From Siphonodentalium dalli (taxonomy: Eukaryota > Mollusca > Scaphopoda > Gadilida > Siphonodentaliidae): a DNA stretch of 64,000 nucleotides. Of the stretch, positions 1-64,000 are shown piece by piece (the stretch's first letter is position 1; each line of letters opens with the position of its first letter). The notes under the pieces are model-generated. The model did not search any database and was not told where the DNA came from. It saw only the letters and a program-made list of their open reading frames with translations. Made by a program: the position numbers and the translations under genes. The stretch spans positions 237,570,609 to 237,634,608 of the forward strand of contig CP136061.1 of assembly GCA_032622095.1 (NCBI GenBank). Reading direction: 5' to 3'.

Positions 1-1200
1 TGACGGTGATATATTTACATGCATAAGTAAGTTTTGTAGGAATTATACTAATTCTATTTTATACATGCTTATTACTTATTTGTTTTAAACCTAATATCTG
101 TCTAATCAACCAAGCACTCTTAACTCACTTGACTGTCTTGTTCTTATCTTTTAGCCCAATCCCAATCCAAATATAAACCAGCCCAATAACTAAATTAACG
201 CATTACCGCGTATTAATCTTTCCCGCTAAAATAAGATAGTGCAGTATAATAAAACGGAGCGTTTTGAAAACAGTTATGTCAGTTATGTTTAAATCATAAA
301 GTATATTTTATCTTTACTAAACTACAATGTAGGTTTAAGTAAAATGGAACGCTATTACTATTATTAAAACATCCAGGACCTAAATCATTTCGAATTGGTA
401 AGTTTAATATGTGTTTTATGTACCAATTCGTTGATTGTGTATTGTGATATTTTAACCCAATTTCGTCCAATATATTTATTCATCTTTAGTTGTGTCCATC
501 CATAACTAAGTAGGTCCCTTTCCATATGGATGGTTCACTATATAAATGGTAACCAGTAATCATTCCCTTTTTGTGTTATTTTATATTTTACTCTTTTATA
601 AAACTTCCAACAACATAGAAAGTTGCATTATGGGAAGTCTCCATTCTGGAGCCTTTATATATTTATATACAGTTTGGTTTTCATTTCCAATAACAATGGA
701 AATGGTTAATATATTATTTGTATTGGAAGGTATTTCTCTTTCCCATATTCTTTTATACTTTGTGTTGGATTAGTGAATTCTATATTCTAGGGTAATTTCT
801 TGGAATACTTGGAATGGAATCATGGAGATAGCAGAGATTAGATCTCATCCATCATTGTTCATTTGTTCTGTGCCTGTGGTGTACGTCCAGCATGTTGCAT
901 GATCAATCATCATATATACGTCTCATCGATGTCATACTATACATGTGTCAGTGTGCTGTTCAGATTGTGATTCATTGAGATTAACAGAATACAGAATGTA
1001 ATGTATACATCTTCTCATTATGCACCCCAACGCCCCTACATCAGAAACTCACAAGTTACGAAGCGTGGGAGACATTATTCTTAATATATAAATGTATAAA
1101 ACTCTATGGATCGGGATTGAGATATCTCGTGTGAACTATTGGTTAGACCGACTGAGCGACATACTATGTATAGCCGAGTTACGAATTCCATAGGGCTTTA
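1..1200 (+). repeat. 5' LTR of element A
   Basis: This matches 8520-9718 base for base apart from about ten small differences. Examples are ACGGAGCG against ACGGTGCG and GAAAACAGTT against GAAAAGTT. The shared sequence ends at GGGCTTTA, immediately before the primer-binding site. The 75-codon frame inside it (546-773) recurs in the other LTR only because the LTR is duplicated; it has no coding character. Confidence 0.93.
539..546 (+). promoter_or_regulatory. TATA box of the 5' LTR promoter
   Basis: TATATAAA sits mid-LTR and is preserved at 9056-9063 in the 3' LTR. It is the best core-promoter candidate for the genomic transcript. No experimental start site can be inferred. Confidence 0.5.
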
Positions 1201-1201
1201 T

Positions 1202-1216
1202 TGGCGCCTAACGTGT
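1202..1216 (+). other. Primer-binding site of element A
   Basis: TGGCGCCTAACGTG begins one base after the LTR end. The TGG start pairs with the CCA end of a tRNA. The first seven bases match the lysine-tRNA type of primer site, but the rest does not, so the primer tRNA is left unassigned. Confidence 0.75.
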
Positions 1217-1728
1217 AAGAACCCACTACGCTTCGAGATTGTGCATGTGTCTCTTTAAGTGAGAGGAACCTCAGCCCAACGATCAAACGATTCGTGACGT
1301 CATCGAACTTCGTGTTCCTTGGATTTGTTGACATTGAATGTTAACTTGTACGACATAGGAAGACGGTGTCACAAATTATTTTCTTCCCTCGGACGTAAAA
1401 AAAGGTGAGATTAAACTAGAACGTTTGGTACGTTTCAGGTTTGAATATTTTGTTCAAAATATTCCAGTTAGTACGTTTCAGCACTCAATTTAGTTGACGT
1501 CAAGAATAATTTGGACTTCATTTAATTTTATGAAATTAAATTTCCAGATTTAATTGATAGCTGTTCGACGTAATTAAATTTGATTTGAAAATTTTCAGAA
1601 ATTGTTAATGCAGTTTTGACTTGTAGAAATTTTCAGTTAGATTTAATCTTTCAGTGACGTCGGACTTGTAATAATTTTCAGAAACAAATCTTTCTTATTC
1701 TGATTAATTATTTAGTTAGAGTTGAAGG
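1217..1728 (+). other. 5' untranslated leader of element A
   Basis: About 0.5 kb of AT-rich sequence lies between the primer-binding site and the gag start codon. It contains several variants of ATTTTCAG and ATTTAATTT in loose repetition. No long frame is present. A packaging signal would be expected here but none can be recognised. Confidence 0.6.
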
Positions 1729-2868
1729 ATGGGTGAAGAAGATCCTGATGGTGCGAAAATGTTTAAAAACATGATGGAAGGTTTTCAGCAGATGGGTTTT
1801 TCCCCAAAAGCTGAATCGGCAGAGGACTTCCAGAAATGGTTTCAAACTTTACAGGGTGTTAAGGAAGAACCCGAGGTTCAACGTGAACCAGATTATAGAG
1901 AATATAGACAGCCCGAACGACAAGTGTTCGTTAGAAATCCTGCTTATATTTCTCAATTTTCAGGGGACCAGAAGTCAGATTCGAGCTTCAACATGTGGAA
2001 ATATGAAGTTAATTGCATGTTATCATCTAGAGTTTCAGAATCGGAGGTTTTATATGCCATTCGAAAGTCTTTGCGCGGAGAAGCGGCAAGAGTCGTCATG
2101 AGATTGGGCAAAGACGTTTCAGTTCCAGATATTGTTGATAAATTTCAGCATCTTTATGGTGACATCCAGTCACAGGAAAGTCTTATTGGGAATTTTTTCA
2201 GTGCTAAGCAGGGCCCAGCAGAGTCAGTTGTTGATTGGGGTACTCGTTTGGAGGAACTTTTCTCCAAGACGACCATGGTGAAACAAATGATGCCGACATC
2301 TGAAAATGAACTGTTGAAAAATCGTTTCTTTGAAGGTTTGCGGCAAGAGTTGAAAGATCTTTCGGCTTACAAACTGAAGGAGTGCCGAGATTATAATGAG
2401 CTTCTTTCTTCGCTCCGTCTCATCGAGCAAGAACATTCTTCTTCTAAACAGAAGGCATCCAATTCTTCTGGTGCCACTTGCAAAGCTTCTGTTTCAGTTG
2501 ATGCTGATAAATTGGACACAATATTATCCCAACTTTCAGCTTTAACCCAGAAAGTCAATAGACTGGAGAATAAACAGCAATCCCCTCATATTTCTACCCA
2601 GGATGGTAACCGTGGAAGAGGGCAGTATGGAGGAAGAGCTAGAGGTGGTTTTGACAGAGGACATAGGAGAGGTAACGGTGCAGTTTCAAATAATTTTGGC
2701 AGAGAGCAGGCTGCAGCTTCAAATATTGTTGATACTTCTAGAGTTTCAGAACAGTTTCCACTTTGTTATGGGTGCAATACCCACCATATTCCTCCTTTTT
2801 GTAGAAGACCCCGTGGTGGATATTCCAGAGGTCGAGGAAATTTTAACAGAGGGCCTTTAAACTATTAA
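1729..2868 (+). CDS. gag: Gag polyprotein of element A (379 aa)
   Basis: Structural capsid and nucleocapsid precursor of the retrotransposon, acting in cytoplasmic particles. The start ATG is the first in a long open frame (MGEED). Residues about 66-245 resemble the capsid fold region of Ty3/gypsy and PNMA-type Gags: a FSGD motif, WKYEV, then LRGEAARVVM, a FxxLYGD motif and a WGTRLEEL stretch. Residues 290-330 and 360-379 are rich in RGG and GR repeats, suiting RNA binding. A single zinc knuckle has C346, C349, H353 and C358 (CX2CX3HX4C), one residue shorter than the classical CCHC spacing. The frame ends at TAA 2866-2868, directly after a slippery heptamer leading into pol. Family assignment comes from my reading of the motifs, not from a search. 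Confidence 0.92.
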   Translation: MGEEDPDGAKMFKNMMEGFQQMGFSPKAESAEDFQKWFQTLQGVKEEPEVQREPDYREYRQPERQVFVRNPAYISQFSGDQKSDSSFNMWKYEVNCMLSSRVSESEVLYAIRKSLRGEAARVVMRLGKDVSVPDIVDKFQHLYGDIQSQESLIGNFFSAKQGPAESVVDWGTRLEELFSKTTMVKQMMPTSENELLKNRFFEGLRQELKDLSAYKLKECRDYNELLSSLRLIEQEHSSSKQKASNSSGATCKASVSVDADKLDTILSQLSALTQKVNRLENKQQSPHISTQDGNRGRGQYGGRARGGFDRGHRRGNGAVSNNFGREQAAASNIVDTSRVSEQFPLCYGCNTHHIPPFCRRPRGGYSRGRGNFNRGPLNY

Positions 2869-2898
2869 ACATCTATGACAAAGGGTCGACCATAGATG
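2856..2898 (+). promoter_or_regulatory. Programmed -1 ribosomal frameshift signal, gag-pol of element A
   Basis: The heptamer T TTA AAC (2856-2862) lies in the correct gag register, one sense codon before the stop. It is followed by a 7-nt spacer and a perfect 8-bp stem, CATCTATG (2870-2877) with CATAGATG (2891-2898), closing a 13-nt loop. Pol lies in the -1 frame, open from 2847 onward. GGGTC in the loop (2883-2887) could pair with GACCC at 2924-2928 to make a pseudoknot; that part is speculative. Confidence 0.85.
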
Positions 2899-5800
2899 AG
2901 AAGGACAATCAGTCCCAAAATAAGACCCCAGCTGGTTTGCATGGAGAAATAACAGAATCTGTTGTTACAATTTCAGGAAATAATTGTAATGCTCTTTTAG
3001 ATACAGGTAGTACAGTTAGCAGTATAGGTGAATCATTTTACAGGAACAAGTTAAATCATATTCCTTTACAACCTTTACAATCCATTTTAAACATTGAGTG
3101 TGCCGACGGAGAATGTTTACCATATATGGGTTTCATTGAAGCAGAAGTTTTTGTTCCTAGATTTTCAGATATCAAACCACAGTCTTGTATTTTCCTCATT
3201 GTGCCTGACAGTAAATTTAATTCTCATACTCCTATTCTTTTAGGAACAAACATTCTTAAGGTTTTTCTTAAACATGTCGAGGAAGCTAATGGCCAAAGAT
3301 TTCTTCAGAAAGCCAACTTAGATACTCCTTGGTATTTTGCTTTCAGATGTATTTCATTGCGTGATAGGGAGTTGAAGAAGAATAATTTTAACTTAGGTAT
3401 TGTGAAGAGTGCAGCTCCGGATAATATTATTTTACATCCAAATACATCAAAGACTGTGATTGGTTATATTGACCACAAAATACAATATAACCCTACTTGT
3501 GCTATATTTCAGCATTCTTCGGATGATCCGAAAATGGACGGAATAGAAATTGCTCCTTATATTTTGAAATATGATCCTTCCACAGATGAACCTGTTCCTG
3601 TACATCTCAGTAACCTTAGTACGAGAACCATAAATATTTCTCCTCATTCTGTGATTTGCTCTATTCAGCCAGTGAAGGTCGAAGGTGATTTGCAGACTTC
3701 AAAGGAAGATGCAGATCTACCTTTCTTTGACCAGATAAATTTGAATCAAGATTCATTGACGGCAGACGAGATCCGACAAGCATTTGATTTTATTAAACAA
3801 TTTCCAGATGTTTTTTCTTTAAGTGATTTTGACCTTGGTCACTATACTGGTGTTAAGCATGAGATTAATTTGACAGATGACAAGCCTGTTAAGCAGAGGC
3901 CGAGAAGATTAGCACCAGGATTAGTTGACGAGGTTCGTGATTACTTACAGCAATTGTTGGCTGCCGGAATAATTAGACGGTCAAGGAGTCCTTACTCATC
4001 CAATGTTGTAGTTTGTCGTCGTTCCAGTGGGAAGCTACGTCTATGTGTGGATTACAGGGATATTAATAAGAAAACCATACAAGATGCTTATTGTTTACCC
4101 ATTATTGAAGATATTTTACATAGTTTGTCACATTCCAAATTTTTTAGCAGTCTGGATTTACGCTGTGGATATTTCCAACAGGAAGTCATAGAGGAGCATA
4201 AAAAGTACACAGCATTTACGGCTGGAAATCTTGGATTTTTTGAGTTTCAGAGGGTGCCCCAAGGAATGCGGGGATCGCCGGCCAGTTTTCAAAGAATGAT
4301 GGAACATTGTTTGGACGGCCTGGTTAATAATATATGTTACATTTATTTGGATGATATTTGTGTACCAGCTTCAAGTTTTCAGGAGATGATAGACCGGCTT
4401 AAAGTTATATTTCAGAGATTACGTGAATGTAATTTAAAACTTTCCCCTTCAAAATGTTCATTTTTTAGTAAGAAAATAAAATATTTGGGGCATGTGGTTT
4501 CAGAAGCTGGGATAGAAGCTGATAGTGACAAAGTCGATAAAGTTGTGAATTGGCAGACTCCGAAGACTCCAGAGGAAGTTCGTAAATTTTGGGGATTTTC
4601 AGGATATTATCGAAAATATGTTAAAAACTTTTCTTTAATAGCAAAGCCACTTACAGATCTTTTACCCCCTACTAATCATGGAAAACAAAAGAGCAAGAAG
4701 AAATCTAATTATAACGGTAAATGGTCTTGGGGTGAGGAACAAGAAAAATCCTTTTCTCGTCTTAAAGAATGTCTTTCGTCCCCTCCTGTTTTAGGTTTTG
4801 CAGATTTTACATTGCCATTTGAAGTGCACACAGATGCGAGTCAAAACGGATTGGGAGCTGTGCTTTACCAAAAGCAGTATGGGATTCTCAGAGTTATCTC
4901 TTATGCGAGCAGAGGAACGACAGCAGCTGAGAAGTCATATCCAGCCCACAAACTAGAGTTCTTGGCGTTGAAATGGGCTGTCACTGAAAAATTTAGTGAT
5001 TACTTGTACAATCATAAATTTGTTGTTTTTACAGATTCCAATCCCCTCACTTATGTACTTAGCAGTGCCAAATTAGATGCTACAGGGCATAGATGGTTGG
5101 ATGCTATAAATGCTTTTAATTTTGAAATTATTTATCGACCAGGGAAATCCAATGCTGATGCAGATGGTTTGTCGAGATTGCCACAATATAATGTTGAATT
5201 GGATAAAATCAGTTCCAATTCCATTTCAGCCATTTGTAAATCTTTACAGGTTACACAGCCTTTTGTAGAATCACTTTGTATGTCTACAGATGTCGCTGAT
5301 AGTTTAGATGATGGCTGTAGTACAGACATGGATATCATGACACCCAGAGATTGGAGGCAGATGCAAGAGAGAGATTCTATTTTAGGACCGTGGGTGAGGG
5401 CAGTTAGAAGTGGTGTTAAACCGGTCAGAAATACTTTTCCGATGACCCGCGAGCATTCCACATATTTTAGGAATTTTGTTTCTTTAAAATTCCAGAGAGG
5501 TGTGTTATATAGGGAAACTCAGTTTAATGGAAATACTCATTTACAACTTGTTATCCCCCATTCATTTATTAATACTGTTTTAACTTCATTACATACAGAC
5601 ATAGGGCATCCTGGAAGAGAAAGAACCATTTCTTTGATTAAGCAGAGATTTTATTGGCCTGGCATAGACAGTGCGGTGGAGAATTTTATTCAACAGTGTC
5701 CCCGATGCTTCAGAAGGAAGTCTCCGACGGATGCCAGAGCCAAGCTAGTTTCTATTTCCACGACCCAGCCCTTGGAACTTGTCTGTATTGATTATCTTAC

Positions 5801-7391
5801 AGTTGATATGTGCAAAGGTGGTTTTCAATATTTGTTGGTTGTTACTGATCACTTTACAAAATTTTCACAGGCTTTTCCCACAAAGAATATGACTGCCAAA
5901 ACTACTGCTGATGTTCTTTTCAACAAATTCTTTGTGTATTATGGTTTCCCTCACAGAATTCATAGTGATCAGGGTGCAAATTTTGAATCCACTCTTATTC
6001 AGGAACTTTGTAGATTATGCGGCATCAAGAAAAGCAGAACAACGCCCTATCATCCGATGGGCAATGGACAGTGTGAACGGTTTAACCGTACTTTATTAGG
6101 TATGTTGGGAACATTACAGCCCGAGGAAAAGAAAGATTGGAAGAGTTTTATTGGACCACTTGTACATGCATATAATTCCACAAAACATGAAAGCACTGGT
6201 TTTACCCCTTTTAAACTTATGTTTGGCAGGGATCCTAGATTACCGATAGATGTTTTGTGTGGATTGGATAAGATGACGGAGGATGACGGTGAAGATAAAG
6301 ATATTTCTATTTCAGAATATGTTTCTGAATTAAGGGAAAGGATGACGTATGCGTATGATTTAGCTTCAAAAGCTGCAACGAAGGCGAAAGATAAGCAGAA
6401 GAGGAACTTCGATAAGAAGGCAAGAGGTGCGATGGTGTCTGTTGGAGATTCTGTTTTAGTTAAAACACTTGCATTTGAAGGCAGACACAAGTTAGCTGAT
6501 AAATTTGATAATGATATTTATACAGTTACAGAGCAGCCAAATAGGGATATTCCGGTATTTGTTGTCAGGAGTGACGAGGGTAAAGAAAGAACCCTTCACC
6601 GTAATCATCTTCTCCCCATAGGTTATGTTCCTGAGGAGTCTGATGTTGGTCCAGATAATGTTACATCTTTAAAAGATATGGTGGTGGAACCTGATAGTTC
6701 AATTCCTTTAGAAGGAGAAGCAGATAGGACTTTTGTTTCAGAGTCACAAGAGGATACATATATTGATGAACATGCTTATGTTCTCAGAAGTCCGCAGCAT
6801 GCAGTATTATCTACTGCAAATGACCGTGTGGATTCTGATACCGGTTCTGAGGTACAGGATTGTGCTCCTGGTACAGTCAGAGAAGTTAGTTCTCTGGATG
6901 GTGACGATCATCCTTCTTCTTTTCAGAAGATTTCAGGGGAACGCGACAATGATGCGCATCGAGAAATTGAGAATGTTGGAAATATTATTAATATTTCAAA
7001 TGACGAGAAGGATACTGTTTGTGATATAGCACACAGTAGAGCAGAGGATGGGCCCAAAGTTAGTATTGAGGTAGAGGAGAGTAGTGATGTTGAGGAAGAA
7101 GTAGCAGGTGACTCAGAGATTGCAGATGTTAATTTTATTTCAGATATTCCATCTGAAGAGACAGAGCAGATAGAGAATCCTGAGGTTATTAAACCCACAC
7201 CTAGGAGGTCAGGACGAGAGCGGAAACCACCACCATGGAAGAAATCTGGGGATTATGTGCATTCCATGCAACCAGTTTCAGCAGACTTTATCAGTAAAGC
7301 AGAGTTGCTGAAAAGGCTTACTGATAAAGAATTATTATCCAGTATGTCACCGGATATGATACATTCAATATTTTCAGCAGTTTTGAAATAA
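2862..7391 (+). CDS. pol: Pol polyprotein of element A (protease, RT, RNase H, integrase)
   Basis: Replication polyprotein, expressed by -1 frameshifting from gag; the first codon after slippage is at 2862. I number residues from 2937, where the 1484-residue block begins. The aspartic protease has DTGS at 22-25. Reverse transcriptase has LRLCVDYRD near 366 and the catalytic YLDD at 470-473. RNase H has HTDAS with D633 and a later TDSNPL. Integrase has a zinc-binding H886, H891, C921, C924 set, then D952, D1011 and E1047 with exactly 35 residues between the last two (DD35E). A GPY/F-like region follows near 1165-1225. The last 260 or so residues form an acidic, Ser/Glu-rich tail with a basic patch (RRSGRERKPPPW) of unknown role. 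No frameshift or stop is seen, so the enzyme set looks functional. Confidence 0.95.
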   Translation, partial: LLNIYDKGSTIDEKDNQSQNKTPAGLHGEITESVVTISGNNCNALLDTGSTVSSIGESFYRNKLNHIPLQPLQSILNIECADGECLPYMGFIEAEVFVPRFSDIKPQSCIFLIVPDSKFNSHTPILLGTNILKVFLKHVEEANGQRFLQKANLDTPWYFAFRCISLRDRELKKNNFNLGIVKSAAPDNIILHPNTSKTVIGYIDHKIQYNPTCAIFQHSSDDPKMDGIEIAPYILKYDPSTDEPVPVHLSNLSTRTINISPHSVICSIQPVKVEGDLQTSKEDADLPFFDQINLNQDSLTADEIRQAFDFIKQFPDVFSLSDFDLGHYTGVKHEINLTDDKPVKQRPRRLAPGLVDEVRDYLQQLLAAGIIRRSRSPYSSNVVVCRRSSGKLRLCVDYRDINKKTIQDAYCLPIIEDILHSLSHSKFFSSLDLRCGYFQQEVIEEHKKYTAFTAGNLGFFEFQRVPQGMRGSPASFQRMMEHCLDGLVNNICYIYLDDICVPASSFQEMIDRLKVIFQRLRECNLKLSPSKCSFFSKKIKYLGHVVSEAGIEADSDKVDKVVNWQTPKTPEEVRKFWGFSGYYRKYVKNFSLIAKPLTDLLPPTNHGKQKSKKKSNYNGKWSWGEEQEKSFSRLKECLSSPPVLGFADFTLPFEVHTDASQNGLGAVLYQKQYGILRVISYASRGTTAAEKSYPAHKLEFLALKWAVTEKFSDYLYNHKFVVFTDSNPLTYVLSSAKLDATGHRWLDAINAFNFEIIYRPGKSNADADGLSRLPQYNVELDKISSNSISAICKSLQVTQPFVESLCMSTDVADSLDDGCSTDMDIMTPRDWRQMQERDSILGPWVRAVRSGVKPVRNTFPMTREHSTYFRNFVSLKFQRGVLYRETQFNGNTHLQLVIPHSFINTVLTSLHTDIGHPGRERTISLIKQRFYWPGIDSAVENFIQQCPRCFRRKSPTDARAKLVSISTTQPLELVCIDYLTVDMCKGGFQYLLVVTDHFTKFSQAFPTKNMTAKTTADVLFNKFFVYYGFPHRIHSDQGANFESTLIQELCRLCGIKKSRTTPYHPMGNGQCERFNRTLLGMLGTLQPEEKKDWKSFIGPLVHAYNSTKHESTGFTPFKLMFGRDPRLPIDVLCGLDKMTEDDGEDKDISISEYVSELRERMTYAYDLASKAATKAKDKQKRNFDKKARGAMVSVGDSVLVKTLAFEGRHKLADKFDNDIYTVTEQPNRDIPVFVVRSDEGKERTLHRNHLLPIGYVPEESDVGPDNVTSLKDMVVEPDSSIPLEGEADRTFVSESQEDTYIDEHAYVLRSPQHAVLSTANDRVDSDTGSEVQDCAPGTVREVSSLDGDDHPSSFQKISGERDNDAHREIENVGNIINISNDEKDTVCDIAHSRAEDGPKVSIEVEESSDVEEEVAGDSEIADVNFISDIPSEETEQIENPEVIKPTPRRSGRERKPPPWKKSGDYVHSMQPVSADFISKAELLKRLTDKELLSSMSPDMIHSIFSAVLK

Positions 7392-8503
7392 TTTATTCAA
7401 CATGTATGATTTTATCTATTGATGTCTTTTGTATTTGCAGTAGTTATTCTTGTTTATGATTGATATTATTTCAGTCATTCAAGGTTTTTTCCTCTTGTTG
7501 TGTGAGATTATTGTTATATCATACCAGGAGTTAATACATGTATTTCTGATTGTTTTCAGAATTTGAATTATGTAAAATACTATGCTTAATATCTATCATT
7601 AAGGAAACTTCTGTATAATGATCCTTTTTCAGCTGAAGACCCGTGCAGTTAAATGTTAACCCGATGTTCCAGCTTGTAACAGTTTTACTGTATATCATCA
7701 ACAGAATGTTTACCTCCCCGGATATTATTGTCATGTATTTTCACATATAATAAATTGCAATATATACTGCTAGTATAATAGAATTTTTTTAATAATTGAT
7801 CAGAGTAATTATTGTAGTGTAATTTTCAACTCTTTCTATATTTCAGGCATATTTCCTATTCCAGGTAGCTGTGTCTGACTTCTGGTCCATGTTGATTAAT
7901 ATTAAATTGATAAACTTCCCTTTTGTGTGAGATTTTAGCAACAAGTTGCTTGCTGAGTTGGTGAATTCCACTATGGTGTTCAATTTGGTATTGAATTCAA
8001 AGTAGTCAGGATCGGCTATTATTTTTATGAATTCCAGGTGATTGTATTTGCTGTCAGGGAAAGAATTGTGTATATACAGATGTTAATTTTTTGTTTTCTT
8101 TGTATTTTAAGAGGCAGGAGAAATGAAATATGGGTCATTGGTCTTTAATATAGTTTTACAGATGGGTTTACAGTGCAATAGGATATTTTACAGGTTTTAG
8201 TTGCAGGTTGATATACCACCGACATAGGAGTTAGACTGAATTGTTTTAATTACAGGTGGTAATTAAAGTTGTTATATGGTGCTAAGGATATTAACTATCC
8301 TTGTATAGGTAGCAGAGTTGTTTCATGGCAAAGAGCGTATCTTTACCTAATTTATATTTTATTCCCATGGTATGGTGTTGCAGTTGGTTGCGGAATGGTT
8401 TACGTTAGTTCGGAGAAGGTCTAGGTAGGTTGATTTTTCTAAGACATTGCAGGAATTGGTTGTTGCAGGTTTTGGTTAAATTACAAGAATGTAATTTTTT
8501 TTC
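7392..8503 (+). other. 3' non-coding region of element A
   Basis: About 1.1 kb between pol and the polypurine tract. It is T-rich with many TTTCAG and TTGCAG-like motifs. I see no frame above about 67 codons and nothing resembling an envelope gene. Confidence 0.7.
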
Positions 8504-8517
8504 AAGAGGGGGGAGAA
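8504..8517 (+). other. Polypurine tract of element A
   Basis: AAGAGGGGGGAGAA lies immediately 5' of the TGTGACGG start of the 3' LTR. It is the expected primer for plus-strand DNA synthesis and fixes the LTR boundary. Confidence 0.9.
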
Positions 8518-9718
8518 TGTGACGGTGATATATTTACATGCATAAGTAAGTTTTGTAGGAATTATACTAATTCTATTTTATACATGCTTATTACTTATTT
8601 GTTTTAAACCTAATATCTGTCTAATCAACCTAGCACTCTTAACTCACTTGACTGTCTTGTTCTTATCTTTTAGCCCAATCCCAATCCAAATATAAACCAG
8701 CCCAATAACTAAATTAACGCATTACCGCGTAGTAATCTTTCCCGCTAAAATAAGATAGTGCAGTATAATAAAACGGTGCGTTTTGAAAAGTTATGTCAGT
8801 TATGTTTAAATCATAAAGTATATTTTATCTTTACTAAACTACAATGTAGGTTTAAGTAAAATGGAACGCTATTACTATTATTAAAACATCCAGGACCTAA
8901 ATCATTTCAAATTGGTAAGTTTAATATGTGTTTTATGTACCAATTCGTTGATTGTGTATTGTGATATTTTAACCCAATTTCGTCCAATATATTTATTCAT
9001 CTTTAGTTGTGTCCATCCATAACTAAGTAAGTCCCTTTCCATATGGATGGTTCACTATATAAATGGTAACCAGTAATCATTCCCTTTTTGTGTTATTTTA
9101 TATTTTACTCTTTTATAAAACTTCCAACAACATAGAAAGTTGCATTATGGGAAGTCTCCATTCTGGAGACTTTATATATTTATATACAGTTTGGTTTTCA
9201 TTTCCAATAACAATGGAAATGGTTAATATATTATTTGTATTGGAAGGTATTTCTCTTTCCCATATTCTTTTATACTTTGTGTTGGATTAGTGAATGTTAT
9301 ATTCTAGGGTAATTTCTTGGAATACTTGGAATGGAATCATGGAGATAGCAGAGATTAGATCTCATCCATCATTGTTCATTTGTTCTGTGCCTGTGGTGTA
9401 CGTCCAGCATGTTGCATGATCAATCATCATATATACGTCTCATCGATGTCATACTATACATGTGTCAGTGTGCTGTTCAGATTGTGATTCATTGAGATTA
9501 ACAGAATACAGAATGTAATGTATACATCTTCTCATTATGCACCCCAACGCCCCTACATCAGAAACTCACAAGTTACGAAGCTGGTGGGAGACATTATTCT
9601 TAATATATAAATGTATAAAACTCTATGGATCGGGATTGAGATATCTCGTGTGAACTTTGGTTAGACCGACTGAGCGACATACTATGTATAGCCGAGTTAC
9701 GAATTCCATAGGGCTTTA
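8518..9718 (+). repeat. 3' LTR of element A
   Basis: It starts TGTGACGG after the polypurine tract and ends at GGGCTTTA, where similarity to the 5' LTR stops. The TATA motif is at 9056-9063. Confidence 0.93.
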
Positions 9719-10082
9719 CTTATCCCGTGTAATAAACTGTGAACATATTGTTTTTTTGTCGAGTTGCAGACGTGTTTGTGTACATTGTAGTATTGAGTGT
9801 ATTATTTTCAATGGAGGGGGAATAACTCTATCTTTTAAATATAGAGTTATTCCCCTTCCATTGAAAATACATATTTAGTTTGAATTATGTTGCATTATGG
9901 GGAATCTTTCTATGATTTCAGCTGTTTTCTATTTCTATATGGGCATCTTCTGAGACACAGATGTTTCAAATGGTGATGAATTATAGTATTTTTAATCATA
10001 TTTTATGGCATAGATTGTTATTAAAAGCGTATATGAAGTCACTATGAAAAAAATATCGGTGACTCGAAAATTATGTGGGCCT
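9719..10082 (+). repeat. MITE-A copy 1, right part, split by element A
   Basis: This aligns with MITE copies at 13511-14701 and 38741-39198 (reverse). It ends in AAGTGGGCCT-like sequence followed by TTAA (10083-10086). The left third is missing because element A inserted there. At 9804-9868 it holds an inner hairpin, ATTTTCAATGG to CCATTGAAAAT with AACTCTAT / ATAGAGTT arms. Confidence 0.8.
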
Positions 10083-10362
10083 TTAACCAAGGATTAAACT
10101 GTTTTAGTATAGATATAATATAAGGACGGTACGTCTGAAAAAGAAATTTACACCATGAGTGAGATTCCCTATTAGAGATTGCCGGTTTACACGACGAGCC
10201 TTGGCGAGTGGGGTAGACCCCGGAAATCCCACGCATAGTGTAAATTATAAAATGATTATTTATAAACACTTGCATGTAATGCCATAAAATGTGACGAGAG
10301 CCCCCATTATTTTTACTCCCGTTTGCACCCACACGTATATCTGTAACTCTCTGAAGTTCACG
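10083..10362 (+). repeat. Dispersed repeat shared with 14,702-14,968
   Basis: Beginning with AACCAAGG and ending near TTCACGCGCA, this stretch is highly similar to the sequence following MITE-A copy 2. Both copies therefore sit in a larger duplicated unit. On the minus strand it directly follows the zinc-finger end of the transposase pseudogene, so it may be the terminal region of that MULE family. Confidence 0.65.
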
Positions 10363-10399
10363 CGCAGATTTAACAGGCTGGTTTCTGGATGGTCAACTC

Positions 10400-10959
10400 C
10401 CATGCCGACGAGTAATCTGGAAGCTAAAATATGGTAACATGTGGTATTTGATGTACAACCACCTGTCTCTTTGGGGAGAGTTTTGCACAGTAGTTGTCGC
10501 CTCTGCTGCCAACTACACAAAATACATGCTGATCGGGGACAAACGATATTCTGTTTGACCTAATAACTTCATTAGCGAGAGCCATCTGACCACTGTATCT
10601 GGTAGGGTTCTGGTTCGGTTTGTGAAGCAGGTTGCGAAGCAGGGATTTGCTCGTCGTCACCAGCAGAACCATCCTTATTGAGACGGCCATGCCTTGTTTC
10701 CTCGACAATGTCCCGCCAATGTGTTACTCCTGCGTGCAGTATACACTCTCAATCTTGCTGACTCGGACACATCTCTTAGTACAAGGTTCCATACTCCAAG
10801 TCGTCCTCTTTTGTATTCATAAAACATAAAATTTACAAAGAAAATACAAAAAAGTACAATTGCATCAATTTGGGCCTCTTTCCAACATTGTAACTGTTTC
10901 AAGACAACATTGAATGACTCAGATTGATTGTTTGTGATGCCAGAGAGAGAGAGAGAGAG

Positions 10960-11034
<75 letters not shown>

Positions 11035-12440
11035 AAGAGAGAGATAGAGAGAGAGAGTCGAACACTTTTATGTGGACGGATCAACCAGGCACCAGCGCCT
11101 CGTTTGATGTCGCTTTTCATATTTCTATCAAAATAAGATTTAACTGACTGGTCCAATTAGAAGTGAGGTCTTCGTACCTCTTTTCAAAATCATCCTCAGA
11201 CTTGCCTTTAACAAAGGGATCGAGTCCTGCTTATAAATGGCAATTTCGTCTACATTAGCCTTGAGTTCAGTTTGTAAATATCGATGGAGATCCCTTTTGA
11301 GATGGTTCCAGCAGAAAAAAGATGGCATACTTGGAAAGATTGTGCTCACATAATTCGAGAAAGCGTCCTCTCGATCAAAAACTATGGGGATTCGACTTTG
11401 AAACTTTGCAAGGTTTGGGATCTTTTCCCTCACCGCCTCGAAAAGAAGAGTATGTGGCTTTTGATATTTCCGCTCGTACACGAGAAACGCCAGTGGAAGA
11501 ACAGGAGAACCTTCAAACAAAATATTTCGAATTACAAGAGATGAAACGTATAGTCACCAACGTTGAATGTTGTGTCATAACCGAGAACGAATCAACGAAC
11601 ATCCTGGTCAATTTCGAGAAGATCATTTACCTCATTGGACCATTCTGGGTAATGAAGAATGACATACCATATCGTTGTCAAGGTAGCAAACTTCAGATAA
11701 ATGCTTCAACTGATGTGCCATTTGAAAAAGGTCTCAGATGGGATATGTAGACCTTGTGCCCGCAATTTACATGTGCCTTTTAATTCCGTACCTGTTTTGT
11801 ATTTCTTGGATTGAGGACACCATTATGATCTGGCTGAATATTGTGATCTGACACGAGGCGTTGGTATATGGTATGGGGGTTGGATTCAGAAGATGACACA
11901 GCTTCTCTGATGGAATGCAATGACAGAAGATGCAGTTCGTTTGAATTTGGAACGACTATTTTTAGAATTACCATGAGGGAAGCCAGAAGATAATGATTCG
12001 CTGCCATATAATGGATCAGCACTTGATTTGGATTTTCATATATATAGGATGTACGCAGTGCGCACAAACAAGCCTGATCCTGTTCGATCATCAGTTCCCT
12101 GTTTTATATAGAACCGAGTTCTTGTAATAAGAGGGTCCTTCTTTGGAAAGTTGTTAGGTCCCTTTATTACCCAATGATGCTGATCAGCTTTCCAATCGTC
12201 ACGCTTAACTGGGTCATCATTTTGTAGATATATAACGTGTCACCGATTGACTTAACGGGTGGTGTAACCAACCTTGACAAATCGATTTTGGTCTGATGAA
12301 AGTATGTCTATCGCATCGTCATTTGAAAGGGAACCTTCCCAACTATCAAGTTCAGAAGTTGGACTGACTGCAGTTTCAGCACCCGGATTTGTGTCTATCC
12401 CCGAATCCTGTAAAAGACAAAAGGTCAACGTTAAATACAC
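10400..12440 (-). pseudogene. Decayed MULE-like transposase
   Basis: Read 5' to 3' on the minus strand, fragments in changing frames line up in the order of a MULE-type transposase. The first, near 12,440-12,252, is acidic and begins after a CTTTTGTCTTTTACAG acceptor-like site. The second (about 12,230-12,050) contains RDDWKADQHHWV. The third (12,091-11,780) ends NPRNTKQVRN. The fourth, near 11,570, has GYDTTFNVGDY with the first catalytic Asp. The fifth (11,520-11,140) carries FEGSPVLPLAFL, IVFDRED with the second Asp, and FFCWNHLKRDL. The last (about 10,520-10,430) carries a SWIM-like zinc finger, CTSNTTCYHILASRL. Several frameshifts, stops and a GA microsatellite interrupt it, so it cannot encode an active enzyme. 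Recognition is from family motifs only. Confidence 0.75.
10941..11057. repeat. (GA)n microsatellite
   Basis: About 115 bases of almost pure GA with scattered A and C interruptions, lying inside the transposase pseudogene. Open frames on both strands here are artefacts of the dinucleotide. Confidence 0.97.
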
Positions 12441-13506
12441 TCAGACGTTATTGCCGTCATATTAGTTTAAAGATACCATATACGATTTGATACCGTAAAC
12501 CAATCGTTTTCTGTACCATAAAATAATTAGATCGTACGAATTTTAACGAAGTTTTAACGTTCGAATTGTGTTAGCCTATATATCAAAATTATAATGACCG
12601 TCTTATATAAAGAGCGTTCACGTTAAAGTGACTTCAAGCAGATATATGCTCCAATCAGTCCCCAACCTGGCACCACTGTCCACCACTGAACATCATGTTA
12701 AGTATGTTAATGTCCCTCCTCTCAACATTAAATTACGAAATCCACAAGTTTGAAGCTCAATAGATCCAAGCACGTTTAATCAAATTCAACATATTGACAA
12801 ACTGTCGGCATATCGTCAAATGTGATATTTACACAAAGTTATTTTCGTAGTTTTAAGCGTGCAGCGCTTGATGTAGACAATAGAATGGGGTATGTAATCA
12901 GTAATAAGAAGGTTAGCCCTGAGACATTGAACACTTTGGCAATCGTTATAAAACTAATACTGAAAACAAATTCTATAGCCAGGGCACAAATGGAAAAAGC
13001 ATGCAGTTTTAGGATCCGAGCCCCTTGTTTTTTGTAACGAAAATAAATTATTCCTATATACTGTTGTGTGCATGATTTGTGTAATTTCGTGTATGTCTTA
13101 AATCGTTTATATGTTATTTTTAGTTTAGCCGTACATGTAGGAATGTGTATAGACGCTTGTACGTTCGCTGGCTGGTCTTCTGTGAACCCTGAATGTTCGG
13201 TGAAAATAATTTTCCTCATGCTGCTTGGCCCGTGTAAAAATGGTTGAGAATGAAGCATCATTCATTCATTTATTCAATGCGGGCCCGTGTACCGACCCAT
13301 GAATGGCACTAACCAGGCCCACTAACTGTGTTTATATATAGTCCATGTAGTTTATACAGGGCGAGTCTCGCTCAACGCAAAGCTGCTGTCTGTGGTCGTC
13401 GATCGGATTGACATCGCGGTATTTTACGACTATCATATACTATATCAGGTCATATCTGTTGTCGCATATGTATCATAAATGGTAAGATTTAGTGTATAAT
13501 GCCCAT
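12441..13506. other. Gene-free interval
   Basis: About 1 kb with no convincing gene. A 140-codon minus-strand frame (13,261-12,839) has one hydrophobic stretch. It shows no recognisable motif and lies in AT-rich sequence, so I do not call it. Confidence 0.5.
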
Positions 13507-13510
13507 TTAA

Positions 13511-14701
13511 AGGCCCACTTAATTTTCGACCCCCCCCCCCAGATCACATATAATATATATGCCATATTATACCATTTGAAAGAGGAATTAGCTCCAAAAC
13601 ATTGTATTATCAACTTATCCGGTGTAATAAACTGTGAACATGTTGTTTTTTGTTGAGTTACAGACGTGTTTTTGTCATCTACATTGTAGTTAGGGGTGTA
13701 TTTATTTTAAATATAGAGTTATTCCCCTTCCATTGGAAATACATACCTTACTCGTATTTAAATTCGCGCAGTACTATTTTTCGCTCAGTTTTGAATTCGC
13801 GCACTTTGAATTCGCGCACCGTGCTGCGCGAATTCAAAACTGACAAAAATATTTTTTGGAAAAGACTTGTATCTGGTGATGGTTTCAGTCCATAATCGTT
13901 CCTGCAGGTACCCTGGGTATATTAAAAGTCCACCACAATGACAATTAATATCGAATAAATTCTAACTGCATCAACATTTTGTTGAGACGATGGGTGGTTA
14001 TGTGCTTAAAATAATCATTCTGACACTCACATAGTTATGGAAATCAATGAAATGAAGTACATGTAAAACAATCGCGTATATTTTGTGGCTAACTTGAGAG
14101 AAAATCAACATGTGGCTGCGAGTGTTTCAAATAGCTGGGTTAACATATTTAACTCAGACAGCATGACCACGTTGTCACTCCATGGTGTGGATATGGAGAT
14201 ATGCGTTTGTGTCCATTCGTACGGGAATATGTGTATGTCTTACAAGTATTGCAACATCTATGACTTTACATGACTTGCATATGAATGGATGTTGAGAATG
14301 GATGTCCGCATGTCAATATACTTGTCTATAATTATACTCAGTCCAACTGTCTGTAATGTGTGTACATGTAACGCAATATAGCTGATTTCCCTTGTGATTT
14401 GGTATAAACTCAGGAATCGTACTATTTTTCGCTCAGTTTTAAATCAGTGGGCCGAAACATAGTACTGTGCGATTTAAATACGAGTAAGGTATTAGTTTGA
14501 ATTCTGTTGCATTATGGGGGGAATCTTTCTATGATTTCAGCTGTTTTGTATTTCTATATGGGCATCTTCTGAGACACAGATGTTTCAAATGGTGATGAAT
14601 TATAGTATTTTAATCATATTTTATGGCATAGATTGTTATTAAAACCGTATATCAAGTCACTATGAAATAATTTATCGGTGACTCGAAAATTAAGTGGGCC
14701 T
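13511..14701 (+). mobile_element. MITE-A copy 2, with a nested insertion
   Basis: The TIRs are AGGCCCACTTAATTTTCGA at the left and its near complement at the right, flanked by TTAA at 13507-13510 and 14702-14705. Removing the nested 744-bp element and one TA leaves about 445 bp. That residue is colinear with copy 3 (reverse). The TTAA duplication points to a piggyBac- or Kolobok-type transposase acting in trans. Confidence 0.85.
13746..14489 (+). mobile_element. TA-flanked TIR element nested in MITE-A
   Basis: A 744-bp element with TIRs beginning CCTTACTCGTATTTAAA and about 32 bp of end similarity, flanked by TA at 13744-13745 and 14490-14491. Copy 1 shows the empty site (ACATATTTAG). A subterminal segment, GTACTATTTTTCGCTCAG, occurs in direct orientation near both ends. 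It carries no transposase frame. TA duplication suits a Tc1/mariner-mobilised non-autonomous element. Confidence 0.85.
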
Positions 14702-14968
14702 TTAACCAAGGGTTAAACTGTTTAGTATATATAGAATATATACGGATAGTATGTCTGAAAAACAAATTACACCATGAGTGAGATTGCCGGTCTACACCAC
14801 GATCCATGGTGAGTGCATGGGGTAGACTGGAACTCTCAAGAGTGGGGTAAATTATAAAATGATTATTTATAAACACTTGTAATCGCCATAAAACGTGACG
14901 AGAGCCCCCATTATTTTACTCCCGTTTGCACCCTCACGTGCCTGTAACTCGCTGAAGTTCACGCGCAT
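14702..14968 (+). repeat. Second copy of the dispersed repeat at 10,083-10,362
   Basis: Similar along its whole length to 10,083-10,362 with small indels, ending at TTCACGCGCA. It lies 22 bases before the direct repeat that flanks the giant composite element. Confidence 0.7.
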
Positions 14969-14990
14969 AATGTAGGAATTTTAATCATCT

Positions 14991-14999
14991 GTGAATTTG
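14991..14999 (+). other. Left target-site duplication of the giant composite element
   Basis: GTGAATTTG, identical to 36770-36778. These nine bases abut the matching inverted ends of the 21.8-kb unit. Confidence 0.8.
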
Positions 15000-17159
15000 C
15001 GGTCCTACTAAAACCCGACCGCACCCGACCGCACCCGACCGCATCCCGACCGGACCCGACCGCACCCGACCGGACCGCCCCCAGGGGTCCGAGCGAGATG
15101 GGGTTTGCACTATCGTGTAGAATGGACCCGAATGTACCAAAGTTCCAATCCCCAAGTCGATAGCTCGAGCGGTCACGGCACTGTTAACCCCTGACTGGCG
15201 GCCGTTTCCGCCAGGTACGGGAAATCCGAAAAGGCGCCGACCGCACCTCCCCTGACTGCCTGACCACGGAAATGGACATTATATCATGAAGTGAATACCC
15301 ATATGCATCCATGGGCGATCGGACAAGTCGCTAGCTGCAGCGGAAGTGAATAAATTTACCCATACGGCTGCTGCCGAATTCGCTATAAATGTACGCAAAA
15401 ACGCCGAAATTAACACCCGCCGACTGGACCGCCCCTATGGGTCCGAGCGAGATGGGGTTTGCAACTATCGTGTTGAATGGACCCGAATGTACCATAGTTC
15501 CAATCCCCAAGTCGATAGATCGAGCGGTCACGGCACTGTTAACCCCCTGACTGGCGGCCGTTTCCGCCAGGTACGGGAAATCCGAAAAGGCGCCGACCGC
15601 ACCTCCCCTGACTGCCTGACCACGGAAATGGACATTATATCATGAAGTGAATACCCTAATGCATCCATGGGCGATCGGACAAGACGCTAGCTGCAGCGGA
15701 AGTGAATAAATTAACCCATACGCTGCTGCCGAATTCGCTATAAAATGTACGCAAAAATGCCGAAATTACACCCGCCGACCGGACCGCCCCTATGGGTCGT
15801 CGATCGTGATGGGGTTTGCACTATCGTGTAGAATGGACCCGAATGTACCAAAGTTTCCAATCCCCAAGTCGATAGCTCGAGCGGTCACGGCACTGTTAAC
15901 CCCTGACTGGCGGCCGTTTCCCGCCAGGTACGGAAATCCGAAAAGGCGCCGAACCGCACCTCCCCTTGACTGCCAGACCACGGAAATGGACATTATATCA
16001 TGAAGTGAATACCCATATGCATCCATGGGCGATCGGACAAGTCGCTAGCTGCAGCGGAAGTGAATAAATTAACCCATACGCTGCTGCCGAATTCGCTATA
16101 AATGTACGCAAAAACGCCGAAATTAACACCCGCCGACTGGACCGCCCCTATGGGTCCGAGCGAGATGGGGTTTGCACTATCGTGTTGAATGGACCCGAAT
16201 GTACCATAGTTCCAATCCAAAGTCGATAGATCGAGCGGTCACGGCACTGTTAACCCCTGACTGGGCGGCCGTTTCCGCCAGGTACGGGAAATCCGAAAAG
16301 GCGCCGACCGCACCTCCCCTGACTGCCTGACCACGGAAATGGACATTATATCATGAAGTGAATACCCATATGCATCCATGGGCGATCGGACAAGTCGCTA
16401 GCTGCAGCGGAAGTGAATAAATTAACCCATACGCTGCTGCCGAATTCGCTATAAATGTACGCAAAAACGCCGAAATTAACACCCGCCGACTGGACCGCCC
16501 CTATGGGTCCGAGCGAGATGGGGTTTGCACTATCGTGTTGAATGGACCCGAATGTACCATAGTTCCAATCCCCAAGTCGATAGATCGAGCGGTCACGGCA
16601 CTGTTAACACCTGACTGGCGGCCGTTTCCGCCAGGTACGGGAAATCCGAAAAGGCGCCGACCGCACCTCCCCTGACTGCCTGACCACGGAAATGGACATT
16701 ATATCATGAAGTGAATACCCATATGCATCCATGGGAGACGCTAGCTGCAGCGGAAGTGAATAAATTAACCCATACGCTGCTGCCGAATTCGCTATAAATG
16801 TACGCAAAAATGCCGAAATTAACACCCGCCGACCGGACCGCCCCTATGGGTCCGATCGTGATGGGGTTTGCACTATCGTGTAGAATGGACCCGAATGTAC
16901 CAAAGTTCCAATCCCCAAGTCGATAGCTCGAGCGGTCACGGCACTGTTAACCCCTGACTGGCGGCCGTTTCCGCCAGGTACGGGAAATCCGAAAAGGCGC
17001 CGACCGCACCTCCCCTGACTGCCTGACCACGGAAATGGACATTATATCATGAAGTGAATACCCATATGCATCCATGGGCGATCGGACAAGTCGCTAGCTG
17101 CAGCGGAAGTGAATAAATTAACCCATACGCTGCTGCCGAATTCGCTATAAATGTACGCA
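15000..17159 (-). repeat. Left TIR: 353-bp satellite array (about 6 units)
   Basis: Tip of 10-bp CCCGACCGCA-like repeats (15014-15085), then about six GC-rich monomers of 353-357 bp, ending abruptly after GTACGCAAAA at 17159. Each monomer contains a 7-bp-stem hairpin CTGGCGGCCGTTTCCGCCAG (first at 15195-15214) and a TATAAA motif. This array is inverted relative to 31,900-36,769. Frames inside shift because the period is not a multiple of three. Confidence 0.93.
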
Positions 17160-17770
17160 AAAGCGGTTATGTCCACTTACCTCACCGTTACATATCCATA
17201 AAAATAGTCCACATGACAGTTAATCCTTATATTTATATACATTTAGCGAAAAAGCCGCTTTTGTAAATATATTTAAATCGAAAAGTGTATCGTGACAAGA
17301 TCAGCCCAAAATACCCAATAGCACCCTTGGCAAAAGTTAATAGGAACAATTTCTCTTCATGTTGAAACCCGATGATGTATTAAGTCAATCCTGCGCGAGT
17401 CAAAATGCGCCCAAAGCATTACGCGTTCGTCTTTCCAAACCTAATGACGTATCGATGGTGTTATTAGCTTGGTGTTATGATGCGTTACGCATTCACCGAG
17501 AAATAACTGCAACTAGCCACGTGGGCGCCGACCAATCAGAATGCTGGATTTAGTGATGACAACACTTAGTGTGTAAATATATGTATTTGATCATCAGGAG
17601 GCATGACTTGGAATAGTAAACAGGGAAGTGAAAAAAGAACTCAATGCGGAAGTGAAACGTCTGATACATTCACCAGAGTATTGCGCGCGCATAAAAATTC
17701 ACCGATAACTTTGGAAATAGTGTTACTCCGTGACGTCACATTGTCCCGGTAATTCCAGGATTATAATGTG
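17160..17770. other. Gene-free interval inside the giant element
   Basis: AT-rich sequence between the left satellite and element B. A 64-codon frame (17,359-17,553) has no recognisable features. Its last four bases, TGTG (17767-17770), are the left target duplication of element B. Confidence 0.5.
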
Positions 17771-18521
17771 TGTGCCAAGACAACCACAGGGACATAACTT
17801 TCAACCTGGGAAGAAGATAGGAAATCTCTGTCAGAGGGGCGCTCGATTACCAAACATATCAGCGTCGCTGTTGACCACATATAGATCACAAAAGTACTGA
17901 GCACCAAATCGAATTAGCGAGCGTCCATGCAATAACATAGGGAAATGATTTGTGGAGTAAACAGAACACGGTCTTGAGGATTAGCAAGACCAGATGTATC
18001 GCCTAGAAAGCTACTGAAACCAGGAGAGTTAATAGGACCCATGGGGAGATGACGATAACTCAATTACCCTAAGTACGATGAACCGACGCGCCGTGAAAAT
18101 ACACATGGCCGTCATTAGCAGACACTGGGTATTTTAGGAAGAAGCAAGCAAACATGAGAAGACAGTTCTAACCAGCTACCCGATAGTAACAACGAATTAT
18201 CGGACGCCAGAGAAAAGCAGCTAGAAAGATGGATGAAGATACAAGGTAAACACGATGATCTTGTGATCCTAACAACATCTCACTGATGCGCCGGCGGAAG
18301 AAGAACATGAGACGACAGGAAGATAAACTCAACCGGAACTCAACCGAGTAGAAGACAAGCAGATACATCCAACCTATGAAGACGGAAGAAGATCCCAACC
18401 CAAGCAGACGACAGGAAGAGAAACCCAGATACCGATGATTGAACATTATTGACTTTGTTATATATAAATAATCAAACCGTTCTGATAGCCTTAAGAGTTA
18501 TATGTACCCGTATTGGCACAT
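17771..18521 (+). repeat. 5' LTR of element B
   Basis: Direct repeat of 22798-23547 with TGTGCCAA...TTGGCACA ends. A TATATATAAATA stretch near 18,457-18,470 is a possible promoter TATA. The 92-codon minus-strand frame occurs in both LTRs by duplication only. Confidence 0.95.
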
Positions 18522-18532
18522 ATCTCTTAACT

Positions 18533-18552
18533 GGTGCCTTCGAGCCAGGATC
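18533..18552 (+). other. Primer-binding site of element B
   Basis: TGGTGCCTTCGAGCCAGGAT begins 11 bases after the LTR. With two small insertions it resembles the complement of a tyrosine-tRNA 3' end (TGGTCCTTCGAGCC...). The tRNA assignment is tentative. Confidence 0.55.
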
Positions 18553-18657
18553 TGAACGCTAATCACAGACACAACGTGAAACCAGAAGAGGAACAGTGTG
18601 AAAAAAAAACAGTGTGGGAAAATTCGCAAAACGTGAGTCTAATTGTTTATTATCATA

Positions 18658-19749
18658 ATGGCTACCCAACAACAACAACAATCAGTTGGTGTTCTCGCCC
18701 CATTAACAGAGTCTATCAATTCTCAAATTGCTGCAATGGCCATGACTACGGTGACACAGGTAGTGACGTCATTTGACGGGGACCCCACGAAATACCACGG
18801 GTGGGTCAAGTCGATAGAAAAATGCGCGATCCTAACCGGCGCTAACGAAGCAAAGAAGCCCTACATGGCATTCCAGAGCGCGACGGGCCCCGTATCAGAT
18901 TTTTTACAAAGATATTTGGCCACGAATGCTAACGCCACATGGCAAGACACAAAAACCGAATTATCTAGTCGATTTGCCGAGATAAATGACATTCAATTCG
19001 CCTTTTCGATGCTAAGAAAAATCAAGCAAAAACAAAACGAAAATTTACATGTGCTTGCCGAACGAATTTTGGAGATCGCGACGGTGGCATACCGAGAGCA
19101 AATCGGCGGGATCAACGCGGTTGAAGGCCAACTCGTAGGGTTTTATATTGACGCTTTAAGAAGCGACAGTTTGAAAATGAAGTTGATCAGGGATGCGCCG
19201 AAGACACTAAAATTGGCAGCCGACATCGCCATGCGGGAAATGGGGATCCGACGGGTATTCAACCTACGAACGGGCCGCGAAAATTACAACGAAAACGAAC
19301 CGGAAGCAATGGAAATCGATAGTTTCAGAAACAAACGCGCGAGAACAACCTGCGATGTGTGCCCAAGCGATAATCACACGACCCGAGAACACAGATCACG
19401 CCCGAGACAGGTGCATGTCGATGCGGTGGTTAAACCACGAACGGTCGAATGTTGGACGTGTCAAGGTGATCATTTCGCTCGCGACTGCCCCTTTAAGACC
19501 GAAAACCGGAGGCACGTATCTTGCTGGGTTTGCGAAGGTAACCACTTAGCTAGAAATTGCCCCTCCAAATCCGGAAGTTCGAAGCAAAATCAATGGAACG
19601 CGCCGGTAACGCCACCTAGGGGAATCCGCCGAGATCAGCCGAACCGATCACGTGACATATCCCATGATACACCGCGACACAGCCGGAGATATCCGACATT
19701 AAACGAACCGCCACGAATGATGACCCCGCCCACATATGCAAAAAACTAA
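18658..19749 (+). CDS. gag: Gag polyprotein of element B (363 aa)
   Basis: Capsid/nucleocapsid precursor of element B. The chosen start is ATG 18658 (MATQQQQQ); the frame itself is open slightly further upstream. Residues about 38-200 carry a retrotransposon-Gag region with FDGDPTKYHGWV, a WQDTKTEL stretch and a long helical segment. The nucleocapsid part has three knuckles. The first is irregular: C232, C235, H240, H245, with His where Cys is expected. The other two are C265/C268/H272/C277 and C289/C292/H296/C301, both CX2CX3HX4C as in element A. A basic, proline-rich end follows. The frame stops at TAA 19747-19749, directly after a slippery heptamer. It is intact, which is what a trans-mobilised but still packaged element would need. 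Confidence 0.9.
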   Translation: MATQQQQQSVGVLAPLTESINSQIAAMAMTTVTQVVTSFDGDPTKYHGWVKSIEKCAILTGANEAKKPYMAFQSATGPVSDFLQRYLATNANATWQDTKTELSSRFAEINDIQFAFSMLRKIKQKQNENLHVLAERILEIATVAYREQIGGINAVEGQLVGFYIDALRSDSLKMKLIRDAPKTLKLAADIAMREMGIRRVFNLRTGRENYNENEPEAMEIDSFRNKRARTTCDVCPSDNHTTREHRSRPRQVHVDAVVKPRTVECWTCQGDHFARDCPFKTENRRHVSCWVCEGNHLARNCPSKSGSSKQNQWNAPVTPPRGIRRDQPNRSRDISHDTPRHSRRYPTLNEPPRMMTPPTYAKN

Positions 19750-19782
19750 GGAATCCTCTCATTGAGGCCACAAATGGGAGGA
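19740..19782 (+). promoter_or_regulatory. Programmed -1 ribosomal frameshift signal, gag-pol of element B
   Basis: A AAA AAC (19740-19746) is in the gag register and abuts the TAA stop. After a 7-nt spacer comes a 10-bp stem, 19754-19763 with 19773-19782 (TCCTCTCATT / AATGGGAGGA, one G-U pair), closing a 9-nt loop. The -1 frame is open across the site and continues into the protease. Confidence 0.85.
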
Positions 19783-21308
19783 AATATAACATAAATATTG
19801 TAGGGAACCCCAGCTCCTGTTTAGTTAGAATAGGTAAAAATAAATATCGCTCATTAGTGGATAGTGGAGCGGAAGTATCATTGATTCACAAACGCGTCTA
19901 TGACGCATTACAGTTCCGACCAAAACTAACTAGGGAACATATCAACCTTAGCTCCGTGAATGGGAAGTCACTGGGCGTACTTGGTAGCGTGGAACTGACC
20001 TTCAGAATGGCGAAACTAAAATTAACCCATAAATTTTATGTGGCGAATGATATGACCCGGAATATGATCTTGGGGAGGGATTGGTTGACCTCTCGGGGGG
20101 TCAGACTATATTATGATCTGGGATGCCTCAAGGTCAGTGACGTGTACGTCCCATTGGAATCGGACGCGCACATAGCTTCCCTGCTGAGATTGACCAGCAA
20201 GGTTAGCTTAAAGCCTCAAACATCAACTTTATGTATGGGAAAATCAAAAAACTTAGCTTCTCTTCGCAAGTCGACATTAGTAGAGGTGGCCCAAATCAAG
20301 AAAGGTTACCTAGCATCAAAACCCGGTTTGGAGGTAAGGAATTCGATTTCGGAACTAGGTAAAAGACATCAAGTCCCATTGCTACTTGTGAACAACACTA
20401 ATAAAACCGTTTATCTACGGCGCGGCAGTGTAGTTGGAAAATCAGTCACGTATGGACGAAGACGCAATCGTGCTGGGAAAGGTTATTGTCAAATAACATT
20501 ACAGCAACAGCCTAAATCAGTTATGATGGTACACAAACACGTGAAACAGGCGAAACGCCAACAAGCAGCGAAATTTAACAAAAAGGCCACAGACACCAAA
20601 TTCGAGATTGGCGAGGCCGTCTATGTGAAGAATCATTTACGAAAAAGCAAACTTGAAAGCAAATGGAAACTTTACTTCCGCATAACCAAGCAAATAACGC
20701 CCGTTACTTTCGAGTTAAGGAATCAATTAACTGGGAAAGTCACACAATCCCATGCTGAACATATGCGCAAAGCCAACCTTGAATGGGAAATCCCCAAAAC
20801 TGACAACAACAAGCGTGCTCAAACGTATGTTGTTCCCCCCGAAGACGAAGATAGCGACGTTCCTGCCCCTAACCCTGAGGGTGGGTCTTCTGGCGATGAA
20901 ACAGAACCATTACCAGATGATGTAATCGCTCGATATCGGAGACAATGTTCGGACTCCGATTACGAAGATGTCCCTTTAAGCGAGCTTAAGATGCGCTTAC
21001 ATCGTAGGAAAACGCAACTCGCGCGCTCAGAGCCGCTACAAAACCCTGACTCGTCCATGGACGAGAGACCAGAGCCGAGTGCCAAGGCACGACGCGCTCC
21101 AGCGCCTCGTCGACACGGGCGCAAAGTAACAAAGATGTTTACGAGTGAGGACAGCTCAGAGGATGAGTTAATGGAAGTGGCCGCCATTGAACAAAACCCT
21201 CGTGAGGCCCCACGCAAGTGTAAGCAGCTCATGAATGGAGCGCTTAGTGACATAAGAACCAAGCAATCATTTAAAAACCTGTTGTACTCAATGGCAGCAG
21301 TGATGTAA
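19746..21308 (+). CDS. Shortened Pol of element B: protease fused to integrase C-terminal tail
   Basis: Entered by -1 frameshift; the first codon after slippage is 19746. An aspartic protease comes first, with DSGAEVSL at 19860 and ILGRDWL about 65 codons later. Near 20,430-20,530 the sequence passes without a stop into a segment typical of what follows the integrase core: a basic AKRQQAAKFNKK stretch, then FEIGEAVYVKNHL and a region ending HAEHMRKANL. A roughly 165-residue acidic and Arg-rich tail follows. No YxDD reverse transcriptase, RNase H or DD35E core is present. For comparison, the equivalent portion of element A is about three times longer. The deletion kept the frame, so about 520 residues are still encoded, starting at the slip site. 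Confidence 0.85.
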   Translation, partial: LRNPLIEATNGRKYNINIVGNPSSCLVRIGKNKYRSLVDSGAEVSLIHKRVYDALQFRPKLTREHINLSSVNGKSLGVLGSVELTFRMAKLKLTHKFYVANDMTRNMILGRDWLTSRGVRLYYDLGCLKVSDVYVPLESDAHIASLLRLTSKVSLKPQTSTLCMGKSKNLASLRKSTLVEVAQIKKGYLASKPGLEVRNSISELGKRHQVPLLLVNNTNKTVYLRRGSVVGKSVTYGRRRNRAGKGYCQITLQQQPKSVMMVHKHVKQAKRQQAAKFNKKATDTKFEIGEAVYVKNHLRKSKLESKWKLYFRITKQITPVTFELRNQLTGKVTQSHAEHMRKANLEWEIPKTDNNKRAQTYVVPPEDEDSDVPAPNPEGGSSGDETEPLPDDVIARYRRQCSDSDYEDVPLSELKMRLHRRKTQLARSEPLQNPDSSMDERPEPSAKARRAPAPRRHGRKVTKMFTSEDSSEDELMEVAAIEQNPREAPRKCKQLMNGALSDIRTKQSFKNLLYSMAAVM

Positions 21309-21702
21309 ATAATAATGAAACGCCCGAACTATTTACCTGGATTTCATTTCGGAATGAATGAGACCCCACTTTTAACTGTCTTATTGATGACTGATGAGTC
21401 TAACCTGGCTTCGTAAATGTTGAAAATAGTTAGCCCGACGCCCCAGACCGAATCGCGAATAAATAGTCATGTTCGGATCAATGACAGGTCGCGCGCCCCA
21501 TGAAACCCGGCACGTGCGCATGGCGATTTAATAAATAAAGCTTTGAACTTTACAATCACGCGCCGAGAGATAACGAGCACCGCGCCGACGTGCACGCCGC
21601 CACCCTTAGGGTTACTGCGTTTAAGCGCACCCCGCTCAAATAAACACGATCGAAAATATGCTCACGACTGACTTAGTGAACAAAAAAGTATTACCCCAAT
21701 GA
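21309..21702 (+). other. Intergenic segment of element B
   Basis: No frame. Overlapping AATAAA hexamers at 21530-21539 could act as polyadenylation signals for a shorter transcript. Confidence 0.4.
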
Positions 21703-21993
21703 ATGGTAGAGATGGCCATGGTAGTATTTTGCCCTAGTAACGTAGTTACAGTAGTAATTTTCATTATCTTGACCCACCGATTCTGGTGGAAATTTGTTAA
21801 ACATCAGTTGCCAAGGTTAGCCATTATGTATAGTAAGCAGTTAGACCAGCGACCTGAGGATATCCTGAATGCCGTGTTCAAAGAACCCATCGACGAAGCA
21901 ATGGAGACGGATGCACCAAAGCCGTCTGCGCTATTCCGGGACAACACTCAGGAACGCCTACATGTATATCCAATTATAGCCGTCAGAGGCTGA
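21703..21993 (+). CDS. Small single-pass membrane protein frame in element B (96 aa)
   Basis: The ATG start is at 21703. Residues about 6-24 are strongly hydrophobic, followed by aromatic and basic residues (HRFWWKFVKH), which reads as a membrane anchor with a cytosolic tail. The tail is acidic toward its C-terminus. Lying downstream of pol, in the position of env in some gypsy-type elements, it could be the residue of a third gene or one exon of it. I recognise no family. No signal-peptide cleavage site or glycoprotein features are visible. Confidence 0.45.
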   Translation: MVEMAMVVFCPSNVVTVVIFIILTHRFWWKFVKHQLPRLAIMYSKQLDQRPEDILNAVFKEPIDEAMETDAPKPSALFRDNTQERLHVYPIIAVRG

Positions 21994-22458
21994 CCACATC
22001 TGTGGCGGATTTGGATTAGTATTAATTATGTATCGTATATTAATGTATTCCGAATTTCCTCCGTAATTATTGTTGCGCGGATATCAGAATCATTCGCATG
22101 TATATAGACATTTATGCATTTCATATATTTCAAATATTAATTGTTGCATAACGATGTCCAGGGTATTATAGTTGTATAATCATCAGAATGATTATAGCAA
22201 GCGTTGAATAGGGACTATAAATCCCGACATTCAGTCATACGTTTTGATAATTGAAATCAATCACCCCGACTTATCTTGTGTTTAAACTGTTCGTCAACAA
22301 ATCCATCTATATAATTAGTTGTAAATTCCATTTTCGTATTGGGCCGATCTGACGACCCTCAAGCGATACCGATAAATTGGAAAATTAACCATTGTGTATT
22401 CTGACTGTGTCATTTGTTCTCAAACCTCACACAAATATCCGTTTGAGTATTACAGGCT

Positions 22459-22776
22459 GACCATGGCGGTGGAACAAGGGTCGACCAGTTGTCAGAACCT
22501 ACCCCATACTCGGACATTGAGGACGAAAATACCTCGACATCCGATGATGACGAAAATGACGACGCCATGAAATTTCAATCATAGTTTTACACCGAAAGAG
22601 TCACAGCCAGTGGGTCGGAGTTGTCTGAGAGACGCCCAGACGACCCGATCTACACGGAGACGACCGACATCGAACCAGCTATCCATCGCCGATGCCGCTG
22701 TTGCGAAACACTTCGACGAATCATCGACCTGCTGCGCAGCGACGAATTGGACTTGCGATTTCAAGATCAACTTTAA
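22459..22776 (+). pseudogene. Acidic downstream frame of element B, broken by one TAG
   Basis: One reading frame is open for 106 codons except for a TAG at 22582-22584. The first half is Asp/Glu/Ser-rich. The second has a CRCC cluster followed by a helical-looking LRRIIDLLRSDELDL stretch and stops at TAA 22774, just before the purine tract. A splice-acceptor-like TATTACAG ends at 22455. It is in the same phase class as the membrane frame at 21703, so the two may once have been one spliced product. Function unknown. Confidence 0.4.
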
Positions 22777-22779
22777 ATC

Positions 22780-22797
22780 GAAAAAGTGAAGGAGTAA
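22780..22797 (+). other. Polypurine tract of element B
   Basis: GAAAAAGTGAAGGAGTAA directly precedes the TGTGCCAA start of the 3' LTR. One T interrupts the otherwise purine run near each end. Confidence 0.75.
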
Positions 22798-23547
22798 TGT
22801 GCCAAGACAACCACAGGGACATAACTTTCAACCTGGGAAGAAGATAGGAAATCTCTGTCAGAGGGGCGCTCGATTACCAAACATATCAGCGTCGCTGTTG
22901 ACCACATATAGATCACAAAAGTACTGAGCACCAAATCGAATTAGCGAGCGTCCATGCAATAACATAGGGAAATGATTTGTGGAGTAAACAGAACACGGTC
23001 TTGAGGATTAGCAAGACCAGATGTATCGCCTAGAAAGCTACTGAAACCAGGAGAGTTAATAGGACCCATGGGGAGATGACGATAACTCAATTACCCTAAG
23101 TACGATGAACCGACGCGCCGTGAAAATACACATGGCCGTCATTAGCAGACACTGGGTATTTTAGGAAGAAGCAAGCAAACATGAGAAGACAGTTCTAACC
23201 AGCTACCCGATAGTAACAACGAATTATCGGACGCCAGAGAAAAGCAGCTAGAAAGATGGATGAAGATACAAGGTAAACACGATGATCTTGTGATCCTAAC
23301 AACATCTCACTGATGCGCCGGCGGAAGAAGAACATGAGACGACAGGAAGATAAACTCAACCGGAACTCAACCGAGTAGAAGACAAGCAGATACATCCAAC
23401 CTATGAAGACGGAAGAAGATCCCAACCCAAGCAGACGACAGGAAGAGAAACCCAGATACCGATGATTGAACATTATTGACTTTGTTATATATAAATAATC
23501 AAACCGTTCTGATAGCCTTAAGAGTTATATGTACCCGTATTGGCACA
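22798..23547 (+). repeat. 3' LTR of element B
   Basis: Same as the 5' LTR except CCGTTCTG here against CCGTTTCTG there. TGTG follows. Confidence 0.95.
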
Positions 23548-24621
23548 TGTGACAGCTTTTGTTCAATCAGAAATAGTGTTAGTTATATAAAGGATGGATA
23601 ATAAAACATATTATTGATCAACCGTAACCTGCATATATATCAAAAGATAACTAGTATTAAATCGTGCCATATGTAAAGTATCCAAATATATTAATTGCGT
23701 ATTGAATCAGATGATGTTTTGATAACAATCAGCTCTATGTGTAAATTAGTCTCTGATCATCAAGAGATTAGTTGGCTTCAGAAAAGAGTGACACATATTA
23801 AGCTGACTGGGGATTATAACAGTGCACGTCGTGTAATGATGTGGGAGCCTTCACCTAGGTTATTTCTCTCCAATAATACTTGTTTATGCGTGCATAGTTG
23901 TATTTATTGTAGGAGTGCATCATTTTCTTCATGGTTGCAATGGTGTCGCAACACGATGGACTTGCGCACACATGTCGCCAATACATCACCTTTGTTCCCG
24001 CCGAATGTTGGTGTGGAACAAATATTGTTTTCTAAGCACCCCCCCCCCCCACACACACACACGTTGAACTGAACATAATGCGTCGTAACAACCATCATAT
24101 ATGTAATGTGTTAATTGGAATATAATAATGATATTGCATAATTGAATGAGTTGAGTTGAGTTATTTTTTCTTTAATGCACATGTCTTTATTTCCTCTTTG
24201 GTTGTGATAAAGAAATCATTATGAATTGTTTAACCCCAGCCGTCTTTGTGTCGTTTCCCCAAGCTACAATGTGATTTAGTGATAAAGATGGATATAAAAT
24301 TCGTCGCAAATCAATCAGATTCAATACTCAATTTATTAACCTCGTCCACTAAATTAGATTCGAGCCCCGATTGATAAATCTCGACTTTAAATGGAATTTA
24401 TTGCAATCGGCCAATATATTTCGTATAGTTTCGAGTTATTGATATCGGCATGCCAGTCGTCAATACAAAATTTAGTTGGCTACTGGAGAGTAAATGTGTT
24501 GTTCAGAAATAAATATTCGTTTCTCCGTTCGATACGGTTACTGGAATCCATATAGCTACCCGTACCGCAACACGTGTTGCAACCACAAACTGTTTTACAG
24601 GAATAATTCAGCGCATCGACT
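23548..24621. other. Gene-free interval inside the giant element
   Basis: AT-rich sequence with no convincing gene. A C run followed by (AC)n lies near 24,039-24,062. A 125-codon frame (23,695-24,072) starts with TTG and runs into that simple repeat, so it is not called. Confidence 0.5.
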
Positions 24622-25800
24622 GTAGTGCAGCGGCCAAACGCCAAAAGTGGTCGGGTACCCCTACCCACGGTAGAACAAGTTAAAACCAACTTTTTTTTAA
24701 GGAGAAATATATACTGTTGACGAAAATGATAGTGAAAAATAACGGAATTGGTGGTGGCTATTGTCAAATTGACGATGAGCGATACCCACCAGTGACTTTT
24801 TCCAGAAATTAACGATTTTGGTAAAGTGAGCCATGCGGCTATATCCTAAGTTATTTGCCCACATTATTGGTGTTAAAATTACTATAGCATACCATATCTA
24901 TACCTGATATGCAAAAAGTGTTGGTTAATTCAGATTTTCCTGCCATTTGGAGCCGAAACATTTATTTTTTGTTGAAAAATCGCTCTTTTTCACAAAAATA
25001 ATGTTTTTCAAACATTATCTTTCAAACGGATATTGCAATAATGCTGAAATATTTAGTCCATATGGTGTACTAATAATCTGACAAGCATATGAAGAATGAA
25101 GTTAACATAAATTTTGAACGGTTTGCGAGATATTGGATTTTAGCTACCCCTCCCCCAAACACGTTTTTGGTCGAAAAAATACATATGTTTGATAACGACA
25201 TTACAAACATTTTCTAATTGATCTGAATGGGACCCAATATGAATGTTGTACTGAAAGTTTTGTCCAGAGATACCGTTTAATTGATTACAGATGTGTTCAG
25301 GCTTTCAGACCCCCAGTTACAACAACAACAATTATTTGATTGATAACAGGTAATTTTGCATGCATTAACATCGATGTTAAGTACTAAAACCTTTGTTATA
25401 AACAACACGTGGCCAATATAATTCATATGGCTCAGCAGTTATCTGGACATCACAAGTAGAAAGAATTTGACAGAAATTGTGAACGGTTTTCCAAATATTG
25501 GAATTAGGTACCGCTCCCCCCGGACGCGATTTGGTAAAAAAAAATACCTATTTATGATAACGACAACACAGACCTTTCTAAATGATTCTAATGGGCATTT
25601 AATCATGATTCGTGTGATGAAAACCTGATCCGTAGACACCGTGAGCGTGGTTGTAGATGTCCTCAGGTTTCCAAACCCCCAGTTACAACAACAACAAACA
25701 TTTTATTTATAACATGTAATATTATATCAACACATATCGACTTTGAGGAACTAAAGTATTTGTTCTAAACGACAAATAATATAGACTAACATAGGGTTTA

Positions 25801-26316
25801 CAGTCAAGTGATACCCGAGTCAAGTGATACCATACAAAATGATACCCTAATATGTCAACTGATACCCAAGATGGCCGAGTCATCTGATACCTTTTTGAGT
25901 CAAATGGTACCTTTTATCAAAAACGTTGATTTAGATACATTTGACCTCAAAAATACCTGCACCAATAACTCGGTAATTTTGAGTATCATTTGACCAATTT
26001 TGCAAGCAAAAACATGTTACACACAGTTGTTCCCGGCTGTCGCAGAAACCGAGACAAGTGATACCCAATTCCGAGTCCAGTGATAACCAAGACAAGTGAT
26101 ACCCAATTCCGAGTCAAATGTTCTAATTAGGACAATATGACACTCAACACATAAACATTTGACAAGAGAAATTATTATTGCACTTAAAATTCAAAGGTAC
26201 CATTTGTCTCAGGAAGGTATCAGTTGACTCGAAAAGAAGGTATCAGTTGACTCGAGATTAGGTATCACTTGACTTTTTTCGTTGAGTATCAGTTGGTTTG
26301 GGTATCACTTGTCCTG
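25801..26316. repeat. Foldback MITE built from a GATACC motif
   Basis: A motif close to GAGTCAAGTGATACCC is repeated about nine times forward between 25,801 and 26,110, with variants. It then appears inverted (GGTATCAGTTGACTC) about six times from 26,197 to 26,316. The ends read CAGTCAAGTGATACC and GGTATCACTTGTCCTG. The single strand would fold into many alternative hairpins. No frame or clear target duplication. Confidence 0.7.
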
Positions 26317-26459
26317 CACCCAACATGGCTATAATCATACAGAACAAAACCATTGTTGCTTCCATAGTGATTGTTAGAGTCCCTTTAAATCGACCAAATT
26401 TTAGAAACAATGGATATTGTATTTTATATCTCATAAACTAGTTTGACCAAGGTGGAAGC

Positions 26460-29260
26460 GTTAGTTCAAATATGTTCTATGTTTTGAGCCCCCATCCCCT
26501 GCCCTATTAGAAGCCTTGAACACACCACGGACTGAAAGAATATGATCTCAATATTAAGAATCATATAACTACAAAGGACAGTTACATAAGGAAATACACA
26601 GTGTTTATTGATGGGTTTGTTCCCGAAATAGTGTGGCACTTTACAAAACGAGGCTGCGTGGTAAATATGAAGGGCGAATTTTCTATTTTTTCGAGAACAC
26701 TCTACCCGATTTAAAGACTTGAACACAATACGAAATGAAGCTATATGCTCTCTATATTAACTGAGAGTGTGACTGGAATGTAGTACTATCAGAGAATACA
26801 TAATTTGTATGGATGGGTTGTGCCTGTGTCGCTTTACACAAAGTGGCTGATAAATATAAGAAAGACGAATTTGCTATGTTTTGAGGACCCCCTTACACAA
26901 TTGAAGTGTTAAAGTTGAACAAACCACGAACTGAAATGATTGCTGTAAATATTGACTGAGGATGTGGGCAAAGGATAGTAATATCGGGACATACATCATG
27001 TTGATGGATGGGTTGGTTGGTTCCCTAAAGCCTTTAGTACTTTATAAAAATCGGATGGCAAACGCCAAAGGCGAATATTTTTTGTGTGTGTGACCACTTT
27101 ATAAGCCCATTTAAACTCTTGAACACACCATGCGACGAATATATATGCTTTTATTATTAACTCACAGTGTGAACGAAAGGTAGTGCTATCAGGGAACATA
27201 CAATTTATATGGATAGTTTAGTTCCCACTATCCTAGGGTACTTTACAAAAGCCGGCTGGCAATTACCAAAGCTGAATATTTTCTTTGAGCACCATACCCC
27301 ATTTAAAGTCTTAAACACACCAATGGATGGATATGTTCTCAATATTAACTGAGGTGTGGACAAATGGTAGGTAATTCAGGAAATATACATCTTCAGTGGG
27401 TGGGTTGGTTTCCGAATGTCTGTGACACTTTACAAAAAGTGGCTAGCAAAGAGAAAGGTGAATTTTCACTGTTTTGGGTACCCATAACCCTTCTAAACTC
27501 TTCAGCGCACACTGAACCGAATCTATATACTCTCAATATTAACTGAGTGTGTGAAAGAAATGTAGTGCTGTCGTGTATTATGTACAATTTGTGTGAGTGG
27601 TGTGGTTCCCGAAATCCTGGAGCACTTTACAAAAGGCAGCTGGCAAATACGAAATATGATTTTTTTTGTTTTGAGGCCACACTACCCCATTTGAAGTCTT
27701 GAACACACAATGAACCGAACGGATATACTCCCAATATTAACTGCGTGTGTAGAGAAATGGACGCTATATCAAGAGTATGGTATATCAGGGTCTTGAATGT
27801 CTGGGTCACTTTACAAAAAGCTGTTGGTGAAAGATAAAGGCGAATACTCACTGTTTGGGGGACCCCATTAACCCATTTAATATCTTGATCACAACATGAA
27901 CTGAAGTTATATTCTCTCATACTTAGCTGAGTCTGTGATCGAATGGTATTGCTATCGTGGAATTATTAATTGATATGTGTGATTTGGTTCCCCCGAAATC
28001 CTGGAACACTTTACAAAAAGCGGCTGGCAAACACGAAATGCGAATTGTCTATGTTTTGAGGACCCCACTATCCCACTTGAAGTCTTAAACAAATGATATG
28101 CTCTCAATGTTAACTGAAGTTGTGGAAAAATGGGAGTATTATCTGGAAATACGAATATGTTATGGATGAGATGGTTCCCGAAAGCCTATGGCACTTTACA
28201 ACAAGCGGCTGGCAAACGAAAGGGCTAAATTTGACTGTCTCAGGGGACTCCAATCCCTATTTGAAGTCTTGAACACACCACTAGCTCAAGGCATATGCTA
28301 TCAATATCACCCGAGATTGTGGCCGAATGGCTGTTCTGTCAGAAAATATGCAATGCTCTCGCCAGCCCACCGTTCGCGAAAACACCGTGGCACCTTACAC
28401 AAAGCAGATGACAAACGATGATGGCGAATTTTAAGGGACCCCTACCCCATGTAAACAATTGAAGCTACCACGAACTGAATGGATGTGCCCTCAATGTCAA
28501 ACGACGATCTGGACAAACGGCTATTCTATCAAGAAATACACAATTGTTATAGATGGGTTGGTACCCGACAATCAGGGACACTTTACAAAAAGCGACTGGA
28601 AAATAAATAATGAGATTTTTCAATGTTTGTATTACCCCCTTCCCAATTTGAAGACTAGAACCCACCACGAACTGGAACGATATCATCATTGACTGAGTGT
28701 TTGGACCATGGGGCGTTAGTTGTACAAGGACGTACACAATATAAATAGATGGGATTGGGTTCAGAAAGCATGAGCTCTTAACGAAAAGTGGCTGGAAAAT
28801 AAGAAAGGCAAAATTATGAGGACCCCTACTTTATTTGAAGTCTTGGAAGACACCACATGGTGAAATGATATGACCTCAATATTAACTGAGGGCTTGACCA
28901 AAGGTTAGTTTTTATCAGGATATACATATGTGTTGGTTCCCGAAAGTCTGCATCATGTGGCACTCCACAACAAGCGGATGGCAAATGTTCAGTTTGATGT
29001 ACCCCTACCCTATTTGAAGTCTTGAACACATCATGTACTGAATGGATTATAATTTCAATATCAACATATATTGTGGCCGATATTGTGCGATATATAAGGC
29101 TGTATTGGTTTCCGACAGAATGTGACACTTTACAAAAAGCGGTTGGCACCCAGTTTATACGATATATAAGGCTGTATTAGTTTCCGACAGCATGTGACAC
29201 TTTACAAAAAAAGCGGCTGGCAAATGACACAAATTCAATTTTAACTGTTTATGTGACAAT
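26460..29260. repeat. Degenerate satellite array of about 190-bp units (about 14 copies)
   Basis: A CACTTTACAAAAAGCGGCTGG-like core recurs at about 26,637, 26,830, 27,038, 27,238, 27,425, 27,620, 27,808, 28,007, 28,191, 28,392, 28,580, 28,780, 28,960 and 29,126. Each is followed by GACCCC..CCC.TTTGAAGTCTTGAACACACC and TCAATATTAACTGAG variants. The array is much more diverged than the 353-bp satellite. Confidence 0.85.
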
Positions 29261-30630
29261 TACGCTATTTTAGGTCATGAAAACACCACGAACTCGATGG
29301 ACATGCTTCTAGTTTTAACTGAGTCTGTGGACATAGGGTAGTTCTATCAGCAGGTAAACAATTTATCTGGGAGAGAGAGACTGTATGGGAAAAGTTAGGA
29401 TGTAATCCAGTTGGAGCTGATTGGATACAATGATATACACATAGTTTCGTTGGAGCTGATTGGACACAATGATACACAGATAATGTTGTTTGCGTCATTG
29501 ATACGTCCGTCGCCGTGAGATTACAGACGATCTGGTGGGGTTAATTTCGCGCTCAGCAGGGTTTCAATGCTTTTCGCGAAGTTTTAACAAATGACAGCGT
29601 TATGAAAATCGCTTTGTTTTCGAGATACATGTTTGAACCCCGTCAACTATTTTAATATTTTCGCGATGACTGAGTTTCTGAGTATTTCTGATAAAATGAC
29701 ATTCGGTATGGCGCATAGAAGTTCAGTCCTAGGACCACTGTATTCACGACATTCCAATAAGTAATGCTATGCTGTTTCTATTTGGCCACAATGACAGCGA
29801 GGGGACATTTTAATGTGATTACTCAATAGGTCATAGTTCTGCATTTCAATCTTAAGCGAGAATGGAGTACTTGTGATATGCGACACTTACTGTATGTAAT
29901 AGCAAATAAAATGGGTTGTTGTTGTAATTTGGTGTCTGGAAGCCCGAACACGTCTTTAATCACTTAAGTAATATCCCCGGGCTCAATTTTCAGCAAACGA
30001 ATTATGTTGGGTCCCATTATGATCAATTGGGAAATTTGGTAAAGTTCTGAACAAAAATATGTAATTTTTCGACCAAAAACGTGTTTGGGGGAGGGGTAGC
30101 TAAAATCCATTATTTCGCAAATCGTTCTAAATTTCTGTTAACTTCTTAGTGGATATGCTTGGCAGATAACTACTTCACCATAGGGATTAAATATTTCGGC
30201 ATTATAGCAATATCCATTTGAATGATAAAGTTTGCAAAATAATATTTTTTTGAAAAAGTGCGATTTTTCAGCAAAAAATAAATATTTCGGCTCCAAATGG
30301 CAGGAAAATCTAAATTAACCAACATTTGTTTCATATCAGGTAGAGGTATGGTATGATATAGTAATTTTAACCCCAACAATGTTGGCAAATAGGTTATGAC
30401 ATAGCCACAGGGCTCGCTTTACCAAAATCGTTAATTTCTGGAAAAAGTCACTGGTGGGTATCGCTCATCGTCGATTTGACAATAGCCACCACCAATTCCG
30501 TTATTTTTCACTATCATTTTCGTCAACAGTATATATTTCTCCTTCAAAAACAGTTGGTTTTAACTTGTTCTACCGTGGGTAGGGGTATCTCGAAAACTAG
30601 AGCTCTTTTTCGATTTGGCCGCTGCACTAC

Positions 30631-31899
30631 TGGTATAGTGTGAGCAAATTGAAAAAACATTGATATATGGTGCAGACAAATTGTTAATCGCATTCGCTTT
30701 ATTGGCAGATATACGTATCGTTATGGATTATTGGACAATTTAAAATTAAATGGCTGACATGTTGGCAACATTTCAAACAATTGGATTTTACAAATAATTT
30801 CATAGACTATTCGAATGTTGGATTTTCCAGACTGAGAAAATAGGTTATGATTGCTCGAACATACAATTCCGTTAGCTAGCTTGTCCAATCAATATTCGAC
30901 TCGCTCAAAATCATTCGTACAAAAAGATTTTTGGTGTCATGCTTTACTATACTATCAGATAATACCAAACATCATAACTATAAATTCGCGAATAACGGAG
31001 AAACAAACAGTAGTTATCTAAACTGCATTAGCAACTTTCCGTTAGTATATATCAACCTTAAAATATAAATCAAATTGTTCCCTTACCTTCGGCTTCACCG
31101 TCGCAAACAGAACATGGATATATGACCATAACTGGTAGAACTCGTGGTGGTCGCATTATGATAAAATCAAGATGTCGATTTGACACAATTTAGAAAGTAA
31201 CCATTTTATATATCAATGCAACTATATCATTGGTTCATTCCATTGGTTGCAAATTACATTCGACTGGGTTTCTTGCCATGTACACGAAGCCATCATGCAT
31301 CTCAATTGTCCCACGGATGAGGCCAAGGTTCATAATCCGATTTTAAAATCTCTTAATCTGATCATGTTTTAAATCCCAATTAATTCGCACGATCGTATAA
31401 CTACTGTCGAAACCAATTCCTATAAAAACACGTACAATTGATACATGTACATTATTCATGATTATTTATTGTAACGAAAACAGCCAAAAGTAAATCGGAC
31501 GAGAACTCGAAGTAAATTAGTTAATCACTGGACTGATAATCACAAGGGATTCACCAAAATAAATAAATTAATTGAATTTAAGTCCGTGGTGACGAATGTG
31601 ACACCTCGCTATAATCCATACACAATGTCACATGCAGTGCTTTGAATAGCTTACCACTTTAAGTCACTACACATGCGACTATCATGACCTGAACCATGTT
31701 GATTTATAATAAATAAACATGGGGTTACCCCCCCCCCCCCACATTCACATATTCAGTTGTTTTATAATTAATTTTTGCATGTACCATAAAGAAAATTATC
31801 CGGGTCTCATACATATGTGTTTCAATTGATATGTTATCACTCACCTCGTATACGTTTTCGAATATCGGTGTTGATCTAGCAGGACCAGAATACACTCTT
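30631..31899. other. Gene-free interval inside the giant element
   Basis: AT-rich, with a C run at 31,730-31,740. Nothing recognisable until the satellite begins. Confidence 0.5.
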
Positions 31900-34800
31900 C
31901 GCTGCATGATATGATGTCCATTTCCGTGGTCGTGCAACCAGGGAAGATGCGGTTTGTGCCTTTTTGGATTTCGCGTACCCGTGGAACCGGTCGCAAATTA
32001 GCGGTTAACAGTGCCATATCCACCCGAGCTATCGACTTGGGGGTTGGAACTATGGTCCATTCGGGTCCATTCTACACGTTAGTGCAAACCCCATCACGCT
32101 CGGACTCATAGGAGCGGTCCGGTCGGCGGGTGTTAATTTCGGCATTTTTGCGTACATTTATAGCGAATTCGGCAGCAGCGTATGGGTTAATTTATTCACT
32201 TCCGCTGCAGCTAGCGACTTGTCCGATCGCCCATGGATGCATATGGATATTCACTTCATGATATAATGTCCATTTCCGTGGTCAGGCAGTCAGGGGAGGT
32301 GCGGTCGGCGCCTTTTCGGATTTCCCGTACCTGGCGGAAACGGCCGCCAGTCAGGGGTTAACAGTGTCGTGACCGCTCGAGCTATCGACTTGGGGATTGG
32401 AACTTTGGTACATTCGGGTCCATTCTACACGATAGTGCAAACCCCATCTCGCTCGGACCCCTGGGGGCGGTCCGGTCGGCGGGTGTTAATTTCGTCGTTT
32501 TTGCGTACATTTATAGCGAATTCGGCAGCAGCGTATGGGTTTATTTATTCACTTCCGCTGCAGCTAGCGACTTGTCCGATCGCCCATGGATGCATAGGGG
32601 TATTCACTTCATGATATAATGTCCATTTCCGTGGTCAGGCAGTCAGGGGAGGTGCGGTCGGCGCCTTTTCGGATTTCCCGTACCTGGCGGAAACGGCCGC
32701 CAGTCAGGGGTTAACAGTGCCGTGACCGCTCGAGCTATCGACTTGGGGATTGGAACTTTGGTACATTCGGGTCCATTCTACACGATAGTGCAAACCCCAT
32801 CTCGCTCGGACCCCTGGGGGCGGTCCGGTCGGCGGGTGTTAATTTCGTCGTTTTTGCGTACATTTATAGCGAATTCGGCAGCAGCGTATGGGTTTATTTA
32901 TTCACTTCCGCTGCAGCTAGCGACTTGTCCGATCGCCCATGGATGCATAGGGGTATTCACTTCATGATATAATGTCCATTTCCGTGGTTAGGCAGTCAGG
33001 GGAGGTGCGGTCGGCGCCTTTTCGGATTTCCCGTACCTGGCGGAAACGGCCGCCAGTCAGGGGTTAACAGTGCCGTGACCGCTCGAGCTATCGACTTGGG
33101 GATTGGAACTTTGGTACATTCGGGTCCATTCTACACGATAGTGCAAACCCCATCTCGCTCGGACCCCTGGGGCGGTCCGGTCGGCGGGTGTTAATTTCGT
33201 CGTTTTTGCGTACATTTATAGCGAATTCGGCAGCAGCGTATGGGTTAATTTATTCACTCCCGCTGCAGCTAGCGACTTGTCCGATCGCCCATGGATGCAT
33301 ATGGGTATTCACTTCATGATATAATGTCCATTTCCGTGGTCAGGCAGTCAGGGGAGGTGCGGTCGGCGCCTTTTTGGATTTCCCGTACCTGGCGGAAACG
33401 GCCGCCAGTCAGGGGTTAACAGTGCCGTGACCGCTCGATCTATCGACTTGGGGATTGGAACTATGGTACATTCGGGTCCATTCTACACGATAGTGCATAC
33501 CCCATCACGCTCGGACCCACAGGGGCGGTCCGGTCGGCGGGTGTTAATTTCGGCGTTTTTGCGTACATTTATAGCGAATTCGGCAGCAGCGTATGGGTTA
33601 ATTTATTCACTCCCGCTGCAGCTAGCGACTTGTCCGATCGCCCATGGATGCATAGGGGTATTCACTTCATGATATAATGTCCATTTCCGTGGTCAGGCAG
33701 TCAGGGGAGGTGCGGTCGGCGCCTTTTTGGATTTCCCGTACCTGGCGGAAACGGCCGCCAGTCAGGGGTTAACAGTGCCGTGACCGCTCGATCTATCGAC
33801 TTGGGGATTGGAACTATGGTACATTCGGGTCCATTCTACACGATAGTGCATACCCCATCACGCTCGGACCCACAGGGGCGGTCCGGTCGGCGGGTGTTAA
33901 TTTCGGCGTTTTTGCGTACATTTATAGCGAATTCGGCAGCAGCGTATGGGTTAATTTATTCACTTACGCTGCAGCTAGCGACTTGTCCGATTCCCCATGG
34001 ATGCATAGGGGTATTCACTTCATGATATAATGTCCATTTCCGTGGTCAGGCAGTCAGGGGAGGTGCGGTCGGCGCCTTTTTTGGATTTCCCGTACCTGGC
34101 GGAAACGGCCGCCAGTCAGGGGTTAACAGTGCCGTGACCGCTCGAGCTATCGACTTGGGGATTGGAACTTTGGTACATTCGGGTCCATTCTACACGATAG
34201 TGCAAACCCCATCTCGCTCGGACCCCTGGGGGCGGTCCGGTCGGCGGGTGTTAATTTCGTCGTTTTTGCGTACATTTATAGCGAATTCGGCAGCAGCGTA
34301 TGGGTTAATTTATTCACTCCCGCTGCAGCTAGCGACTTGTCCGATCGCCCATGGATGCATAGGGGTATTCACTTCATGATATAATGTCCATTTCCGTGGT
34401 CAGGCAGTCAGGGGAGGTGCGGTCGGCGCCTTTTTGGATTTCCCGTACCTGGCGGAAACGGCCGCCAGTCAGGGGTTAACAGTGCCGTAACCGCTCGATC
34501 TATCGACTTGGGGATTGGAACAATGGTACATTCGGGTCCATTCTACACGATAGTGCATACCCCATCACGCTCGGACCCACAGGGGCGGTCCGGTCGGCGG
34601 GTGTTAATTTCGGCGTTTTTGCGTACATTTATAGCGAATTCGGCAGCAGCGTATGGGTTAATTTATTCACTTACGCTGCAGCTAGCGACTTGTCCGATCG
34701 CCCATGGATGCATAGGGGTATTCACTTCATGATATATGTCCATTTCCGTGGTCAGGCAGTCAGGGGAGGTGCGATCGGCGCCTTTTTGGATTTCCCGTAC

Positions 34801-36769
34801 CTGGCGGAAACGGCCGCCAGTCAGGGGTTAACAGTGCCGTGACCGCTCGATCTATCGACTTGGGGATTGGAACTATGGTACATTCGGGTCCATTCTACAC
34901 GTTAGTGCAAACCCTATCACGCTTGGATCCATAGGGGCGGTCCGGTCGGCGGGTGTTAATTTCGGCATTTTTGCGTACATTTATAGCGAATTCGGCAGCA
35001 GCGTATGGGTTAATTTATTCACTTCCGCTGCAGCTAGCGACTTGTCCGATCGCCCATGGATGCATAGGGGTATTCACTTCATGATATAATGTCCATTTCC
35101 GTGGTCAGGCAGTCAGGGGAGGTGCGGTCGGCGCCTTTTTGGATTTCCCGTACCTGGCGGAAACGGCCGCCAGTCAGGGGTTAACAGTGCCGTGACCGCT
35201 CGAGCTATCGACTTGGGGATTGGAACTATGGTACATTCGGGTCCATTCTACACGATAGTGCATACCCCATCACGCTCGGACCCACAGGGGCGGTCCGGTC
35301 GGCGGGTGTTAATTTCGGCGTTTTTGCGTACATTTATAGCGAATTCGGCAGCAGCGTATGGGTTAATTTATTCACTTCCGCTGCAGCTAGCGACTTGTCC
35401 GATCGCCCATGGATGCATATGGGTATTCACTTCATGATATAAAGTCCATTTCCGTGGTCAGGCAGTCAGGGGAGGTGCGGTCGGCGCCTTTTTGGATTTC
35501 TCGTACCTGGCGGAAACGGCCGCCAGTCAGGGGTTAACAGTGCCGTGACCGCTCGAGCTATCGACTTGGGGATTGGAACTATGGTACATTCGGGTCCATT
35601 CTACACGATAGTGCATACCCCATCACGCTCGGACCCACAGGGGCGGTCCGGTCGGCGGGTGTTAATTTCGGCGTTTTTGCGTACATTTATAGCGAATTCG
35701 GCAGCAGCGTATGGGTTAATTTATTCACTTCCGCTGCAGCTAGCGACTTGTCCGATCGCCCATGGATGCATATGGGTATTCACTTCATGATATAAAGTCC
35801 ATTTCCGTGGTCAGGCAGTCAGGGGAGGTGCGGTCGGCGCCTTTTTGGATTTCTCGTACCTGGCGGAAACGGCCGCCAGTCAGGGGTTAACAGTGCCGTG
35901 ACCGCTCGAGCTATCGACTTGGGGATTGGAACTTTGGTACATTCGGGTCCATTCTACACGATAGTGCAAACCCCATCTCGCTCGGACCCCTGGGGGCGGT
36001 CCGGTCGGCGGGTGTTAATTTCGTCGTTTTTGCGTACATTTATAGCGAATTCGGCAGCAGCGTATGGGTTTATTTATTCACTTCCGCTGCAGCTAGCGAC
36101 TTGTCCGATCGCCCATGGATGCATAGGGGTATTCACTTCATGATATAATGTCCATTTCCGTGGTCAGGCAGTCAGGGGAGGTGCGGTCGGCGCCTTTTTG
36201 GATTTCCCGTACCTGGCGGAAACGGCCGCCAGTCAGGGGTTAACAGTGCCGTGACCGCTCGAGCTATCGACTTGGGGATTGGAACTATGGTACATTCGGG
36301 TCCATTCTACACGATAGTGCATACCCCATCACGCTCGGACCCACAGGGGCGGTCCGGTCGGCGGGTGTTAATTTCGGCGTTTTTGCGTACATTTATAGCG
36401 AATTCGGCAGCAGCGTATGGGTTAATTTATTCACTTCCGCTGCAGCTAGCGACTTGTCCGATCGCCCATGGATGCATATGGGTATTCACTTCATGATATA
36501 AAGTCCATTTCCGTGGTCAGGCAGTCAGGGGAGGTGCGGTCGGCGCCTTTTTGGATTTCTCGTACCTGGCGGAAACGGCCGCCAGTCAGGGGTTAACAGT
36601 GCCGTGACCGCTCGAGCTATCGACTTGGGGATTGGAACTTTGGTACATTCGGGTCCATTCTACACGATAGTGCAAACCCCATCTCGCTCGGACCCCTGGG
36701 GGCGGTCCGGTCGGGTGCGGTCGGGTCCGGTCGGGTGCGGTCGGGTGCGGTCGGGTTTTAGTAGGACCC
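31900..36769 (+). repeat. Right TIR: 353-bp satellite array (about 14 units)
   Basis: Monomers recur at about 32,369, 32,722, 33,075, 33,427, 33,780, 34,134, 34,487, 34,840, 35,192, 35,545, 35,898, 36,251 and 36,604. The innermost unit (near 31,900-32,250) is clearly more diverged. Two subtypes alternate: A (AACTTTGGTAC, CCCCTGGGGGCGG) and B (AACTATGGTAC, CCCACAGGGGCGG). The tip after 36,700 turns into 10-bp TCGGGTGCGG repeats and ends TTTTAGTAGGACCC. The recurring 81-codon frame starts with GTG and is a by-product of repetition. Confidence 0.94.
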
Positions 36770-36778
36770 GTGAATTTG
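36770..36778 (+). other. Right target-site duplication of the giant composite element
   Basis: GTGAATTTG, identical to 14991-14999. Confidence 0.8.
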
Positions 36779-38104
36779 TGTCCACTGGAGTTGAATTGCC
36801 GAATGTGAGTGAATAGCATCAAAATGTATATTTTATAATACAAAATTAACCATAACATGCAGATGAAACACACCAACAATTACAATGATTAAAACATCAA
36901 CTTTACGATTTTGGAAAACAATTGTTGTCTGTGTTATTACTAAAATTTAATGTAACAGTTCTGCGGTCTCGACATGTCGAATTGTTTGTAGTTCCAACTA
37001 TGTGTACATGTGTATATACTATTTCATTGAAAAAGAAACGGCGCTCTTTAAAAACACTTCTTCGAATATTTCCGTTATTTCGTCAAAAACTCTTCTTCAA
37101 ATCTCTCCGTTATTTCGTCAAAAACACTTCTTCTCATACAAATCACCGTTATTTAGCAAATTAACATTATTTATAGAGTTATTGCCCTTCATGCAGGATT
37201 AACAAAACATGTCTTCATTTAGTGGACAATCCCAAGCTCGCGTACCACGCGTGGTTGGATTGTCCATTTATTAATGACCATTTTAGGTACCGATTGTCCA
37301 TTTATAAGTGGACAATCCTTGAAGAATTGCCTGGTTTAAATCCAATCACCGCAATTTAAAGGACTGGTTATTGTTCAAATGAAGATCAAATTGGACGAAC
37401 AACAAAATATACATGCCACTTAAACACACGCGACTGTTATATGGCTGATCGAGATTGAACTTATTCGACTCACTCTACACCTACCACTGTTTGTTTATGT
37501 TACACGATTCTTTTCAAAGAGTCTTTTAAAAGTTTTGTTAAGTCCTGATACACAGTGCGGGTACATTCGCTCGCGATCGAAGCATTCAGTCGTGGCTTTG
37601 TGTTATTTTATTGATACCTGTATGGGTGAATATACTGTGACGTATATATAGTGTTTTCTTCGTCTCCAACTGGTGAGGTGATAATAAGCCTATAAGTTGT
37701 TTGGGGTAACGTTCTGGGATTGATGTGAAAATTAAACCACTCATGATTGCGACGTAGTTGTTGTCAAAGACGACTAATGGATGAATTTCTCTTTTGCAAA
37801 TGTAAGTAAATGGTTTATCTTTGTATCTTCAATGTGCTCGTGATTGAAATGTCTAGAATAAACATTAAATTCCATTGTGGATTGGCGTTATGATTTTATT
37901 GACATGTGACAAAATATTATCAAATTCTTCTTATACTGGCGTGATATTTTAACTTATATTTAGCCTTTATGTTGGCAGTATTTTACACGGTTACACCTGG
38001 TAGTAATCCCACACACCCCTGTTTGGGCCGTTACTGACACGTAGCGTTCGTATTCCTGCATGTCGACTGATATTTGTGATTATATTCATAAGTTAACCAT
38101 GTTA
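36779..38104. other. Gene-free interval with small repeats
   Basis: A roughly 45-bp unit (AAAAACACTTCTTC...TCCGTTATTTCGTC) occurs about three times at 37,048-37,155. GGACAATCC and GGATTGTCC alternate at 37,222-37,318 as short inverted repeats. No convincing frame. Confidence 0.5.
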
Positions 38105-38300
38105 AAATGTACATCGGAATGGTCTATTTTTGATTTGGAGGGATATGCATGTGCTAAAAGGCCCAAAGCAGACGACAGATACATTAAAGTGCAGAAGGGG
38201 CCCTATTTATTGAGGGAAATGTTTCGATAATAAGTTCAACGAACGACCTATACATATTGTCGTTCGTTGAACTTGCTATCTGAACATTTCCTAAATACAC
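38105..38300 (+). repeat. Repeat C, forward copy, with 16-bp-stem hairpin
   Basis: It shares TGTACATCGG, GATTTGGAGGGATAT, GCAGACGACAGATA and AAAGTGCAGAAGG in order with the inverted copy at 40,050-40,235. The hairpin arms at 38232-38247 and 38259-38274 (AAGTTCAACGAACGAC and complement) are perfect. Confidence 0.7.
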
Positions 38301-38334
38301 ATCAATTATGTATATTTAGTATAGAAATGATTAA

Positions 38335-38726
38335 CCCTTTACCCAACAGAAGGGCCCTGTGCCAATGCATTCTCTTATATATGCGAGTCGACCATAGGTC
38401 GCCTCGCATATATAAGAGAATGCATTGGCTTAGCACATTAAAAATTATAAAATTGTTAAAGAATGTAAGAAAAAATTGTAAAAAGTGTTAAAAAAAGATT
38501 TTTTTTAGGCCAATGCATTCTCTTATATATGCGAGGCGACCTATGGTCGACTCGCATATATAAGAGAATGCATTGGCACAGGGCATAACTGTAACTATCA
38601 CAATGTGGCCAAGGAGCCGGTTCCAATGATATCCATATTTGTATGGTTCTATTGAGACAGACCGAAGATATTTTAGGCTGTTGAAGCTTTATTTGGCCGG
38701 TTTTGGCCGGTTTGTTGGGTAAAGGG
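38335..38726. mobile_element. 392-bp TTAA-flanked MITE with twin hairpins, copy 1
   Basis: Ends are CCCTTTACCCAACA and TGTTGGGTAAAGGG, flanked by TTAA (38331-38334, 38727-38730): a piggyBac-like signature. Inside are two perfect hairpins with 26-bp arms, 38362-38387/38403-38428 and 38510-38535/38551-38576. Their 15-base loops are reverse complements of each other. Nearly identical to 58003-58394. No protein. Confidence 0.9.
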
Positions 38727-38740
38727 TTAACCGATATTAA

Positions 38741-39198
38741 AGGCCCACTTAATTTTTGAGTCCCCGATTAATTTTTTTTATAGTGACTTGATATACGGTT
38801 TTAATAACAATATATGCCATAAAATATGATTAAAATACTATAATTCATCACTATTTGAAACATCTGTGTCTCAGAAGATGCCCACAGAGAAATATAAAAC
38901 TGCTGACTTCCCCCCTTTGCCTCCCAGAATGCAACAGAATTCAAACCTTTTCAATGGAAGCGGAAGAACTCTATCTTTAATATATAGAGTTATTCCCCCT
39001 GCATTGGAAATAATACTGCTTTTTACTGCAATCTAGATGACAGAACGCGTTGGCGACTCAACAAAAACAGCATGTTCACAGTTTATTACACCGGATAAGT
39101 TGATAATACAATGTTTTGAGCTTCCTCTTTCAAAAGGTAAATAATATGGCATATATTTTATATAATGTAATCTGGGGGTTCGAAAATTAAGTGGGCCT
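38741..39198 (-). mobile_element. MITE-A copy 3, uninterrupted
   Basis: A 458-bp copy in reverse orientation with TIRs AGGCCCACTTAATTTT at the left and AAAATTAAGTGGGCCT at the right. TTAA at 38737-38740; the right flank reads TTCG, a mutated TTAA. It contains the same inner AGAACTCTAT / ATAGAGTT hairpin. Confidence 0.85.
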
Positions 39199-40049
39199 TT
39201 CGGGATTCAACAAAAAGGCTATTGTACTGCTTGTATAGTACCAAGATGTAAAAAATTAATTATTTTTCAGCCCTAAAATATTTTTGATGTAATTCACTCC
39301 CATGGAACTTAAGCATTTGTTCAGCAAATGTGTGAAAACTGTGATATTGTAGTGTGGAATTACTATTCCATATCTTCTTAACTGTTACGCGGGATTCACA
39401 TCTCTGAGCTGGTATACAGCTGGTATTCAGGATTCAGAAGAAAGGGGTGACACTCTCATATCTTTATTTCGCTCATTTTATCAGTGCTAGGGTCGCTAGG
39501 AAAATGACGACTCTGTTGGAGATAATATGATCAGGACGATGATTTATTTATTTCAGACACAATTGTCCATATATAATATATAAGTACCGGTATATGACAT
39601 TTAATTTACTTTCGGATGTTAAATTGACAGTTCGGTTTCTCATAATAATGCAGAAACAACTGTAATCGTGCAAAGTCAGGTGATGTATATACATCATCCT
39701 CTGGGTGGATTCTCATCCTCTGGGTGGATCGAGATGAATCTTCGGAACATCGGAACCCCACGTACGTGTATATAATTGGATCACAGTTCACGGCAAGATT
39801 ATGTTTTCTTCCAGAAAAGTTGACGACGACGAATTGGGAGTCACGTGATGATGGAAAGATTTATGCAGCTTCTCTTCTCTACGTTTTGTGCGTTCTGTGA
39901 GTATAAACCAATAATAGGGCCGGGAACCTACATGTACGCCAAAATCACACCTGCTAATTTCAACATTTAGTTTGTTAAAATGCAAAATCGAATATCGAGC
40001 AGATTTATTTTACCCCTTCCTATAATAAATTTTGCATCACGATGAGTAG
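39199..40049. other. Gene-free interval
   Basis: No convincing gene. CATCCTCTGGGTGGAT occurs twice in tandem near 39,694-39,729. Short minus-strand frames (60-65 codons) show no features. Confidence 0.5.
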
Positions 40050-40235
40050 TTATCCCATATGAAATGTTCAGATAATTAAGTTCAACAAACGATGTCGTTT
40101 GTTGAACTTATCATCTAAACATTTCCCCCAATAAACAGACTTCCTTCTGCACTTTTATTTATCTGTCGTCTGCTTTTATCACATTAATATCCCTCCAAAT
40201 CAATAATAGGCCATGCCGATGTACACTTTTTAACT
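40050..40235 (-). repeat. Repeat C, inverted copy, with 15-bp-stem hairpin
   Basis: Inverted relative to 38,105-38,300. The hairpin arms 40078-40092 and 40095-40109 leave a 2-base loop. The stem differs from the forward copy by paired changes (AACGAAC here AACAAAC on both arms), so the pairing is kept. Confidence 0.7.
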
Positions 40236-40477
40236 GGCAGGGTGAATCCATTTAGTATCGAAAGGGTAAAAGGAGATTTTGGCGTTAAACTTCAGAACCT
40301 CGAAAGATGGATACCGAAGTCACATGAACACTTTGAAATTGTTGCCATTGTTTGAATTTCCCACCAAACATTAGTTATGGATATGTTGTTGTTAGCATAT
40401 TCTACTTTTGTATGCTTTAATGAACTCAATCGTGAGTTGACAAACATATTTACACTATTTACATATAATAATGATAT

Positions 40478-41765
40478 ATGATCATCAGTGTATATATCAT
40501 CATCGTCGTTATCATCATCATCATCATCATCATCGTCGTTATCAACATCATCATCATCATAGTCGTCATTGTTATCTTCCTCATTAAAATCACCATAATC
40601 ATCATCTTCATCATCATAATAATCACCGGAGTGGTTATCCTCATCGTCATCATCGCCAACATCATAATAATCACCGGAGTGGTTATCCTCATCGTCATCA
40701 TCGCCAACATCATCATCCATTATCCTCATCATCCTCGACATCATCGTCAACACCATCATCGTCGTCTCGCCACTACCGTCATCATCATTATCATCACCAT
40801 TATCATCACCATCGTTATCATCATCATCATCATCATCGTCGTCATCATCATCATCATCGTCGTCATTGTTATCTTCCTCATTAAAATCACCATAATCATC
40901 ATCTTCATCATCATAATAATCACCGGAGTGGTTATCCTCATCGTCATCATCGCCAACATCATAATAATCACCGGAGTGGTTATCCTCATCGTCATCATCG
41001 CCAACATCATCATCCATTATCCTCATCATCCTCGACATCATCGTCAACACCACCCGCGTCGTCTCGCCACTACCGTCATCATCATTATCATCACCATTAT
41101 CATCATTATCATCAGCGTCATCATCATAATAATCACCGGAGTGGTTATCCTCATCGTCATCATCGTCAACATCATCATCCATTATCCTCATCATCCTCGA
41201 CATCATCGTCAACACCATCATCGTCGTCTCGCCACTACCGTCATCATCATTATCATCACCATTATCATCACCATCGTTATCATCATCATCATCATCATCA
41301 TCCATTATCATCATCATCCTCGACATCATCGTCAACACCATCATCGTCGTCTCGCCACTACCGTCATCATCATTATCATCACCATTATCATCATTATCAT
41401 CATCTTCATCATCATAATAATCACCAGAGTGGTTATCCTCATCGTCATCATCGTCAACATCATAATAATCACCGGAGTGGTTATCCTCATCGTCATCATC
41501 GTCAACATCATCATCCATTATCCTCATCATCCTCGACATAATCGCCAACACCATCATCGTCGTCTCGCCACTACCGTCATCATCATTATCATCACCATTA
41601 TCATCATTATCATCATCATCATCGTCATCATCATAATAATCACCAGAGTGGTTATCCTCATCGTCATCATCGTCAACATCATCACCATTATCATCATTAT
41701 CATCATCGTCATCATCATCATCATCATCATCATCAACAGCAACAACAACAACAACACCATCATTA
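40478..41765. repeat. TCATCA/TCATCG minisatellite with higher-order units
   Basis: Nearly 1.3 kb of TCATCA and TCATCG triplets, organised into longer units marked by ATCACCGGAGTGGTTATCCT and CCACTACCGTCATCATC. Because triplets dominate, both strands stay open: 498 codons on the minus strand (Asp-rich) and 434 on the plus strand (Ile-rich). I treat these as artefacts. An Asp-rich secreted protein is a remote alternative, but there is no convincing signal peptide. Confidence 0.9.
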
Positions 41766-41789
41766 ACATCACCATGCAATAACAGCACT

Positions 41790-44568
41790 TGTCATATACA
41801 TCATATTAATTATCATCATCGTTACTTCGCATCAACGACTCACTTCTTATTCAATCTCACTCAGTCCTATCTTAATCAAAATGCCTAAGCCTTTCTGGAA
41901 ATCTGGATTGTGGGACGCGGTATATATTTCTGCCTGGCCCCCACTATGCTTTTGCAAATTGATATGATATGATATTCGTCATACGTCTGCCCACATAAAG
42001 TACAGTTTTTACCACGTCAACCTTTTGGTCTGAAAATGGCCATCAGTTGAAATTTTCCAACCTTGTTAGGTCAATGTATTATCTTATATATTGTGTCAGG
42101 TTGGACATTTCCAATTGCTGGAAAGTTTGAGGTACCAGTTGGAAGTTCCAACCCAAGGAGATGGGATGTCAGTTTAATATCGCGAGCATGTGAGTTTGGT
42201 CTGGTTCGGTGGGGGGGGGGGGAGGTGCAGGTTGGAAATTTCAAGGTAGATATACCCCCACCATGCACCACTCAACGGAGACCCTCTAGCCACGTCCCTG
42301 ATTATTTGAGTGGTATAATAATGCATTAATGCATTTAAAACGAGTTTTGTATAGTTTCTTTTATTAACATGGCTTTGGAGACCGGGCGCGAAAATTTAGC
42401 AATTACATGTATACGATACTAGGTTCAGATTTAGGCCTGAGTGTTGGTTATGTGCAGTTCCAAGTCAGAGATTTGGTACCTCGTTCTCTAACATTAAGGT
42501 CAGTTCTGAATTTATATTCGAACCTTGCTGTTAAATGTTGCTATACGACCACATATGAGAGTTAAGAGTATGTTAAATAAATTCTCAAGATCAATAATAT
42601 GTTATGAAATGAGGGGGCAATTAAGCTGTAGCACCAACAAAGACGGAAATGTCGATAACTCCCAAGAATGCGTAGTTCATAACTTTAATTTAATGGTATA
42701 GATCAGTCTATGTTGAGTACCAATTAGGTGGGGACTAGCAAGACTGGAAAGGTGTGCGTTTGCTTAATTGCAGCATGTAGAGTGTTTCATCAGACTACCG
42801 AAAGGTTATTTTCGTGTGGTTCTGAATGGCAAGCGGTTGAACCGGGGATGTCTGTATTGTTCATAATGCACTCAATAGTTTTACGTGTTAAAATAAGTCA
42901 GGAATGGATGTCGGGGGAAGGACAACAATATTGATAGAAAAATGTCACCGACTTCACTAAACTTATCTATAAGCATCTCCATGATGCGACTTATGCATGT
43001 AATGGTATAGTTAAAGACATATTATGGAACTGACAAGTTAGTATTCAGAAGCTATGCCAACTGGAAGAATGTAGCATTCTACTAACATCGCCGAAAATCT
43101 GCAAGCAAATCGATCGTACCACTCTATTGAAAACATCGTCTGAAATACGATCAAATGTAAATATTTCATTCTCTATTCGGAACGAAACTATTGGCTATAA
43201 ACTAACGAAAAAGAGTTCGCCATCGAGAGTCACTGCATTTAGTTAATATATAAGAATGACGATGTGAGTTGTCAATGTGGATACAATATTTGTCAAAATA
43301 ATTATTTTGATCAAGATTATTCTCCCTTCTATATTTGATCACCATATGGGAGTGTTTCACATCACTTTAAAATATTCGTAAGTGACGCCGTCCGAGTCAG
43401 GCTAGGGGTATAGGCCTTTTGTCAATCATAAACGTCATATAGGGTTACATATTTGCCATTTATAAATAATGCTCAATTATGCCGCAAAATTCTTATGTAT
43501 ATATATATATATTTGTTAACCGATAGAACACATTTAATAGCTTGGTTCCTTTTTAATCCGGGCAAGCATGCTGGTATATTGTATGCACGCATTGTCAGTC
43601 TTTCTGATTACAAGAACCCAGTTAACTTGGCTATATATGCGTGGAACACACATACGGCTTATTTGGGTTTCTAACCAGCTTTGCCATGGCTGGACGGCTT
43701 AACACTAGTATGATGCACGCTATATATAATATAGTGAACGTATAGATAACATGGATATCATGATACCCCAGACCTTATTTGGAAACATGATACCACCAAC
43801 ACTGGAAATAACTACCCGTTCTCGGGAGAGGGAATTTCACTTCTCCCTGAATCTTGCTTCCACCAACATCTCTATATAACCTGTGCATAGTGCTTACCAC
43901 AGAGACTTAATGAAATATAAAAGTATCAAACCTTCTGGACTCGTCATTATGTTCCCGTACACAGCCAACTCTACATTCACCACTGGACAAGGGACAGTAC
44001 TCAATCCGATCAGACGCTCCTAAATTACTATTTATTTGTCTTCGGGTGTAAAAAATATTTGATTCGAGTCGAGGAACCAACCATCAAAGCTCAGATTGAT
44101 CCGATATCGATTTTTGAAGTTTGTTATTTCTCGAGATGTGTAATAATATGTGGCCCAGAAGCACGTGGTCAAACGGAGGGTCTCGGACAAAATTGCGGAT
44201 GAAGATGGATAACTCTAAAATCAAGTGATAATACGGTCAAATTTCGTGATACTTGAGTGATAATACGGCCATATTTTGTTGAACAAAATGTTGATAAATA
44301 ACAAGTTTGGGGGAATTTTATACCATAGTTGACAGTGGTTAGCATTATTTTGTTGCAATACATCGATTCTGATAACTAAAGCGTATTTTGAAGAAATGTT
44401 GTTGATGTATCGTGATGGTATAAGGGGGCCGTCTAATCGGATTGAGTACCTCTAAGATGTAATGTATGGTGGTCTTATGTTATCAAATCGGACAGGACTT
44501 CTTTAAATTCCATTCGTTTTGAAATTAGTTTTATATAAGTGGTTTGCCGTTCATATTCTACCACACTA
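41790..44568. other. Gene-free interval
   Basis: About 2.8 kb without a supported gene. A G run lies at 42,211-42,222 and (TA)n near 43,498-43,512. Small frames such as 42,063-42,329 cross the G run and are rejected. Confidence 0.45.
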
Positions 44569-44570
44569 TA

Positions 44571-44761
44571 CAGTAATGCCCTAAGTAATCGACCTCTTAA
44601 CCGCAGCATAATTATGGGTAACTTTTCAGGATTTAGTCGGAAATATGGCTTGTTGCATTCATCGGAAAGCTCTCGGCAACAAGCCATATTTCCGACTAAA
44701 TCCTGAAAAGTTACCCATAATTCTGCTGTGGTTAAGAGGTCGATTACTTAGGGCATTACTG
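44571..44761. mobile_element. 191-bp foldback MITE with TA target duplication
   Basis: Arms of about 87 bp are almost perfectly inverted, around a loop of about 19 bases. Ends are CAGTAATGCCCTAAG and its complement, flanked by TA (44569-44570, 44762-44763). Very few mismatches separate the arms, implying recent origin or correction. It lies about 60 bp upstream of the receptor exon, in its presumed first intron. Confidence 0.85.
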
Positions 44762-44824
44762 TACATCTCTCTATAACGAATCACCAGCGTTTGAACGTAC
44801 CCTCATTGTGTTTTATATATTCAG

Positions 44825-44985
44825 GTCTGATCCGCATCACTGTTTGTGCAACTCCGCCTGATTTCTCAACCGATGCTGAGTCAAGACTTCGTAATGCCAC
44901 GTTGGGGTCTTATGTCAAGGAAATTAGACCGTCGGCTACTACTGCAATCTTGGTTGAATTGTACATGATCACCATAAATGACCTG
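44825..44985 (+). CDS. Exon 2 of a nicotinic-type Cys-loop receptor subunit (single exon)
   Basis: This exon encodes the start of the extracellular ligand-binding domain of a pentameric ligand-gated ion channel. It is preceded by TTTTATATATTCAG (acceptor) and ends at CTG followed by GTAAGTG (donor). The product reads from GLIRITV to ITINDL, with LRNATLGSYVKEIRP and VELYMITINDL matching the L..L...Y....RP and V.....L..I.DL pattern of this family. It begins in phase 1 and ends in phase 0, as I recall for the second exon of CHRNA7-type genes, where the next exon starts DEKNQ. It is 161 bp. I could not find exon 1 (signal peptide) or exon 3 nearby. It could be an isolated or pseudogenic exon, and the subunit type is unknown. 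Confidence 0.7.
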
Positions 44986-47634
44986 GTAAGTGCAATGATA
45001 GCGATACTAATTATAGAAGCTGGCGCTCTTCTATTTGCATATGTTCGTCCAATCTCTACCAGAGCGCACCAGTCATACTTCCTTTCTGACTCTGTCACCG
45101 GCTGGGTACTAGTCTTTGTTTCTATATATAGCATGGGAATTTCCAGCAAAAATGGCGAAACCCGATCGCTCCAAAGTCAAATTTTCTATGTGCTTTGAGA
45201 ACAATTCCCGCACTAAAACATGATGACAGAATGGAACATCAGAGCGGTAGTTTTGTTGCAAATTTTGTTTGATATGTTGTGTGCTTAACAAGGGTAGCAT
45301 GTTGCTCTGTTCGCTTAGTATATATCTTAATATGGCGGAAGTCCATTAAATGTGGGTGAAATGTCGCCGGTAGCAGCGGTCTTACCGAGTCATCAAGGGA
45401 GGTAAACCCTGCATGGGGTTTGAATAAGTTAGCAGCATAGTGCCAGCGTCCAGTCGGGAAATATACCAGTATACAGTATTCCTCAATGGTTACTTTAAAG
45501 ATGGGCTATCTCTTTGTGAACAATTGTTATATAGTAACCGGGGTACAAATTATTAGATGTGAATAGAAGACCCCTGCCTGGAAAAGCTTCTATCGATTAA
45601 TATTGATTATATTTCGAATATTTTCTGGTCTAAAAATGTGCGGTTGTTTAGCTAACGAACAATAGTGGTTACTGCTAACAGGGACCAGCTATTTTATTTT
45701 GTAATTTGTTCACAAATAAACGTTATTTAGACCCATGATCGCTTATAACTATGTAATAAAACAATACAAACAATCAATCTGGGACATTTGACGTTCGGAG
45801 CATAGCTATGGGAACACTCTAATGATCTCTATCGCTATATGGTATCGCCTGAATGGTCTGTTCTAGAAATAGAACAATAAAGTGTTCCACTTAATCATCT
45901 CATTTTATAATAAAATATTCGAAATAAAATCAATATTAATTGATAGAAGCGTTTCCGAACATGGGTCTTTAATTCATATTTATTATTTTATACAGACGAA
46001 ACTATTTCAAAATTGTTATATAAAGAGATAATCCATCTTTAAACATATTTTATTCGCATATAAATAAACAAATGGATCGGTGCACAAGTTATTTCAACGT
46101 ATGTAGCCCCTCTCCTGTATACAAAGTTGTAACAAATACAATAGCGAGTTTGCGATACCCGTCGGACGGGTACTGGTACCGGTAGATCCAGGTAGATCGG
46201 TGAAAATCGTCACGGTCATTTGCGTACTTTGAATGCAGCACATAAAGCGATAGGGATTTGGAACGGGTAGATGTATCCCATTGACTGGTAATCTTTCGCT
46301 AATGTTTTCTCACTCAAAAGTACATTATTTCTACGAAATAACAGTCAGCTATGCATTAATCTATTTATTGCACGATTTCATTGCCAAATCTCATTGATAC
46401 ATTTGTCATTTAAGCCATGTTTTATCTTCAAAGTATCGAGGCGGCTTCTAACACTAAGATAATTATGGAACGCCGATTTGTTTACTGACAACTGTCTTCA
46501 CTCAAGTAATGACATGTTATGATTAAGAGAGTGAGTTGGCGGTGCTATACGCAGTCTCGACACAGGGACGTAAGTATGGGGGGGGGCTCCGCGTTGAGGA
46601 GGTGTGTACACCTTCAAATTCCCAACTATACACCCCCTTAAACCACACCATGCAAACAGAGGTTTGTGCGTAATTCAAATTGTGCACGACGTTGGGCTCT
46701 GACCCCCCCCCCCAACTGATCCTTCACTGTCGTGAATATTATTGTGGACTGTTCTAAATGGATCAGTAGTCTTGTTGCAGAAGTCCTGTGATGGGGGGGG
46801 GTCCACCTTGCCGACCATGCAGTACGAGAACAGTTTTGTAGATATGAACCTGGAAATTGCAAAATCATAACATCTAGTGGTCTAACACCAGGCAAATTCA
46901 CGCCCTGGTTTGTTTTTCACAAATTAATGATCAGTATTGACGAGCCACTGAATGTGGTTAGACCAGGGCATACCAGGTCGACCATGGTTCGGTCTGGTGT
47001 GAGAACGTTTTGAAATCTGAACATGAAAATTGATAAATTATTGACTTTCCTCAAGCTTTACATTTGTTGGATATTTCCAACTTAACTGCTGGCCATATAG
47101 CCCGAATGTTTTTCTACCAAAAGTAGGAATATTTGCAAATGTTGGTCTAAAACTATAAAAAAAATCCCCACTAATACATTTTTGGAAAATCAAACTGAAT
47201 GACAGAATAATTTCAACGTATGTTTTGGTGTGTTAGGTATATGCAATATCCAACTGTTGACAAACGTTGGGGTGATACACCCCACCCTCTCGCCACGTCC
47301 CCTATCGACCCTTTGTGCGTGGGCATAAGTACACCGTGAAAGTGTTACACGATTGAATACAACCGTTCAGTTATTGTACCTTATGTGGTGGTGACTGATT
47401 TCTCATTTTAATATAGATATTTGACTTTTGAACGGACATGGCGCATTTGAACCCCAAGACTGTTGTAGTTGCCGATAGTGACACCAAATACTGATATACA
47501 CACCTCATACTCGGCACAATCTTACCGTCATCAGAGCGACTTTTAGCTGTTTTCTTTGTTTCGCATAGACGTGAAGCAAACGCTCTTTATTCGAACCATA
47601 TAATGAATAGTGTACCATTAAACACCCTTTATAT
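44986..47634. other. Possible intron and gene-free interval
   Basis: No second receptor exon was recognised. Three G or C homopolymer runs lie at 46,578-46,585, 46,704-46,713 and 46,793-46,801. CAATAGCGAGTTTGCGAT near 46,139-46,156 is the reverse complement of 49,269-49,286, so a short dispersed repeat is present in both places. Confidence 0.45.
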
Positions 47635-48622
47635 TTAACAAGTTTGATTTTTATACGCCCGTTTGAAAAAACGGCCGCATTATAGTATTGGTCTGTCCGT
47701 CCGGGCGTCCGGGCGTCCGTCCGTTAACTTGGTTTCCGGATGATAACTTTAGTTAGAGTGAACCAAATTCAATAAAATTTGGTATGTGGGTTTATTAGCC
47801 GAAAAGTAAGTTCAAGTTCAAATTTGGGTTCCGCCCGCCAATTTTCACCGGAGTTATGCCCCTTATGTGACGTTTTTTGACTTAGAAAATCCTTGAAATT
47901 TGTTGTCCGGATGATAACTTTAGTATAGTTTATCGGAATGAATCCAAATTTGGTATATTACTTTCTCCCACCAAAACACAGGTCAAGTTCGAACTTGGGT
48001 TCTGTCCGACCATTGTTGGCAGAGTTATGCCCCTTTTTCGACTCAGAAAATTATGTTTTTCTTATGTTTTTTGGTTTCCGGATGATATCTCGATTTTGGA
48101 ATGTTTATACGCAAAACCCGTTTTTTTTGTGGATTACATATATCGAAATACAGCTAAAGTCCGAATTTCGTTTTAATCCGATAATTTTTTGCGAGAGTTA
48201 TGGCCCCTTTTTTGACGTAATTTGACTTAGAAAATCCCTGAAATTTGTTGTCCGGATGATAACTTTAGTTAGAGTGAACCGATTTCAATCAAATTTGGTA
48301 TGTGGGTTTATTAGGAGAAAAGACGGCTCAAGTTCGAATTTGGGTTCCGTCCACCAATTTTCACCGGAGTTATGCCCCTTATTTGACGTAATTTGACTTA
48401 GAAAATCCCTGAAATTTGTTGTCCGGATGATAACTTTACTAGAGCTTATCGGATTCAATGATAATTTGGTATATTACTTTCTCCCACCAAAACACAGGTC
48501 AAGTTCAAATTTGAGTTCCGTCCGCCAATTTTTACCAGAGTTATGCCCTTTTTTACCAGTTTCCGCCGACCCAAGAGAGGGGGTATTTTGTACGCCCAGT
48601 GTAGCTCTTGTTCTACCTACAT
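47635..48622. repeat. Tandem repeat with GTTATGCCCCTT units (about 190 bp period)
   Basis: Units contain GTCCGGATGATAACTTTAGT, AAATTTGGTATRT, CAAGTTCRAATTTGGGTTCC and GAGTTATGCCCCTT, at about 47,735, 47,905, 48,248 and 48,418. The left edge carries ATACGCCCGTTT then GTCCGTCC reiterations. The right edge reads GTACGCCCAGTGTAGCTCTTG. I associate this style of repeat with molluscan genomes; no search was made. Confidence 0.8.
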
Positions 48623-49547
48623 CCGGGTTTAGACCCAGACAAATATCCAAGTTCTTGTGATGAATATTCCCTTGCCCGACCCTTCGAAAGATTCCAACCC
48701 ATTACCAGTTATATGACTAAATATTCCCCAACTAATATAAGGGGCAATTTCGGTCTTATATCTGACTAAAAGTGCATGCATGTAGGACATTCTTGGACCC
48801 TGGGTCTAAACCAACACATTTTACACCGAATAATGGTTGGATTATTAAATTAGCGTAATTGTATATTTGTGCTATCATAACATATTTTCTCAGTCAGAAA
48901 ATTCCATCTGTTCTAGACGACACTCGAATGGTCTGGGAAATTACTTATGAAAGCTAATTATTGAAAATGTTACCAAAATGAGTCAAAGAAAGACGCCAAC
49001 CCCTTCCACTTTCGCCTCGTCCCTGGTTAATGCAATCCATTATCCACGCAGATGTCCATCATATAACCATAACAGCAAGTATAACGTCGGCCAAGAAAGC
49101 GAATGCGGATAACAATTTCTCTATATCATATATATTGTGCTGCAATTGGCTCACCATACACTACCCGTCGATATGCTTAATTCTACCCGTAAAACAGTTT
49201 GCGATTTCAAAACGTGTACCGGTACGGGTAGCTACCAGTACCCGTACCGGTACCCGTACCCGTTTGAAATCGCAAACTCGCTATTGTTATAGAATGGCAA
49301 GAAGGCGATAACAGAAACATTTGAGAAAAAATTGAGTTTGCATCATTTATGTCGAATAACAACTTTCAGCCGCGTGTGTCTATGGATTACCAATTAAGAC
49401 GAGTACAGAAATATGTCCATCTGTGTCTGTTGTGACATTTAGGAAGTATGTCAAATAATTATACATTTCAAGGCTATATGACTCAAACATTAGACTGTAA
49501 TGCTAATTTCGCGCTCCGCTGTTTCCCCTCTGCTTTTCGGCGAATTG
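48623..49547. other. Gene-free interval with ACCGGT/ACCCGT repeats
   Basis: Short ACCCGTACCGGT reiterations lie at 49,216-49,262, followed by the inverted partner of 46,139-46,156. No supported gene; the 93-codon frame at 49,030 runs into the reiterations. Confidence 0.5.
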
Positions 49548-50060
49548 CGCGATTTGACCTTGAATTGACCATTTTGAAGGTCAAGGTCATGTCGGGGTCA
49601 CGGTTTGACCCGTCCAAAACACTCCCGGACAAAAGTAACCTTAGGTATCAAATTTCGTCGAAATCCCTACAAAATTCGCGATTTGACCTTGAATTGACAA
49701 TTTTGAAGGTCAAGGTCAGGTCGGGGTCACGATTTGACCCGTTCAAAACACCCCCCGGACAAAAGTATCCCATGGTATCATATTTCGTCGAAATCCGTCC
49801 GTTTCACCCGATTTGACCTTGAATTGACCTTTTTGAAGGTCAAGGTCAGGTCGGGGTAACGATTTGACCCGTCCAAAAGACTCCCCGGACGAAAGTACCT
49901 TAGGTATCATATTTCGTCGAAATCCGTCCCGTTTTACCCGATTTGACCTTGAATTTACCTTTTTGAAGGTCAAGGTCAGGTCGGGGTCACGATTTGACCC
50001 GTCCAAAACACTCCCTGGACAAAATTAACCCGAGGTATCAAATTTCGTCAAAATCCGTCT
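49548..50060. repeat. Four-unit tandem repeat (about 125 bp) rich in AGGTCA half-sites
   Basis: Each unit carries GATTTGACCTTGAATTGACC, then GAAGGTCAAGGTCAGGTCGG, GGGTCACGATTTGACCCGT, CCGGACAAAAGTA and ATTTCGTCGAAATCC. Units start at about 49,551, 49,679, 49,809 and 49,937. A CAGACAGACAGA tail follows at 50,089. The 122-codon plus and 87-codon minus frames are by-products. Confidence 0.85.
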
Positions 50061-50721
50061 GGCAGTTTTCCCGGCCATAGCTAACACACAGACAGACAGA
50101 AGTCCCAAAATATATATTAGATCAATGTAGAGATTCCTGTTTCGCCTGGGCGTTTATTTATAGAAATGGGAATTTTTGGGACGGATTTAAAAGTCGAACT
50201 GCGACCCGGAGGCCGAGTCCGGTAAAAGGTGTATTTGGGAATTTCAATTTCGTTTATTGTCCTTTACATTATTATGTCAATAATTTTTATTTTTGGTTTG
50301 TGACAAGCTATGTCAATTACAAATAAAAGAAATGAAAAAGATAATTTGTAAGTCTTATATTTCAACTTTTATAGACATTTTTCGTTCTGCATCCCACTGG
50401 GGTTGTGGTCGGAGACGACCGAGTCGGCTGCCGGTTCGTTAATTAGGTGCTGGTTGTTATTGTTATTTTAACGGTATTCTGAGTTGGTCATTCGCGAAAC
50501 CAATATATTCTATATTCTATAATTACAATCATGGGTATATAATATATTATCTTGAGCGAGCGCGTTACCATTTCTGACAATGGTTTTCTTGTCTTAAAGG
50601 CACGTGAGGCCTTAGTTGTCGAAAATATTCATATTTGTTCTAATCACCGTAAACAGAAAAACATTAAAACGCATACAGTTTCGTTCATATATACCATCAC
50701 GTATGCAGCAGGTTATCGTAA
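50061..50721. other. Gene-free interval
   Basis: AT-rich sequence with no supported gene, ending at the TAA that flanks the large palindrome. Confidence 0.5.
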
Positions 50722-53700
50722 TAGTTAGGGAGCCCGCATATGTTCCATTTACACTTTTGCGTACAAAAGGTTTGACCCCCTAAAGTTGGTACCAATAATG
50801 GAACATTCTGAAAAACCGATTTCTTAAGTTGCGCATTCCTGGGGTTTAGGGGCTGCTGAACCCCAAAAAGTGCCAAAAATCACTTCTATTTACACTTCCG
50901 CGTACATCGATGAATTTTGGTTTGATGATACTCCTAAGTGTACTGATTAAGAAAACACAACTTAAGAAAGGGATTTTCCTGGGGTTTTCAGATAAGAAAG
51001 GGGGTCCCATGCTGAACCCCAAAACGTGATTTTTCCCCTTTTTTTACACTTTCGCGTACATCCATAATTTTTGGTCTCAAAGTACTTAGATATATACTAA
51101 TTATAAAAACACAACTTAAGAAGCAACTTTTCCTGGGGTTTTAAGATAAGAAGGGGGTCATCGGGTCACCCCTCAAAACGTAAAAAATCACTTTTATTTA
51201 CATTATTGCATTCGTCCAACGTGTGTGTATGTGCGTACACTCCTGGAACGTTGCACTATTACAACCAATACATCCCTAAATCGATACGATCAACTTAAGA
51301 AATATATATTCATGTCGTTTTCTGATAAGAACGAGACTTGTTACCCCCCCCCCCTCCCCCCACACAACACGATCCATTTTCTAGAACTATAAGTGAGCCA
51401 GTTTTATGAAAATTATAGCGGGAAAATCTAGTAAAATGTATACAAATGGATATATATTCGTGAAGCTAAGACATAATGACACTTTTTTGGGCCAGAATTG
51501 AAACTCACCATCCAAGATGGCCGCCAAAATGGCCGCCGGAAGTTGAAAATATGACATTTTTTCACAAATATCTTCTAGACCAATTCATGCTGCTTGGAAC
51601 TGGTTGAGTAATGCAACTTTATTTTGTATTTTGTATATTAAACTGATCATTGGAGCAATTAAATATGCATTTATTGGGGTCCTAACCCCTTCCGATCCCT
51701 CAAAAATTTGATTGTACAGAATGCGGTATAAAATTTCACACACAAAAATCACAATTGGGATTCTAGTCATATTTCAACAAGAAATGTACAGAACTTTGTA
51801 ATGTGAGTGAGGCATATCATTGCCTATGCATATTCCAAATCACTGGAACCAAAATTCTTACTTTGGCTCAAAATGGCTGCCAATATGGCCGCCAAAATAT
51901 GGAAAATGGTAAATATTACACCAGCGTGTCCTGCAATCGCTTACAAGTTGTGTTGATGTATAACATTGGCCATTCTGCATTCTATACATTGAATACTAAC
52001 ATGTCTGATGCACCATGGTTAATTGTTACTATTTTCACCACTGACATCGTCAAAAATATTGGACTTTTCTCTAAAAAAACTTTACATAAATATTGGCAAA
52101 AATTCAGTTTTCAGGTTTGGACCATTTTTTCAGGTAAAATATAACTATCTTTGGATTGAAAGGTGTTTATTGTTTTGGTCTATCTTAAATGTGTCACACT
52201 ACGGTGTTTATAGACCAAATTGCTCAAGATGGCTTCCAAAATGGCAACCAAATTTGTAAAATGCTAATTTTTTACATATATCCCGAACATTCTCTGCATT
52301 ATCCGAAAAGGTAGCAAATTGTGACTCACTTGGTTATTATACGTGTTAGTTAATTAACTGACAACTACATGTTCTATTCCCAGTTGTCCCAGCTCCGTAT
52401 GGGGCATGACAAATTCATTTTAATGTATGTAATTTTGCCGAGAACCTCTTTTGTGATTTTGGCCATATTTATTGAAAGGAAATGGGCAAACTTTGAGACA
52501 GAACTGAGATGGACCATAATCTTTGGCTATTCTGGTCCATTATGATAAAAAAAAATGTCTACAGGATACAGTGTGGATGCCAAGATCGTAGCCAGGGAGT
52601 TACTCTGTGATCATATGTGAGGTGAATAGGTCTGCAGGGAGTTATTGTATGTCATGACTGATGTGAGTAGGTATACAATGAGTGACTATATGGTTATAAG
52701 TGGGTTGTCCATGGTAAGATGCATCTATGTATACAGGGAGAGGTCATGGTCAGGTGTGAGGTGAATCGGTATGCATGGGGTGACTGTATGGTGTATATCC
52801 AGTACGGGTGCATCCGGTGTGCCTGTATGGTCATTGGTGTGGTGAATGGATATAGCTACATGGTCATATATGTGTTGATTATGTATATATGGAGTGAATG
52901 TAAGGTCATGGGTGGGATGTACATGTGTTGTCTGTATGATCATGGATTGGTTGTGTGGATAAATAGGTAGTGATTTTATGGTTACGGGTAATGTGTATAG
53001 GTATACACGGAATGACTGTACGGCCATGATTGAATATGAATACCTGGAGTAAGCTGGGTGGACATTATCGATCGTGTGGGTACATAGGAAGTGTCCTTGT
53101 GGTAACGGGTGGGATGTATATTTATATATATCGTGGATGTATTACCATTGGTGGGTGTATAGGACTTAGCTGTATTATCATGGATGGCGTGTATGATTAT
53201 ACAGTGAATTGCTGAATTGTCATGTGTGAGGTGTATATGCAAGGATGGGTTGTTTGAGTGGTCGTATGTGCGGGTTTTTTTGTATATCTGGAAGGGCTGA
53301 ATGGCCATTAGTGAGGGTTACATGTATACCTGGAGTGAATCTATGGTCTAGGGTGGGCTGCATATGTATATCGAGTGGTTATATGACTATGTGTGTCGAA
53401 TAGGTATACAGGTAGTGAATGTATGGTTAATGGTGAGATGAGTACATGTAGGTATACAAGTAGTGACTGTATGATCATAAATGTAATGAAAATCTATACA
53501 GGGGGTGACAGGCGTATGAGTATACATGTACCTGGTGTTCCTGTTTGGTGACTCGTGTCGGTATCGCCATGTGTATACCAGTACACACACGTGTTGCTTT
53601 ATTGTCATGGGCGAGGGATATGTGTATATAGCGAGTGGCTATATGGTCATGGATGCGGTGCATATGCATACATGGAGTGACTATACTGACATGGCTGGGT

Positions 53701-56700
53701 GTATTAGTATATATTGAGTGGCTATTCGGATATGGTGTGACAAATAGGGATACAGGGATTGCCATGGCCAATGTTGGGGTGAATATGAATACAAGGATTG
53801 ACCACGATCGTGTATGAATGTTTTGAATAGGTACACACGGGGTGACTATATGGCCATAGGTCAGGTGAAGGAATATACCAGGTAACATGTGTGAGGGTAT
53901 GCGTATGAAGCGAGTGGCTATATGGCCATTGGTGATGTGCATATGTATACCGGAATGACTTTATGGTCATTGTTGTGGTGTTGATGTATATATTGATTGT
54001 CCATTTGACCATGCGTTTGGAGAATAGGTATACAGGGGATGACCTTATGGCCAATGGTGAGATGAATGGGTATACATGGAGTGACTATATGGTTATGGGT
54101 CATGTTTAGGAGTATACCCAGTGTGCCTGCATTGTGACGCGTGGCTGTATGGTCATCAGTGGTCATGGGCCAGGTGTACATGTATACAGTGAGTAACTAT
54201 ATTGTTATGTCTGTGGTGTTTATGTATATATGTAATGACTGTGTGATAATGGTTGGCTATCGCTTTCCACGATATGACATGACCTCTCTGTTGATTAACA
54301 TATCCTTGAGTTATTGTGGAAAGCGATAGCCACCCAAGGTACACATGTACAACCCACCCATTACCACAGTCACTCCATATGTACATAAACACTACACAAA
54401 TGACAACATATTCACCCACTTTATACACGTACATGTACTAGTACACCTGATCATACAGCCATACTTGGTTATACCCGTACATACCACAAATGACGATACA
54501 GCCACGAGTCATGAACACCAGGTATACACCTACACCCGACCATATAGTCACTCTATGTATACATATTCACTACATTCACGATCATACAGTCACTCATTGT
54601 ATACATATTCACATCAACGTGGACCATACAGCCACTACATGTATACCTATTCGCCAAACCCATGACCATGGAGTCAATCCAGGTATACATATGCACATCA
54701 CCAATGGTGAGCCCTTCCAGATATACCAATATCCGCACATACGACCACTCATAAGTTCCATACTTGCCATACTCATACACACCATCCATGATACTAAACC
54801 TACTCTCCATACACCACCAATGATAACACATCCACAACATATATAAATATACGTCCCACCGTTACCAACAGGGAACTCCCTATATACCAACACATCATTC
54901 ATGACCATAGAATAACTCCCTGTATACCTATTATCCTCATCTATGATCATAACTCCCTGGCTACCATCTTGGCTTCCACCCTGTATCCAGTTGATAAATT
55001 GTTATCATAATGGGCCAGAATACCCACATATCATGGTTCATCTCAGTTCAGTCTCAAAGTTCTGCCCATTTCCTTTCAATGATATGGTTCTCCGCAAAAT
55101 TCCATACTGCAACTTTAAAATGAATTGGTCATGCCCCATACGGAACTGGGACAAACATAATAGAACGTAGTTGTCAGTTAATTACATTGTAACTAACACG
55201 TACAATAACAAAGTGAGTCACAATTTGCCACTTTTTTCGGATAACGCAGAGAATAATATTCGGGATATGTTAACTTTTAACTTTTTACAAATTTGGTTGC
55301 CATTTTGGAAGCCATCTTGAGCAATTTAGTCTATAAACACCGTAGTATGACACATTTAAGATAGACCAAAACAATAAACACCTTTCAATCCAAAGATAGT
55401 TACATTTTACTTGAACAAATGGTCGAACCCTGAAAAGTGAATTCTTGCCGATATTTGTGTCCAATATTTCTGGTAAATGTCAGTGGTGACAATAGTAAAA
55501 ATGATCCATGGTGCATCAGACATGTTAGTATGCAATGTATAGAAAAGAGATTAGCCAATTGTGTACATCAACCACAACTTGTAAGCGATTGCAGGACACC
55601 CTGGGGCAATATTTACCATTTTCCATATTTTAGCGGCCATTTTCGCATTTTGTGCCAAGGTAAGATTTATGGTTCCAGAGATTTGGAATATTCATAGGTA
55701 ATGATATGCCTCACTTTCTTTTCATTTCTTGTTGAAATATGACTAGAATCCCAATTGTGATTTTTTGTAAAAGTTTGTACTGCGTTCTGTAAAATCGAAT
55801 TTTTTAGGGATTGGAAGGGGTTAGGACCCCAATAAATGCATATTTAATTGCTCCAATGATCAGTTAATATAAAAAACACAAAATAAGGTTGCATTACTCA
55901 ACCAGTTCCAAACAGCATGAATTGATCTAGAAGATATTTGTGAAAAAATGTCATATTTTCAACATTCGGCGGCCATTTTGGCGGCCATCTTGGATGGTGA
56001 GTTTCAATTTTGGCCCAAAAAAGTGTCATTATGTCTTAGCTTCACGAAAATATATACATTTGTATACATTTTAATAGATTTTCGCGCTATAATTTTCATA
56101 AAACTGGCTCACTTACAGTTCTAGAAAATGGATCGTGTTGTGGTTTGGGGGGGGGGGGTAACAAGTCTCGTTCTTATCAGAAAACGACATGAATATATAT
56201 TTCTTAAGTTGATCGTATCGATTTAGGGATGTATTGGTTGTAATAGTGCAACGTTCCATGGGTGTACGCACATACACACACGTTGGACGAATGCAATCAT
56301 GTAAATAAAAGTGATTTTTTACGTTTTGAGGGGTGACCCGATGACCCCCTTCTTATCTTAAAACCCCAGGAAAAGTTGCTTCTTAAGTTGTGTTTTTATA
56401 ATTAGTATATATCAAAGTACTTTGAGACCAAAAATTATGGATGTACGCGAAAGTGTAAAAAAAAGGGAAAAATCACGTTTTGGGGTTCAGCATGGGACCC
56501 CCTTTCTTATCTGAAAACCCCAGGAAAATCCCTTTCTTAAGTTGTGTTTTCTTAATCAGTACACTTAGGAGTATCATCAAACCAAAATTCATCGATGTAC
56601 GCGGAAGTGTAAATAGAAGTGATTTTTGGCACTTTTTGGGGTTCAGCGGCCCCTAAACCCCAGGAATGCGCAACTTAAGAAATCTGTTTTTCAGAATGTT

Positions 56701-56780
56701 CCATTATTGGTACCAACTTTAGGGGGTCAAACCTTTTGTACGCAAAAGTGTAAATGGGACATATGCGGGCTCCCTAACTA
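50722..56780. mobile_element. 6.06-kb near-palindromic foldback element (element Y)
   Basis: Ends are TAGTTAGGGAGCCCGCATATG at the left and its complement at the right, with TAA on both outer sides (50719-50721, 56781-56783), a possible 3-bp target duplication. Arms of about 1.9 kb (50,722-52,640 and 54,930-56,780) are inverted copies throughout. The arms contain three to four diverged units of about 175 bp (TTTACACTTTCGCGTACATC) and three of about 360 bp (AAGATGGCCGCC). The core is a minisatellite meeting at a small hairpin. No protein-coding frame. A TWA duplication would fit PIF/Harbinger-type mobilisation, but this is tentative. Confidence 0.85.
52560..54960. repeat. Inverted minisatellite core of element Y
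   Basis: Degenerate units of about 45 bp with GGTATACAGGGAGTGACTAT and GGTCATGGGTGAGGTG motifs run forward from 52,560 to 54,245 and inverted from 54,335 to 54,960. At the turning point a perfect 17-bp-arm hairpin, TGGCTATCGCTTTCCAC (54254-54270) with 54316-54332, forms the apex. The left side is about 1.1 kb longer. The many 60-150-codon frames here are periodicity artefacts. Confidence 0.85.
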
Positions 56781-57033
56781 TAAAGACCTACTATATTTTA
56801 CCTAAGCAAGAGCCTGATTGTGTTACAGAAGACAGCACAATGCTACTGGCTAATCACACACAAATTGCATAAATGCTCTTTATTAGTTCCATATCAGGAA
56901 TTCACCAACAAAAAACGCTCTTTATGTTTACTATCATAATATAAACAAACACCAGAAAAGTAACTTTTTATGCTTTTGTTTACATAACAATGGTCAAACA
57001 TTTGACAATAACATACTGTTTATGCGATATTTC

Positions 57034-57809
57034 TTATTTGTATATATACGGACAAAGTCTGTCTACATTTTGATGTTCTTTCTGTTTGTGGCGGTTTTTG
57101 ACGGGTGGAAATATTTTCACAGGATACCCACCGCCAAGGCCAACCGTACCTTTAATTGATATAGTAAAGATTTTGGCGACTGGACTGACGGTTACGCTGG
57201 AAGATATACAAATGGTGGATGTGGCGGACCGAATGGGGAGGGGTGTCAGGCAATGTTTGTGTTTGGTGTATGTTGGGCGATTTGTGGTTGACATTGGGTT
57301 GTGGCTATTTAATTCCAGAGCAGCCAGACAGTCATGAATCGAAACGTTTTGTCGCAGCAATATACAGTTGCACTATTTGGAAAAAACCTGATATTTTCCG
57401 GAATTGATATGTACCATATTCAGACCAAAAAAATTATCAATGTCGGTTATAATGAAGCGGTCACTGTTTAACATATCGTCAAGCTCCAACCGTTCATGTT
57501 GATACAAAAGGCACATATAATGAAATGGTATACATATTCCAATGGGTTCCCACAACTGCAAGCAGGACTTTCGGCTATGTCGTTTTGATACATATCAGCG
57601 CGAAGTTCACTACACCCGTTTATAATTCGGGAGTTTGTCATATTATAACGTCTGAGACTTGTATAAAAGTGGGGGCTCACGGGGTTTGGGGGTTGGTATA
57701 TGGATCGTAAATTAAATTGGAAGTCAGAGAAAGTGACAACGTCGGTAATTGAATATTGGTTCATCTTTATCGATTCAGAGGGTACAAACCTCTGCCATGC
57801 ACTGGACAA
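57034..57809 (-). pseudogene. C-terminal fragment of a non-LTR (LINE) ORF2, frameshifted
   Basis: On the minus strand, 57,809-57,468 contains SRIINGCSELRADMYQND and SPACSCGNPLEYVYHF. This is the Cys/His-rich pattern that ends many LINE reverse transcriptase proteins. After a frameshift, a second piece (to about 57,373) continues with CLLYQHERLELDDML. A third frame reaches 57,034. No start, no reverse transcriptase domain and no intact end remain. Recognition is by motif only. Confidence 0.55.
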
Positions 57810-58002
57810 GATTGGATCTTTTCACCTTTCTTCTCAATATGTATTGTCAGACGATGAGAGTATTTATTGAATTGAATTGAATTGACTTCTTCGACATTTA
57901 ACTCATATTATCTAAGTCAATGGCCTCTATATACATTACGTAAAGTGTGTGCGATAAGCAAAACACTCAACATCGTGGCGATTGTTTTGGGAGAGTGATT
58001 AA

Positions 58003-58394
58003 CCCTTTACCCAACAGAAGGGCCCTGTGCCAATGCATTCTCTTATATATGCGAGTCGACCATAGGTCGCCTCGCATATATAAGAGAATGCATTGGCTTA
58101 ACACATTAAAAATTATAAAATTGTTAAAGAATGTAAGAAAAAATGGTAAAAAGTGTTTAAAACAGATTTTGTTTAGGCCAATGCATTCTCTTATATATGC
58201 GAGGCGACCTATGGTCGACTCGCATATATAAGAGAATGCATTGGCACAGGGCATAACTGTAACTATCACAATGTGGTCAAGGAGCCGGTTCCAATGATAT
58301 CCATATTTGTATGGTTCTATTGAGACAGACCGAAGATATTTTAGGCTGTTGAAGCTTTATTTGGCCGGTTTTGGCCGGTTTGTTGGGTAAAGGG
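58003..58394. mobile_element. 392-bp TTAA-flanked MITE with twin hairpins, copy 2
   Basis: Same length and ends as 38335-38726, with TTAA at 57999-58002 and 58395-58398. The few differences fall in the AT-rich spacer between the two hairpins, while the hairpin arms are identical. Confidence 0.9.
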
Positions 58395-58398
58395 TTAA

Positions 58399-59282
58399 TG
58401 GCGGCCCACTGGCCCACTCAACACCGAAAGCTGGATTGGTGAGGATTAGTGAGCTCCTTGGTGTAACCAGTGGGCAGTTTCAACCAAACCTCACTATATA
58501 CATGTACGGCAATCACAGCGACACACCATGCATCCATGGATCACCGGCAGCATATTTTGAACAATTCAAGACAAAACAATTATCAATATTTAGTTAATCT
58601 ATATATATATAAGAATATGATCTGTCCATCCGTCTGTCTGTCCGGATTTTTCTCCGAGACTCCTAGACCGATTTCAACCAAATTTGGCGTGGTGACTATA
58701 AGGGTACCTGGTGGACAACGTCGTTAGTTTTTCAAAATATTGATTAAAAACAATTTAATTAAATAAATAAAAAAAATAAAAAATAATCTCACTGTGGGCC
58801 TGTTTCAGCTCCAGTTTTACGCTCTGTATATTATGTTCTTTCACTGTGGCCCGCGCCATCCAACTGAATAACGGATATAAGTCCGCTATGGGTTTATTCC
58901 AGAATCAAGTTATTTAGGTCCAATATGAACCTATTTGCACGCGGATATATTGGAGTAGCATAATATATAGTATATATGTAGGAATTGTCTGACATGTGCG
59001 CGAAGTGCACACATGGTCCGCAGGCCTGAATGAAGGCTCACGAAGGGAGCCTGTTTCACCTAGTAATATTATAACATAAATGAATTGGCGTAAATATTCT
59101 TAGTTATCGGTTTTTGTGGCTATCTGTGGCTATCTGTGATTATTGGTGAGCTTCCATGGGTCAGTCTCCAGGAGTTCTGTTGATTCATGTTAATTGATCT
59201 GCTCCACGCAAGGCCACGGTGGATAACCGCGAAAAAAATTACATCGAGTCCTGCTGATCCTGGTTTATAAGCTTATTGCCCC
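58399..59282. other. Gene-free interval
   Basis: Contains a dispersed motif, GTCCATCCGTCTGTCTGTCC, followed by CCTAGACCGATTTCAACC (58,624-58,680), resembling the start of units at 47.6 kb. No supported gene. Confidence 0.45.
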
Positions 59283-59752
59283 CATATGTGACCCGCCATA
59301 TCAAATCCAGTCGTAAGTCGGGATTTTTTTTTACCCTGTGCCAATGCATTCTCTTATATATGCGAGTCGACCATAGGTCGCCTCGCATATATAAGAGAAT
59401 GCATTGGCCTAACAATTTTTTACAATTTTAATAATTTTTTCTTGTATTCTTTAACAATTTTATAATTTCACCCATACAGAGCCCCAGACAAACATGAGCA
59501 GACGACACTCTTCTATATGCTTCTATATATGTGTGGGGCTCCCTGCAGGGTAATGGATGTTTTTTTTATTTTATGTCCTAAAAATTGTAAGAAACATTTA
59601 TTTTAAAAAAATGAAAAAAATTGTTAGGCCAATGCATTCTCTTATATATGCGAGGCGACCTATGGTCGACTCGCATATATAAGAGAATGCATTGGCACAG
59701 GGTAAAAAATATCCCGACTTACGACTGGATTTGATATGGCGGGTCGCATATG
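59283..59752. mobile_element. 470-bp TIR element carrying the same twin hairpins
   Basis: The outer TIRs of about 45 bp begin CATATGYGACCCGCCATATC and run to GTCGTAAGTCGGGAT. They are unrelated to the CCCTTTACCC ends of the 392-bp MITE. Just inside, CCCTGTGCCAATGCATTCTC starts the same 26-bp-arm hairpins (59,343-59,409 and 59,628-59,694) with the same loops. The spacer differs completely and includes its own GAGCCCCA...TGGGGCTC pairing. Confidence 0.8.
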
Positions 59753-60082
59753 TGTTGAGTGTTTTGCTTATCACACACTCTTTACATACTGTACATGTTC
59801 TCGGGATAAAATTTAACTCGAATAAGCACCAGTATGGCTGCAATTTTTCCACAGTGTTGCACATTTATTGGTTTGAGGTTTAAGAATTTCATTACAGGAT
59901 ACAAGGACACAGACGTTTTCAGCTACAGGTTACTTTAATATGGTGAGTACAATACCGATGCTTCCTCCCATGCATGTGACATTGGGATCTCCCTCAATAT
60001 CAGAATCCGTCAACATTTTAAAGATATTGTATCTCTTCCTAATAAGTTTTATATAGTGAAATTTTAATTCAATTCAATAATT

Positions 60083-60360
60083 ATCACGAAATCGGCTCAC
60101 ATATGTCGCCTAAATCATGCAATCTTGATCTCGAGCTTGATTTCCAGATAACAATTGAATTGAATAGAATTAAAATTTCACAAGTCTATAAATGTGTTAC
60201 AATCTTATTTATATGATCAATTCTGGAGAATTGTATGGCACATCATATGCCTAGTTAATATATGTTCTCAACTAGTGTATTTCACAGTCAAGGCGAAGGT
60301 TTCAGCTCGAGATCTAGATTGAATGATTTAGGCGACTTTTGTGAGCCGCTTTCGTGATAA
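60083..60360. repeat. Short inverted-repeat element
   Basis: About 60-bp arms, 60,083-60,142 and 60,300-60,360, share TTATCACGAAA, CGGCTCACA, GTCGCCTAAATCAT and ATCTCGAGCT in inverted order with a few mismatches. AATTGAATTGAAT runs lie between them. Confidence 0.6.
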
Positions 60361-60771
60361 ACATTGAATTTATTTTTTTCTGGAAATTTTTAAAGCGACA
60401 CAAAGCTAATCGGCTAAAAAAGTCACATATGAACGGGCTGGGATCATGTCGACCTTCACATATACTGTGAAATATGATCTGTATACGGGCGTAGTCAGTC
60501 CAAGTTTCCTTCCATGTAAACCAGCTAGTGAAATCGAAGTCGAAGTACGGTTGCTTTACTCTTCTTAAAGCGTAAATCACCCGCTCATATGAAATCACCA
60601 ATGACAATAATAAAATGTCACAATTGTGAAAGTAATCTGGTATATTCCATTGAACAAATATTTGTTCTGAACAAGAGTTGTCAACTAAAAGTAGTACTTT
60701 AATGTGAACAATATTTCAAAAGAATACGAATTAATTTGACCCCGTGAACTTCATAACGGTTGGGCTCTTCT

Positions 60772-63700
60772 CTAGACGTAAGCAAACAAATCAAATGTGA
60801 GGTTCTCATTAATGTGCCCCAACGACCACATCCCCGGTCCCCCAATAACACACCCACTACATTCATTAACGATCACAGCCCCGGTCCCCCAATAACACAC
60901 CCACTACATTCATTAACGACTACATCCCCGGCCCCCCAATAACACACCCTCTACATTCATTAACGACCACAGTCCCGGTCCCCCAATAACACACCACTAC
61001 ATTCAGTAACGATCACAGCCCCGGTCCCCCAATAACACACCACTACATTCATTAACGACCACATCCCCCGTCCCACAATAACATACCCACCACATTCATT
61101 AACGACCACAGCCCCGATCCCCCAATAACACACCACTACATTCATTAACGACCACATCCCCGGTCCCCCAATAACACACCCACTACATTCATTAACGACC
61201 ACAGCCCCGGTCCCCCAATAACACACCACTACATTCATTAACGATCACAGCCCCGGTCCCCCAATAACACACCCACTACATTCATTAACGACCACATCCC
61301 CGGTCCCCCAATAACACACCCTCTACATTCATTAACGACCACAGCCCCGGTCCCCCAATAACACACCCACTATATTCATTAACGACCACATCCCCGGTCC
61401 CCCAATAACACACCCACTACATTCATTAACGACCACAGCCCCGGTCCCCCAATAACACACAACTACATTCATTAACGACCACATCCCCGGTCCCCCAATA
61501 ACACACCCACTACATTCATTTCTTATATTTATATAGCTTTTTGATGATTTATTCTCATAAAAAAGCTGAGTGTATTCTTATTTATTTTCACAAAACCTGC
61601 CCAGAATTTGAGACTAGCTCACTCAGCATATTAAGTCAGCCCAGTATAATATTTTCAAGCAATTAGTAACGATAACGTGATCGATATAAATATCTGGATT
61701 CACATGCAATTCGGCTGAACTTGGAAAAACACGCCCAATTCTGCTGCTGGTAGTTGACCAATCAGCGATGAGGATTTAGTGTAACACAGACGGGCTATGT
61801 AAATATTCCTAATTATACGGCATATTATGTGCGCAATATATAACAATAGTAAGATTATAATACATAGTTTTGACCATAAGATATCCTACAATAATTTGTA
61901 CTCAATGGACGGATTCTTATCTTTTATTGGATTTTAAAACTGGGAGGTGGGGAATCCTGAGTTTGTTTACATTTTGATTATGATTACGATTGACCTGATG
62001 GACTACCACGAAATAACGATTAGAAACAAACAGATTACACATGAGGTTATTCCTAATTACACGGCATATCATGTTCACAGTATATAATAACAGTTAGATT
62101 ATAATACTTCATTTTGACCATAAGATATCACTCTTTCCGAATTGTGTTTATTGTATAAATTTGTATTGATTTGTGTGATAAAGTCGATTAAAATTGACGA
62201 AAACTCCCACCACTGGATCTGTACGGCTATTATCTAGACGTAAGCAAACAAATAAAATGTGAGGTTCTCATTAATGTGCCCCAACGACCACATCCCCGGT
62301 CCCCCAATAACAAACCCACTACATTCATTAACGATCACAGCCCCGGTCCCCCAATAACACACCCACTACATTCATTAACGACCACATCCCCGGTCCCCCA
62401 ATAACACACCCACTACATTAATTAACGATCACAGCCCCGGTCCCCCAATAACACACAACTACATTCATTAACGACCACATCCCCGGTCCCCCAATAACAC
62501 ACCACTACATTCATTAACGACCACATCCCCGGTCCCCCAATAACACACCACTACATTCATTAACGATCACAGCCCCGGTCCCCCAATAACACACCCACTA
62601 CATTCATTAACGACCACATCCCCGGTCCCCCAATAACACACCCTCTACATTCATTAACGACCACAGCCCCGGTCCCCCAATAACACACCCACTATATTCA
62701 TTAACGACCACATCCCCGGTCCCCCAATAACACACCCACTACATTCATTAACGACCACAGCCCCGGTCCCCCAATAACACACAACTACATTCATTAACGA
62801 CCACATCCCTGGTCCCCCAATAACACACCCACTACATTCATTTCTTATATTTATATAGCTTTTTGATGATTTATTCTCATAAAAAAGCTGAGTGTATTCT
62901 TATTTATTTTCACAAAACCTGCCCAGAATTTGAGACTAGCTCACTCAGCATATTAAGTCAGCCCAGTATAATATTTTCAAGCAATTAGTAACGATAACGT
63001 GATCGATATAAATAACTGGATTCACATGCAATTCGGCTGAACTTGGAAAAACACGCCCAATTCTGCTGCTGGTAGTTGACCAATCAGCGATGAGGATTTA
63101 GTGTAACACAGACGGGCTATGTAAATATTCCTAATTATACGGCATATTATGTGCGCAATATATAACAATAGTAAGATTATAATACATAGTTTTGACCATA
63201 AGATATCCTACAATAATTTGTACTCAATGGACGGATTCTTATCTTTTATTGGATTTTAAAACTGGGAGGTGGGGAATCCTGAGTTTGTTTACATTTTGAT
63301 TATGATTACGATTGACCTGATGGACTACCACGAAATAACGATTAGAAACAAACAGATTACACATGAGGTTATTCCTAATTACACGGCATATCATGTTCAC
63401 AGTATATAATAACAGTTAGATTATAATACTTCATTTTGACCATAATATATCACTCTTTCCGAATTGTGTTTATTGTATAAATTTGTATTGATTTGTGTGA
63501 TAAAGTCGATTAAAATTGACGAAAACTCCCACCACTGGATCTGTACGGCTATTATCTAGACGTAAGCAAACAAATAAAATGTGAGGTTCTCATTAATGTG
63601 CCCCAACGACCACATCCCCGGTCCCCCAATAACACACCCACTACATTCATTAACGATCACAGCCCCGGTCCCCCAATAACACACCCACTACATTCATTAA

Positions 63701-64000
63701 CGACTACATCCCCGGTCGGCGGTCCCCCAATAGCACACCCTCTACATTCATTAACGACCACAGTCCCGGTCCCCCAATAACACACCCACTACATTCATTA
63801 ACGACTACATCCCCGGTCCCCCAATAACACACCCTCTACATTCATTAACGACCACAGTCCCGGTCCCCCAATAACACACCACTACATTCAGTAACGATCA
63901 CAGCCCCGGTCCCCCAATAACACACACTCTACGTTCATTAACGATCACAGCCCCGGTCCCCCAATAACACACCCACTACATTCATTAACGACCACAGCCC
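60772..64000. repeat. Higher-order tandem repeat with 47-bp minisatellite arrays
   Basis: Minisatellite units (CATTAACGACCACAGCCCCG then GTCCCCCAATAACACACC) form arrays at about 60,817-61,520, 62,278-62,842 and 63,598 to the window end. A unique segment of about 750 bp joins them (61,521-62,277 and 62,843-63,597), nearly identical in both copies. The CTAGACGTAAGC marker recurs at 60772, 62234 and 63556, giving periods of 1,462 and 1,322 bp; the difference is three 47-bp units. The unique segment itself contains a direct repeat of about 78 bp (CCTAATTAYACGGCATAT). No frame. Confidence 0.93.

Follow-up and report, generated by a model that had tools for sequence, protein, structure and literature searches.

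A high-copy, likely Mutator-type transposon family of Siphonodentalium dalli with satellite arrays as terminal inverted repeats

A block of nearly 22 kb in the genome of the scaphopod Siphonodentalium dalli is very probably one copy of a high-copy transposon, likely of Mutator type (MULE), in which each terminal inverted repeat consists of a short tip, 10-bp micro-repeats and an array of a 353-bp satellite lying inverted relative to the array at the other end; this copy was probably moved by the transposase of its relatives. The origin of dispersed satellites is an old question, and the 353-bp satellite is, in the part of its places listed, found almost exclusively as transposon arms. Further, the arms of two sister copies differ by entire monomers, the likely transposase has been identified, and what is probably a second lineage, with a satellite of its own, provides a natural replicate.

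Structure of the element at the window locus

The block lies within the window, the 64,000-nucleotide stretch that was analysed and to which positions refer unless a contig is named. By sequence match and by the scoring of duplications at tip pairs, it is flanked on the + strand by two copies of a 9-bp target-site duplication, GTGAATTTG, at 14991-14999 and 36770-36778. The 20-bp tip GGTCCTACTAAAACCCGACC is found at 15001-15020 and its inverted copy at 36749-36768; as a single C separates tip and duplication on either side, the element is bounded at 15000-36769 (about 21.8 kb when the duplications, 14991-36778, are included). Matches within the window thus place a C-end on the left (C + GGTCCTACTAAAACCCGACC, 15000-15020, + strand) and a G-end on the right (36749-36769, - strand, reading inward as GGGTCCTACT...). 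Micro-repeats of 10 bp adjoin the left tip at 15013-15076 (+; GCACCCGACC) and the right tip at 36704-36756 (-). They are followed by the satellite arms, namely 5.9 copies of the 353-bp monomer at 15066-17162 (+), the last ending after 332 bp, and 13.7 copies at 31898-36714 (-), the innermost having a length of 227 bp and 83-85% identity with the others. The outermost monomers of the two arms are of one type.

Inverted tips, micro-repeats and opposed 353-bp arrays, as described in an earlier sequence-only reading of this DNA, were thus all re-found, and its judgement that the perfect duplication at the outer edges is improbable by chance was confirmed: a random exact 9-mer match in precisely this register has a chance of 1.8e-5, and a match anywhere up to 12 bp from both ends arose in 331 of 2,000,000 random draws. 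Within the window GTGAATTTG has just two + strand copies, both at the element's edges, and one extra copy on the - strand at 46893. In a search for an empty site inside the window, the left flank (14492-14967) proved to be a dispersed repeat, but its paralogue match ends 23 bp before the duplication.

Recurrence of the family in the genome

A count in the 2.23-Gb host genome gave 1,278 places (608 + 670) for the tip, as against 1 + 0 for the reversed control; the tip gave no match in viral contigs, and neither it nor the 353-bp satellite matched prokaryote genomes. Perfect 8- or 9-bp duplications were found at 25 of the 32 tip pairs read, and at none of 1,056 combinations of mismatched flanks. 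The remaining seven pairs had 7/8, 7/9, 6/8 (three pairs) and 5/8 matches, and one had no duplication at all. As 23 of the 25 perfect cases are 8 bp long and two, including the window copy, are 9 bp, the 8-bp duplication is the family rule and the 9 bp of the window a minority form. These lengths fall within the 8-11 bp, mostly 9 bp, of MULE target duplications, the 8-bp mode of the family sitting at the short end. Four of five single tips followed across 10 kb had no partner tip in that span.

All 27 elements mapped have an identical arm plan, with a between-arm stretch ranging from 1 bp to 14.7 kb and no longer than 10 bp in four of them. This is the organization of Foldback-like elements, i.e. 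long inverted repeats of tandem repeats around a variable or absent middle. The block thus bears the hallmarks of the satellite-ended transposable unit, of the Foldback or MULE kind, that was proposed earlier. Tips, arms and 8- to 9-bp duplications recur at other sites, and most of the paired tips read carry a perfect duplication of their own, usually of 8 bp rather than 9.

Nested insertions and the unit that moved

The interior of the window copy comprises three pieces, which are 100% (17163-17770, across 605 bp aligned), 99.6% (23547-24631) and 99.6% (30638-31897) identical to the interior of a sister copy, L047. Between the first two lies a nested LTR retroelement on the + strand (17771-23546), with identical 751-bp LTRs, gag and protease frames and a 5-bp duplication, ATGTG; a reverse transcriptase or integrase core was not found in the two long frames scanned. 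Between the second and third lies a nested inverted-repeat unit (24632-30637, exact ends within about 12 bp), whose arms at 24656-25329 and 29915-30587 are 87% identical. In L047 the site of the LTR element, at ATGTG, is empty and intact, and the nested unit is likewise missing; hence both insertions postdate the common ancestor of the two copies, and the unit that moved was probably about 10 kb long. The suggestion that a block of nearly 22 kb moved whole is accordingly not supported. It is true that the outer duplication of the window copy is perfect and that five further members of the family, 16.3-41.7 kb in length, are likewise flanked by perfect duplications, but with a sister 99.6-100% identical inside and free of either insertion, nesting after insertion is the simplest account, and we consider it quite unlikely that the entire 21.8 kb moved as a single block with both insertions aboard. 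The enlarged window copy might also have moved again later.

A search for a transposase in the window copy, with 82 interior open frames against Pfam (78 of the 91 listed interior frames and four from 17117-17752, the 13 omitted being among the shortest), gave chance-level matches only, the best at E 0.018. Protein searches with the satellite pseudo-frame and with the MULE fragment of the window returned no match.

A Mutator-like transposase between the arms

A 9.58-kb member of the family, L045, has between its arms frames with matches to MULE (PF10551, E 4.8e-6) and OTU (E 1.3e-9) domains. The PF10551 match scores 27.4 bits, just below the curated cut-off of 27.6, with a best stretch covering only positions 65-99 of 99, and there is a weak IS256 match (E 9.2e-5, 21.6 bits versus a cut-off of 150). 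The 411-aa frame contains D-D-E at residues 91, 167 and 285 and C..H at 188-191, picked out by eye, which we take to be candidate catalytic residues; a single-sequence structure prediction of this frame (pLDDT 33.6) was too poor to judge the motif and was not used, and a search of solved structures gave no match. Neither the THAP family, the mark of Galileo and the P superfamily, nor the PHD finger, the mark of Rehavkus, was found in the three long L045 frames scanned, MULE and OTU being found instead of the former. The duplication of L045 itself is imperfect (7 of 9). Its transposase recurs at 99% identity at C1:113964361, within a 37-kb tip pair (113940955/113978171) with a perfect duplication, so that a MULE transposase lies between an element's own ends in two copies, of 9.6 and 37 kb. 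Near four more transposase matches (91-99% identity), 1.2-kb stretches chosen blind at about 3 kb on the downstream side contained the satellite in all four cases, with an exact tip in one and no tip in three. L050, L055 and L066 share the 3' end of the L045 interior. Reverse transcriptase frames are also present in L055.

The P/Galileo, hAT and Merlin superfamilies make 8-bp duplications. A superfamily of this kind, rather than MULE, might move the transposon, with the MULE genes of L045 and the 37-kb copy as passengers; passengers do occur, as the frames in L055 illustrate, and 8 bp is usual in this family whereas 9 bp is commonest in the portion of the MULE table consulted (PMC6446971). However, the presence of a 99%-identical transposase between tips at two different sites, and near the satellite at all four others, together with the interior 3' end shared among L045, L050, L055 and L066, makes this very unlikely; moreover, the Foldback MULEs Tetris and Tm1 give 8-10-bp duplications according to the excerpted descriptions.

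The 353-bp satellite as transposon arm

Of the first 100 listed among 3,169 satellite places, 89 fall within exact-tip pairs and nine more lie no farther than 5 kb inward of a tip, and in all 27 elements mapped the outer arms are uniformly oriented with respect to the tips. These observations support the earlier idea that the satellite spreads as transposon ends. The motif CCGACCGSACC is repeated at the tip, and each half of the monomer consensus contains it as well. Across 21 elements, 395 copies were counted in the arms, every one pointing to the nearer tip, and none in 41,097 bp of interior. As a candidate for the most conserved half-monomer block the motif does rank first, yet not significantly (3,046 of 20,000 column shuffles reach its peak). 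In the right arm, nine monomers of L047 are colinear with the 14 of the window copy, four pairs being 100% identical, and the left arms of the two copies show no colinearity beyond the outermost and innermost monomers.

That the 353-bp repeat is an ordinary genomic satellite, into which tips inserted or pieces of which they captured, is highly unlikely in our estimate. Arm length is variable and can reach about 10 kb, tip linkage was scored on 100 of the 3,169 places, and relatives at 42-43% identity lie in or beside a 205-bp array that at C2 flanks both sides in direct orientation; against this stand the 98 tip-linked places among the first 100, the uniform orientation of the outer arms, the same outermost monomer type in both window arms, and the double occurrence of the tip micro-repeat motif in the monomer consensus. 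An origin of the inverted arrays by chance, inversion or assembly artefact has practically no probability: arrays are hard to assemble and the analysis rests on one assembly, but the 32 paired-tip loci, 25 perfectly duplicated, refute this for the family.

Under the MULE reading, the window copy would have been moved, by cut-and-paste transposition, by a Mutator-like enzyme made from its gene-carrying relatives. This transposase may recognise CCGACCGSACC at the tip and in the monomer halves, and the arms would lengthen and shorten through unequal exchange or slippage. The satellite would then represent a multiplied recognition region, carried by the transposon and evolving as an array inside it.

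A probable second lineage

A 339-bp satellite, unrelated to the 353-bp one, was found beside a 72% relative of the transposase and forms inverted arms in 20 of 20 two-strand clusters, which points to a probable second transposon lineage of this genome, whose arms are built alike from another satellite. Another 72% relative (C1:120942147) has no exact 339-bp place nearby among those listed, and four upstream stretches beside the 72% and 68% relatives (L078, L079, L083 and L084) contained no such array. The notion that every relative has its own inverted arms was rejected, as the 205-bp array beside a 42% relative is directly oriented, while next to a 38% relative (L082) the stretch read showed nothing but short, irregular repeats. 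Since the 353-bp family is probably accompanied by a second lineage whose different satellite is similarly arranged, these elements probably generate satellite DNA and disperse it. More tentatively, and with some doubt on our part, a Mutator clade might manufacture satellites, with each transposase lineage having its own unrelated satellite (353, 339 and perhaps 517 bp) as inverted arms; the arm satellite would be replaced as the transposase diverges, many dispersed genomic satellites would be the arms of one clade, and selection for transposition would have favoured the repeat unit as a multiplied recognition site.

Comparison with known systems

The closest known systems are the Foldback-like Mutator elements Tetris and Tm1; novel in the present family are its scale, the association with a transposase, the repetition of the tip motif and, probably, the lineage-specific satellites. 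In the sections of its description drawn on here, Tetris of Drosophila virilis is Foldback-like and assigned to Mutator by its authors, and, like the present family, has terminal inverted repeats with an outer domain and internal tandem repeats; those of Tetris, of about 220 bp, vary in number among alleles and can expand into satellite arrays; it makes 8-10-bp duplications, and its known copies are without coding capacity (PMC4079207). Compared by these descriptions, the unit here is 353 bp instead of about 220 bp, each half of the monomer consensus carries the tip motif, and there is probably a second lineage that has another satellite. Further, a transposase is present here in the 9.6- and 37-kb relatives, whereas those sections give none found for Tetris, and the listed satellite places here are nearly confined to elements, whereas TIR-220 also makes long arrays (PMC4079207). 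Tm1 of root-knot nematodes (Mutator/Foldback) is described, in the excerpts used, as having composite inverted repeats of short tandem units, outermost motifs that differ between its ends, mostly 9-bp duplications, a nested second element and, in some copies, a MULE-like transposase; its units are 13-15 bp long, whereas here 10-bp units are combined with a 353-bp satellite tier (PMC3169594). Galileo, of the P superfamily, differs in its P-type transposase with a THAP domain in place of the MULE domain found here. In the portion of the source consulted, the MULE groups Rehavkus and Phantom have 9-bp or 8-10-bp duplications and a minisatellite inside the element, lying before the 3' inverted repeat or after the transposase frame, whereas in the present family both arms are arrays, mutually inverted (PMC6446971).

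Ends, arms and history of the window element

The duplication GTGAATTTG, the tips (the short terminal sequences at each end), the adjoining 10-bp micro-repeats and the pair of oppositely oriented 353-bp arrays all lie where the sequence-only reading had placed them. As the duplication and the tip are 1 base apart on both sides, the element is delimited as 15000-36769; the chance of a 9-mer match in this register is 1.8e-5. Its arms, 2.2 and 4.9 kb long, have a G+C content of 54% against 36-39% in the flanks. Their outermost monomers are of the same type (4 substitutions and 1 indel), and those further in are in part peculiar to one arm (label permutation 66/20,000, with the innermost right monomer excluded). 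The left arm ends 332 bp into a monomer and the right arm 227 bp into one that is 83-85% identical to the rest; thus the arms break off at different monomer points and have no common inner edge.

The 353-bp monomer is a decayed dimer: alignment of its halves scores 23 against a maximum of -5 among 500 shuffles. The motif of the tip micro-repeats, CCGACCGSACC, is present in each half of the monomer consensus at spacings mostly of 171 and 182 bp, and a second match in the monomer, with the first site set aside, is expected in 12/20,000 shuffles. The two window arms contain 42 copies of it, and the 56,932 bp outside contain none; some monomers, chiefly of the left arm, have lost a site. Across 21 simple-arm elements among the 27 mapped (L038, L043, L046, L050, L054 and L055 were excluded), all 395 occurrences in the arms are directed toward the nearer tip, and none was found in 41,097 bp of their interiors.

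The sister copy L047 (C1:240.34 Mb, 7.85 kb, duplication GTCAGGGT) is 99.6-100% identical to the interior of the window copy and contains neither the LTR element nor the nested inverted-repeat unit; hence both were missing from the common ancestor of the two copies. The LTR insertion (17771-23546) shows a 5-bp duplication, ATGTG, with a clean empty site in L047, and its two LTRs are identical over 751 bp. The proposal of a transposable unit of about 22 kb is therefore borne out by its ends and duplication but not by its content: more than half of the element's 21.8 kb is, judging from this comparison, nesting. In the nested LTR element, gag and protease frames are followed by a weak integrase C-terminal-like match, and reverse transcriptase and integrase core are absent from its two long frames; it is probably non-autonomous, despite its identical LTRs. 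In window orientation, the 9 right-arm monomers of L047 are colinear with the window's 14, with 4 pairs 100% identical and the 5 extra window monomers in between, implying that the arms of nearly identical copies come to differ by entire monomers. The left arms, with 5 and 6 monomers, agree in order just at the outermost and innermost ones. Outside the element, diverged (70-82%) interior pieces at 48827-49234 are nearly continuous across the position of the nested unit in the window copy.

The family across the host genome

The host genome comprises 2.23 Gb in 9 contigs, with the window at C1:237570609-237634608. Tips with at most 2 mismatches occur at 608 + 670 places, against 1 + 0 for the reversed control. 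Pairing drew on the first 100 places listed, all of them perfect hits located on C1 and a portion of C2, and joined adjacent + and - tips when under 50 kb separated them. Also included were L054 and L055, two groups in which a further + tip is present, and L066, a pair recovered by single-tip tracing; this yields 32 distinct elements including the window's (33 rows, L054 being entered with both left tips). As to whether each tip pair carries its own 9-bp duplication, 25/32 have perfect duplications, of 8 bp in 23 and of 9 bp in 2. Imperfect duplications flank L042 (7/8), L045 (7/9), L035, L044 and L053 (6/8 each) and L066 (5/8), none was found at L054, and mismatched flank pairings gave 0/1,056 perfect duplications. 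The 8-bp duplications of the 23 perfect elements (L032-L065) have a weak symmetric bias, with G/C at position 1 in 19 and position 8 in 17, T at position 2 in 12 and A at position 7 in 10.

In 33/33 rows the single base that separates duplication from tip is, on the + strand, identical at the two ends, so that each paired element carries a C-end and a G-end, for which common descent is the simplest reason. The Foldback-like Mutator element Tm1 of root-knot nematodes likewise has unlike outermost motifs at its two ends (PMC3169594). When 5 single tips were traced over 10 kb, a partner emerged for 1; beside one of the other 4, C1:57538365, an inverted array adjoins without a listed tip. Inverted satellite arms occupy both ends in 27/27 elements mapped, with an additional internal array in L043, L054 and L055, and L031, L038, L044 and L049 are near-pure foldbacks with at most 10 bp between arms. 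Interiors sort into a few common classes; their orientation is reversed in some elements of equal end polarity (L033 vs L048), which may reflect flips via recombination between arms.

A monomer 24-mer has 1,482 + 1,687 places genome-wide (control 0 + 0). The first 100 listed, exact matches at C1 36-114 Mb, were scored for tip-linkage: 89 lie within exact-tip pairs, 9 on the inner side of a single tip at a distance of at most 5 kb, and 2 in neither setting. With 98/100 tip-linked, the 353-bp satellite is almost solely transposon arms in this part of the genome. A third satellite array, on the + strand at C1:51553743-51559062, sits in the interior of a 29.6-kb element.

Transposase and proposed mechanism

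Between the arms of the 9.58-kb copy L045 lie three frames: one of 195 aa with an OTU protease domain (E 1.3e-9), one of 551 aa without a Pfam match, and one of 411 aa with a MULE domain (E 4.8e-6, 27.4 bits against a cut-off of 27.6). An IS256 match in L045 is weak (E 9.2e-5, 21.6 bits against a cut-off of 150). The transposase recurs at 99% identity at C1:113964361-113965578, enclosed by the tip pair 113940955/113978171 with a perfect 8-bp duplication; there, left-arm satellite places span nearly 10 kb and further places run from 113967826 to at least 113972418. At least 7 copies, these two among them, are 90% or more identical to the L045 protein (101 scored of 1,442 candidates). In a blind test, 1.2-kb windows about 3 kb downstream of 4 of the remaining 5 such copies, placed before any sequence was viewed, contained in 4/4 cases the 353-bp satellite oriented as expected and in 1/4 an exact tip. 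In the window copy, 82 interior open frames scanned against Pfam yielded no transposase gene. A MULE transposase fragment at 11140-11553 (-) of the window (PF10551, E 2.9e-4, below cut-off), for which no database relatives were found, lies 3.4 kb outside the element.

Family members thus share tips, duplications and arms, a transposase is linked to them, arms change by whole monomers and the motif points tip-ward. We propose that the transposase would bind the reiterated motif and cut at the C/G ends, and that the element would be pasted with an 8-9-bp stagger. Unequal exchange or slippage would add and remove arm monomers, and longer arrays of monomers may offer more sites for binding. Growth of arms into satellite is described for Tetris of Drosophila virilis (PMC4079207). 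Foldback MULEs with tandem-repeat ends are already known; in the literature searched, mostly titles and abstract starts with few subscription journals, we recognised no description of a MULE clade that carries a transposase and has satellite arms specific to each lineage.

Other lineages and adjacent tandem arrays

Windows at equal offset beside 72%, 68% and 42% transposase relatives, intended as negative controls, contained neither the 353-bp satellite nor the tip (0/3), and had other tandem arrays of about 339, 517 and 205 bp, respectively. A 24-mer of the 339-bp satellite has 490 + 494 places (control 0 + 0). The first 100 listed form 26 clusters, 6 single-strand and 20 two-strand; the latter are strictly + then - in 20/20, as in inverted arms, and 2 clusters enclose transposase relatives that share 65% and 78% identity with the L045 protein. 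This array order and the enclosed transposases indicate that there is very probably a second lineage with its own satellite arms.

That each transposase lineage wears its own unrelated satellite (353 bp, 339 bp, perhaps 517 bp) as inverted arms is a tentative generalization, to which we give slightly less than an even chance. Against it, the 205-bp array flanks the 42% relative on both sides in direct orientation, and no such array was found in 4 upstream windows beside 72% and 68% relatives. Its likelihood is further lowered by the 72% relative at C1:120942147, which has no exact 339-bp place nearby among those listed. The 205-bp array also accompanies a 43% relative (L081), and a 38% relative (L082) has short irregular repeats only; perhaps the 42-43% relatives represent insertion into a satellite. 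These relatives, at L081 (C5:248309494-248310593) and at L077 and L080 on C2, lie in or beside the array, and in L081 a 10-bp micro-repeat (CCGAACACAA) stands between array and gene.

Other features of the window

Positions 1-9718 hold a Ty3-type LTR element with PNMA-like gag and pol frames, its 1.2-kb LTRs (1-1200, 8520-9718) being 98.9% identical. Named matches to an outer retroelement reach their highest identities in, among others, the molluscs Haliotis (61%), Pinctada (57-59%) and Mytilus (58%), which tentatively suggests a molluscan host, though the best E-values come from fish and frog sequences at 41-49% identity. Another long inverted-repeat unit (50721-52675 / 54883-56781, 89%) contains internal tandem repeats of about 154 bp and, by eye, has TAA on both flanks. 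Near-palindromic 69-bp units occur in both orientations at 38361-38577, 58029-58245 and 59340-59696, partly within a 403-bp block duplicated at 98.5%, and 47-bp tandem arrays form three similar blocks at 60821-61520, 62283-62842 and 63605-64000.
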